From: Voacanga thouarsii
Taxonomy: Eukaryota > Streptophyta > Magnoliopsida > Gentianales > Apocynaceae
NCBI GenBank assembly: GCA_026120185.1
Contig: JANUWF010003366.1
Coordinates: 248,001 to 312,000 of the forward strand
DNA: 64,000 bases
Direction: 5' to 3'
The notes under the pieces: generated by a model
The model's database searches: none
Seen by the model: only the letters and a program-made list of their open reading frames with translations
What the model was told of the DNA's origin: nothing
Shown here: positions 1-64,000 of the stretch, in pieces
How the letters are laid out: every line of letters starts with the position of its first letter
Position numbering within the stretch: position 1 is the stretch's first letter
Made by a program: the position numbers and the translations under genes

Positions 1-723
1 GGATGCAAAGTGTGAAATCTTTATAAGAGAAACATCGGCAAGCAATAAACATTAGTCAAAAGCAAGAGTGGCGTTTTGGCTCTTCTAGCCATACATAAGT
101 AATGAAATCAACCACTCGAAAGAAAGGGATATGGGTTACCACACGTTGGGCCCCATAACCGGTCAGAATGCCTAACACTTTGTGCAGACCGACAAAAGTA
201 GGTGATCGGCCTACTGGGCAAGATACTCCTCCTTTTCTATACCCAAATAACCGCCGGGTGTGCATTCCGGCAAAAACACAGTAACTTGACTGTAACAAAA
301 TAAACTGCTAGCTCGGACCGGCACGACTCACTGGAACTGGCATCTTATCCAGGAAGGACTCACCCCTCAGAGGTGGCCATCTACTGAGTGACTTACCCTA
401 ACCCTTCAAAGACTAGTCCTAGTAGTCCACCTTTATTGAGTACTCAACGACATTCCTCACTTGGGATAAAATGAACAAAGCATTGTTCTTCATGAAAATA
501 ACAATTTGAGGGTTTCCAAAGCTTTGGGAGAAATTAGTTTTAGAAAGAGTTTCAAGTTTGGAAAAATCTGCTCAAAGACTTTTAAATAATTTAAGCGTTG
601 GAATTAATGATGAATTCAATCCTCAATTGCTTTCAAATAACCGAGTGTCCTTGCACTCCACATTTGGCTTGCCATAAGGAAATCATTTCACATCAATTAG
701 GTTTTATGCAGGACCTTACCTGA
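1..723 (-). repeat. LTR-A, distal part left of the array (runs off window)
   Basis: This stretch matches the reverse complement of about 48,004-48,720, the 3' third of the solo LTR-A at 44,797-49,085. Shared blocks include the GCTAGCTCGGACCGGC-type segment near 305-325 and the TTGAGTACTCAACG-type segment near 437-450. It is continuous with the LTR-A piece of array unit 1 and joins it at TTCTTG (724-729), exactly as in the solo LTR (47,998-48,003 in reverse). It is therefore the unduplicated remainder of the LTR-A that founded the array. The 80-codon open frame on the minus strand here lies inside LTR sequence and shows no recognisable domain. Confidence 0.85.
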
Positions 724-3408
724 TTCTTGCTCACAACAACAAGGTCCTGAACAGCTGACCTAACCCCACATGGGCAAATACAAATCTTAATCAGATTCAA
801 ACCACAATCCACTTCCTCAATTTTAAATCAACTCAATTCACTACTACCATGATCCTAGTGTCCCAAGCTTTAAGGCAAAACAATAATTGAATAGGTTTAT
901 AAGCTAAGTTTAATTTGTCATTTAAAATAATTAATGGATTAGGAAATAAATTCTAATAAGTTGAAATTTTAAATCTTGTTAAGGGAAATTTAGATTTTAT
1001 TTGATCAGGAGCCATAGGTGGTATTAGGTAAAATAGTGATTTAATAATAGCTTAGTTGTTAGAAAATAATTGATAGCTAAAACTAGTTAAGATTAAATTT
1101 AGTAAGTCTTTCTTGGAAAATAATAAGTAAATCCTTAAGGGTTTTGATTTAGTAAATATTTTATTAAGTACAAATCTTTTCTATAAAGGCTTTAATTAAT
1201 TTCTTTATTTTAAATAATATTTATTTATTTTATTTTCTAGAAAAGTTATTATTTATTTGACTAAAATATCCTTTACATATATTATAATTCCAAATCTACC
1301 CTTCCTAGGATTTTCGAAATTCTCTAGCAAAAATTATTAGTAAATATTTTATTCATGAAATAAAATTTGCTTAGGGACAACTAGATCATGATCAAGATTC
1401 TATGGTCAACCATAATCAATAACATACTCAATCCTTCAATTCATCAAATCATCCAAATCTTGCACATATGCATAGATCTAAATTTATTAAGACATGCTTT
1501 AACCTCTACTAGCATAAACATGATCATGGCTTCAAAATCTAATCACGCATACAAATCCTATTCACCAATGGTGATATAATCTCTAGCATGCTTCATCACA
1601 AATACAACCTATGACATGCATCAAACCTCAACTCATTATTCAATAGACCAATATAATCATTCCATGCATAAATCCCGTCTCCTTCACAATCATCCATATA
1701 CTCATGCTTCAATCTCGACAACAACACATATACAAACCCATAGCCATTCATCTTCTCACAACATCAACCTAGAGACATGATTCTAAAGTTTAAAGAGAGT
1801 ATTGAAGCTACTTACTTGGTTGATGAATGACTTGAAGGAGTTTAGAGAATATCTCAACTCCAAGATGGCTTGAAGATGTTCTTGTTCAGAAATTTCTGCT
1901 TTAATCCGAAGTAGAAAGATGTTTGGAGGAGTTTTATGTTAATAATGGTGTTGATGGATTCACAGCAATGAGTAGACTAAATCTGGAGATTTTCGTGAGG
2001 GTTTGAGGTGGTTTGGAGGGGTATTAGGTGTAGAGAAGAAGTGGGTGTTCTTGGTGTAGTGTGTGTGTGTGTTCTTGATGCTTGAAGAAAAATCGAGAGA
2101 GGGAGAAATGGTTTGTGCAGCTGCCGATTTTTCTGTGGGAATAGGCCTAGCCGAATTCTAGCAGGGTTTAGGGAGTTTATTCTCTAATTTGGAAGGGAAA
2201 AGGAAAGGTTAGTTGTTACAATCCTTGAAGAATACTTTTGGGAAGTGAATTTGGAAAGTAGATATCCTAAGAATATCTTGATTTGTTTGGACAGCTTGAA
2301 GTCTCCTATGGCCGACTGGATTGTGCAGCTCTTCTGGGGAATTAAGGCTGGTTAAAGGAGGCTTGTGATGGCTGAAACCAAGGTGCACAATGGTGGAGAA
2401 TATGTCTGATCAATTGAGCAAAATTTTATGGAAAGTTGTTAAACAAGATGGCTGAAATTTTGGAAAGCATTCAAGCTAAATTGCAGGATTTGGTTGAGGG
2501 ATTTTTGGACAGCCATTAATGGAATTTCGTGCGGAAGTTCAAGGGGATCAATGGAACTCTGTCGATGGAGGTTTAAGGAAGGTTTTGACAGATTAAGGTT
2601 GGTGTTTTGGCTGGAAGAGAGATAGGAAACAAGCTGGATGAAAATCTGCACAGAATTTTCGCTGCACAGTGATTTTTCTGGCAGATTTTTGTTTGCTATT
2701 TAGAGCCATTTTACAGCGAGTTTTAAAGGGGATTTTAGGGGTATTCAAGGCTGGTTTCCAACCTTCTTTATGGAGGAAAAACATGGCTAAGGTGCTGCAC
2801 AAAATCTGGGAGAAAACAGCTTGGTTTGGAGTTCTCAAAGCTGATTTTCGTACAGGAATTTTTCCTGTTTTGCTCCAGCTTGTGCAGTCCGAAATTGGTC
2901 AAGAATTTTCAGGTTTCACACTGATCCTAAAGACCATTTTTCTGGCAGAATTTGGGAGGGAATGTGAGCTAGTTTTTTTGATCTTTTGAAGGTACAACAA
3001 GCTGGAAAATTTCAGCTCATTCCATGAAGATAGATGAACTAAGATAGAGGAAAATTTCAGCAAGCTTTCAAGAGGGATTTTCCTTTTGAATTTTCCCACA
3101 AATCTACCATATTTTCCAAACCAAAAGAAGTCTTTTGCCAAGACATTTTGATCCTAAAAGACCTCAGCACTCTACTGGATTTTCTGGAAAGAAAAAGGCT
3201 AGAACATCTTGATCAAACTAATGAGTTGAGAATTGAGGAAAATTAAAGATCAAGGAAGGATGATTTTCCCTATAAGAATTTCGAGAAGAGTAAAAGGTGT
3301 GGAATGAGATTACTTTTATCATGTCTCTCCTAGAACATCATCACCACATTAATCTAGGCCCTTAAGGCCGAAACCATCCTTTTCCAAGCAAAATAAAATT
3401 TACTCAAA

Positions 3409-3477
3409 CTATGATGGACTTTGAACCTTAGACCTCAATAATTTATTCCAAAGCTCTAACAACTAAACCACAACAAC
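3409..3477 (-). other. tRNA-derived sequence with A and B box (unit 1; repeated in all nine units)
   Basis: Read on the minus strand it starts GTTGTTG, then the A-box-like TGGTTTAGTTG, then 44 nt after the A-box start the B-box-like GGTTCAAAGTCC. That spacing is the one found in tRNA genes. The acceptor and T stems no longer pair well, so it is not a working tRNA gene. Copies lie at the same place in every unit (coordinates under each unit), and a better preserved one is at 45,043-45,113. The 5' part resembles plant tRNA-Asp or tRNA-Val. Pol III activity is only a possibility. Confidence 0.6.
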
Positions 3478-4032
3478 TCTTATTGATACTTTCGCTAGAA
3501 AAATTATTTTCTATTCAATCCACAAGCTATCTCCCTATTTTCACCTCGGGCAAAAATTACCATTTTCCCCTACTCACATAACATTCACCCACCCAACTTC
3601 AAAACAAGAAACTCACATCCAAAGCATATAAAAATCATATGGAAGCATATTTAAACATGAAATGAAGCATGTTATGCATCCCTAACCCCCTTACTCTAAG
3701 GTTGGTCTTGACTGGGGTTTCACACCCAACCAATTAATCTCGTAATACGCACAAGTAATCAAATATCAAGAATAACAATCAATTAATCAAAAGGTTAAAT
3801 AACTCTAAGAATCATGGATATCTACAACAATGTCAAATTACAAAACAATTAACATATCACTGTTCAAGAAAAAGAAAACAAAGTAAAAGAAAGCACTCAT
3901 AAACAAGCCTCCTTCTTCTTCCTTTGAAGACCTTCTTGTACAACCCTCCTTGAATTGAAGAATTCCTCATTTGATTGAGTAATTTTCAATGATGATCAAT
4001 GAATTCTCCCTTTTTTCCCTTGTGTTTTTCAT

Positions 4033-4042
4033 CTATTTATAG
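4033..4042 (+). promoter_or_regulatory. TATA-like box of LTR-B, repeated in each array unit
   Basis: CTATTTATAG precedes GCTTAGGAAGTGCC, 33 bp before the unit end. The same site is in the free LTR-B copies (52,106-52,115 plus; 53,273-53,282 minus, as CTATAAATAG) and in unit 9 at 30,978-30,987. Conservation at one fixed place, in a T/C-rich to AT context, suggests the LTR-B core promoter. Transcripts would begin near the unit junction and run rightward into the next unit, antisense to its LTR-A. Confidence 0.5.
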
Positions 4043-4075
4043 GCTTAGGAAGTGCCTAAACTTGTAGGTACAGAG

Positions 4076-7000
4076 TTCTTGCTCACAACAACAAGGTCTC
4101 GAACAGCTGACCTAACCCCACATGGGCAAATACAAATCTTAATTAGATTCAAGCCACAATCCACTTCCTCAATTTTAAATCAACTCAATTCACTACTACC
4201 AGGATCCTAGTGTCCCAAGCTATAAGGAAAAACAATAATTGAATAGGTTTATAAGCTAAGTTTAATTTGTTATTTAAAATAATTAATGGATTAGGAAATA
4301 AATTCTAATAAGTTGAAAGTTTAAATCTTGTTAAGGAAAATTTAGAATATATTCGATCAGAAGCCATAGGTGGTATTAGGTAAAATAGTGATTTAATGAT
4401 AGCTTAGTTGTTAGAAAATAATTGATAGCTAAAACTAGTTAAGATTAAATTTAGTAAGTCTTTCTTGGAAAATAATAAGTAAATCCTTAAGGGTTTTGAT
4501 TTAGTAAATATTTTATTAAGTACAAATCTTTTCTATAAAGGCTTTAATTAATTTCTTTATTTTAAATAATATTTATTTATTTTATTTTCTAGAAAAATTA
4601 TTATTTATTTGAATAAAATATCCTTTATATATATTATAATTCCAAATCTACCCTTCTTAGGATTTTCGAAATTCTCTAGCAAAAATTATTAGTAAATATT
4701 TTATTCATGAAATAAAATTTACTTAGGGACAACTAGATCATGATCAAGATTCCATGGTCACATGATTCCATGGTCAACCATAATTAAAAACATACTCAAT
4801 CCTTCAATTCATCAAATCATCCAAATCTTCCACATAGGCATAGATCTAAATTTATTAAGACATGTTTTAACCTCTACTAGCATAAACATGATCATGGCTT
4901 CAAAATCTAATCATGCATACAAATCCTATTCACCAATGGTGATATAATCTCTAGCATGCTTCATCACAAATACTACCTATGACATGCATCAAACTTCAAC
5001 TCATCATTCAATCGACCAATATAATTCTTCCATGCATAAATCCCATCTCCTTCACAATCATCCATATACTCATGCTTCAATCTCGACAACAACACATATA
5101 CAAACCCATAGCCATTCATCTTCTCACAACATCAACCTAGAGACATGATTCTAAAGTTTAAAGAGAGTATTGAAGCTACTTACTTGGTTGATGAATGACT
5201 TGAAGGAGTTTAGAGAATATCTCAACTCCAAGATGGCTTGAAGATGTTCTTGTTCAGAAATTTCTGCTTTAATCCGAAGTAGCAAGATGTTTGGAGGAGT
5301 TTGATGTTAATAATGGTGTTGATGGATTCACAGCAATGAGTAGACTAAATCTGGAGTTTTTCGTGAGGGTTTGAGGTGGTTTGGAGAGGTATTAGGTGTA
5401 GAGAAGAAGTGGGTGTTCTTGGTGTAGTGTGTGTGTGTGTTCTTGATGCTTGAAGAAAAATCGAGAGAGGGAGAAATGGTTTGTGCAGCTGCCGATTTTT
5501 CTGTGGGAATAGGCCTAGCCGAATTCTAGCAGGGTTTTGGGAGTTTATTCTCTAATTTGGAAGGGAAAAGGAAAGGTTAGTTGTTACAATCCTTGAAGAA
5601 TACTTTTGGGAAGTGAATTTGGAAAGTAGATATCCTAAGAATATCTTGATTTGTTTGGACAGCTTGAAGTCTCCTATGGCCGACTGGATTGTGCAGCTCT
5701 TCTGGGGAATTAAGGCTGGTTAAAGGAGGCTTGTGATGGCTGAAACCAAGGTGCACAATGGTGGAGAATATGTCTGATCAATTGAGCAAAATTTTATGGA
5801 AAGTTGTTAAACAAGATGGCTGAAATTTTGGAAAGCATTCAAGCTAAATTGCAGGATTTGGTTGAGGGATTTTTGGACAGCCATTAATGGAATTTCGTGC
5901 GGAAGTTCAAGGGGATCAATGGAACTCTGTCGATGGAGGTTTAAGGAAGGTTTTGACAGATTAAGGTTGGTGTTTTGGCTGGAAGAGAGATAGGAAACAA
6001 GCTGGATGAAAATCTGCACAGAATTTTCGCTGCACAGTGATTTTTCTGGCAGATTTTTGTTTGCTATTTAGAGCCATTTTACAGCGAGTTTTAAAGGGGA
6101 TTTTAGGGGTATTCAAGGCTGGTTTCCAACCTTCTTTATGGAGGAAAAACATGGCTAAGGTGCTGCACAAAATCTGGGAGAAAACAGCTTGGTTTGGAGT
6201 TCTCAAAGCTGATTTTCGTACAGGAATTTTTCCTGTTTTGCTCCAGCTTGTGCAGTCCGAAATTGGTCAAGAATTTTCAGGTTTCACACTGATCCTAAAG
6301 ACCATTTTTCTGGCAGAATTTGGGAGGGAATGTGAGCTAGTTTTTTTGATCTTTTGAAGGTACAACAAGCTGGAAAATTTCAGCTCATTCCATGAAGATA
6401 GATGAACTAAGATAGAGGAAAATTTCAGCAAGCTTTCAAGAGGGATTTTCCTTTTGAATTTTCCCACAAATCTACCATATTTTCCAAACCAAAAGAAGTC
6501 TTTTGCCAAGACATTTTGATCCTAAAAGACCTCAGCACTCTACTGGATTTTCTGGAAAGAAAAAGGCTAGAACATCTTGATCAAACTAATGAGTTGAGAA
6601 TTGAGGAAAATTAAAGATCAAGGAAGGATGATTTTCCCTATAAGAATTTCGAGAAGAGTAAAAGGTGTGGAATGAGATTACTTTTATCATGTCTCTCCTA
6701 GAACATCATCACCACATTAATCTAGGCCCTTAAGGCCGAAACCATCCTTTTCCAAGCAAAATAAAATTTACTCAAACTATGATGGACTTTGAACCTTAGA
6801 CCTCAATAATTTATTCCAAAGCTCTAACAACTAAACCACAACAACTCTTATTGATACTTTCGCTAGAAAAATTATTTTCTATTCAATCCACAAGCTATCT
6901 CCCTATTTTCACCTCGGGCAAAAATTACCATTTTCCCCTACTCACAGAACATTCACCCACCCAACTTCAAAACAAGAAACTCACATCCAAAGCATATAAA

Positions 7001-7444
7001 AATCATATGGAAGCATATTTAAACATGAAATGAAGCATGTTATGCATCCCTAACCCCCTTACTCTAAGGTTGGTCTTGACTCGGGGTTTCACACCCAACC
7101 AATTAATCTCGTAATACGCACAAGTAATCAAATATCAAGAATAACAATCAATTAATCAAAAGGTTAAATAACTCTAAGAATCATGGATATCTACAACAAT
7201 GTCAAATTACAAAACAATTAACATATCACTGTTCAAGAAAAAGAAAACAAAGTAAAAGAAAGCACTCATAAACAAGCCTCCTTCTTCTTCCTTTGAAGAC
7301 CTTCTTGTACAACCCTCCTTGAATTGAAGAATTCCTCATTTGATTGAGTAATTTTCAATGATGATCAATGAATTCTCCCTTTTTTCCCTTGTGTTTTTCA
7401 TCTATTTATAGGCTTAGGAAGTGCCTAAACTTGTAGGTACAGAG
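4076..7444. repeat. Array unit 2
   Basis: Variant marks: CCAGGATCC near the start, ATTAAAAACAT with CTTCCACAT in the first kilobase (shared with unit 5), and GACTCGGGG at the LTR-A end (shared with units 4 and 7). tRNA-like segment 6777-6845 (minus). Confidence 0.9.
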
Positions 7445-10400
7445 TTCTTGCTCACAACAACAAGGTCTCGAACAACTGACCTAACCCCACATGGGCAAAT
7501 ACAAATCTTAATTAGATTCAAGCCACAATCCACTTCCTCAATTTTAAATCAACTCAATTCACTACTACCACGATCCTAGTGTCCCAAGCTATAAGGAAAA
7601 ACAATAATTGAATAGGTTTATAAGCTAAGTTTAATTTGTTATTTAAAATAATTAATGGATTAGGAAATAAATTCTAATAAGTTGAAAGTTTAAATCTTGT
7701 TAAGGAAAATTTAGAATTTATTCGATCGAAGCCATAGGTGGTATTAGGTAAAATAGTGATTTAATGATAGCTTAGTTGTTAGAAAATAATTGATAGCTAA
7801 AACTAGTTAAGATTAAATTTAGTAAGTCTTTCTTGGAAAATAATAAGTAAATCCTTAAGGGTTTTGATTTAGTAAATATTTTATTAAGTACAAATCTTTT
7901 CTATAAAGGCTTTAATTAATTTCTTTATTTTAAATAATATTTATTTATTTTATTTTCTAGAAAAGTTATTATTTATTTGAATAAAATATCATTTATATAT
8001 ATTATAATTCCAAATCTACCCTTCTTAGGATTTTCGAAATTCTCTAGCAAAAATTATTAGTAAATATTTTATTCATGAAATAAAATTTACTTAGGGACAA
8101 CTAGATCATGATCAAGATTCCATGGTCACATGATTCCATGGTCAACCATAATTAATAACATACTCAATCCTTCAATTCATCAAATCATCCAAATCTTGCA
8201 CATAGGCATAGATCTAAATTTATTAAGACATGTTTTAACCTCTACTAGCATAAACATGATCATGGCTTCAAAATCTAATCATGCATACAAATCCTATTCA
8301 CCAATGGTGATATAATCTCTAGCATGCTTCATCACAAATACTACCTATGACATGCATCAAACTTCAACTCATCATTCAATCGACCAATATAATTCTTCCA
8401 TGCATAAATCCCATCTCCTTCACAATCATCCATATACTCATGCTTCAATCTCGACAACAACACATATACAAACCCATAGCCATTCATCTTCTCACAACAT
8501 CAACCTAGAGACATGATTCTAAAGTTTAAAGAGAGTATTGAAGCTACTTACTTGGTTGATGAATGACTTGAAGGAGTTTAGAGAATATCTCAACTCCAAG
8601 ATGGCTTGAAGATGTTCTTGTTCAGAAATTTCTGCTTTAATCCGAAGTAGCAAGATGTTTGGAGGAGTTTGATGTTAATAATGGTGTTGATGGATTCACA
8701 GCAATGAGTAGACTAAATCTGGAGTTTTTCGTGAGGGTTTGAGGTGGTTTGGAGAGGTATTAGGTGTAGAGAAGAAGTGGGTGTTCTTGGTGTAGTGTGT
8801 GTGTGTGTTCTTGATGCTTGAAGAAAAATCGAGAGAGGGAGAAATGGTTTGTGCAGCTGCCGATTTTTCTGTGGGAATAGGCCTAGCCGAATTCTAGCAG
8901 GGTTTTGGGAGTTTATTCTCTAATTTGGAAGGGAAAAGGAAAGGTTAGTTGTTACAATCCTTGAAGAATACTTTTGGGAAGTGAATTTGGAAAGTAGATA
9001 TCCTAAGAATATCTTGATTTGTTTGGACAGCTTGAAGTCTCCTATGGCCGACTGGATTGTGCAGCTCTTCTGGGGAATTAAGGCTGGTTAAAGGAGGCTT
9101 GTGATGGCTGAAACCAAGGTGCACAATGGTGGAGAATATGTCTGATCAATTGAGCAAAATTTTATGGAAAGTTGTTAAACAAGATGGCTGAAATTTTGGA
9201 AAGCATTCAAGCTAAATTGCAGGATTTGGTTGAGGGATTTTTGGACAGCCATTAATGGAATTTCGTGCGGAAGTTCAAGGGGATCAATGGAACTCTGTCG
9301 ATGGAGGTTTAAGGAAGGTTTTGACAGATTAAGGTTGGTGTTTTGGCTGGAAGAGAGATAGGAAACAAGCTGGATGAAAATCTGCACAGAATTTTCGCTG
9401 CACAGTGATTTTTCTGGCAGATTTTTGTTTGCTATTTAGAGCCATTTTACAGCGAGTTTTAAAGGGGATTTTAGGGGTATTCAAGGCTGGTTTCCAACCT
9501 TCTTTATGGAGGAAAAACATGGCTAAGGTGCTGCACAAAATCTGGGAGAAAACAGCTTGGTTTGGAGTTCTCAAAGCTGATTTTCGTACAGGAATTTTTC
9601 CTGTTTTGCTCCAGCTTGTGCAGTCCGAAATTGGTCAAGAATTTTCAGGTTTCACACTGATCCTAAAGACCATTTTTCTGGCAGAATTTGGGAGGGAATG
9701 TGAGCTAGTTTTTTTGATCTTTTGAAGGTACAACAAGCTGGAAAATTTCAGCTCATTCCATGAAGATAGATGAACTAAGATAGAGGAAAATTTCAGCAAG
9801 CTTTCAAGAGGGATTTTCCTTTTGAATTTTCCCACAAATCTACCATATTTTCCAAACCAAAAGAAGTCTTTTGCCAAGACATTTTGATCCTAAAAGACCT
9901 CAGCACTCTACTGGATTTTCTGGAAAGAAAAAGGCTAGAACATCTTGATCAAACTAATGAGTTGAGAATTGAGGAAAATTAAAGATCAAGGAAGGATGAT
10001 TTTCCCTATAAGAATTTCGAGAAGAGTAAAAGGTGTGGAATGAGATTACTTTTATCATGTCTCTCCTAGAACATCATCACCACATTAATCTAGGCCCTTA
10101 AGGCCGAAACCATCCTTTTCCAAGCAAAATAAAATTTACTCAAACTATGATGGACTTTGAACCTTAGACCTCAATAATTTATTCCAAAGCTCTAACAACT
10201 AAACCACAACAACTCTTATTGATACTTTCGCTAGAAAAATTATTTTCTATTCAATCCACAAGCTATCTCCCTATTTTCACCTCGGGCAAAAATTACCATT
10301 TTCCCCTACTCACATAACATTCACCCACCCAACTTCAAAACAAGAAACTCACATCCAAAGCATATAAAAATCATATGGAAGCATATTTAAACATGAAATG

Positions 10401-10811
10401 AAGCATGTTATGCATCCCTAACCCCCTTACTCTAAGGTTGGTCTTGACTGGGGTTTCACACCCAACCAATTAATCTCGTAATACGCACAAGTAATCAAAT
10501 ATCAAGAATAACAATCAATTAATCAAAAGGTTAAATAACTCTAAGAATCATGGATATCTACAACAATGTCAAATTACAAAACAATTAACATATCACTGTT
10601 CAAGAAAAAGAAAACAAAGTAAAAGAAAGCACTCATAAACAAGCCTCCTTCTTCTTCCTTTGAAGACCTTCTTGTACAACCCTCCTTGAATTGAAGAATT
10701 CCTCATTTGATTGAGTAATTTTCAATGATGATCAATGAATTCTCCCTTTTTTCCCTTGTGTTTTTCATCTATTTATAGGCTTAGGAAGTGCCTAAACTTG
10801 TAGGTACAGAG
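7445..10811. repeat. Array unit 3
   Basis: Variant marks: GATCGAAGCC with a 1-bp deletion (shared with unit 9), AATATCATTTATA (shared with units 4 and 8), and CTCACATAACATTC near the end (shared with unit 1). tRNA-like segment 10145-10213 (minus). Confidence 0.9.
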
Positions 10812-13800
10812 TTCTTGCTCACAACAACAAGGTCTCGAACAACTGACCTAACCCCACATGGGCAAATACAAATCTTAATTAGATTCAAGCCACAATCCAC
10901 TTCCTCAATTTTAAATCAACTCAATTCACTACTACCACGATCCTAGTGTCCCAAGCTATAAGGAAAAACAATAATTGAATAGGTTTATAAGCTAAGTTTA
11001 ATTTGTTATTTAAAATAATTAATGGATTAGGAAATAAATTCTAATAAGTTGAAAGTTTAAATCTTGTTAAGGAAAATTTAGAATTTATTCGATCGTAAGC
11101 CATAGGTGGTATTAGGTAAAATAGTGATTTAATGATAGCTTAGTTGTTAGAAAATAATTGATAGCTAAAACTAGTTAAGATTAAATTTAGTAAGTCTTTC
11201 TTGGAAAATAATAAGTAAATCCTTAAGGGTTTTGATTTAGTAAATATTTTATTAAGTACAAATCTTTTCTATAAAGGCTTTAATTAATTTCTTTATTTTA
11301 AATAATATTTATTTATTTTATTTTCTAGAAAAGTTATTATTTATTTGAATAAAATATCATTTATATATATTATAATTCCAAATCTACCCTTCTTAGGATT
11401 TTCGAAATTCTCTAGCAAAAATTATTAGTAAATATTTTATTCATGAAATAAAATTTACTTAGGGACAACTAGATCATGATCAAGATTCCATGGTCACATG
11501 ATTCCATGGTCAACCATAATTAATAACATACTCAATCCTTCAATTCATCAAATCATCCAAATCTTGCACATAGGCATAGATCTAAATTTATTAAGACATG
11601 TTTTAACCTCTACTAGCATAAACATGATCATGGCTTCAAAATCTAATCATGCATACAAATCCTATTCACCAATGGTGATATAATCTCTAGCATGCTTCAT
11701 CACAAATACTACCTATGACATGCATCAAACTTCAACTCATCATTCAATCGACCAATATAATTCTTCCATGCATAAATCCCATCTCCTTCACAATCATCCA
11801 AATACTCATGCTTCAATTTCGACAACAACACATACACAAACCCATCGCCATTCATCTTCTCACAACATCAACCTAGAGACATGATTCTAAAGTTTAAAGA
11901 GAGGATTGAAGCTACTTACTTGGTTGATGAATGACTTGAAGGAGTTTAGAGAATATCTCAACTCCAAGATGGCTTGAAGATGTTCTTGTTCAGAAATTTC
12001 TGCTTTAATCCGAAGTAGCAAGATGTTTGGAGGAGTTTGATGTTAATAATGGTGTTGATGGATTCACAGCAATGAGTAGACTAAATCTGGAGTTTTTCGT
12101 GAGGGTTTGAGGTGGTTTGGAGAGGTATTAGGTGTAGAGAAGAAGTGGGTGTTCTTGGTGTAGTGTGTGTGTGTGTTCTTGATGCTTGAAGAAAAATCGA
12201 GAGAGGGAGAAATGGTTTGTGCAGCTGCCGATTTTTCTGTGGGAATAGGCCTAGCCGAATTCTAGCAGGGTTTAGGGAGTTTATTCTCTAATTTGGAAGG
12301 GAAAAGGAAAGGTTAGTTGTTACAATCCTTGAAGAATACTTTTGGGAAGTGAATTTGGAAAGTAGATATCCTAAGAATATCTTGATTTGTTTGGACAGCT
12401 TGAAGTCTCCTATGGCCGACTGGATTGTGCAGCTCTTCTGGGGAATTAAGGCTGGTTAAAGGAGGCTTGTGATGGCTGAAACCAAGGTGCACAATGGTGG
12501 AGAATATGTCTGATCAATTGAGCAAAATTTTATGGAAAGTTGTTAAACAAGATGGCTGAAATTTTGGAAAGCATTCAAGCTAAATTGCAGGATTTGGTTG
12601 AGGGATTTTTGGACAGCCATTAATGGAATTTCGTGCGGAAGTTCAAGGGGATCAATGGAACTCTGTCGATGGAGGTTTAAGGAAGGTTTTGACAGATTAA
12701 GGTTGGTGTTTTGGCTGGAAGAGAGATAGGAAACAAGCTGGATGAAAATCTGCACAGAATTTTCGCTGCACAGTGATTTTTCTCGGCAGATTTTTGTTTG
12801 CTATTTAGAGCCATTTTACAGCGAGTTTTAAAGGGGATTTTAGGGGTATTCAAGGCTGGTTTCCAACCTTCTTTATGGAGGAAAAACATGGCTAAGGTGC
12901 TGCACAAAATCTGGGAGAAAACAGCTTGGTTTGGAGTTCTCAAAGCTGATTTTCGTACAGGAATTTTTCCTGTTTTGCTCCAGCTTGTGCAGTCCGAAAT
13001 TGGTCAAGAATTTTCAGGTTTCACACTGATCCTAAAGACCATTTTTCTGGCAGAATTTGGGAGGGAATGTGAGCTAGTTTTTTTGATCTTTTGAAGGTAC
13101 AACAAGCTGGAAAATTTCAGCTCATTCCATGAAGATAGATGAACTAAGATAGAGGAAAATTTCAGCAAGCTTTCAAGAGGGATTTTCCTTTTGAATTTTC
13201 CCACAAATCTACCATATTTTCCAAACCAAAAGAAGTCTTTTGCCAAGACATTTTGATCCTAAAAGACCTCAGCACTCTACTGGATTTTCTGGAAAGAAAA
13301 AGGCTAGAACATCTTGATCAAACTAATGAGTTGAGAATTGAGGAAAATTAAAGATCAAGGAAGGATGATTTTCCCTATAAGAATTTCGAGAAGAGTAAAA
13401 GGTGTGGAATGAGATTACTTTTATCATGTCTCTCCTAGAACATCATCACCACATTAATCTAGGCCCTTAAGGCCGAAACCATCCTTTTCCAAGCAAAATA
13501 AAATTTACTCAAACTATGATGGACTTTGAACCTTAGACCTCAATAATTTATTCCAAAGCTCTAACAACTAAACCACAACAACTCTTATTGATACTTTCGC
13601 TAGAAAAATTATTTTCTATTCAATCCACAAGCTATCTCCCTATTTTCACCTCGGGCAAAAATTACCATTTTCCCCTACTCACAGAACATTCACCCACCCA
13701 ACTTCAAAACAAGAAACTCACATCCAAAGCATATAAAAATCATATGGAAGCATATTTAAACATGAAATGAAGCATGTTATGCATCCCTAACCCCCTTACT

Positions 13801-14181
13801 CTAAGGTTGGTCTTGACTCGGGGTTTCACACCCAACCAATTAATCTCGTAATACGCACAAGTAATCAAATATCAAGAATAACAATCAATTAATCAAAAGG
13901 TTAAATAACTCTAAGAATCATGGATATCTACAACAATGTCAAATTACAAAACAATTAACATATCACTGTTCAAGAAAAAGAAAACAAAGTAAAAGAAAGC
14001 ACTCATAAACAAGCCTCCTTCTTCTTCCTTTGAAGACCTTCTTGTACAACCCTCCTTGAATTGAAGAATTCCTCATTTGATTGAGTAATTTTCAATGATG
14101 ATCAATGAATTCTCCCTTTTTTCCCTTGTGTTTTTCATCTATTTATAGGCTTAGGAAGTGCCTAAACTTGTAGGTACAGAG
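10812..14181. repeat. Array unit 4
   Basis: Variant marks: GATCGTAAGCC, AATATCATTTATA, CAATTTCGACAAC with CCATCGCC (nearly as in unit 8), GGGTTTAGGG, and TCTCGGCAG (1-bp insertion shared only with units 5 and 6). GACTCGGGG at the LTR-A end is as in units 2 and 7. tRNA-like segment 13514-13582 (minus). Confidence 0.9.
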
Positions 14182-17100
14182 TTCTTGCTCACAACAACAA
14201 GGTCTCGAACAACTGACCTAACCCCACATGGGCAAATACAAATCTTAATTAGATTCAAGCCACAATCCACTTCCTCAATTTTAAATCAACTCAATTCACT
14301 ACTACCAGGATCCTAGTGTCCCAAGCTATAAGGAAAAACAATAATTGAATAGGTTTATAAGCTAAGTTTAATTTGTTATTTAAAATAATTAATGGATTAG
14401 GAAATAAATTCTAATAAGTTGAAAGTTTAAATCTTGTTAAGGAAAATTTAGAATATATTCGATCGTAAGCCATAGGTGGTATTAGGTAAAATAGTGATTT
14501 AATGATAGCTTAGTTGTTAGAAAATAATTGATAGCTAAAACTAGTTAAGATTAAATTTAGTAAGTCTTTCTTGGAAAATAATAAGTAAATCCTTAAGGGT
14601 TTTGATTTAGTAAATATTTTATTAAGTACAAATCTTTTCTATAAAGGCTTTAATTAATTTCTTTATTTTAAATAATATTTATTTATTTTATTTTCTAGAA
14701 AAATTATTATTTATTTGAATAAAATATCCTTTATATATATTATAATTCCAAATCTACCCTTCTTAGGATTTTCGAAATTCTCTAGCAAAAATTATTAGTA
14801 AATATTTTATTCATGAAATAAAATTTACTTAGGGACAACTAGATCATGATCAAGATTCCATGGTCACATGATTCCATGGTCAACCATAATTAAAAACATA
14901 CTCAATCCTTCAATTCATCAAATCATCCAAATCTTCCACATAGGCATAGATCTAAATTTATTAAGACATGTTTTAACCTCTACTAGCATAAACATGATCA
15001 TGGCTTCAAAATCTAATCATGCATACAAATCCTATTCACCAATGGTGATATAATCTCTAGCATGCTTCATCACAAATACTACCTATGACATGCATCAAAC
15101 TTCAACTCATCATTCAATCGACCAATATAATTCTTCCATGCATAAATCCCATCTCCTTCACAATCATCCATATACTCATGCTTCAATCTCGACAACAACA
15201 CATATACAAACCCATAGCCATTCATCTTCTCACAACATCAACCTAGAGACATGATTCTAAAGTTTAAAGAGAGTATTGAAGCTACTTACTTGGTTGATGA
15301 ATGACTTGAAGGAGTTTAGAGAATATCTCAACTCCAAGATGGCTTGAAGATGTTCTTGTTCAGAAATTTCTGCTTTAATCCGAAGTAGCAAGATGTTTGG
15401 AGGAGTTTGATGTTAATAATGGTGTTGATGGATTCACAGCAATGAGTAGACTAAATCTGGAGTTTTTCGTGAGGGTTTGAGGTGGTTTGGAGAGGTATTA
15501 GGTGTAGAGAAGAAGTGGGTGTTTTGGTGTAGTGTGTGTGTGTGTTCTTGATGCTTGAAGAAAAATCGAGAGAGGGAGAAATGGTTTGTGCAGCTGCCGA
15601 TTTTTCTGTGGGAATAGGCCTAGCCGAATTCTAGCAGGGTTTTGGGAGTTTATTCTCTAATTTGGAAGGGAAAAGGAAAGGTTAGTTGTTACAATCCTTG
15701 AAGAATACTTTTGGGAAGTGAATTTGGAAAGTAGATATCCTAAGAATATCTTGATTTGTTTGGACAGCTTGAAGTCTCCTATGGCCGACTGGATTGTGCA
15801 GCTCTTCTGGGGAATTAAGGCTGGTTAAAGGAGGCTTGTGATGGCTGAAACCAAGGTGCACAATGGTGGAGAATATGTCTGATCAATTGAGCAAAATTTT
15901 ATGGAAAGTTGTTAAACAAGATGGCTGAAATTTTGGAAAGCATTCAAGCTAAATTGCAGGATTTGGTTGAGGGATTTTTGGACAGCCATTAATGGAATTT
16001 CGTGCGGAAGTTCAAGGGGATCAATGGAACTCTGTCGATGGAGGTTTAAGGAAGGTTTTGACAGATTAAGGTTGGTGTTTTGGCTGGAAGAGAGATAGGA
16101 AACAAGCTGGATGAAAATCTGCACAGAATTTTCGCTGCACAGTGATTTTTCTCGGCAGATTTTTGTTTGCTATTTAGAGCCATTTTACAGCGAGTTTTAA
16201 AGGGGATTTTAGGGGTATTCAAGGCTGGTTTCCAACCTTCTTTATGGAGGAAAAACATGGCTAAGGTGCTGCACAAAATCTGGGAGAAAACAGCTTGGTT
16301 TGGAGTTCTCAAAGCTGATTTTCGTACAGGAATTTTTCCTGTTTTGCTCCAGCTTGTGCAGTCCGAAATTGGTCAAGAATTTTCAGGTTTCACACTGATC
16401 CTAAAGACCATTTTTCTGGCAGAATTTGGGAGGGAATGTGAGCTAGTTTTTTTGATCTTTTGAAGGTACAACAAGCTGGAAAATTTCAGCTCATTCCATG
16501 AAGATAGATGAACTAAGATAGAGGAAAATTTCAGCAAGCTTTCAAGAGGGATTTTCCTTTTGAATTTTCCCACAAATCTACCATATTTTCCAAACCAAAA
16601 GAAGTCTTTTGCCAAGACATTTTGATCCTAAAAGACCTCAGCACTCTACTGGATTTTCTGGAAAGAAAAAGGCTAGAACATCTTGATCAAACTAATGAGT
16701 TGAGAATTGAGGAAAATTAAAGATCAAGGAAGGATGATTTTCCCTATAAGAATTTCGAGAAGAGTAAAAGGTGTGGAATGAGATTACTTTTATCATGTCT
16801 CTCCTAGAACATCATCACCACATTAATCTAGGCCCTTAAGGCCGAAACCATCCTTTTCCAAGCAAAATAAAATTTACTCAAACTATGATGGACTTTGAAC
16901 CTTAGACCTCAATAATTTATTCCAAAGCTCTAACAACTAAACCACAACAACTCTTATTGATACTTTCGCTAGAAAATTTATTTTCTATTCAATCCACAAT
17001 CTATCTCCCTATTTTCACCTCGGGCAAAAATTACCATTTTCCCCTACTCACAGAACATTCACCCACCCAACTTCAAAACAAGAAACTCACATCCAAAGCA

Positions 17101-17549
17101 TATAAAAATCATATGGAAGCATATTTAAACATGAAATGAAGCATGTTATGCATCCCTAACCCCCTTACTCTAAGGTTGGTCTTGACTGGGGTTTCACACC
17201 CAACCAATTAATCTCGTAATACGCACAAGTAATCAAATATCAAGAATAACAATCAATTAATCAAAAGGTTAAATAACTCTAAGAATCATGGATATCTACA
17301 ACAATGTCAAATTACAAAACAATTAACATATCACTGTTCAAGAAAAAGAAAACAAAGTAAAAGAAAGCACTCATAAACAAGCCTCCTTCTTCTTCCTTTG
17401 AAGACCTTCTTGTACAACCCTCCTTGAATTGAAGAATTCCTCATTTGATTGAGTAATTTTCAATGATGATCAATGAATTCTCCCTTTTTTCCCTTGTGTT
17501 TTTCATCTATTTATAGGCTTAGGAAGTGCCTAAACTTGTAGGTACAGAG
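14182..17549. repeat. Array unit 5
   Basis: The first half resembles unit 2 (CCAGGATCC, ATTAAAAACAT, CTTCCACAT), while the end resembles unit 8 (CACAATCTATC). It carries the TCTCGGCAG insertion and the shortened GTGGGTGTTTTGG. This makes it a visible mosaic. tRNA-like segment 16883-16951 (minus). Confidence 0.9.
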
Positions 17550-20500
17550 TTCTTGCTCACAACAACAAGGTCTCGAACAGCTGACCTAACCCCACATGGG
17601 CAAATACAAATCTTAATTAGATTCAAGCCACAATCCACTTCCTCAATTTTAAATCAACTCAATTCACTACTACCACGATCCTAGTGTCCCAAGCTATAAG
17701 GAAAAACAATAATTGAATAGGTTTATAAGCTAAGTTTAATTTGTTATTTAAAATAATTAATGGATTAGGAAATAAATTCTAATAAGTTGAAAGTTTAAAT
17801 CTTGTTAAGGAAAATTTAGAATTTATTCGATCAGAAGCCATAGGTGGTATTAGGTAAAATAGTGATTTAATGATAGCTTAGTTGTTAGAAAATAATTGAT
17901 AGCTAAAACTAGTTAAGATTAAATTTAGTAAGTCTTTCTTGGAAAATAATAAGTAAATCCTTAAGGGTTTTGATTTAGTAAATATTTTATTAAGTACAAA
18001 TCTTTTCTATAAAGGCTTTAATTAATTTCTTTATTTTAAATAATATTTATTTATTTTATTTTCTAGAAAAGTTATTATTTATTTGAATAAAATATCCTTT
18101 ATATATATTATAATTCCAAATCTACCCTTCTTAGGATTTTCGAAATTCTCTAGCAAAAATTATTAGTAAATATTTTATTCATGAAATAAAATTTACTTAG
18201 GGACAACTAGATCATGATCAAGATTCCATGGTCACATGATTCCATGGTCAACCATAATTAATAACATACTCAATCCTTCAATTCATCAAATCATCCAAAT
18301 CTTGCACATAGGCATAGATCTAAATTTATTAAGACATGTTTTAACCTCTACTAGCATAAACATGATCATGGCTTCAAAATCTAATCATGCATACAAATCC
18401 TATTCACCAATGGTGATATAATCTCTAGCATGCTTCATCACAAATACTACCTATGACATGCATCAAACTTCAACTCATCATTCAATCGACCAATATAATT
18501 CTTCCATGCATAAATCCCATCTCCTTCACAATCATCCATATACTCATGCTTCAATCTCGACAACAACACATATACAAACCCATAGCCATTCATCTTCTCA
18601 CAACATCAACCTAGAGACATGATTCTAAAGTTTAAAGAGAGTATTGAAGCTACTTACTTGGTTGATGAATGACTTGAAGGAGTTTAGAGAATATCTCAAC
18701 TCCAAGATGGCTTGAAGATGTTCTTGTTCAGAAATTTCTGCTTTAATCCGAAGTAGCAAGATGTTTGGAGGAGTTTGATGTTAATAATGGTGTTGATGGA
18801 TTCACAGCAATGAGTAGACTAAATCTGGAGTTTTTCGTGAGGGTTTGAGGTGGTTTGGAGAGGTATTAGGTGTAGAGAAGAAGTGGGTGTTTTGGTGTAG
18901 TGTGTGTGTGTGTTCTTGATGCTTGAAGAAAAATCGAGAGAGGGAGAAATGGTTTGTGCAGCTGCCGATTTTTCTGTGGGAATAGGCCTAGCCGAATTCT
19001 AGCAGGGTTTTGGGAGTTTATTCTCTAATTTGGAAGGGAAAAGGAAAGGTTAGTTGTTACAATCCTTGAAGAATACTTTTGGGAAGTGAATTTGGAAAGT
19101 AGATATCCTAAGAATATCTTGATTTGTTTGGACAGCTTGAAGTCTCCTATGGCCGACTGGATTGTGCAGCTCTTCTGGGGAATTAAGGCTGGTTAAAGGA
19201 GGCTTGTGATGGCTGAAACCAAGGTGCACAATGGTGGAGAATATGTCTGATCAATTGAGCAAAATTTTATGGAAAGTTGTTAAACAAGATGGCTGAAATT
19301 TTGGAAAGCATTCAAGCTAAATTGCAGGATTTGGTTGAGGGATTTTTGGACAGCCATTAATGGAATTTCGTGCGGAAGTTCAAGGGGATCAATGGAACTC
19401 TGTCGATGGAGGTTTAAGGAAGGTTTTGACAGATTAAGGTTGGTGTTTTGGCTGGAAGAGAGATAGGAAACAAGCTGGATGAAAATCTGCACAGAATTTT
19501 CGCTGCACAGTGATTTTTCTCGGCAGATTTTTGTTTGCTATTTAGAGCCATTTTACAGCGAGTTTTAAAGGGGATTTTAGGGGTATTCAAGGCTGGTTTC
19601 CAACCTTCTTTATGGAGGAAAAACATGGCTAAGGTGCTGCACAAAATCTGGGAGAAAACAGCTTGGTTTGGAGTTCTCAAAGCTGATTTTCGTACAGGAA
19701 TTTTTCCTGTTTTGCTCCAGCTTGTGCAGTCCGAAATTGGTCAAGAATTTTCAGGTTTCACACTGATCCTAAAGACCATTTTTCTGGCAGAATTTGGGAG
19801 GGAATGTGAGCTAGTTTTTTTGATCTTTTGAAGGTACAACAAGCTGGAAAATTTCAGCTCATTCCATGAAGATAGATGAACTAAGATAGAGGAAAATTTC
19901 AGCAAGCTTTCAAGAGGGATTTTCCTTTTGAATTTTCCCACAAATCTACCATATTTTCCAAACCAAAAGAAGTCTTTTGCCAAGACATTTTGATCCTAAA
20001 AGACCTCAGCACTCTACTGGATTTTCTGGAAAGAAAAAGGCTAGAACATCTTGATCAAACTAATGAGTTGAGAATTGAGGAAAATTAAAGATCAAGGAAG
20101 GATGATTTTCCCTATAAGAATTTCGAGAAGAGTAAAAGGTGTGGAATGAGATTACTTTTATCATGTCTCTCCTAGAACATCATCACCACATTAATCTAGG
20201 CCCTTAAGGCCGAAACCATCCTTTTCCAAGCAAAATAAAATTTACTCAAACTATGATGGACTTTGAACCTTAGACCTCAATAATTTATTCCAAAGCTCTA
20301 ACAACTAAACCACAACAACTCTTATTGATACTTTCGCTAGAAAAATTATTTTCTATTCAATCCACAAGCTATCTCCCTATTTTCACCTCAGGCAAAAATT
20401 ACCATTTTCCCCTTCTCACACAACATTCACCCACACAACTTCAAAACAAGAAACTCACATCCAAAGCATATAAAAATCATATGGAAGCATATTTAAACAT

Positions 20501-20917
20501 GAAATGAAGCATGTTATGCATCCCTAACCCCCTTACTCTAAGGTTGGTCTTGACTGGGGTTTCACACCCAACCAATTAATCTCGTAATACGCACAAGTAA
20601 TCAAATATCAAGAATAACAATCAATTAATCAAAAGGTTAAATAACTCTAAGAATCATGGATATCTACAACAATGTCAAATTACAAAACAATTAACATATC
20701 ACTGTTCAAGAAAAAGAAAACAAAGTAAAAGAAAGCACTCATAAACAAGCCTCCTTCTTCTTCCTTTGAAGACCTTCTTGTACAACCCTCCTTGAATTGA
20801 AGAATTCCTCATTTGATTGAGTAATTCTCAATGATGATCAATGAATTCTCCCTTTTTTCCCTTGTGTTTTTCATCTATTTATAGGCTTAGGAAGTGCCTA
20901 AACTTGTAGGTACAGAG
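17550..20917. repeat. Array unit 6
   Basis: Variant marks: GATCAGAAGCC, GTGGGTGTTTTGG and TCTCGGCAG. The distinctive CCTTCTCACACAAC with CCCACACAACT near 20,410-20,440 is shared only with unit 9. tRNA-like segment 20251-20319 (minus). Confidence 0.9.
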
Positions 20918-23900
20918 TTCTTGCTCACAACAACAAGGTCTCGAACAGCTGACCTAACCCCACATGGGCAAATACAAATCTTAATTAGATTCAAGCCACA
21001 ATCCACTTCCTCAATTTTAAATCAACTCAATTCACTACTACCACGATCCTAGTGTCCCAAGCTATAAGGAAAAACAATAATTGAATAGGTTTATAAGCTA
21101 AGTTTAATTTGTTATTTAAAATAATTAATGGATTAGGAAATAAATTCTAATAAGTTGAAAGTTTAAATCTTGTTAAGGAAAATTTAGAATTTATTCGATC
21201 AGAAGCCATAGGTGGTATTAGGTAAAATAGTGATTTAATGATAGCTTAGTTGTTAGAAAATAATTGATAGCTAAAACTAGTTAAGATTAAATTTAGTAAG
21301 TCTTTCTTGGAAAATAATAAGTAAATCCTTAAGGGTTTTGATTTAGTAAATATTTTATTAAGTACAAATCTTTTCTATAAAGGCTTTAATTAATTTCTTT
21401 ATTTTAAATAATATTTATTTATTTTATTTTCTAGAAAAGTTATTATTTATTTGAATAAAATATCCTTTATATATATTATAATTCCAAATCTACCCTTCTT
21501 AGGATTTTCGAAATTCTCTAGCAAAAATTATTAGTAAATATTTTATTCATGAAATAAAATTTACTTAGGGACAACTAGATCATGATCAAGATTCCATGGT
21601 CACATGATTCCATGGTCAACCATAATTAATAACATACTCAATCCTTCAATTCATCAAATCATCCAAATCTTGCACATAGGCATAGATCTAAATTTATTAA
21701 GACATGTTTTAACCTCTACTAGCATAAACATGATCATGGCTTCAAAATCTAATCATGCATACAAATCCTATTCACCAATGGTGATATAATCTCTAGCATG
21801 CTTCATCACAAATACTACCTATGACATGCATCAAACTTCAACTCATCATTCAATCGACCAATATAATTCTTCCATGCATAAATCCCATCTCCTTCACAAT
21901 CATCCATATACTCATGCTTCAATCTCGACAACAACACATATACAAACCCATAGCCATTCATCTTCTCACAACATCAACCTAGAGACATGATTCTAAAGTT
22001 TAAAGAGAGTATTGAAGCTACTTACTTGGTTGATGAATGACTTGAAGGAGTTTAGAGAATATCTCAACTCCAAGATGGCTTGAAGATGTTCTTGTTCAGA
22101 AATTTCTGCTTTAATCCGAAGTAGCAAGATGTTTGGAGGAGTTTGATGTTAATAATGGTGTTGATGGATTCACAGCAATGAGTAGACTAAATCTGGAGTT
22201 TTTCGTGAGGGTTTGAGGTGGTTTGGAGAGGTATTAGGTGTAGAGAAGAAGTGGGTGTTCTTGGTGTAGTGTGTGTGTGTGTTCTTGATGCTTGAAGAAA
22301 AATCGAGAGAGGGAGAAATGGTTTGTGCAGCTGCCGATTTTTCTGTGGGAATAGGCCTAGCCGAATTCTAGCAGGGTTTTGGGAGTTTATTCTCTAATTT
22401 GGAAGGGAAAAGGAAAGGTTAGTTGTTACAATCCTTGAAGAATACTTTTGGGAAGTGAATTTGGAAAGTAGATATCCTAAGAATATCTTGATTTGTTTGG
22501 ACAGCTTGAAGTCTCCTATGGCCGACTGGATTGTGCAGCTCTTCTGGGGAATTAAGGCTGGTTAAAGGAGGCTTGTGATGGCTGAAACCAAGGTGCACAA
22601 TGGTGGAGAATATGTCTGATCAATTGAGCAAAATTTTATGGAAAGTTGTTAAACAAGATGGCTGAAATTTTGGAAAGCATTCAAGCTAAATTGCAGGATT
22701 TGGTTGAGGGATTTTTGGACAGCCATTAATGGAATTTCGTGCGGAAGTTCAAGGGGATCAATGGAACTCTGTCGATGGAGGTTTAAGGAAGGTTTTGACA
22801 GATTAAGGTTGGTGTTTTGGCTGGAAGAGAGATAGGAAACAAGCTGGATGAAAATCTGCACAGAATTTTCGCTGCACAGTGATTTTTCTGGCAGATTTTT
22901 GTTTGCTATTTAGAGCCATTTTACAGCGAGTTTTAAAGGGGATTTTAGGGGTATTCAAGGCTGGTTTCCAACCTTCTTTATGGAGGAAAAACATGGCTAA
23001 GGTGCTGCACAAAATCTGGGAGAAAACAGCTTGGTTTGGAGTTCTCAAAGCTGATTTTCGTACAGGAATTTTTCCTGTTTTGCTCCAGCTTGTGCAGTCC
23101 GAAATTGGTCAAGAATTTTCAGGTTTCACACTGATCCTAAAGACCATTTTTCTGGCAGAATTTGGGAGGGAATGTGAGCTAGTTTTTTTGATCTTTTGAA
23201 GGTACAACAAGCTGGAAAATTTCAGCTCATTCCATGAAGATAGATGAACTAAGATAGAGGAAAATTTCAGCAAGCTTTCAAGAGGGATTTTCCTTTTGAA
23301 TTTTCCCACAAATCTACCATATTTTCCAAACCAAAAGAAGTCTTTTGCCAAGACATTTTGATCCTAAAAGACCTCAGCACTCTACTGGATTTTCTGGAAA
23401 GAAAAAGGCTAGAACATCTTGATCAAACTAATGAGTTGAGAATTGAGGAAAATTAAAGATCAAGGAAGGATGATTTTCCCTATAAGAATTTCGAGAAGAG
23501 TAAAAGGTGTGGAATGAGATTACTTTTATCATGTCTCTCCTAGAACATCATCACCACATTAATCTAGGCCCTTAAGGCCGAAACCATCCTTTTCCAAGCA
23601 AAATAAAATTTACTCAAACTATGATGGACTTTGAACCTTAGACCTCAATAATTTATTCCAAAGCTCTAACAACTAAACCACAACAACTCTTATTGATACT
23701 TTCGCTAGAAAAATTATTTTCTATTCAATCCACAAGCTATCTCCCTATTTTCACCTCGGGCAAAAATTACCATTTTCCCCTACTCACAGAACATTCACCC
23801 ACCCAACTTCAAAACAAGAAACTCACATCCAAAGCATATAAAAATCATATGGAAGCATATTTAAACATGAAATGAAGCATGTTATGCATCCCTAACCCCC

Positions 23901-24286
23901 TTACTCTAAGGTTGGTCTTGACTCGGGGTTTCACACCCAACCAATTAATCTCGTAATACGCACAAGTAATCAAATATCAAGAATAACAATCAATTAATCA
24001 AAAGGTTAAATAACTCTAAGAATCATGGATATCTACAACAATGTCAAATTACAAAACAATTAACATATCACTGTTCAAGAAAAAGAAAACAAAGTAAAAG
24101 AAAGCACTCATAAACAAGCCTCCTTCTTCTTCCTTTGAAGACCTTCTTGTACAACCCTCCTTGAATTGAAGAATTCCTCATTTGATTGAGTAATTTTCAA
24201 TGATGATCAATGAATTCTCCCTTTTTTCCCTTGTGTTTTTCATCTATTTATAGGCTTAGGAAGTGCCTAAACTTGTAGGTACAGAG
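20918..24286. repeat. Array unit 7
   Basis: Variant marks: GATCAGAAGCC, GTGGGTGTTCTTGG, and GACTCGGGG with CACAGAACATTC near the end, matching unit 4. tRNA-like segment 23619-23687 (minus). Confidence 0.9.
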
Positions 24287-27200
24287 TTCTTGCTCACAAC
24301 AACAAGGTCTCGAACAACTGACCTAACCCCACATGGGCAAATACAAATCTTAATTAGATTCAAGCCACAATCCACTTCCTCAATTTTAAATCAACTCAAT
24401 TCACTACTACCACGATCCTAGTGTCCCAAGCTATAAGGAAAAACAATAATTGAATAGGTTTATAAGCTAAGTTTAATTTGTTATTTAAAATAATTAATGG
24501 ATTAGGAAATAAATTCTAATAAGTTGAAAGTTTAAATCTTGTTAAGGAAAATTTAGAATTTATTCGATCGTAAGCCATAGGTGGTATTAGGTAAAATAGT
24601 GATTTAATGATAGCTTAGTTGTTAGAAAATAATTGATAGCTAAAACTAGTTAAGATTAAATTTAGTAAGTCTTTCTTGGAAAATAATAAGTAAATCCTTA
24701 AGGGTTTTGATTTAGTAAATATTTTATTAAGTACAAATCTTTTCTATAAAGGCTTTAATTAATTTCTTTATTTTAAATAATATTTATTTATTTTATTTTC
24801 TAGAAAAGTTATTATTTATTTGAATAAAATATCATTTATATATATTATAATTCCAAATCTACCCTTCTTAGGATTTTCGAAATTCTCTAGCAAAAATTAT
24901 TAGTAAATATTTTATTCATGAAATAAAATTTACTTAGGGACAACTAGATCATGATCAAGATTCCATGGTCACATGATTCCATGGTCAACCATAATTAATA
25001 ACATACTCAATCCTTCAATTCATCAAATCATCCAAATCTTGCACATAGGCATAGATCTAAATTTATTAAGACATGTTTTAACCTCTACTAGCATAAACAT
25101 GATCATGGCTTCAAAATCTAATCATGCATACAAATCCTATTCACCAATGGTGATATAATCTCTAGCATGCTTCATCACAAATACTACCTATGACATGCAT
25201 CAAACTTCAACTCATCATTCAATCGACCAATATAATTCTTCCATGCATAAATCCCATCTCCTTCACAATCATCCATATACTCATGCTTCAATTTCGAGAA
25301 CAACACATACACAAACCCATCGCCATTCATCTTCTCACAACATCAACCTAGAGACATGATTCTAAAGTTTAAAGAGAGGATTGAAGGTACTTGCTTGGTT
25401 GATAAATGACTTGAAGGAGTTTACAGAAGATCTCAACTCCTAGATGGCTTGAAGATGTTCTTGTTCAGAAATTTCTGCTTTAATCCGAAGTAGAAAGATG
25501 TTTGGAGGAGTTTTATGTTAATAATGGTGTTGATGGATTCACAGCAATGAGTAGACTAAATCTGGAGATTTTCGTGAGGGTTTGAGGTGGTTTGGAGGGG
25601 TATTAGGTGTAGAGAAGAAGTGGGTGTTCTTGGTGTAGTGTGTGTGTGTGTTCTTGATGCTTGAAGAAAAATCGAGAGAGGGAGAAATGGTTTGTGCAGC
25701 TGCCGATTTTTCTGTGGGAATAGGCCTAGCCGAATTCTAGCAGGGTTTAGGGAGTTTATTCTCTAATTTGGAAGGGAAAAGGAAAGGTTAGTTGTTACAA
25801 TCCTTGAAGAATACTTTTGGGAAGTGAATTTGGAAAGTAGATATCCTAAGAATATCTTGATTTGTTTGGACAGCTTGAAGTCTCCTATGGCCGACTGGAT
25901 TGTGCAGCTCTTCTGGGGAATTAAGGCTGGTTAAAGGAGGCTTGTGATGGCTGAAACCAAGGTGCACAATGGTGGAGAATATGTCTGATCAATTGAGCAA
26001 AATTTTATGGAAAGTTGTTAAACAAGATGGCTGAAATTTTGGAAAGCATTCAAGCTAAATTGCAGGATTTGGTTGAGGGATTTTTGGACAGCCATTAATG
26101 GAATTTCGTGCGGAAGTTCAAGGGGATCAATGGAACTCTGTCGATGGAGGTTTAAGGAAGGTTTTGACAGATTAAGGTTGGTGTTTTGGCTGGAAGAGAG
26201 ATAGGAAACAAGCTGGATGAAAATCTGCACAGAATTTTCGCTGCACAGTGATTTTTCTGGCAGATTTTTGTTTGCTATTTAGAGCCATTTTACAGCGAGT
26301 TTTAAAGGGGATTTTAGGGGTATTCAAGGCTGGTTTCCAACCTTCTTTATGGAGGAAAAACATGGCTAAGGTGCTGCACAAAATCTGGGAGAAAACAGCT
26401 TGGTTTGGAGTTCTCAAAGCTGATTTTCGTACAGGAATTTTTCCTGTTTTGCTCCAGCTTGTGCAGTCCGAAATTGGTCAAGAATTTTCAGGTTTCACAC
26501 TGATCCTAAAGACCATTTTTCTGGCAGAATTTGGGAGGGAATGTGAGCTAGTTTTTTTGATCTTTTGAAGGTACAACAAGCTGGAAAATTTCAGCTCATT
26601 CCATGAAGATAGATGAACTAAGATAGAGGAAAATTTCAGCAAGCTTTCAAGAGGGATTTTCCTTTTGAATTTTCCCACAAATCTACCATATTTTCCAAAC
26701 CAAAAGAAGTCTTTTGCCAAGACATTTTGATCCTAAAAGACCTCAGCACTCTACTGGATTTTCTGGAAAGAAAAAGGCTAGAACATCTTGATCAAACTAA
26801 TGAGTTGAGAATTGAGGAAAATTAAAGATCAAGGAAGGATGATTTTCCCTATAAGAATTTCGAGAAGAGTAAAAGGTGTGGAATGAGATTACTTTTATCA
26901 TGTCTCTCCTAGAACATCATCACCACATTAATCTAGGCCCTTAAGGCCGAAACCATCCTTTTCCAAGCAAAATAAAATTTACTCAAACTATGATGGACTT
27001 TGAACCTTAGACCTCAATAATTTATTCCAAAGCTCTAACAACTAAACCACAACAACTCTTATTGATACTTTCGCTAGAAAAATTATTTTCTATTCAATCC
27101 ACAATCTATCTCCCTATTTTCACCTCGGGCAAAAATTACCATTTTCCCCTACTCACAGAACATTCACCCACCCAACTTCAAAACAAGAAACTCACATCCA

Positions 27201-27654
27201 AAGCATATAAAAATCATATGGAAGCATATTTAAACATGAAATGAAGCATGTTATGCATCCCTAACCCCCTTACTCTAAGGTTGGTCTTGACTGGGGTTTC
27301 ACACCCAACCAATTAATCTCGTAATACGCACAAGTAATCAAATATCAAGAATAACAATCAATTAATCAAAAGGTTAAATAACTCTAAGAATCATGGATAT
27401 CTACAACAATGTCAAATTACAAAACAATTAACATATCACTGTTCAAGAAAAAGAAAACAAAGTAAAAGAAAGCACTCATAAACAAGCCTCCTTCTTCTTC
27501 CTTTGAAGACCTTCTTGTACAACCCTCCTTGAATTGAAGAATTCCTCATTTGATTGAGTAATTTTCAATGATGATCAATGAATTCTCCCTTTTTTCCCTT
27601 GTGTTTTTCATCTATTTATAGGCTTAGGAAGTGCCTAAACTTGTAGGTACAGAG
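24287..27654. repeat. Array unit 8 (mosaic with unit-1-like tract)
   Basis: It begins like unit 4 (GATCGTAAGCC, AATATCATTTATA, CCATCGCC). From about 25,490 to 25,750 it carries variants otherwise seen only or mainly in unit 1: GTAGAAAGATG, GAGTTTTATG, GGAGATTTTCG, GGAGGGGTATT and GGGTTTAGGG. Its end matches unit 5 (CACAATCTATC). It also has private changes around 25,385-25,440 (GAAGGTACTTGC, GATAAATGAC). tRNA-like segment 26988-27056 (minus). Confidence 0.9.
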
Positions 27655-30600
27655 TTCTTGCTCACAACAACAAGGTCTCGAACAGCTGACCTAACCCCAC
27701 ATGGGCAAATACAAATCTTAATTAGATTCAAGCCACAATCCACTTCCTCAATTTTAAATCAACTCAATTCACTACTACCACGATCCTAGTGTCCCAAGCT
27801 ATAAGGAAAAACAATAATTGAATAGGTTTATAAGCTAAGTTTAATTTGTTATTTAAAATAATTAATGGATTAGGAAATAAATTCTAATAAGTTGAAAGTT
27901 TAAATCTTGTTAAGGAAAATTTAGAATTTATTCGATCGAAGCCATAGGTGGTATTAGGTAAAATAGTGATTTAATGATAGCTTAGTTGTTAGAAAATAAT
28001 TGATAGCTAAAACTAGTTAAGATTAAATTTAGTAAGTCTTTCTTGGAAAATAATAAGTAAATCCTTAAGGGTTTTGATTTAGTAAATATTTTATTAAGTA
28101 CAAATCTTTTCTATAAAGGCTTTAATTAATTTCTTTATTTTAAATAATATTTATTTATTTTATTTTCTAGAAAAGTTATTATTTATTTGAATAAAATATC
28201 CTTTATATATATTATAATTCCAAATCTACCCTTCTTAGGATTTTCGAAATTCTCTAGCAAAAATTATTAGTAAATATTTTATTCATGAAATAAAATTTAC
28301 TTAGGGACAACTAGATCATGATCAAGATTCCATGGTCACATGATTCCATGGTCAACCATAATTAATAACATACTCAATCCTTCAATTCATCAAATCATCC
28401 AAATCTTGCACATAGGCATAGATCTAAATTTATTAAGACATGTTTTAACCTCTACTAGCATAAACATGATCATGGCTTCAAAATCTAATCATGCATACAA
28501 ATCCTATTCACCAATGGTGATATAATCTCTAGCATGCTTCATCACAAATACTACCTATGACATGCATCAAACTTCAACTCATCATTCAATCGACCAATAT
28601 AATTCTTCCATGCATAAATCCCATCTCCTTCACAATCATCCATATACTCATGCTTCAATCTCGACAACAACACATATACAAACCCATAGCCATTCATCTT
28701 CTCACAACATCAACCTAGAGACATGATTCTAAAGTTTAAAGAGAGTATTGAAGCTACTTACTTGGTTGATGAATGACTTGAAGGAGTTTAGAGAATATCT
28801 CAACTCCAAGATGGCTTGAAGATGTTCTTGTTCAGAAATTTCTGCTTTAATCCGAAGTAGCAAGATGTTTGGAGGAGTTTGATGTTAATAATGGTGTTGA
28901 TGGATTCACAGCAATGAGTAGACTAAATCTGGAGTTTTTCGTGAGGGTTTGAGGTGGTTTGGAGAGGTATTAGGTGTAGAGAAGAAGTGGGTGTTTTGGT
29001 GTAGTGTGTGTGTGTGTTCTTGATGCTTGAAGAAAAATCGAGAGAGGGAGAAATGGTTTGTGCAGCTGCCGATTTTTCTGTGGGAATAGGCCTAGCCGAA
29101 TTCTAGCAGGGTTTTGGGAGTTTATTCTCTAATTTGGAAGGGAAAAGGAAAGGTTAGTTGTTACAATCCTTGAAGAATACTTTTGGGAAGTGAATTTGGA
29201 AAGTAGATATCCTAAGAATATCTTGATTTGTTTGGACAGCTTGAAGTCTCCTATGGCCGACTGGATTGTGCAGCTCTTCTGGGGAATTAAGGCTGGTTAA
29301 AGGAGGCTTGTGATGGCTGAAACCAAGGTGCACAATGGTGGAGAATATGTCTGATCAATTGAGCAAAATTTTATGGAAAGTTGTTAAACAAGATGGCTGA
29401 AATTTTGGAAAGCATTCAAGCTAAATTGCAGGATTTGGTTGAGGGATTTTTGGACAGCCATTAATGGAATTTCGTGCGGAAGTTCAAGGGGATCAATGGA
29501 ACTCTGTCGATGGAGGTTTAAGGAAGGTTTTGACAGATTAAGGTTGGTGTTTTGGCTGGAAGAGAGATAGGAAACAAGCTGGATGAAAATCTGCACAGAA
29601 TTTTCGCTGCACAGTGATTTTTCTGGCAGATTTTTGTTTGCTATTTAGAGCCATTTTACAGCGAGTTTTAAAGGGGATTTTAGGGGTATTCAAGGCTGGT
29701 TTCCAACCTTCTTTATGGAGGAAAAACATGGCTAAGGTGCTGCACAAAATCTGGGAGAAAACAGCTTGGTTTGGAGTTCTCAAAGCTGATTTTCGTACAG
29801 GAATTTTTCCTGTTTTGCTCCAGCTTGTGCAGTCCGAAATTGGTCAAGAATTTTCAGGTTTCACACTGATCCTAAAGACCATTTTTCTGGCAGAATTTGG
29901 GAGGGAATGTGAGCTAGTTTTTTTGATCTTTTGAAGGTACAACAAGCTGGAAAATTTCAGCTCATTCCATGAAGATAGATGAACTAAGATAGAGGAAAAT
30001 TTCAGCAAGCTTTCAAGAGGGATTTTCCTTTTGAATTTTCCCACAAATCTACCATATTTTCCAAACCAAAAGAAGTCTTTTGCCAAGACATTTTGATCCT
30101 AAAAGACCTCAGCACTCTACTGGATTTTCTGGAAAGAAAAAGGCTAGAACATCTTGATCAAACTAATGAGTTGAGAATTGAGGAAAATTAAAGATCAAGG
30201 AAGGATGATTTTCCCTATAAGAATTTCGAGAAGAGTAAAAGGTGTGGAATGAGATTACTTTTATCATGTCTCTCCTAGAACATCATCACCACATTAATCT
30301 AGGCCCTTAAGGCCGAAACCATCCTTTTCCAAGCAAAATAAAATTTACTCAAACTATGATGGACTTTGAACCTTAGACCTCAATAATTTATTCCAAAGCT
30401 CTAACAACTAAACCACAACAACTCTTATTGATACTTTCGCTAGAAAAATTATTTTCTATTCAATCCACAAGCTATCTCCCTATTTTCACCTCGGGCAAAA
30501 ATTACCATTTTCCCCTTCTCACACAACATTCACCCACACAACTTCAAAACAAGAAACTCACATCCAAAGCATATAAAAATCATATGGAAGCATATTTAAA

Positions 30601-31020
30601 CATGAAATGAAGCATGTTATGCATCCCTAACCCCCTTACTCTAAGGTTGGTCTTGACTGGGGTTTCACACCCAACCAATGAATCTCGTAATATGCACAAG
30701 TAATCAAATATCAAGAATAACAATTAATTAATCAAAAGGTTAAATAACTCTAAGAATCATGAATATCTACAACAATGTCAAATTACAAAACAATTAACAT
30801 ATCACTGTTCAAGAAAAAGAAAACAAAGTAAAAGAAAGCACTCATAAACAAGCCTCCTTCTTCTTCCTTTGAAGACCTTCTTGTACAACCCTCCTTGAAT
30901 TGAAGAATTCCTCATTTGATTGAGTAATTTTCAATGATGATCAATGAATTCTCCCTTTTTTCCCTTGTGTTTTTCATCTATTTATAGGCTTAGGAAGTGC
31001 CTAAACTTGTAGGTACAGAG
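27655..31020. repeat. Array unit 9 (last unit)
   Basis: It shares GATCGAAGCC with unit 3, and GTGGGTGTTTTGG plus the CCTTCTCACACAAC block with unit 6. Its LTR-B part has private changes (CCAATGAATCTCG, ATATGCAC, CATGAATATC at 30,675-30,765), as expected for an array end. It runs without a break into the rest of LTR-B at 31,021. tRNA-like segment 30354-30422 (minus). Confidence 0.9.
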
Positions 31021-31431
31021 TTCTTGGCCGAGTGAAAGTTGGAAGATACTAAAACATCACAGATTACCAAAAACTGCATAGAAAAAATCAAGCACCGCCA
31101 TATCATCAGTGCACAGCCGACGCCACCTTGACTCTTGGAGCTGGCACCGGTTCCACTCTATTTTGCTCTATTTCACCAATTTTTTCATCGCTTCAAAGTT
31201 CGTACCAACATTGCATGGCTGGCGCCGGTGCTAGAACCCTAGCCGGTGCCACCTCTCCTCTGTTTTGCAACGTTTTTATTTCATTTTACCCTAAAAATCT
31301 AAAATAATGAACAAAACACCTTTCCAAGGTTAAAATCTCAAATATAATGGAATATGACTAGTTATTGAACAAAATATATCACAAAAAACGTCAAATAACT
31401 AGGAAAAACATGACTAATTTAGCCCCTATCA
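31021..31431 (+). repeat. LTR-B remainder right of the array
   Basis: This continues LTR-B past the array breakpoint, from TTCTTGGCCGAG to the terminal TTTAGCCCCTATCA. It matches 52,149-52,651 of the free LTR-B copy. It contains several GGCGCC/GCCGGTGCC-type sites (31,100-31,250) and then an AT-rich tail. It directly follows unit 9, so the LTR-B whose middle is repeated in the array ends here. Its first ~680 bp would lie beyond LTR-A, left of the window. It sits in the 5' leader of the copia element that follows. Confidence 0.9.
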
Positions 31432-31581
31432 ATGGCCTTTCCCGAATTAAAAGTGGGGGCTATTGATTTGAGTAAAATAGTGGAATAAATTTTCACTTAA
31501 TTACAGTCCTAATGATTTGCATATCGTGTGCATATACAAGAAGATAATGCTCTCTATCTTTACATCTAGGTTACTTGCATC
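31432..31581 (+). other. 5' leader remnant of copia element 1
   Basis: It matches the leader of copia element 2 (from about 59,830) along its whole length, including GTGGGGGCTATTGATTTGAG. The 5' LTR and most of the leader are missing here because LTR-B, and with it the array, is inserted in this leader. They may lie left of the window. Confidence 0.75.
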
Positions 31582-32460
31582 ATGTCAACAAACCTGAACT
31601 TACGTAGCATCTTGGAAACCAATAAGTTAACCAAATCAAACTATCTCAACTGGTATAGAAATTTGAGAATCGTTCTCAAATCGAAAAAGTTGCTCTACAT
31701 GCTAGATGCTCCTATTCCGCCACCACCAAGTCAAGATACTCATGCTAATGAGCATGCTATCCACAAAAGGCACAAGGAGGATAGTGATACAACATCATGT
31801 ATTATGCTATCATCTATGACTCCCGAGTTGCAAAAACAGCACGAGCATATGGATGCTCAATCGATCATTTTACATCTTTGAGAGCTAATTGATGCCCAAG
31901 CCAGAACTGAGAGATATGAGATCTCGAAGTAACTATTCCGTTGCAAAATGGCAGAGGGTTTTTTTGTGGCCACTCATAGGCTGAAGATGTTGGGCTTAAT
32001 AGAGAAGCTCAGATTTCTCGGGTTTGCAATGTATCATGACTTGAGTGTTGACTTAATTTTACAGTCTTTGCCTAATAGTTTCTCACAATTTGTGATTAAC
32101 AATCAGATGAACAAGATTGAGTCCAACATTCCTGAGCTGATCAAACTCCTCCAAACTGCGGAGTCCTCTATGAAGAAGGATTCTAATGCAGTTTTAATGA
32201 TAGATTCTTCCTCTTCTAAGAAGAAAGTTCAAAAGAAGAAGAAGAAGGCTCCCATAAAGCCCAAAGGTGGTGTGAACAAGAAGGTCGCAGCTACTAAGGG
32301 CCTATGCTATCATTATAGGAAGATAGGCCACTGGAGGCGCAACTGCAAAGCCTACTTGGAGACCATTAAGGACAAGAAGCAGAAGGAGAAGCTTACAAGC
32401 ACTTCTACTTCAACTCTGAGTACGTTTATGATTGAGATAAATACTGCCTTTAGAAATTAG
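31582..32460 (+). pseudogene. gag: Copia element 1 gag (UBN2-type capsid and zinc knuckle), broken
   Basis: The capsid/nucleocapsid part of a Ty1/copia polyprotein, which would package element RNA in cytoplasmic particles. It opens at ATG 31,582 with NWYRNLRIVLKSKKLLYMLD, the typical start of plant copia gag of the Tork/Angela kind (family placement is by memory of motif style). The frame continues with stops at 31,879 (TGA), 31,930 (TAA) and 32,458 (TAG); the aligned positions in element 2 are sense codons. Near the end come a Lys-rich stretch (KKKVQKKKKK) and a CCHC knuckle in which the second Cys is Tyr (CYHYRKIGHWRRNC). Homologous to 59,985-60,882. Not functional. Confidence 0.88.
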
Positions 32461-33036
32461 ATATGGGTATTAGATACCGGATGTGAATCTCATTTGTGCA
32501 ATAACTTGCAGGGACTAAAAAGCAGTAGAAGGTTAGAGAAAGGTGATGTGGACCTACGTATTGCAAATAGGGCAAAGGTTGCTGCACTTGTTGTGGGGAC
32601 ATACGAGTTGAACCTAACTTTGGGATTAATTCTAGAACTACAAAACTGTTATTTTGTACCAATTTTAATGAAAAATATTATTTCAGTTGCATGTTTAGAC
32701 TTATGTGGATTTCATTTAATAATTAAGAATAAATGTTATTCTTTTTCATTCAATGATATTCATTATGGTTCAGCAACTCGGGTTAATGGTTTATATGCTC
32801 TAGACTTGGATAATCCGATTCTCAATATAAATAATAAGAAACCTAAAATATATAACTCTAACACCTCTTACTTATGGCATTGTCATTTGGGCCATGTAAA
32901 CGAAAATCATGTTTCTAAGTTACACAAGCTTAGTGACTTAGGGTCATTTGATTATGAATCATATACCACATGCGAGTCTTGTTTACTAGGTAAAATGACT
33001 AAAACTCCATTTCTAGGAAAAGGAGAACGGGCTAAA
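32461..33036 (+). pseudogene. pol: Copia element 1 protease and GAG-pre-integrase region, broken
   Basis: In frame with gag after the TAG. The aspartic protease motif VLDTGCESHLC (32,467-32,499) keeps Asp-Thr-Gly. After the protease comes the pre-integrase zinc-binding domain, with LWHCHLGHVNENHVSKLHK (around 32,872-32,928) and the later pair CESCLLGK, which keeps the His/Cys ligands. The frame ends at a TGA at 33,037 caused by a one-base insertion in an A run near 33,036; reading one frame over continues into integrase. The protein would process the polyprotein and bring integrase to the cDNA ends, but this copy cannot. Confidence 0.88.
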
Positions 33037-33840
33037 TGAGTTATTAGAACTCATACATTCTGATGTATATGGTCTAATGTCAATACAAGTAAGAGGAGGT
33101 TATAACTATTTCGTAATCTTTATCGATGATTTCTCATGATACGGGTATTTGTAGTTAATGAAATACAAATGTAAGGCCTTTGAAAGGTTCAAAGACTTCA
33201 AGAATGAAATAGAGAAATAACTTGGCAAAAGTATAAAGACTCTAAGATCTTATCAAGGAGGAGAATACTTGAGCGAAGAGTTTTTGAGTTATCTGAGAGA
33301 TAATGGGATATTATCTCAATGGACTCCACCACATACACCTCAACATAACGGTGTATCTGAGAAAAGAAATCGAACCCTTCTAGACATGGTACAGACCATG
33401 ATGGCTTCTGCAGACCTTCCAAAATCATTTTGGGGGTATGCACTTGAGACTTCTATTTATATACTAAACATAGTTCCGACAAAATCAGTTGATTTGAGAT
33501 GTTCTTTGGTAAGAGACCAAAGTTATCTCACTTGCGAGTATGGGGCTATCCTGCCTTTGTCAAAAGGCCACAGTCAGACAACCTTAATAGTAAGTCTAAC
33601 AAATGTTTATTTGCTGGATATCCGAAAGAATCTTTCAGATATTACTTCTACCTACCCTCTAAAAATAAATTATTTATTTCGAAGCATGCCGTCTTCTTAG
33701 AGAAAGAGCACATGCTCAAAGGGGACAGTGGGAGTGAGATTAAACTTAATGAAGTTCATGAAGATCAAACAAATGAGGATCAACCGTCTAATCCCACATC
33801 TATTGAGAGAATAGATGAACCTTCTAATACATAAGAGCCT
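33037..33840 (+). pseudogene. pol: Copia element 1 integrase core, catalytic Asp lost
   Basis: The rve-type integrase core. The first Asp lies in LIHSDVYGL (33,045-33,071). The second motif, normally R-D/T-D-x-G-G-E-Y, reads LRSYQGGEYLS (33,242-33,274), so the catalytic Asp is Tyr. The third motif VSEKRNRTLLDM (around 33,354-33,389) is kept. There are stops at about 33,136, 33,153 and 33,220. A small deletion near 33,490 shifts the frame, and the C-terminal part (GKRPKLSHLRVWGYPAFVK) reads in another frame to a TAA at 33,832. An inactive remnant of the enzyme that inserts cDNA into chromosomes. Confidence 0.88.
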
Positions 33841-34982
33841 CGTAGATCTAGTAGGATACGTATGGCACCTGAGAGATATGGATTTCTCATTGGTGACAAC
33901 AATAATGTATTGCTCATAGATGAAGATGAGCCTACTACCTACAAGAATGTTTTGAATAGTTCAAAATCTGGCAAATGGCTTGAGGCCATAAAGTCATAGA
34001 TGGATTCCATATACGACAACCAAGTATGGACTTTGGTTGATCCACCCAAAGGAATTAAACCTATTGGGTGCAAGTGGATTTTCAAGAAGAAAATGGGCAT
34101 AGATGGTAACTTAGTTACCAATAAAGCATGACTAGTGGAAAAGGGTTATCATTAACAACATGGTATTGACTATGATGAAACCTTCTCACCAGCAGCCATG
34201 TTGAAATCCAGCAGGATACTCCTAGCCATTGCTGCTCATCATGATTATGAGATTTGGCAAATGGATGTGAAAACAGCTTTCCTAAATAGAAATCTGACTG
34301 AGGAAATGTATATGACACAACCTAAGGATTTCACATCCAGTGATAGCATAAAGGTGTGTAAGCTGCAAAGGTCCATTTATGGACTTAAGCAAGCTTCTAG
34401 GAGTTGGAACATCCATTTTGATGAAACAATCAAAGAGTTTAGTTTCATTCAAAACATGGATGAGCCTTGTGTATACAAGAAGGTTAGTAGGAGTTCAATC
34501 ATTTTCTTACTGCTTTATATAGATGACATATTGCTAGTAGGAAATGATATACCTGTCTTGCAAACGGTTAAAATTTGGTTGTCCAAATGATTCTTCATCA
34601 AAGACCTTGGAGAAGCAACTTATATTCTCGGAATAAGGATCTATAGGAATAGATCTAAACGGTTGCTAGGTCTTTCGCAGTCTACATACATAGATAAAGT
34701 GTTAAAAAGGTTTAGCATGGATCAATCCAAAAAAGAATTCTTACCCATGTCATATGGTGTAAGCCTTTCAAGTCGATGTCTCCCCAGACATAAGTTGAAA
34801 GGGATCGCATAAGTAAGATTCCATATGCCTCGGCAGTTGGATCTATCATGTACACTATGATATGTATTAGCTCCAATTTATCCTGTGCTCTCAGTTTGAC
34901 GAGCAGATACTAATTTGACCCTGGTGAAGGTCATTGCACAGCTGTAAAGAATACTCTTAAGTATTTACGAAGGACTAAGGAT
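33841..34982 (+). pseudogene. pol: Copia element 1 reverse transcriptase, broken
   Basis: An RVT_2-type reverse transcriptase. Recognisable in order: WTLVDPPKGIKPIGCKWIF (34,028-34,084), IDYDETFSPAA, QMDVKTAFLN with the first catalytic Asp, YGLKQASRSWN, and the YIDD box (34,516-34,527) in LLYIDDILLVGND. Stops occur at about 33,997, 34,129, 34,153 and 34,588. Past 34,740 the frame is lost several times, although SIPYASAVGS-like and LKYLRRTKD-like pieces can still be traced in shifting frames. It would copy element RNA into cDNA; as it stands it is dead. Confidence 0.88.
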
Positions 34983-35318
34983 ATGTTCTTAGTATATAGA
35001 GAAGGTGATTTAAAAATAAATTGGTATACTGATGCCAGTTTTCAATCCAACAAAAATGATTTCAAATCACAATTTGGCTACGTGTTTATGTTGTGCGGAG
35101 GGGCAATAAGTTGGAAAAATTCCAAACAAGAGACTATTGCCAATTCTAAGAAAGAAGCTGAGTATAAAGCCGCTTATGAAGCAGCTAAGGAAATAAAGAT
35201 AGAGAGAGTTCCCACGAATGAAAACATAGCTGATCCGCTTACAAAAGCACTATCCCAAAAGAAACATGATTGTCATGTTGAGTCATTCAGTATTAGATAC
35301 ATGAATGATTGGCTCTAG
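34983..35318 (+). pseudogene. pol: Copia element 1 RNase H with internal deletion
   Basis: The C-terminal RNase H of the copia polyprotein. WYTDASFQSNKNDFKSQFGY keeps the first Asp and KQETIANSKKEAEY keeps the Glu region. The frame then jumps from AAYEAAKE straight to IERVPTNENIADPLTKAL. The usual roughly 60-residue stretch between them (with the third acidic residue and the HI-type motifs) is missing, so this copy has an in-frame deletion near 35,190-35,200. It ends at the stop at 35,316, a few bases before the polypurine tract. Confidence 0.85.
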
Positions 35319-35321
35319 TGT

Positions 35322-35332
35322 AAGTGGGAGTT
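35322..35332 (+). promoter_or_regulatory. Polypurine tract of copia element 1
   Basis: AAGTGGGAG followed by TT lies directly before the 3' LTR start TGTTAGTG. In copia elements this primes plus-strand DNA synthesis. Position and composition fit. Confidence 0.7.
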
Positions 35333-36504
35333 TGTTAGTGTTGTACCCTAGAGGCAATCACTTGTACATTGTATATGACACATTTTATTTTAATAAAAAG
35401 GTATTATTTATCTGACAGTTTCTTTTGTTTACTTTAAGTAATATAACTATTCGATAAAGTCCCTGGTAGAACACCGTGTTAAGGAAATCATGATAGAGAT
35501 CATAATATGAGATTCCTACTATACTAGTTGGTGTTAGTACTTAAATAATCCCTAGTCATAGTATTAATGAGGCAGGACATTATTAATGCGCTAAGATTAG
35601 CATGTGTTAGACTTTCTGATTTGATCAGGTGGTGGTTTGCATAAACGTGAGTATTGAGATACTCAAACTTAACACATGGATGCTTGTTAATGGAACAAGT
35701 TCATTGGATGACCTAACTTTGAGATAATCACATGGATAACTGCTTAGTACCAGTGATATAATCTCAATATAGCAAACGTGCAAGTATCCTTAAACTTGAG
35801 GTCTCCAAGGTACGTTGTTTGTTGAACTTTGTACTTTGATTCTAATCTCCGGAGCTCGATCGAGGGCCACCTATGGGATGGATATTGGGTACATTGTGAG
35901 ATAAACGAAAGTAGTTGAGAGGGTCAATAAAGGATTCACCAGTTCGAATAGTAGGGGCGAATATCTCACGGCCACTTGTAGGAATTTCTACTCGGAAAGT
36001 CCTTGGTCAAGGTGATTGTGTATTGGAAACAGTTCCAATTGATACACATCTAGAGTACTGAGTTCTTGGTACACGGACTATTGTATTCGAGCCAGAATTA
36101 ATTCTAGAGGGAGTTGGCACTAATTCTGTACTCCAAACCGAAAGAGATATTGTATGGTGAAAGGAGTTAATTGCACTAAAGTTTGTCATTGAAGGGTTCA
36201 TGTCAAGCCACTTTACTTCCTGGACTCTTTGGTGGTCATGGTGTGTTGCTAGATACCGCTCATGATCTGGGAATATGGGTTTTTTAATTGATGAATTAAT
36301 AAACCAATCCTGATTAGAATTAATAGGATTAATTCTAATTAATTATGGATTATTAATCTCAAAGACGTTTGGATTAATTCATGTTCGCTACCAATTGACT
36401 GGGAAACCTAATTAGTCACACACAATAGAGGATTATATACTCAAGATGTTATTTGATAACATAGTGAGGTTAATTGTGAGAAAGAGAAGTTGTTGTGGAC
36501 AAAT

Positions 36505-36513
36505 TATAAATAG
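36505..36513 (+). promoter_or_regulatory. TATA box of LTR-D
   Basis: TATAAATAG in an AT-rich block. The related 5' LTR of copia element 2 has CTATAAATA at about 57,747-57,755 at the comparable place. Confidence 0.55.
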
Positions 36514-36689
36514 TTATAATTTGAGATCCAAGTTGTAATTGTGAAAACTTGATGTTTCCAATTACAATTAGAAAATTCTAATTGTTTTAGAATTTCAGAT
36601 TTTTAGTGGATTTTGGAACATATATTGGATATGCTTGAAACCCTAATCTAAGGGTGATTCACACGAAAATAGGAGCCATAAAACACACG

Positions 36690-36693
<4 letters not shown>

Positions 36694-36739
<46 letters not shown>
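36694..36739. repeat. (CT)n microsatellite
   Basis: About 23 uninterrupted CT repeats inside LTR-D, downstream of its TATA box. The homologous solo LTR has only a short TCTCTCTTCTCTCTCTC stretch near 56,700, so the run expanded in this copy. Confidence 0.95.
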
Positions 36740-36744
<5 letters not shown>

Positions 36745-37079
36745 GCTAAAAACGTGGAGAAGCCCTAGCCACTATATTTTTCTGCTAGCACAAGAAATTT
36801 TGGTGCTTGAGTATTCCTTTGTGTGGATTACTATTATAATCACACACTGTGATTATAGTGGTTAGACGTCCAACTCTCTTAGAGTTTGCACAAGAGGGTT
36901 GCTGGATCACGCCTCAACTTGAAGAAGAAAATTTGTTCTTTGGACGATTAAACAAAGGTAAAAAGTTGTTACCTTTATTATCTTTATGTCATGTTTTCCA
37001 TACATAGGCAGGTCCCGGGATGGTATCTTATTTTATTTTCTGCTGTACCGTATAGGATACGAGCCTAAGATACCCAACA

Positions 37080-38110
37080 CACACGTCACATTCATACCCA
37101 TAAAACATAGCAATTTCTTTAAGCAAAGTTATAAATTCCATGTATCTCAAAATAAAATTTATGCCAAAATAATCCTTGTGATCTATTCTCTAACGTTAAT
37201 TCAAGAAGTTGGATGTTTTATCTTGCATATGATGATCTCCAAGCTTGCAAACCCTCAAGCTTCTTTTTCCTCTTCTTTATCTCTCTTTTCTCTTATTTTT
37301 CCTCTATTTTCTTCCTTTTTCTCTCTTTTTTATTTCTTTTATTTCTCCCTTCTTTCTCCTCCTCTTATGAACGAATTTTAGAATTTTTTTCTACCTTCTC
37401 ACCGCCATTCTTGTGACCAAAGGTCAAATGCTCATTAATAGTGTTGTGGGCTATCTATTCCATATGTTGATTTTCTATTTTTTCCACCATTATCCTTATT
37501 TATGTCTTAAACATATTTGATAAGCTTCATTGGATGAATATCTCATGTAACCAATCACATTTTGCCACTTGTTTTTATTTCGACCACACTACACAATTTC
37601 TTCAGGAAATAACTATAATTTCGGTCATTATCAGGAAAATATTTTATTCCACCAATGGAGTCTTTAAATTTTATTTAACTCAATAGTGGAAATAAAAATT
37701 CTCAATTCTTTCTTAATTCTTTCTAGTTTGCAGTCAAAATCCCGATTGCGGTTAAAATTACGATAATATCCCCGATAGCTCAAGTTAGAGCAAAATATCC
37801 CCCTCTTTGCACTAATCAACATCTGCTTTAAGCTTATATCCAAATTCTCGCTCTATAAAAAGTAGTCGTCAATTGAAATATAAAAGCTCGGGTAGAACAA
37901 ACTCAAAATGCGATATGGGTCCCTGAATATTTTTATTATACCAAAATGTCATCTCATTACACCAATCATTTCTTGTTCGGGTCACTTATACCAATTCTCA
38001 TTCTATCAAAAATGGTTAGCAACTGGAATGTGAAAATATAGGATGCTGCAAACTCCCCTCATTCAAGGAATTTCGCCATCAAAATTCGATTATCTATGAA
38101 ATAGTTATAA
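37080..38110 (-). repeat. Diverged inverted relative of LTR-C
   Basis: On the minus strand several stretches align with the start of LTR-C (39,836 on). 37,880-38,010 matches 39,880-40,000, with GATGAGAATT, TTTTGGTATAATAA and TTTGTTCTACCC in the same order. 37,700-37,770 matches 40,130-40,200, with GATTTTGACTG and AGAAAGAATTGA. The 3' part of this LTR is cut off by LTR-D at 37,080. A T/C-rich tract lies at 37,260-37,366. The open frames here are low-complexity Phe/Ser/Leu strings from that tract and are not genes. Confidence 0.6.
37260..37366. repeat. Polypyrimidine tract
   Basis: About 107 bp of almost pure T and C on the plus strand (TTCTTTTTCCTCTTC and similar), low complexity. It could be a pyrimidine-rich LTR leader or simple repeat. 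Confidence 0.85.
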
Positions 38111-38313
38111 TACCTTTTTCTGCTTTTCTGTTTTTGAGTTCACGTGTGAGTATCTTATATACGATAATGATTCTAAAGTACATTCATAGGTGGAATCTTC
38201 TCGTGGCATAATTCTTTCTTGGTATACTCTAAAGTTAAGAAATATAAATATGTCACTGTCACCCTAAAATTGCATGGAAAGATGCATCCAATATTCTACT
38301 TTTTTAATTTTTT

Positions 38314-38831
38314 CTAGGGCAAGGCGATCCAATATGTCGAAATGCCTATTTTATCCTCTACACTTTGCTTTCCATATGACATTTTAATGTCAAATTTAAA
38401 TATACTTGGTTTCTTTCTGTAGTTTCCAAATCTCTCTGGTGCTAGTTGAAATAATTTCTTTGTGCAGTTTCTCATCTCACTATGATCAATTTTGCCATCT
38501 GTCATACCTTCTCAAGATTTATGATGTCTAGTGTGTTCTATTTTTGCCTTAATCATCCCTAATATATGAGCGACAAACACTTTCCTCTATATAATGTCTC
38601 AAATAGAATTGTTCCAAGCATTACAAACTTTGTATATATCATGTTATTGACACACTTAGTTCCAACAATATATCTTCCAAATTTTGAATCATTTGTTCCA
38701 ATTGTCCATTCGTCTATAATGTTTTGTGGTGTTGAATCATAACAGCGTTCTCCATAGGTCCTGTACTTGTCCTTAGAATTGTAAGATGAACCTTGGTTTA
38801 CCATTAGACACCATACTAAGAGATATTGCAT
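38314..38831 (-). other. Unrecognised broken open frames, minus strand
   Basis: Two adjacent minus-strand frames lie here. 38,559-38,831 (90 codons) includes KYRTYGERCYDSTPQNI and GRYIVGTKCVNNMIYTKF. 38,314-38,505 (63 codons) includes KLFQLAPERFGNYRKK. They are in different frames. The composition is protein-like rather than low-complexity, but I do not recognise a family. They lie between minus-strand gypsy gag debris (39,626-39,835) and a minus-strand LTR (37,080-38,110). They may be element-internal sequence or a captured piece of a host gene. Function unknown. Confidence 0.3.
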
Positions 38832-39148
38832 GTAGTCAAATCACTTCATTGACACACAGCATGGAACTTCGATATGGAGAATCCCTTCATTACTTCTTTA
38901 GAATCCGCTTTTTTTTTTTTTTAACGAGTTTTCTTATGTATCTTAATTTCTTATATTAGATAGTCATTTTCCCTTTTTTTTAAATCCCCTATTTATCTCA
39001 ACACAATCTTTTAGGACTTACAGAATTATACTGTCCTATTCTGCTAATTGTCTCGAGCATGATATTGAATAATCAGTTCATTCGTATGACGATGTAAAAA
39101 TTTGCTGTAGCACGTAAAAGTAACTCAAATTGTCCAACAAGTCCTTCT
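38832..39148. other. AT-rich stretch without recognisable feature
   Basis: It contains T runs near 38,910-38,922 and 38,975 but no domain, LTR end or gene signal that I can support. Probably decayed internal sequence of the minus-strand element. Confidence 0.4.
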
Positions 39149-39337
39149 CATACATACATACATACATACATACATACATACATACATACATACATACATA
39201 CATACATACATACATACATACATACATACATACATACATACATACATACATACATACATACATACATACATACATACATACATACATACATACATACGTA
39301 CATACATACGTACGTACGTACGTACGTACGTACGTAC
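39149..39337. repeat. (CATA)n/(CGTA)n microsatellite
   Basis: 39,149-39,296 is an uninterrupted (CATA)n run, about 37 repeats. After a mixed zone, 39,309-39,337 is (CGTA)n. The long Met-Tyr-Val-Cys and His-Thr-Tyr-Ile open frames in it are artefacts of the repeat. Confidence 0.97.
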
Positions 39338-39625
39338 AAACATATATCCAGCTAATAGTACTAAAGACAATATATATCTTACATCCACTCCCATCGTGTC
39401 ATATTTTACTTTCACTCATATCTTTTTTAACATACTTCGTTCACCATATCTCTTATATAATATTTCACAATATTCATATGACATTATAACATTCATTTCT
39501 TTCATATATCATCCTTCATTATCACTGACACTTCCTTATGCAGTGCTGTCTTGGAACTAGAGGCTTCACATGCCCCAATTCTCATTGTACTTAGTTGCCT
39601 TATCTACTTGTTTGTCTGAATCCTA

Positions 39626-39835
39626 TTACCTTTGCTGTCCATCTTTTTGGTCGACAATTAGCTGCCACATGTCCTTCTTTTTCCACTTATAACATTTCCT
39701 AAGTCTTTTTCTACACCTTTCATGCATATGTTCGCCCTTATGAGGAAATGTGTAGTGCTCATGTTTCTTGAATACCAATTCATCTTTTCTTAAGTCTTTC
39801 TTACAATTTTGCTTCTTTTGTCTCAATAGTTCTTC
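39626..39835 (-). pseudogene. gag: Ty3/gypsy gag fragment with zinc knuckle, frameshifted
   Basis: On the minus strand an open frame runs KKQNCKKDLRKDELVF then RKCYKWKKK. Shifting by one base then reads GHVAANCRP (around 39,650-39,676). Together they form a CCHC knuckle with the second Cys changed to Trp and a one-base shift inside it. That is nucleocapsid of a gypsy-type element. It is cut at its upstream side by LTR-C at 39,836. With the inverted LTR relative at 37,080-38,110 it suggests one old minus-strand gypsy element. Confidence 0.5.
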
Positions 39836-42800
39836 TATAATACCCCGCATTTTGACCTTCGATTGGCTACTACTTGTAATAGGATGAGAATTTGTATTAA
39901 TAGAGAGAACAAAAGATGATCAGTATAAAGAAATGAATATTTTGGTATAATAACATTTTGTCGGGATATGGATATAATATTGGATTTGTTCTACCCATAC
40001 CCTAAATCTTCGAAAAGCTACTACTGTTAATAAAATAAGAATTTGATGGTATACTAAGAATGGAAATTGATTAGCATGATGAAACACACGTTTTGGTGTG
40101 AATTATGTTATTAGGGCTATCGGGGGCATTTTTATTATTTTGACCGCACCCGCGATTTTGACTGTGAATTTGACCAATCTGAGAAAGAATTGAAGGATTT
40201 AAGTATTACCAGTGCAATTAGTTGAATTTTTGGAGTTGGAAGGTAAAATAAAATATTTTTCCATTTCGGACCCGATTTTGGTCATTTCTAAGAAAAATTA
40301 AAAAATGCGGTCGAAAATTTGGATGTGTGGCATTTTGTGATTGGTAGCCTTCAACATGTGTCAATTTATGAGAGGTTTCATGAAGAATTCATTCCAAGTA
40401 CATGGAATTAAAGAACTATAAAATAAATAAAAGAATGATGTGTTTAATTGTGATTGGAACACATCAATTGTGGAGCTATTTAATTAATGCCTTGATCAAT
40501 TTATTTGGCCAATATTTTTCCATAAACATGGCGGTGGAATGGCTGGAAAATGGCCAGAAAAATCGGTAGCCAAAAGAAAGAAATAGAAGAGAAAAATTAA
40601 GGAAAATGGTGTGTAATTACATGATTAGAACACACCTACATGAAAACCACTATATAATTAATTGAATTAAAAAAAATTACTTGGCCAAAAATTTTGGTGA
40701 TTATGGTGGTGGAGTGGCTGTTTTATAGAAATAATTTTGGCAGCCATAGGGAAGCAAAATAAGAGCAAAAAAAATTAATGAAATTAGCAAAAACAGAGAG
40801 AAAAGGTAGCTAGTATGTGTTCTTGACAGATTCTTGCAGTAAATCACACCAAAGAGCTCTAAATACAAGGTAAAACCCTACCTTGCTAGAATCAAAGTTT
40901 TTGTTGGGTGAATGGTGATCATTTTGATATTAATTTTAATATGAAAACATAATTTCCATGTCTTGATTTTGGATCAAAAGCGAGGGTTTATATACCTTGT
41001 TTGTGAACGTTTTGTGTAACTATGTATGCCGACTGCCTAGAGGAAATATGGATAATGTTTTGTGTGATAAAGGAATGGGTTTTCATGGTAGTTTGACAGG
41101 TTGGTCTTGTTTGATGAAATAAGGATCAAAGTGGAATGAAAATTAAACTTAATTAGTTAGAAGGATTAATTATGTTAGCTTTTGAATGAAATAAGTGAAG
41201 TTGTGTTGAATAAACTTGACATTCATGAGTTTTTGGAACCTTAAAATTGACAGATCAAAGAGGTTTTGTTGGGAAAATTGAATGAATTTAATTTATTGAA
41301 GGTTCTAAAGGTAAAAGGAAATCAAAGGATGACATGAATGGTTGAGATTATTAGGCAAACTACTGGGGCTGTTTTTGCCTCTGTACTATGTCACAGAAAT
41401 CTAAACTCAAAAATGGCTTATAAAAAATTAAACATAGGAGTCTTACGGCCATTTTGATATATCATAGAGCCCAATCGTAGTTGTGGATTGAAAGTTATGT
41501 GCAAAATAATATCGAGTGTCAAGCAGCGAAATTCCAGAAAATTGGTTGGAAAATGAGTGAACTTAAGAATGATTAATTGTATGATTTTAAGATGAAATGA
41601 ATAGGGAACATGAATATAATTCCTTTTTCATGAAGAGAGGAAAGATTTGGAAAAAAGAAAATGGGAGCATTGAACAAACGATGAAAAAACGACTCAAACG
41701 ACTGTTGTACGTTTTCTAGAACGACGGTTGACCGTCAGCTAATCGTCGGGTACGTCGGCTAACCGTCGGCTATTTTTTGACCAAACATGACTAAGCCTAA
41801 AAATGATGTTTGATGTAGGTTTGTAAACGGCTAGGAACACGTTGAAAATGGTAGTCGAACGACCCGTGAACGGAAAAAGTTTATTTAGGACACGAGATGA
41901 GTCCCTTTAACTTCTAAAACCTTTTGAAAGCTAGTAGATTTTATTTTTCTATAAAATGTTATGTTTTATGCCATATTGGAAATCTCTAAATATAGTAAGG
42001 TTTATCTTAGCAAGATTTATTCTTATGCCATTTTGGGCTCGAATAAACATCATAGTTGGCTTGGAAACCTTAACGGATGATTAAAGCATGAATTTTTGTG
42101 AATTTAGTCCTTTTTGGGTTAAATACTTGGGATTTTTGAAAAAAAATGGTAATTTTTGAAATTGTGTATTCACAAAATGACTAGAATGCCCTTATTGGAA
42201 CATTTTATGGAAATATGGTGGGAAACTTTGAATCTATTCTATTCTTTAGGATTATAATTCTAGATTTCTTGAAATAAGTTCATTTGGAAATCGGGTATTT
42301 GGAAAGTGATCCAAATCTCCTTATTGGAATGTTTTATGAAAACGATAGGAATCAGGTATTCGGTAAATAAAGGAAATAACCTTATTAGAAATTTTGTGAA
42401 CATTTTTCAAACTGAGTAATGGTGAAATGACCTGAATACTCTCGGGAAGTCTTTTTGAATTGGGTATGCGTAATACCCTTGAAAATGACTTTTGTGATCA
42501 GGTACAAGAAAAATGGCACGAAAACTCTTGAAAACTTGTTTAAATGTGTGGGAAAAAAAAAACTCTTTATCTAATTTCAACACGATTTTGGAAAATGATT
42601 TATGAATATGAGATTGACTTTTGGAAAACCACATTTTAATCCCGAAAATTACTTTATTGGCCTGATGTGCTTATGGAATGAACTGGTTGACCTGCAGAGC
42701 CTATGGAAATAATTATCTGACTTGAGTGCTAGTAGGATCAATTTCTAAAAAATGATAGTTTGCAAAAATGTTTAATTTGAAAATCCTGCGGGAAAAAATA

Positions 42801-43863
42801 ACCCTCTGGCCTAATCAGTCATTAGGGGTTGGTATTGGTAACATTGAGTACTCAACAAGGACTTTGATCTTTGTACTAGCTCAAGTTAGAGATAGATGAC
42901 CCTAAGTAACCTAGCTAGTTCTCAGAATTGTCTTACTCCAAATAGGGTAATAGGACATTGAGATGAGTCATCCTGGCTAACCGTTTAGCACCTGGCAATT
43001 GCCTTATACCTGCGGTCATATTGTGTTGAGAGTCATTCGCTAAATGTTGGGCAGGGAGACTCAGTAGCTTTTAGCTCCCTGCTGCCTCGATGGTGACGGA
43101 TGTCAATATTGGGACTCCTAGCTTACGATGGCAAGTAAAATATTAAGTGTGTTGTGGTACACTTAGTATGTTGTGGTATACTTGTTATTTATTCTTAGTA
43201 GTACACTGCAGTATACGTAACTTTCGGCGATGCACGGCTGAGTGCTGTAGGCTACGGTCTAAGCACAATAAGACGTGGCACCGAAGGTGAAGCCTTGTGA
43301 GCTTTGTATGCAAGCTGACCTTCTGTTGGAGAAGCACCTATGATTTGAAAATTCGGGCAATGATTTGAAATTGAAACACAATTTTCCAAAAAATGATTGA
43401 GTTTTGAATAAACTCTTCTTCAGAGAGTTTTAGAATTGTTTTTAGTAGGAAAATAGAATGCTTTTCCACGACGGTTTTATATACTCTGTTTCTTTAATTA
43501 AGCACTAGAGCACACGTGACTCACTGAGTAATTTTTTACTCACACGTATTTTTTGTCTAACTCTTTTGTAGGATCCGAAGTTAAGTAGACTTACAGATAG
43601 AAGGACGAAACCACAGTAACAATAACCTAGGTTCGGACGATCTCTTTTTTTATTATGTACCTTATTACTGATGTAGTATAGATATTGCATGTATGAGATT
43701 CTCTTATATATATATATATATATATATATATGATAATGTTAGTATGAGTCTGGACCTTGTATACCCTTTGGTTCTTCGTTATAGGGACCCCTTGTTGGGT
43801 AACAGGACAGGGCGACACTTGATTTGGTATGCTTCCATTGTTACTTTTAGTAGGGGTGTTACG
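39836..43863 (+). repeat. LTR-C, 5' LTR of a nested Ty3/gypsy element
   Basis: About 4,028 bp. It starts TATAATACCCCGCATTTTG (expected TG decayed to TA) and ends GGGGTGTTACG. It is followed at 43,866 by a tRNA-Met-type primer-binding site. LTRs this long with an ACCCCGCATTTTG start and GGGTGTTACA end are typical of long-LTR plant chromoviruses such as Tekay/Del; the lineage is inferred. It contains a CpG-dense block (41,690-41,870), a segment TTGAGTACTCAACAAGG (42,845-42,861) shared with LTR-A, and a (TA)n run at 43,705-43,731. Confidence 0.82.
43705..43731. repeat. (TA)n microsatellite
   Basis: About 13 TA repeats near the 3' end of LTR-C. Confidence 0.95.
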
Positions 43864-43865
43864 AT

Positions 43866-43877
43866 TGGTATCAAAGT
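43866..43877 (+). promoter_or_regulatory. Primer-binding site of the LTR-C element
   Basis: TGGTATCAAAGT lies 2-3 bp after the LTR end. The usual plant site for initiator tRNA-Met is TGGTATCAGAGC, and this differs by two transitions (G to A and C to T). It marks where minus-strand DNA synthesis would start and fixes the LTR-C boundary and orientation. Confidence 0.75.
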
Positions 43878-44796
43878 ATAGTTATTATAGAACTATGGTA
43901 TCGTCATAAGAATTAATAGAACCCTTTTCTTGTGTCGGTATGAAGGATAGGAATGATAAGGCCAAGTTCCCAAAGAGATGATGGGAAGAAAGAGATGGGT
44001 GAAAATTTGGGTGTGAAGAAACTTGGAAAGATTAGGATGGTCTATCGAGCAAGTGTGCCAGGATGTTTCATTTTGACAGGACTCGGTCCTGACTGCCATT
44101 ATGCACCTCGTCTTGTCGGGAGCGCGTTTGACCTAGCAGTGCCTGTCGTTAGTGCATTTGTGTGAGATCTTAGTCAGGAGAGGACACCTACTCTCGAGAG
44201 GCCATCGTCGTCACTTAGCCAGGTAAGATAGGTAGGTGGTGATTCTGACGAGGCTGATAGCAATATTGAGCCACATTATTAAAGTGATGATGAGGAAGAC
44301 AGTATCCCCGACGATGCAGTGTTGTCTGAGGATAATGAGGAGGTATTTGGTAGGGATGTTCCAGGAAATTTAGAGGAAGAGGTGCCAGAGTTGGAGGTTG
44401 CCTAGGCAGGAGAAGATTAGGAGGTACCCGAGGTAAAGATGCCTATGCTCGAGCTCGAGAAGGAGTTGAAGATGGACTCGAAGGTAATAGCTTGGTTGCA
44501 CCCTGATATGGATGGGGATGAGGGATTTGGCACACCCGAGTTTTACACAGTTTCTACCGATTCAGGATATTCCATTTTAGATAGTGATGATGATGAGTAG
44601 AAGGATGAGATGTAGATATATGTAATAGAATATGTACAGTTTGACCAGTGTATGTTAGACATGTCAGTGTTCTCAGCACATTATTTTTGTACTGACTTTA
44701 TGTTTGACGAGAATGAATATATGTTATGTTACACTATGCCCACTTTATATTTGCTTTTGAGCTATGTTACATTATTTTACCAATAAAACCTAACGA
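43878..44796 (+). other. Leader of the LTR-C element with degenerate acidic frame
   Basis: This ~920-bp stretch lies between the primer-binding site and gag. From about 44,220 the plus strand reads as a broken frame very rich in Asp and Glu (LEKELKMDSKVIAWLHPDMD, DSGYSILDSDDDE), with TAG/TGA interruptions. It has no zinc knuckle or capsid motif. It looks like a decayed extra open frame upstream of gag, or an internal filler as in non-autonomous elements. It ends at AACGA (44,792-44,796), the left target-site copy of the solo LTR-A. Confidence 0.5.
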
Positions 44797-45042
44797 TATG
44801 AAACCCCAGTCAAAACCAACCTTAGAGTAAGGGGGTTAGGATGCATATCATATTTCATTGCATGTTTAAATATATTTTTATATGATTTTGTGTGCATTGA
44901 ATTTGTATTTTATGGTCTAGAGGGCTTGATTATGATTATTGAGTGAGAAGGGCAAAATAGTAATTTTTTTGCTTGAGGTGGAAAAGAGAGATAACTTGAG
45001 GATTGAATAGGAAAATATTTTTAGAGAAAACTAAGAACAAGA

Positions 45043-45113
45043 GTTGTTGTAGTTTAGTGGTTAGAACCTTAGAATTAATTCTTGAGGTCTTGGATTCAAA
45101 TTCCATCATGGGA
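45043..45113 (+). other. tRNA-derived sequence in solo LTR-A
   Basis: The A box is TAGTTTAGTGG and the B box GATTCAAATTCC. The D stem (GTTT with GAAC) pairs at all four positions counting one G-U, and a T arm TGGA-TTCAAAT-TCCA forms with a 7-nt loop. The anticodon arm is weak (loop ATTAATT) and the acceptor stem is lost beyond two pairs. The 5' part GTTGTTGTAG resembles plant tRNA-Asp. It is therefore a decayed tRNA or the head of a tRNA-derived SINE, in LTR sense orientation. Not expected to make a mature tRNA. Confidence 0.65.
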
Positions 45114-46736
45114 GCTTTAGAATGATTAAATTTTATTTTTGCTTGGGAAGTGGAATTTTCGGCCTTATGTGCTTTGGAATAGGGTAGAGATGTTGTCCTA
45201 AGAGAGACATGATATGACTATCTTAATCCTATTCTTTTACTCTACACAAAATTCCTAAAGGGAATTCATTTCCTCTTGATCCTTAATTTTTCCTATTTCT
45301 CAATCCATTAGGATGTTCAATTTGTTCAAGCCAATTTTATTCTAGGAAAATTCCAGCAATATGCTGTGGCTTTGAAGGTTCAATGTGTCTTAGTGAAAGA
45401 CATCTTATGGACCGAAACCATGGAAGAGATGGAAAAGTATTTCAAGTGAATTAATTTCCTTAGTGAACTTTATAAAATTTCACTCTAGCTAGGTTCATTT
45501 TCTTTCATGTATTGAACTGAAATTTTTCCAGCTTCTTGTGCCTTCAAGGTGTCAAAATTCTTGGCCATTATTCCCTCTCAAATGCTGCTAGAAAATGGCC
45601 CTTTTGATCAGCTTGGAACCTGAATTTTTCTGGCCATTTTCGGACTGCACAAAGGTGGTGCAAAACTAGGAAAATTCCTGGGCAAATTCACAGCTTTGGA
45701 GGTCTGAAACCAAGCTGTTTTCTTTTAGTTTTTGTTCAGCATCTTAGCCACATTTTTTCTCCATAAAGAAGGCTGGAAACCAGCCTTGAAAGACCTCTAA
45801 AACCTCCTTCAAACTCCCTACAACCTGGCTGGAAAATGGCAGCCGAAACTGCCCAGAAAAATTCCAGCAATAGCGAAAATCCTGTGCAGTAATTTTCCAG
45901 CTTTGTTTTCTAATTCAGCCCTGGCCGAAACTCCATCTTTCTTCTGCACAAACCACTCTTAAATAGCCATGATCAGAGCTCCATTGTCTTCCCCAAGCTC
46001 CTGCACGAAATTCAGACATGGCTGTCCAAAAATCTCTCCAACAAATCTCTGCAATCATGCCTCGATTTGGATACCAAAATTCCAGCCACCATAATTTAGC
46101 AACCTTCTATAAAATATCCCTCAAACAATAAGACCTTTCCTTCACCATTATACTCCTTATTTTTTGCTACCCTTAGCCTCCTTCAACCAGCTTTCATCTA
46201 GTAGAAACACTGCTCAAAATTTCGTTCGTGGCAGCATTCCAAAAGATCTCCAATAATCAAAGATACTCTTGAATATTTAGTTTCCAAATTTGCTTCCCAA
46301 AAATATTCTTCAAGGATTTCAACAACTAGCCTTTCCTTTTCCTTTCCAAACCAGAAAATCATCTTCCAAAACCCTACAAACAAATCGGCAGCCCTAATCC
46401 CTTCAGCAATTTGGCTAGCCTTGAACAAAACCTATCTATTCTCTTCAACCTTCAAGAACATATAGCACACCAAGAACACCTACTCCTTCCTTTCACCTAA
46501 TACTTCTCCAAATCACTTCAAACTTCTTCTAAAAATTCTAGATTTCATTTATTCACTGCTACGAGTCCATCCACACCATTTTTAACATCAAACTCTCAAA
46601 TCTAACTTGCTCTTTTGGATAAAAAACCAGAAGTTTTGTGAAGGCTCAAGAACACCTTCAAGGTAGGGTTGTTCTAACAACTTCATATTCTCTAATCTTG
46701 ATCTCTAATGAATAATATATGAATAAACATGCTAAT

Positions 46737-46738
<2 letters not shown>

Positions 46739-46769
<31 letters not shown>
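46739..46769. repeat. (CT)n microsatellite
   Basis: About 15 CT repeats inside solo LTR-A; absent from the array copies of LTR-A. Confidence 0.93.
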
Positions 46770-46770
<1 letters not shown>

Positions 46771-49096
46771 CCGAATGGCTTCTTCTCCAATGGCCATGCT
46801 TTCTCCATCTTCCTTGGACGGATCTAGTCATCTAGGAGTTGAGATTCATTCGAAACTCCTTCAAGGTTTTCATCAATCAAGTAAGTCTTTTTAAGCCTTC
46901 TTTTAAATTCTAGATTCATGTCTCTAGGATGATGTTGATAGAAGATGAATCATGAATGGGGTTTGATTATATATTGTTGTGATGAGTTGAGATTGAAGCA
47001 TGAATATATGTATGAATATGATGGAGATGGGATTTATGCATGAAGGGATTATCTTGGTTGATTCTATGATGTTTTGAGGTTTAATGCATGTCTCCATGAT
47101 CAAGTATGCTAGAGATCATGTCATCTATGATGAATAGGATTTATATTCTTGTGTGATTATTAAAGCCGTGATTATATTTATGCTAGTAAATGTTAGATCA
47201 TGCCTTAGTAAGTATAGATCTATGCTTATATGCATGATTTGGATGAGTTGATGAATTGAAGGATTGTATATGTTCATGATTTTGGTTAGCCATAGAAATA
47301 TGACCATGACTTAGTTGTTCCTAAGCTAATTTTTATTTCATGAATAAAATATTTCATAATATGATTTTGCTAGTAATTTCGAAAAAACCCTAGGAAGGGT
47401 AGATTTGGATTATTATATATAATAAGGATATTTTAGTCAAATAAATAATTGCTTTTGCTAGAAAAATAAAAAATATATATATAGATATTATATAAAATAA
47501 TGATATCAACTAAAACCTTTTATGGAAATAATCATAATTAGTAAAATATATATTACTAAAAATTTAATTATTATCTTTAATCAAAACACATTAAAAATTT
47601 ATTTATTATTTTTCAAGCAAGACTCATTAAATTTATTTTCATCTAATTTTAGTTATCAATTATTTTCTAACAACTAAATTATTAATAAATCATTATTTTA
47701 CCTAGTACCACCTAGGACTTTTCATCAAATAAACTCTAAATTCTTCTTAACAAGATTTAAACCATCAACTTATTAGTACTTATTTCCGAAAACCTTAATT
47801 ATTTTAAATATCAAATTAGACTTAGCTTATACACCTATTTATTTATTGTTTGGCCTTAAAGCTTAGGACACTAGGATCATGGTAGAAGTGAGTTGAGTTG
47901 TTTTAAAATGAGAATGTGGATTTTGGCTTGAGTTTAATTGTGGTTTGTATTTGCCCATGCGGGGTTAGGTCAGTTGTTGGAGACCTTATATTGTGAGCAA
48001 GAATCAGGTAAGCTCCTGCATAAAACCTGATTGATGTAAAATGTTTATTATGGCAAGCCAAATGTAGAGTGCATGGACACTCATTTCTGTAAAGCAAGTG
48101 AGGATTGACTCATTTCTTATTTCAACCAAACAAATTATTTAAAAACCCATAAGCAGATTTACTCAAACTCAAAACTCTTTCCAAAATTGATTTTGACAAA
48201 GACTTTGGAGACCCTCAATTACCATTTTCATGTGGAACTATGGTTTGTTCATTTTCCCAAGTGGGCTACGTTATGTTGAGTACTCAATAAGGGTGGACTG
48301 CTAGGACTAGTCTTTGAATGGTTAGGGTGAGTCTCTCAGTAGGTGGCTACCTCTGAGGGGTGAGTCCTTCTCAGATAAGATGTCAGTCCAGTAGGTCGTG
48401 CCGGTCTGAGCTAGCAGTTGTTTATTTTTTTTTAGTCAAGTGACTTTGTTTTGCCGGAATGGACACCCGGTTGTTGTTTGGGTATAGAGAAGGAGGACTA
48501 TCTTGCCCGGTTGGCCGATCACCTATCTTTTGTCAGTCTGCACAAAGTGTGGCATTCTGACCGGTTATGGGGACCAACGTGTGATAACCCATGGTCATTT
48601 CTTTTGAGTGATTGATTTTATTGATTATGTACGGTTGAAAAAGCCAAAGCACCACTATTGCTTTTGACTAATGTTTATTGCTTGTCAATATTTCTCTTAT
48701 AAAGCTTTTATACTTTGCATTCACGAACTATTTCCACTGGACACTCAAAGCACACATGGACTTACTGATATTTTTGTCTCATCACCCTTTTACCATGATT
48801 TCAGGTCAATCCTTCTATGGGGATGAGTAGCTAGTGCTATCTGCCTTGGAAGAGAATGTTGTCATTTATTTTTATGTGTTGCTTTGGGGAGTTGAGAGTG
48901 GATAATTTTACTTATGGAATTGTTTTAGGAATTCTTGAATTTATTCTTGGAATTTAATAAATTTTAAGTTAAAGTATTATTTTTATTCCGCTACTTTATT
49001 TGTGTGACCTAGTTATAAAGACCCCTTATCCTTTGGACGGGGCGACATCCCCGGCCCTGGCGGGCCTAGATAGCGGGGTGTTACAAATGAACTGTA

Positions 49097-50235
49097 CAAA
49101 TGCCTCCTAAACAAATTTTTGGACATCGTCACAAACTACTCAAAATCACCCTAAGCCAATAGTGGAGGAACCATATGTGGAAGGTCCCTACCTTACAACT
49201 TTGGATCATCCTATGTTCTAAACCTTCTAGAAAATGGTTGATACCATTCAATAGTTGACTGAGACCGCCACTAGAACAAATGAGAATGCTAGAATAAATG
49301 AGAATATGAGCAAAAAAAGTCAACAAAATGAATTTGAATAAGATCGAGCTCTTTAGCGCTTTTTGAAATTTCACCTTCTACAATTTCAAGGGCAACCTGA
49401 CTCGGAACAAGAGGCTAAAAATTAGATTGAACAAATGGAGAAGATCTTTGTAGCTCTGAATTATTCAGAGTAGAGGAAAGTACAACTTACTGCATTTCAG
49501 TTAAAAGGACCAGCCCAAGATTGGTGGGCAAGAGAAATTAATCAACAAGAATAGGAGTGGATGGATTTTAAAACTAGTTTTAAGATGGAGTTTATCCCTA
49601 GATGGGTAGTGGAAAGAAAGGAGAAAGAGTTCCAAGCTTTTTGATAGGGAGGTCGTACTATGGGACACTATACCACTTAATCCACTATACTGTCAAAATA
49701 TTGCTCATTTCTAGTCCATTTAGAGACAAACAGGATTACACACTTCGTGAAAGGTTTAGGACTAGAATTAAAAAGTGTACTGGTAAGCATGGCTCCCAAT
49801 AGTTATAATGTTGTAGTAAAGATGGCTTCCGAGATAGAAATTGCTGACATTGAACAGGCAGTGAAAGAATTCGAAGTGGATTTCGGGGTATGAGTCAGAA
49901 ATGATCTACAAGGCCCCGATGGCAAAAGAAAGGAAAAATGCAGAGGAGGGGAGGCTCGACTAGAAGACAACCCTTTTTTAGATGCTTCAACTATGGGGAA
50001 GTAGGGCATAAGAGTTTCAATTGCCCTTACCCTCAAAGGATAGGAGGATGGAGTCGACCAGGAGGAAACAATTAGGGGTAGAGGCCTGGACTAGGAAGAG
50101 GGAGCCCAAGACAAGCTTCTACTTCTACACCCAGACCTACTAAATCATAAGTGAATGCTCGGGTGGTTGTACTAGAAAAGAAAGATAACTAGGCACAGTA
50201 GTGAAAGGTATGCTTCTTATTTTTTTTTCATGATG
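49097..50235 (+). pseudogene. gag: Ty3/gypsy gag of the LTR-C element, degenerate
   Basis: A possible start ATGCCTCCTAAACAA (Met-Pro-Pro-Lys, a common start of gypsy gag) lies at 49,100. The retrotransposon gag domain (capsid) can be read in shifting frames across about 49,365-49,860: EKIFVALNYSE, KVQLTAFQLKGPAQDWWARE, EFIPRWVVERKEKEF and YNVVVKMASEIEIAD. The nucleocapsid knuckle near 49,980-50,027 reads RCFNYGEVGHKSFNC, with the second Cys changed to Tyr. Stops occur at many places. The host element is interrupted on the left by solo LTR-A and on the right by LTR-B at 50,241; the protease remnant resumes at 54,775. It is a dead capsid/nucleocapsid gene. Confidence 0.82.
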
Positions 50236-50240
50236 CTAAA

Positions 50241-51115
50241 TGATGTGTTTGGATTTGGGTATAAAAATCATATAAAAATAAGCACATTCCCAATCAAGTT
50301 TAAATTAAAACGTTAACCCCAAATTACACATATGAGCAAGCGTACTCATTATTAATATAGTATAGGGTTCAAATGAGTGTCGATCCTCCAGGAACAAGTA
50401 TGCATTAATCATTTTTCTTTCATTGTTTAACTGGCTCAATAAAGTGAAAAAGAAGTAAAGCAAAATAAAAGAAAATAAAAATATGTACATGTCAAGGATG
50501 GAGGATTATGTAGTTCAACCATTATTTAGACAAACATGATCTTAAAGTACCTAATCATTATCAGAACTAATTATTCTCTTGGTATCATGAAGGATAATAT
50601 AGATTCACTTCTTTGTCCAATCCATGAAATCCCTATCTTCTAGACAAATTAGCATCATATATCCTGCCTCAACTAATCCACCCAAAAGATGCATTAAACA
50701 TAATCCTTTGATTAAATTTTCATTCCTGGAAAATTTACACATAAAATTAACCAATGTATCCATATCCTGGCAGACATTAATTAACCTTTAAATACTTTGT
50801 CCCTACAATTAACCGCTTTGTCCAAGCAAGTTAATGGAAAGAAACAACCAATTAATCTCGGAAGAAGCACAAGTAATTAAATATCAAGAATAACAAATTA
50901 ATCAAAATATCAAATAACTCTAAAAACCGTGAATATCTAAAACAATGTCAAACTACAATAAAACAATTAACATATCATTGTTCAAGAAAAAGAAAATAAA
51001 GTAAAAGAAAGCACTCGTAGACAAGCCTCATTCTTTTTTCTTTGAAGACCATCTTGTACAACCCTCCTTGAATTGAAGAATTCCTACTTTGATTCGAATG
51101 ATGTTCTATGATAAT
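50241..51115 (+). repeat. Host LTR-B copy (B0), left part
   Basis: It starts TGATGTGTTTGGATTTGGG and runs collinear with the full LTR-B at 51,116 for about 875 bp, ending at ...TTCTATGATAAT. It is preceded by CTAAA (50,236-50,240), which recurs exactly after the right part (54,775-54,779). The middle part of this LTR is the inverted 98-bp piece at 52,652-52,749 and the rest is at 54,272-54,774. Confidence 0.88.
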
Positions 51116-52651
51116 TGATGCGTTTAGATTTGGGCATAAAAATCATACAAAAACTAAGTACATTCCCAATCAAGTTTAAATTAAAATGTTGGACCCAAAT
51201 CACACATATGAGCAAGTGTACTCATTATTACTGAGCATAGGGTTCAAACGAGTGTCGATCCTCAAGGAACAAGTAAACATTAATTACCCCACTTTCATTA
51301 TTTAACTGACTCAACAAAGTGAAAATCAAATAAAAAGGAAAAATAAAAAGAAAATAAAATAAAAATATGTAAATGTCAAGGATGGAGAAGTATGCAACTC
51401 AAACCATTGATTAGACAACCATGATCTTCAAGAACTTAACCATTATCATAATCAATCATTCTCTCGGCACCATGAAGGATTAAGGTAAATTGGCATCACT
51501 TGGTCGGTCTCAACTAATCACTACCTTCTAGATAAATTAGCATCACTTGGCCTGTCTCAACTAATTCATCCAAAAGATGCATTAAACACAATCCTTAATT
51601 AAATTTCCGTGGTCTGGCAAATTTAAAACAAGAAATTAATCAATGAATCCTTGGTCTGGCAAACATCAATTAACCTTTAATTACTCAATCCTCAGCAATT
51701 AACCTCTTTGGTCTAGCAAGTTAAGAGCTAATGAATGCGAAAATTAATCAATTGCAACCATCATCAACCTCTTTGGTCTAGCAAGTTAACAATAGAAACA
51801 GCCAACTAATCTCGGAATATGCCAAGTAATTAAATACCAAGAAGAACAGTCAATTAATCAAAAGATCAAATAACTCCAAGAATCATGATTATCTAAAACA
51901 ATGTCAAATTACAATAGAACAATTAAAACATCATTGTCAAGAAAAAGAAAACAAAGTAAAAGAAAGAACTCATAGACAAGCCTCCTTCTTCTTCCTTTGA
52001 AAACCTTCTTGTACAACCCTCCTTGAACTTGAAGAATTCCTCCTTAGACTGAGTGATTTTCTATGATGATCAATTAATTCTCCCCTTTTTTCTTGTGTTT
52101 TTCATCTATTTATAGGCTTAAGAAGTGCCTAAACTCGTAGGTACAAAGTTCTTGGCTGAATAGAAGTTGGAAGATGCTAAAACTCCTCAGATTTCCAAAA
52201 ACGCGTCAAAAGATCGCAGCACCATCTCGGAACAGACCACAGCCAGCGCCGCCTTAGTCCTTCGGATCCGGCGCCGCCTGTGTTCTGTTCTTCTACTCGT
52301 TTGCCGATTTTTCTCCGAATTTTGCACATACATTCCAGACTGCAGCCTCCAGCCTTACAGCCGGCGTCGGTTAGGCTCTGTTCTACTCTGCTTCTCCAAT
52401 TTTTTCATCCCTTTGATGTCCGTGCATCCAGTGTACAACCGGCGCCAATTCCAGGCTTCTAGCCGGCTCCGCCTCTACTATATTTCACGACGGTTTTACT
52501 TTGTTTTACCCAAAAACCTGAAATAATGACCAAAATACCTTTCCAAGGGTAAAATCTCAAATATGAAAGAATATGACTAGTTATTGTACAAAATGTATTA
52601 CAAAAGAGCCTCAAATAACTACGCAAAATATAACCAAATTAGCCCCTATCA
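51116..52651 (+). repeat. LTR-B copy B2 inside B0 (plus)
   Basis: A full-length 1,536-bp LTR, TGATGCGTTTAG to TTTAGCCCCTATCA. It contains the TATA-like site 52,106-52,115 and GC-rich GGCGCC-type repeats (52,245-52,470). It also has short internal duplications: a ~50-bp segment around 51,490-51,565 (GCATCACTTGGYCKGTCTCAAC) and CTCTTTGGTCTAGCAAG at 51,704 and 51,769. Flanks are ATAAT on the left and CTACT on the right. They do not match each other, which is explained by an inversion (see the entry at 52,652). Confidence 0.9.
52106..52115 (+). promoter_or_regulatory. TATA-like box of LTR-B copy B2
   Basis: CTATTTATAG, same context as in the array units and in B3 (53,273-53,282, minus). Confidence 0.5.
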
Positions 52652-52749
52652 CTACTCGGCCAAGAACATTACACCAAGGAGTTTAGGCACTTCTCAAGCT
52701 TATAAATAGATGAAAAACAAAAGGAAAAAGGGGAGAATTCATTGATTAT
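52652..52749 (-). repeat. Inverted 98-bp middle piece of host LTR-B0
   Basis: The reverse complement runs ATAATCAATGAATTCTCC ... GGCCGAGTAG and fills exactly the gap between B0-left and B0-right when compared with intact B2 (about 52,065-52,165). Its ends carry the partner target duplications. The reverse complement of 52,745-52,749 is ATAAT, equal to 51,111-51,115. The reverse complement of 52,652-52,656 is AGTAG, matching AGTAA at 54,272-54,276 but for one transition. The piece was therefore flipped by recombination between two LTR-B solos in opposite orientation. Confidence 0.88.
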
Positions 52750-54271
52750 TGATAGGGGCTAAATTAGTCATATTTTTCCTAGTTATTTGAGGTTCATTTG
52801 CAATACATTTTGTTCAATAACTAGTCATATTCCTTCATATTTGAGATTTTACCATTGGAAAGGTATTTTGTTCTTTATTTTAGATTTTTAGGGTAAAACG
52901 AAACAAAAACGTCGCAAAACAAATGAGAGGTAGTGCCGGCTAGGGCCCTAGAACCGGCGCCGGCCATGCACTTGTTGTACAAACTTCGAGGCAATGAAAA
53001 ATTATTGAAACAGAGTAGAACAGAACCATGGCGGCGTCATCTGTGAAGCTGGAACCGGTGTCGGCTGCATTCTGGAACACATTGTGCAAAATTCGAAGAA
53101 AAATCGGCGAACGAGTATAGAAGTAGAACACAACCAGCGCCGGTTGTGCCCTGGAGCTAAGGCGGTGCTTGATTTTTTCTACGCAGTTTTTGGTAATCTG
53201 AGGATTTTTAGTATCTTCCAACTTCGACTTGGCCAAGAACTTTGTACTTACGAGTTTAGGCACTTTCTAAGCCTATAAATAGATGAAAAACGCAAGGGAA
53301 AAGGGGAGAGTTCATTGATCATCGTAGAAAACTACTCAATCAAAGGAGGAATTCTTCAATTCAAGGAGGGTTGTACAAGAAGGTCTTAAAAGGAAGAAGA
53401 AGGAGGCTTATCTATGAGTTCTTTCTTTTACTTTGTTTTCTTTTTCTTGAACAATGATATGTTAATTGTTTTATTGTAATTTGACATTGTTTCAGAGATT
53501 CATAGTGTTTAGAGATATTTGACCTTTTGATTAATTGGTTGTTCTTCTTGGTATTTAATTACTTGGGTTGATTATGAGATTAGTTGATTGTTACTTTCTA
53601 TTGACTTGTTTGAAAAGGGGGTTGATGGTGGTTTCAATTCATTAGTTTCATATTTGTTGTCTATTAACTTACTTGAAAAAAGTTTAATTACTAAGAACAA
53701 AGTAATTAAAGGTTAATTGATGTCTACCAAAATATGGATTTATTGGTTAGTTTCATGTTTTAAGTTTGCCAGAATATGAAAATTTAATCAATGATTGTGT
53801 TTAATGCATCTTTTGGGTAAGATTGGTTGAGACAGAATATGTGATACTAAATTACCTAGTAGATAGGGATTCATAGATTGAAAAAGAAGTGAGTTTATCT
53901 TAATCATTCATAATGCCAAGAGAATAATTAGTTATGATAAAGGTTGGGTACTTTAAGATCATGTTTTTCCAAACAATGGTTTAAATTGCATACTTCTCCA
54001 TCCTTGACATGTATATATTTTTATTTTCATTTTCTTTTATTTTTTTTCTTTTTTATTTATTTTTCGCTTTAACGAGTCGGCTAAACAATGAAAGAATGGT
54101 AATTAATGTCTTTTTGATCCTGGAGGATCGACATTCGTTTGAACCCCATGCTCGGTTAATGATGAGTACGATTACTAATATGTGTTATTTAGGTTGAACG
54201 TTTTAATTTAAACTTGATTGGGAGTGTGCTTAGTTTCTATATGATTTTTACACCCAAGTCCAAACACATCA
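52750..54271 (-). repeat. LTR-B copy B3 inside B0 (minus)
   Basis: A full-length 1,522-bp LTR. On the minus strand it starts TGATGTGTTTGGACTTGGG at 54,271 and ends TTTAGCCCCTATCA at 52,750. It is an inverted partner of B2 with the same promoter and GGCGCC-rich segments. Its flanks do not match each other but match those of B2 crosswise. Confidence 0.9.
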
Positions 54272-54774
54272 AGTAAACATTGGAAGATACTAAAACTCCA
54301 CAGATTACAAAAAAACGTGTAGAAAAATCACAATCCCGCTTTTTTCTTAGAGTACACCAGCGCCACCTTGGCTCTCGGAACCGATGTCAGTTGTGTTCTG
54401 TTTCTTCCTTTGTTCGTTGATTTTTTTCTGAATTCTGCACAATGTATTCTAGAATGTTGCCGATGCCGCATTGGCTACTAGTGCTGGCACCGTTTCCACT
54501 ATGTTCTGCTCTGTTTTGATAATATTTCATTGCCTCGAAGTATGTGTTAATAGTGCATGGCCGGCGCCAGTTCCTCTGTCCTGGCCAGCGCCGCCTTGGT
54601 TCTGTTTTGTGACATTTTTGCTTCATTTTACCCCTAAAATTTGAAATAATAAACAAAATACCTTTTCAAGGATAAAATCTTAAATATGAAGGAATATGAT
54701 TAGTTTTTGAACAAAATGTATCACAAAAGAACCTCAAATAATTAGGAAAAATATGACTAATTTAGCCCCTATCA
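54272..54774 (+). repeat. Host LTR-B copy (B0), right part
   Basis: It starts AGTAAACATTGGAAGATAC, collinear with B2 from about 52,160, and ends TTTAGCCCCTATCA at 54,774. It is followed by CTAAA, the perfect 5-bp target duplication partner of 50,236-50,240. Removing 50,241-54,779 joins TTTCATGATGCTAAA to GTACTGGTAGATCC in the host element's coding frame. Confidence 0.88.
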
Positions 54775-54924
54775 CTAAAGTACTGGTAGATCCTAGTTCT
54801 ATAAATTCCTTTATTGCCAATTCATTTCTTGATTCTATGGGGATAAAAGGGGAAGAAACTTCCTATGAAATGATTGTTAGTACCCTATTGGAAAAGAAAA
54901 TAAATAGTGAGAAAATACATAAGG
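54775..54924 (+). pseudogene. pol: Ty3/gypsy protease remnant of the LTR-C element
   Basis: After LTR-B the host element resumes with KVLVDPSSINSFIANSFLDS. This fits the gypsy aspartic protease motif in which Val-Leu-(Phe/Val)-Asp-Ser-Gly-Ala-x-x-Ser-Phe-Ile is usual. The catalytic Asp is there, but the following Ser-Gly is Pro-Ser, so the enzyme would be inactive. The open frame continues to about 54,956, but its last part appears to belong to the next LTR. RT, RNase H and integrase of this element are absent, lost at the junction with LTR-D3. Confidence 0.7.
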
Positions 54925-55330
54925 GAGGACTACACTATGCAGTGTTTGTGCTTGAATGATCCCTAATCATAGTATTAATGAGATGTAATAATATTAATAC
55001 GCCAAGACTAGCACATGTTATATCCCTTAATTAGATCAAAGTGGTGGCTCTCATAACCGTGAGTATTGTGATACTCCGGATTAATATGTGGATGCTTATT
55101 ATATGAATAAGTTCATTGGATGACCCAGCTATGAGATAATCACTTAGATAAGCTATTGAGTGTTAGTGATAGAATCTCATTATAGCAACTGTACAAGTAT
55201 CCTTAGACTTGAGATGTCTAAGGTATTTTGTTTATCAAGTGTTGTACTTTGATTCTAATCTTTGGAGTCTTAACCGTACTACCTATGGGATGGATATTGG
55301 GTACAATGTAAAGTAAACGAAAGTAACTAA
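54925..55330 (+). repeat. LTR-D3, left part (5' LTR of copia element 2)
   Basis: It matches LTR-D from about its position 180 (CTACACTAT...AGTGTT, then TGATCCCTAATCATAGTATTAATGAG-like sequence) up to ...AAACGAAAGTAACTAA. Its first ~180 bp are missing, so the left boundary is approximate. It is split by a solo LTR-D at 55,331 and continues at 57,059. It is more diverged than the two other LTR-D copies. Confidence 0.75.
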
Positions 55331-57058
55331 TATTAGTGTTGTGCCCTAGAGGCAATCACTTGTACATTGTATATGACATATTTTATTTTAATAAAAGGTA
55401 TTATTTATCTTACAATTTCTTTTGTTTACTTTTAAGTAATATAATAGTTCGATAAAGTCCCTAGTATAACACTGTGTTAAGGAAATCATGATTGAGATTA
55501 TGATATGAGATTCCTACTACACTATATAGTGTTAGTACTTAAATAGTCCCTAGTCATAGTATTAATGAGACAGGACATCATTAATGTGTTAAGACTAGCA
55601 TGTGTTAGACTTCCTGATTTGATCAGGCAGTGGTTCTCATATCCGTAAGTATTGAGATACTCAAAGTTAACACATGGATGCTTGTTAATGGAACAAGTTC
55701 ATTGGATGACCTAGCTATGAGATAATCACATGGATAACAATTTAGTGCCAGTGATATAATCTCAATATAGCAAACGTGCAAGTATCCTTAGACTTTATAT
55801 CTCCAAGGTACTTTGTTTGTTGAGCATTGTACTTTGATTCCAATCTCTGGAGCTCGATCAAGGGCTGCCTATAGGATGAATATTGGGTACATTGTGAGAT
55901 AAACGAAAGTAGTTGAGAGGGTCAATAAAAGATTCACCACTCCTAATAGTAGGGGTGAATATCTCATGGCCACTTGTAGAAATTACTACTCGAGAAGTCC
56001 TTGGCCAAGGCAACTATGTATTGGAAACAGTTTCAATTGTTACACGTTTAGAGTAGTGGGTTCCTAGTACAGGTACTATTGTATTTGGGCCAGAATTAAT
56101 TCTGGAGGGAGTTGGCACTAATTTCATACTCCAAACCGAATGAGATATTGTATGGTGAAAGGAGTTAATTGCACTGTAGTTTGTTATTGAAGGGTTCATG
56201 TCAAGCCACTTGACTTCCTGGACTCTTGGGTGGTCATGATGTGTTGGTAAATACCGCTCATGATCTGGGAATATAGGTTTATTAATTGATGAATTAATAA
56301 ACCAATCTTGATTAACATTAATAGGATTAATTCTAATTAATTATGAATTATTAATCTAAAAAACGTTTGGATTAATTCTTGTTCGCTACCAATTGACTAG
56401 GAAACCTAATAGGTCACACACAATAAAGGATTATATCCTCAATATGTTATTTAATAACATAGTGGGTTAATTGTGAGAAAGAGAAGTTGTTGTGGCCAAA
56501 TTATAATTAGTTTTAATTAATGGTCCAAATTATAATTGTGAGAACTTGATATTTCCAATTATAATTAGGGAATTCTAACTGTTTTAGAATTCTGAGATTA
56601 GAGTATTTTTGGAGCAAGATTTTTCGTGTGATGTAGGGATAACACATGAAATCCTAGCTAAGGTGTACGACACGACTCCAACCCTAGCAACTCTTGACAT
56701 TCTCTCTTCTCTCTCTCTTGATTGTTCTTGAGAAGCCCTAGCTGCCATCTTGTTTCTGCTAGCACAAGAAATTTTGGTGCTTGAGTATTCCTCTGTGTGG
56801 ATTACTGTTAGAGATAATCACACACTATGATTATAGTGGTTAGACGTTCAATCTTCGTGGAGTTTGATTGAGAGGATTGCTGGATCGAGTCTCAACTTGA
56901 AGAAGAAATTTTTTTTTTCGGACGATCAAAGAACGGTAAAAAGTTGTTACCTTTGTTATCTTTATGTCTTGTTTTCCACACATATACGGGTCCTGGGATG
57001 GTATCTCGTTTAATTCTTCCGCTGTGCCGTGTACGATACGAGCTTGAGATACCCAACA
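55331..57058 (+). repeat. Solo LTR-D2 nested in LTR-D3
   Basis: 1,728 bp, TATTAGTGTTGTGCCC (decayed TG) to GATACCCAACA, closely similar to the 3' LTR at 35,333-37,079. Flanks are ACTAA (55,326-55,330) and ACTGA (57,059-57,063), a target duplication with one transition. Taking it out restores GAAAGTAACTGAGAGGGTC, the order seen in LTR-D1 (GAAAGTAGTTGAGAGGGTC). No internal domains, so a solo LTR. Confidence 0.9.
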
Positions 57059-58127
57059 ACTGAGAGGGTCGATAAAGTATTCACCACTCCTAATAGTACG
57101 AGAATATGTCTCAGGGCCACTTGTAGATATCATTACTAATGAAGTCCTTAGCCAAGGCGACTATGTGTTAGAAATAGTACCAAATTAGAAATACATATTG
57201 AGTAATGGATTTCTTGAATAAGTACTAAAATATTCGGGCCAGAATTAATAATATTCTGGATGAAGTTGGCACTAATTCCATGCTTTAGACCGATTGAGAT
57301 ATAGTAGGTGAAAAGAGTTTATTGCACTAGTTATTTGCAATTGAAAGGTTCATGTCAAGCCACTTAACTTTCTGGACCTTTAGGTGACCAAGAGTCATTG
57401 CTAGATATTACTCTTGATCTGTTAAATATGAGTTTATTAATTAGAGGATTAATAAATTAATCTAATATTTTCTTTAGGATTATTAATTCTAAAGCTGTTA
57501 GAATTAATTCATATTATGCTATCAATAAGGCCAGGAAACCTAATAGGTCACACAATAATGGTTTGAATGCTTAATATATATTATCTTATAATATTATGTG
57601 GTTAATTAAGAGAAGAAAATATATTTAAAGGTGAATTATAAGTTTGTTATAGTTCACGGGACTTGGTTGCAATTATAAACTTCAAGGGTCTAATTGTAGA
57701 CATTGGATCTTGGAGGACTTAACTGCAATTAACACAACTCCTAAAACTATAAATATGGGAAATGTTCCCCGATGCAGACGTGTAAGAGTCGAATGTTCCT
57801 CTTTATCATTTTTCTTCTCCAATTAAAACCTAGCTGCTTCTCTTCTACTACTATAGTTTTGAGAAAGCTTTGTGAGCAATTCAACATTGTTGTGGATTAC
57901 TCTTAGACATAATCCTACTCTTGGATTGTAGTGGGGCGATTGGACCATCAGGAAAAGGAAATTGGTTCCTAGGTTGGCACAAGAAAACTTTATTTTTCTG
58001 CTATAGAAGGTAATCTCTGTTTCCTCCCTCTATTCTCGTTTTAATTGCAAACACATGATCCTTGGACATGGATTTCATGGTTATTTCCGCTGCCTTCTTA
58101 TTTGATAAGCATGATAAAATCCTAATA
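57059..58127 (+). repeat. LTR-D3, right part
   Basis: The rest of the older LTR, from ACTGAGAGGGTCG to ATCCTAATA (expected ...CA end decayed to TA). It is followed directly by a primer-binding site at 58,129, which makes it the 5' LTR of copia element 2. It has a good TATA box at about 57,747-57,755. Confidence 0.8.
57747..57755 (+). promoter_or_regulatory. TATA box of LTR-D3
   Basis: CTATAAATA, a strong plant TATA form, about 370 bp before the LTR end. Confidence 0.55.
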
Positions 58128-58128
58128 G

Positions 58129-58141
58129 TGGTATTAGAGCC
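58129..58141 (+). promoter_or_regulatory. Primer-binding site of copia element 2
   Basis: TGGTATTAGAGCC differs from the tRNA-Met site TGGTATCAGAGCC by one C-to-T transition and lies 1 bp after the LTR-D3 end. Confidence 0.85.
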
Positions 58142-59984
58142 TTTGTGTTTGTGTTTTAATGGGTCTTTAATTGCTTTGAAATCGTTTCTGAGCATGTAAC
58201 TGTATGATCGTAGCTATTATATGTCTACTACTTTGTATGGTGTGTCTAGGTTTTTTTGTTTTGAAGAGTCTCTAGGTCATTGAAAAACGGTTGGGAAGTT
58301 GTTTCCATGAGGGTCTGGTTTTTTTTTTTTTTCATTAGATTCTTCCTACAATCAAGCTTTTGATTCAACAATTTGGATTGTTGTTTAAATTATGATATAG
58401 AATACAATTGGTTGTCAATATTGATTAACAATGCTTGATGTCAAAATTTTTTTGAACAATCTAAATATCACTTTGCTATTCATGAAAAATTTATAGAAGA
58501 ATCTGGGGAAGAAGATAAACAGTGGTATTATGCTTACTGTTGCTTAAAAATTTTACTGAATTTCTACCTCCAGAGCATACATGGCACCGGGTATGTTCGA
58601 CCCACCTAGTGCCAGGTGCACTATGTTCTTCCCTTGTCGCATGCCTCCAGATCTTACCTGGCACCAAGTACCTTCGACTCACCTGGCACCAAATGCACTC
58701 TGTTCTTGCATTGTTTTATATAAAAAATAATAATAAGTTTTTTATCTTTTATAATTTTGAAAATAGGTTCTAATAATGATTAGAATTTATTTGAAACCCA
58801 TGATTTTGGATAAAAATATTTTTAAAATTACATGAGGACCCATAATTTTTCTAAATTTTGATTTTGGCCCCAAAACTTTTCAAAATTCAATTTTGGACCT
58901 AGATTTCTCCAAAATACTAATTTTTTATGTTTATGCATTGGATGTTTTATGCTGTTTTTTAAGAACGTTTTATTGGCCTGGTGGATGGTTATGGACTAAG
59001 ACCAAACTTATCTGTTTATGCATCTTTATCGTTTTATTTTAATTAAATAGGGCTTGCGCATCATCCCTTATCTCAAATTCTTGTATAATTCTCTTCTCAT
59101 CTAACTTCTCTCGAATGTAACTTAAGTTTTCTTCCTTTAGGAAATTGTGTAATTAGTTTATATAGGTTAGGTAGAGGTAGAATTTTATTTATAAGATTTT
59201 GAAAACGACAATCAAAATGAAGCAAGATAGTAAGATGCTCTACTTAAATCATGCATGAATACATAGGGTTGACTATATTAACTTCCTTGATGGCTCGAGG
59301 AAATTAATTTAGAGAGTCCATAACCATGCCACCTAATTGTTTATTACCATGTTTATTAATTTATGGTGTTTATTCATAAATTCTATGCATGCCAAACGAT
59401 GAGACAACTAAAAGGAAGAAATCCCTCAAATAATATTAAATCTAATGCCTTCCATTAATATAGTAAGAACGAAAGCTCTTTTTTGAGACTAGGTTGTTAG
59501 GCATACCCAAGCCTACTTAACATTGAGTATGTTCAAGCTATGGAATTTAGTTACTAATTAATAGGCTGGGCTTAACTAATTTCTTTATCCCGTTTAGGCT
59601 AACCCAAGCATAAAGAATATTAGAGGCAAGGTTGGGATAGTATTAAATACTTTAATGATTAAAAGATGTTAATCACCCAGTGATACAGTAGTTACAGTTG
59701 ATATAATTTGTATTGGATACCTACCACTGAACTTAAGAGTAGCTTGTTGGGCTTATTGGATACAAATTACATTTGTATTGGATCCAAATTTTTAAGTAAT
59801 TTGGATACTGGTCCACTAGGAAAGCTTCCAATGGGCTTTCCTGAGTCAATAGTGGGGGCTATTGATTTGAGTAAAATAGTGGAATAAAAATGTATTTAAT
59901 TAAAAACCTAAATACTTGCATATCATGAGCATATACATGTTCTAATTTCTCTATCTTTACATCTATGTCACTTGAATCCTGTCG
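58142..59984 (+). other. Long 5' leader of copia element 2
   Basis: About 1.84 kb between primer-binding site and gag with no sound open frame. It contains a 15-T run (58,320-58,333) and a short block with repeated CACCTGGCACCAA/GTGCCAGGTGC motifs (58,575-58,705). Its last ~150 bp (from about 59,830) are homologous to the leader of copia element 1. A long untranslated leader before gag is known in several plant copia lineages. Confidence 0.65.
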
Positions 59985-60882
59985 ACAAATCTAAAGCTAC
60001 GTAGCATCTTGGAAACAAATAAGCTCATCGAATCAAACTATTTTGATTGGTATAGAAACTTGAGAATCGTTCTCAAGTCGAAAAAGTTGCTCTACGTGCT
60101 AGATATTCCTATTCCGCCACTTCCAGCCCATGATGCTCCTGCTGATGAGCATGCTATCCACAAGAAGCATAAGGGAGATAGTGACACTGCATCATATATT
60201 ATGCTGGTGTCAATGACTCTTGAGTTACAAAACAACATAAGCATGTGGATGCTCAAACCATTATATTCCATCTTAAAGAGTTATTTAATAAACAAGCTAG
60301 AAATGAGATATATGAGATCTTTAAGCAATGGTTCCATTCTAAGACGATTGAGGGTGCTTCAGGGGCCATTCATGGGCTACAGAGATTGGGCTATACTGAA
60401 AAGTTTAGGTCTCTTGGTTTCGTAATGGATCACAATTTAAATGTTGACTTAATTCTACAATCATTACTAAGTAGTTTTTCATAATTTGTGATTAACTACC
60501 ACATGAACAATATTGAGAGTGCTGAATCATTTATGAAGAAGGATGATAAGGCGATCTTGTTAGTAAGTTCTTCATCTCCTAAGAAGAAAGTTCCCAAGAA
60601 GAAGAAGAAAAATCCTACCAAACCCAAAGGAGGTGTGAAGAAGATGGAAGCAGCCAGTGAAGGCCCATGTCATTATTGTGGCAAGATGGGCCATTGTAGG
60701 CACAACTGCAAAGCCTATTGGGAGACAATGAAGGAAAAGAAGAAGAAAGAGAAGCTTGCAAGCACTTCTACTTGTACTCCCGTTATTTTTATGATTGAGA
60801 TTAATACTATATTTAATAATAAGATATGGGTATTAGATACTAGTTGTGGATCGCATTTATGCAATAACTTGTAAGGACTAAA
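59985..60882 (+). pseudogene. gag: Copia element 2 gag and start of protease, broken and cut by LTR-A'
   Basis: Homologous to 31,582-32,515. The start ATG is CTG here (about 59,978). YFDWYRNLRIVLKSKKLLYV opens the capsid part. A one-base deletion near 60,231 shifts the frame, the capsid continues as KELFNKQARNEIYEIFKQWF, and a TAA lies at 60,482. The zinc knuckle CHYCGKMGHCRHNC (60,668-60,709) keeps all four ligands, unlike element 1. The protease motif reads VLDTSCGSHLC, so Asp-Thr-Gly has become Asp-Thr-Ser. The sequence stops after GGACTAAA at 60,882, where LTR-A' is inserted; the rest of pol would lie beyond the window. Confidence 0.87.
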
Positions 60883-63800
60883 TGTAACACCCCCCCATAC
60901 TATATACCCTCAAAGGGCGGAGATGTCGCCCCGTCCAAAGGACAAGGGGTCTTTAAAACAAGGTACATAATATAAAGTCGGACCAAAGATGTCAAACTTA
61001 AATAAATAAAGGGAAACTCTTATTACATCAGAATTAAACTTGGGTAAGTCTAAACAGATGCATACATCGGTTCTAAAAACATTATAATATCTGTCTCTCA
61101 AACAACATAAATAAACCAACACAAGCTCCAACTACTAGACATCCCGCTTGCTCATTAGTATAAATCTCTTGAAAACATGATATAAAAACAGTGTGAGATT
61201 AACATCTCAGTAAGTCTTGTGTGTGCACATGGTTCTTTGAACAGTTTGTGTATGAATAGCAGAAAACATTTGCAGAAATATTTGGCAAGTCATAAATAAT
61301 TTCACTTTGCAAGGAGTGGAGTTTTCTCATTGTCACACTTTGTATAAAATAAATCATCCACTCGAAAAAATAGTCATATCACCACACTTTGGGCTCTATG
61401 ATAAGAAAACGGTCAAGGCACCACACTTTATGCACCATGATAAGAAAACGGTCAAGGCACCACACTTTGTGCACCTTGACTGGATCAAATTACCACACTT
61501 TGGGCGTTCTGATCAAAGGTGGGTGTACGACCCACCGGGTGAGATACTCATCTATCTCTACACCCAACAAAACCATCCGGGTGTTTATACCGGGTAAATA
61601 ATACCTTACCAGGTAAAAATGCTAGCTCGGACCGGCCTAACCAATCAATATTGTCGCCTTTTCAAGCAGAGCATATCTTTTGGAGGTGGCCACCTACCAG
61701 AAGACTCACTCAAACCCTCCAAGACTAGTATTGTTGGCCTACCCTTATTGAGTACACAACGAACAAATCTGTCAATTCCTAACTCATAACAATAAGTCCA
61801 TATTTTAGCTTTGTAAAATGCGGTTTTCTTTAAAAATAGTTTTCTAAAATTTTTAGAGAAAGAACAGTTCTTGATAAAGTCATTAGTTTGTCAAAACCGT
61901 TTTAGAGAATAAATATCCACGTTTACAACCTAAGTAATCATAGTTCAACAATAGCTTCACAAAGCTTTACAATATTTGACTTACCATCACAATCATTTAA
62001 CAAAAGAGTTTATGCAAGGACTTACCTGGATAAGTCACAGCTAGATCCAACTCAATCGATTGCTCTTATTTCCACTCCTTCTTTATCTAGAGCAAATAGT
62101 CCCACAATTAGGATTTAATCATTCCATCCACTATCTCATACAATATGACTCTCCATGATCTCATTAATCACCTAGTTCATTCATGGTATTTAATTCAATA
62201 GATCACATGTTTAACTTTCCTTTACTATTTTGTTAATCATAACCATACACTGATCTAGATCAATTCATCACATGACAACTTCCATAATAAATAACATAAA
62301 ATCATCATAAATAGCACCCATAAACATTAAAAGATCTCATATTTTGCCTATTTAGCATGGATCTAGATTCATCATGACAAGAAACATCAATGTCCTATCT
62401 CATACATGCTTTGTCTAAGGCTTTCACCAACATGCTCATCAATCTAATATATTCATGCTTTCATACTAGACTTCATAGGCATCCTTAAGCCAATATTCGG
62501 ATGTTTAAGACCATTTAAATCAATAAAGATAGGATCTTGATTACCTCTTAGCGATTTAGACTTAAAACACGACAACTCCTTGTTGACTAGCTTGAGTTCA
62601 ATCAATACTTGAAGAGTTTGGATCGCTTGGATGCCTTGATCAAGTCTCACCAAAGAATAGGTAAAATCAGTCCCTTATGGACGTGATTTATAGAAGAGAA
62701 AAGGAAAAGAATAGAGTAGGGGTTGAATTGAAGGGTTGAAGATCAATTACCTTGCAGAGAGATTTGGTTTTTGGCTTTGCTTTTGGAATAGGCTGGCTGA
62801 ATTTCGGAGCTGGTTAAATGCTGGTTTTTTCATGAGTTTAAGGGGTTGAAAGGGTGGAGAGTTTCATGGTTTGCTGAATAGAAAAGTCTAGGGTTTGGTG
62901 TTTAGGTATTTAGAGGAGTTCTACCTTGTTTCGGAGCCTTGATTACAAGAGAAAAGTTGGACAGCTTTAGCTCTTCTATGGGTGCCAAAATTGGTCAAGA
63001 GTTTAGGACTGATTCTGTTGTATTTTTGCAGCTCAGAATGGCCAAAATTCTGCACAGAAAGTGGGAGGAAAATCTGGACAGAATGAGTGAAGAAATCTGG
63101 TTGGTTTTGGTCTCTAAAGTGGCGAAACAAGAGAAGAAAAAGAAGCCTTGGTGTAGCTGTTTTTTGCTCTCTAGTTAGAAGAATTTTTGTGTAGGTTTTT
63201 GCTGAGAATTTCATGTAGAATAAGGCTGGTTTTTGTCCAAAAGTCTGAAGGAATTGGAGGGGAAAATTCTATTATTCTTTTGGCTAAAACAAAGTCCTAG
63301 TTGGTTAAGGTTTTCTTGGACAACCTTAGCTAGGTTTTAGAGAGTTTGATTTGGATTATTTTTGCTCCAAGGGTAGCGGCAGCTTTGATGCAATTTTCCA
63401 AAATATTTGGTGAAGAAACTAGGTTATCTATTTAAGAAATAATTTAATTAATTCCCTATTTTAATTTGAGCAAATTTTAAATAGCTAATAAATAGTTATA
63501 AAGAGAAAATTCTGGTTTCCTACTTCCTTGAAGCTACCAAATTCTTCTTCCTGTTTCTTCCTAAATTTTCAAAAATCTTCATCTTATCCAAGAGATAACT
63601 ATTTCATTTAAAATCCAAACATTATCTGTTTATTTCTTTTTTTTAATTATATAAATAAAATTAGGATATGGAGGTTTTTCCCTTAAAAAGTGGCAGCTAC
63701 CGCATAACACAATACCTATAGATTTCCATATATTCTATCTCCAAATATATTACCTAGATATATCTTTTAAAATCTAGATTAATAATATTTAAAATTTTCT

Positions 63801-64000
63801 AAAAGGTTATGATAAGATATTAGGAATAAAATTTAATTTATTCCCAAATATTTTATACAATAATTCCCAAGATAAATCACAGTCCAAATTTTTAGGAAAT
63901 TGGTTCCAAGGTGGCAGCATCCCTAGGGTGTTTCGGCCAAGTGGAAAGAAATTAGAGAAGAAGAAAACAAAGGAACGGAACGAATTTGAAGTAGCTAAGA
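60883..64000 (-). repeat. LTR-A' (relative of LTR-A), runs off window
   Basis: On the minus strand this LTR ends ...GGGGGGTGTTACA at 60,883. It shares with LTR-A, in the same order, the GGGGCGACATC/CCTTTGGACGG end block (60,925-60,945), the GCTAGCTCGGACCGGC block (61,620), GGTGGCCACCTAC (61,684), TTATTGAGTACACAACG (61,745), and a later segment with GGCCAAAATTCTGCAC. It is inserted in copia element 2 gag, with CTAAA (60,878-60,882) on its left. The plus-strand frame at 62,939-63,178 resembles one in the array units, but both lie in LTR antisense sequence. The right end is not visible. Confidence 0.8.
61360..61505. repeat. 39-bp minisatellite inside LTR-A'
   Basis: ATGATAAGAAAACGGTCAAG with CACCACACTTTRTGCACC is repeated in two near-perfect 39-bp copies (61,398-61,436 and 61,437-61,475). 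A degenerate copy lies on each side, keeping ACCACACTTTGGGC. The corresponding place in LTR-A (100-180) has only one or two loose copies. Confidence 0.85.

Follow-up and report, generated by a model that had tools for sequence, protein, structure and literature searches.

The left part of the window (the whole stretch of DNA that was analysed, 64,000 nucleotides long) holds a tandem array made from pieces of two LTRs, designated LTR-A and LTR-B. A broken Ty1/copia element follows the array, and relatives of both LTRs lie farther to the right. The features were placed as follows.

1..723, minus strand: unduplicated remainder of LTR-A (contiguous match of 3-1873 to 48720-46823, minus); it reaches the window edge and may extend past it
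724..729, plus strand: TTCTTG at the left, unduplicated LTR-A breakpoint
724..4075: unit 1 (U1), 3352 bp, without 16 bp present in the other units; 29 private SNPs, columns 24-970
724..3722, minus strand: LTR-A portion of U1, ending at the LTR terminus GGGGTTTCA
3723..4075, plus strand: internal LTR-B piece of U1, 353 bp, beginning about 680 bp into LTR-B
4076..7444: unit 2 (U2), 3369 bp
7445..10811: unit 3 (U3), 3367 bp
10812..14181: unit 4 (U4), 3370 bp
14182..17549: unit 5 (U5), 3368 bp
17550..20917: unit 6 (U6), 3368 bp
20918..24286: unit 7 (U7), 3369 bp
24287..27654: unit 8 (U8), 3368 bp, with a divergent tract at unit columns 1007-1463
27655..31020: unit 9 (U9), 3366 bp, with four private SNPs at unit columns 3030-3112
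31021..31026, plus strand: TTCTTG at the right, unduplicated LTR-B breakpoint
31027..31431, plus strand: unduplicated remainder of LTR-B, running to the LTR-B end GCCCCTATCA
31432..35332, plus strand: broken Ty1/copia element hosting LTR-B, with leader, gag, pre-integrase and reverse transcriptase; RNase H-like pieces were recognized by eye
35333..37079, plus strand: 3' LTR of the copia element; it reads TGTTAG...CCCAACA, differs from LTR-B and matches 55333-57058 at 85.8%
44799..48723, plus strand: dispersed LTR-A relative, starting TGAAACCCC
50241..54774: LTR-B relatives that fix the element termini; a solo LTR with target duplication CTAAA/CTAAA and two further LTR-B copies inside

Self-BLAST of the window returned nested direct repeats over 724-31026 at 98.2-99.4% identity. 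Units were cut at the seams (724, 4076, 7445, 10812, 14182, 17550, 20918, 24287, 27655 and 31021) and then aligned, giving nine head-to-tail units with a period of 3.37 kb over 724-31020, as the first-pass annotation had reported. The tandem-repeat program, which covers periods of at most 500 bp, did not detect the array. In every unit, minus-strand LTR-A runs for about 3.0 kb up to its terminus and is followed by 353 bp of plus-strand LTR-B interior; the chimera of minus-strand LTR-A and a plus-strand LTR-B piece of about 350 bp that had been described for each unit was found in all nine. These head-to-tail units with LTR sequence make up an LTR-derived tandem repeat, present as one 30-kb array in the 64-kb window. 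The adjoining sequences, LTR-A at 1-723 and LTR-B at 31027-31431, are not repeated inside the array. The annotation had placed the remainders of both LTRs beside the array, which held for single-copy LTR-A on the left and single-copy LTR-B on the right. Within the window, however, LTR-B lacks its first ~680 bp and LTR-A its far end, so that just one of the two A/B boundaries is visible.

The LTR-A portion has a relative at 44799-48720 on the opposite strand, 72-80% identical, and the end of LTR-A in every unit (...GGGGTTTCA) is the reverse complement of the start of that relative (TGAAACCCC at 44799). The TG end of the relative is clear at 44799. On its 3' side, no CA end followed by CGATA with at most one mismatch was found between 48500 and 49400; position 48723 gives CGAAC (3/5). 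The LTR-B portion matches 50845-51115, 51799-52154 and 53590-53234. The piece in U1 aligned over 3727-4081 with 51799-52154 at 89.4% identity, and in that relative LTR-B starts at 51116, the whole copy (51116-52651, 1536 bp) reading TGATG...GCCCCTATCA. LTR-B has the TG...CA ends of an LTR, and the relative at 50241-54774 is bounded by a perfect 5-bp target duplication (CTAAA/CTAAA); LTR-B is therefore an LTR, there in solo form. LTR-A and LTR-B gave no blastn match to each other at E<=1e-3, in agreement with the earlier statement that they are unrelated. LTR-A and the copia LTR shared a single 35-bp blastn match (83%, E 8e-5), and the LTR-A relative matched the copia LTR in TC runs only.

The solo LTR at 50241-54774 is itself a nest, with a plus-strand LTR-B copy (51116-52651) and a minus-strand copy (52750-54271) inside a third LTR-B, the host piece between them being inverted. 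The target duplications match crosswise (ATAAT/ATAAT and, with one mismatch, CTACT/TTACT), as expected if recombination between the two inverted LTR-B copies flipped the middle.

To the right of the array, LTR-B ends at 31431 and is followed directly by a Ty1/copia leader homologous to the sequence from 59829 onward. Pfam searches covered six ORF pieces of the copia stretch and gave hits in three (PF14223, PF22936, PF13976 and PF07727), the pieces lying in separate ORFs. When the gag protein was compared with 58 candidates, 13 proved to be relatives, with at best 54% identity; the one with a named source comes from Theobroma cacao, which points to a flowering plant. LTR-B was considered as the LTR of this adjacent element and rejected: the element has its own, different 3' LTR (35333-37079) directly after the RNase H-like region, and LTR-B ends inside the copia leader. 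LTR-B is an LTR in its own right that sits in the leader of the broken copia element, and the nest therefore has three layers, namely the copia element, LTR-B within it and LTR-A within LTR-B, with the left half outside the window.

The hexamer TTCTTG stands at every internal seam (8 of 8) and at the two single-copy flank breakpoints, a short direct repeat at each point where a short-repeat-initiated array would have one. The left breakpoint, in LTR-A, reads CTGA-TTCTTG-CTCACA and the right breakpoint, in LTR-B, AGAG-TTCTTG-GCCGAG; all eight internal seams combine the two as AGAG-TTCTTG-CTCACA (in longer form, LTR-B ...ACAGAG TTCTTG CTCACAAC... LTR-A). The LTR-A relative has this hexamer too, as do the LTR-B relative, near 52149, and the inverted LTR-B piece at 52655-52745. 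Since it occupies the same places in these relatives, both parents probably carried it beforehand. Homology of at least 6 bp at randomly chosen A/B breakpoint pairs had a frequency of 0.0029 (200,000 draws). The seam homology may be the mark of microhomology-mediated joining or of template switching, two processes not distinguishable here, and its presence at seams and flanks adds a mechanism for the start of the array that the first-pass annotation did not name.

The nine units differ at 65 SNP columns, of which 29 are private to U1, seven to U8, four to U9 and four to other units; the remaining 21 are shared. Each unit differs from every other, the closest pair (U3-U7) by 4 substitutions. 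The private SNPs of the end units lie outward in the array: those of U1 begin at column 24 and reach at most column 970 (mean 518), and those of U9 have a mean column of 3065 (range 3030-3112). All differences between U1 and the rest of the array fall left of column 1463 except one at 2873, which is common to U3. Between stretches of difference, in columns 990-1155, U1 has the majority allele at all SNP columns. Divergence was 30 in ~955 bp at the left edge versus 4 in ~345 bp at the right edge (Fisher p 0.0495). Among the 171 pairs formed by 19 informative sites, 55 failed the four-gamete test; the units have therefore recombined. Similarity among U2-U9 did not decay with distance (Mantel r 0.01, p 0.44). 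The tract of U8 at columns 1007-1463 has seven alleles private to U8, and its others are common to U4 or U1; its right part matches U1, and U4 holds part of it. The U8 and U4 tracts would be conversion tracts of ~90-460 bp, and the donor of the U8 tract was possibly an old LTR-A haplotype. Mosaic units, the four-gamete failures and diverged edge units together make the pattern of concerted evolution.

Columns 1464-2796 (1333 bp) contain no SNP in any of the nine units and one single-base indel, at 1973, while polymorphism among U2-U9 is present in columns 31-755. When 65 SNPs were placed at random 20,000 times the gap never exceeded 671, versus 1334 observed. The zone includes the part of LTR-A least conserved with respect to its relative (65-76% in columns 1501-2500 versus 77-86% in 1-1250). 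No Pfam match was obtained for five LTR-A ORFs (four in the unit and one at 59-307 to the left), and no Rfam match was found in the window at gathering scores. Given this low conservation and the lack of Pfam and Rfam matches, constraint on the zone is not supported. Either conversion was focused there, or the array entered from a diverged template between those points.

Growth of the array was simulated with hand-chosen rates, so that the results are illustrations rather than fits. Acceptance required a final state of nine units and 35-110 SNPs (first six settings) or 20-110 SNPs (two strong-conversion settings), and most runs were dropped. A gap of 1334 was reached in 0/150 accepted runs each under uniform exchange, exchange with conversion and a burst, in 0/100, 0/100 and 0/22 under central exchange with rising conversion, and in 0/60 under strong uniform conversion, or 0/732 for these seven settings together. 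The SNP-free zone was thus not reproduced by uniform unequal exchange, whether or not short conversion tracts were added, by central exchange or by strong uniform conversion. Strong central conversion reached the gap in about 4/60 runs (0.07). In simulated arrays with at least four private SNPs, uniform unequal exchange placed the U1 mean below column 1000 in 43% and the U9 mean above column 2500 in 24%, versus 4% and 1.5% in the one-burst model, the two cut-offs having been picked after the data were seen. A clean single burst is disfavoured by these positions. The mean numbers of private SNPs in U1 and U9 were 10.6 and 11.8 under uniform exchange, 18.3 and 11.0 under central exchange, and 2.7 and 1.8 under strong central conversion; no setting gave, on average, both observed counts (29 and 4).

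The locus is best explained, with a probability of about 0.78, as a young tandem array that expanded where it now lies, starting from one side of a nested LTR insertion, through joining at TTCTTG followed by misaligned exchange and gene conversion. First, LTR-B would have inserted into the leader of the copia element, and LTR-A would then have inserted on the minus strand ~680 bp into LTR-B, as the termini show for the visible side and as is presumed for the hidden one. That nested insertion of A in B came first and amplification across one A/B boundary second, as had been proposed, is supported by the exact LTR-A terminus against LTR-B interior, by a chimera that is the same in every one of the nine units, and by the single-copy sequence left on either side. 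Next, a break or an error of replication would have joined the TTCTTG of LTR-B to that of LTR-A, presumably by one of the two processes named above, with a tandem duplication of the 3.37-kb segment spanning the A/B boundary as the product. Two such long copies could misalign, and exchange between sister chromatids or homologues would have enlarged the array. Gene conversion would finally have reshuffled it, and mosaic units and outward-lying edge variants are what is observed. The outer edges of the end units would keep old differences because the unit-adding crossovers of unequal exchange do not copy them. Of a single burst and unequal exchange with conversion, the latter agrees better with the variant pattern. 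No function is indicated.

Five observations count against this explanation. The SNP-free zone was matched in just one simulation setting (strong central conversion), the private SNP counts of U1 and U9 were not reproduced on average by any setting, U2-U9 lack the distance-decay that plain stepwise expansion could show, the differing left- and right-edge divergence is not predicted by a single duplication date, and the left A/B boundary lies outside the window.

On the scale used for maize, an LTR distance of 0.0122 equals 0.94 My (PMC3648361). The 30 differences between the left part of U1 and the array would then suggest ~2.4 My, on a scale that may not be the rate of the host. On the same scale and a star tree, the absence of SNPs in 9 x 1333 bp would put the last homogenization of the SNP-free zone at an upper bound near 40,000 years.

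The array could also have been built off-site or by rolling replication, which we consider unlikely. A diverged A/B copy on another haplotype or at another locus would have given rise to a circle, closed at TTCTTG, that was copied several times and pasted in by homologous repair, entering near column 1463 and leaving before 3030, so that the edges of U1 and U9 represent the old locus and the interior the donor. This accounts in one step for the confinement of U1 differences to the left of 1463 (except 2873, common to U3) and of U9-private SNPs to the right of 3030, and for the lack of any old-versus-donor difference in the stretch between. When the 29 U1-private SNPs were polarized against the LTR-A relative, U1 was derived at 14 and the array at 10, with 5 undecided, and such similar numbers are those of two separated lineages. 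However, U1 equals the majority at columns 990-1155 between differing stretches, and later conversion is therefore needed; the U4/U8 mosaics and tracts require later exchange anyway, and polymorphism among U2-U9 in 31-755 versus none in 1464-2796 is left unexplained. There is likewise only a small chance that the array entered in a single event, when a gap in an A/B copy was repaired from a circular or rolling A/B template already ~3% diverged. If it did, U1 and U9 would still mark its points of entry and exit, as a direct record of circle-templated satellite birth, not of stepwise unequal exchange.

Inflation of one or a few real units by the assembler is very improbable. Some unit pairs are 99.9% alike, 30 kb is hard for some read types, and one-base indels account for four variable columns (285, 1343, 1973 and 3008), but every unit is distinct by at least 4 substitutions, and 21 of the 65 SNP columns are common to subsets of units, a sharing that random read errors would not give. 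It is equally hard to credit that no nested insertion ever took place and that a rearrangement joined unrelated LTR-A and LTR-B fragments whose joint was then amplified, for although a single A/B boundary is in view, the join lies exactly at the LTR-A TG/CA terminus, which random rearrangement would seldom reach.

LTR-derived satellites, composite transposable-element satellites and arrays with a seam that reveals the starting break have each been described already. The CRM1TR and CRM4TR repeats of maize are, like the present array, LTR-derived tandem repeats; as given in the passages of PMC3648361, they consist of LTR and adjoining UTR (the CRM4TR unit averages 1386 nt), their start was proposed to be illegitimate recombination and their growth mainly gene conversion, with unequal exchange and rolling circles not excluded there, and nested insertions were suggested as a possible source. 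Each of these comes from one element family, whereas two unrelated LTRs are joined here, and short direct repeats for a one-step start were sought in that work and not found, whereas a 6-bp repeat lies in both flanks of the present array. The Sobo satellite of Solanum bulbocastanum is also LTR-derived but is tabulated as one LTR family, SORE-1 (PMC9659126). The rye B-chromosome satellites E3900 and D1100 are high-copy, B-specific repeats, and the passages of PMC6210368 contain no parental locus with unduplicated flanks, both of which are retained here. The centromere arrays of Solanum verrucosum resemble the present array in having kilobase units (1.7-4.1 kb), most of them described as LTR-derived, but lie inside centromeres of 0.6-1.7 Mb and are CENH3-enriched to varying degree, versus 30 kb here (passages of PMC13232507).

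With regard to the seam, the yeast CUP1 arrays are similar in that it fuses their own two single-copy flanks and the starting break can be read; they differ in being gene arrays tied to copper resistance, with a seam homology of at most 3 bp that was read as end joining, versus 6 bp here (passages of PMC4232551). The model of Haber and Louis, as cited in PMC6947457 and PMC4232551, has repeats of 5-10 bp flanking the motif that becomes the unit, as at this locus, but was proposed for minisatellites, whereas the present unit is 3.37 kb.

No array that spans a nested LTR/LTR boundary and retains its two flanks was found in the open-access literature, covered mainly at the level of titles and abstract openings. 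Judged from that literature, what is new here is a unit crossing such a boundary at a locus where the two flanks and the short repeat survive, which makes this an unusually legible LTR-derived array. By our reading of reviews, satellite starts are mostly inferred from mature arrays with parents that are hard to find. At this locus a single 31-kb stretch still displays the nested parents on one side, both unduplicated flanks, the 6-bp homology that probably initiated the array and early sorting of variants, and models of initiation and growth can therefore be tested on haplotypes of one species. The locus also illustrates how a composite unit can arise without bringing distant sequences together: the nested insertion had already made the chimera.

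Further copia repeats lie in the right part of the window. The copia LTR at 55331-57058 interrupts a second LTR of its own family, whose pieces are 54929-55325 and 57061-57614; the near target duplication reads ACTAA/ACTGA. A second copia copy at 58129-60882 has a broken gag-like reading frame and two ORF pieces without a Pfam match, and it carries the primer-site-like sequence TGGTATTAGAGC (one mismatch to the motif). A CATA microsatellite of 49 copies occupies 39149-39344.
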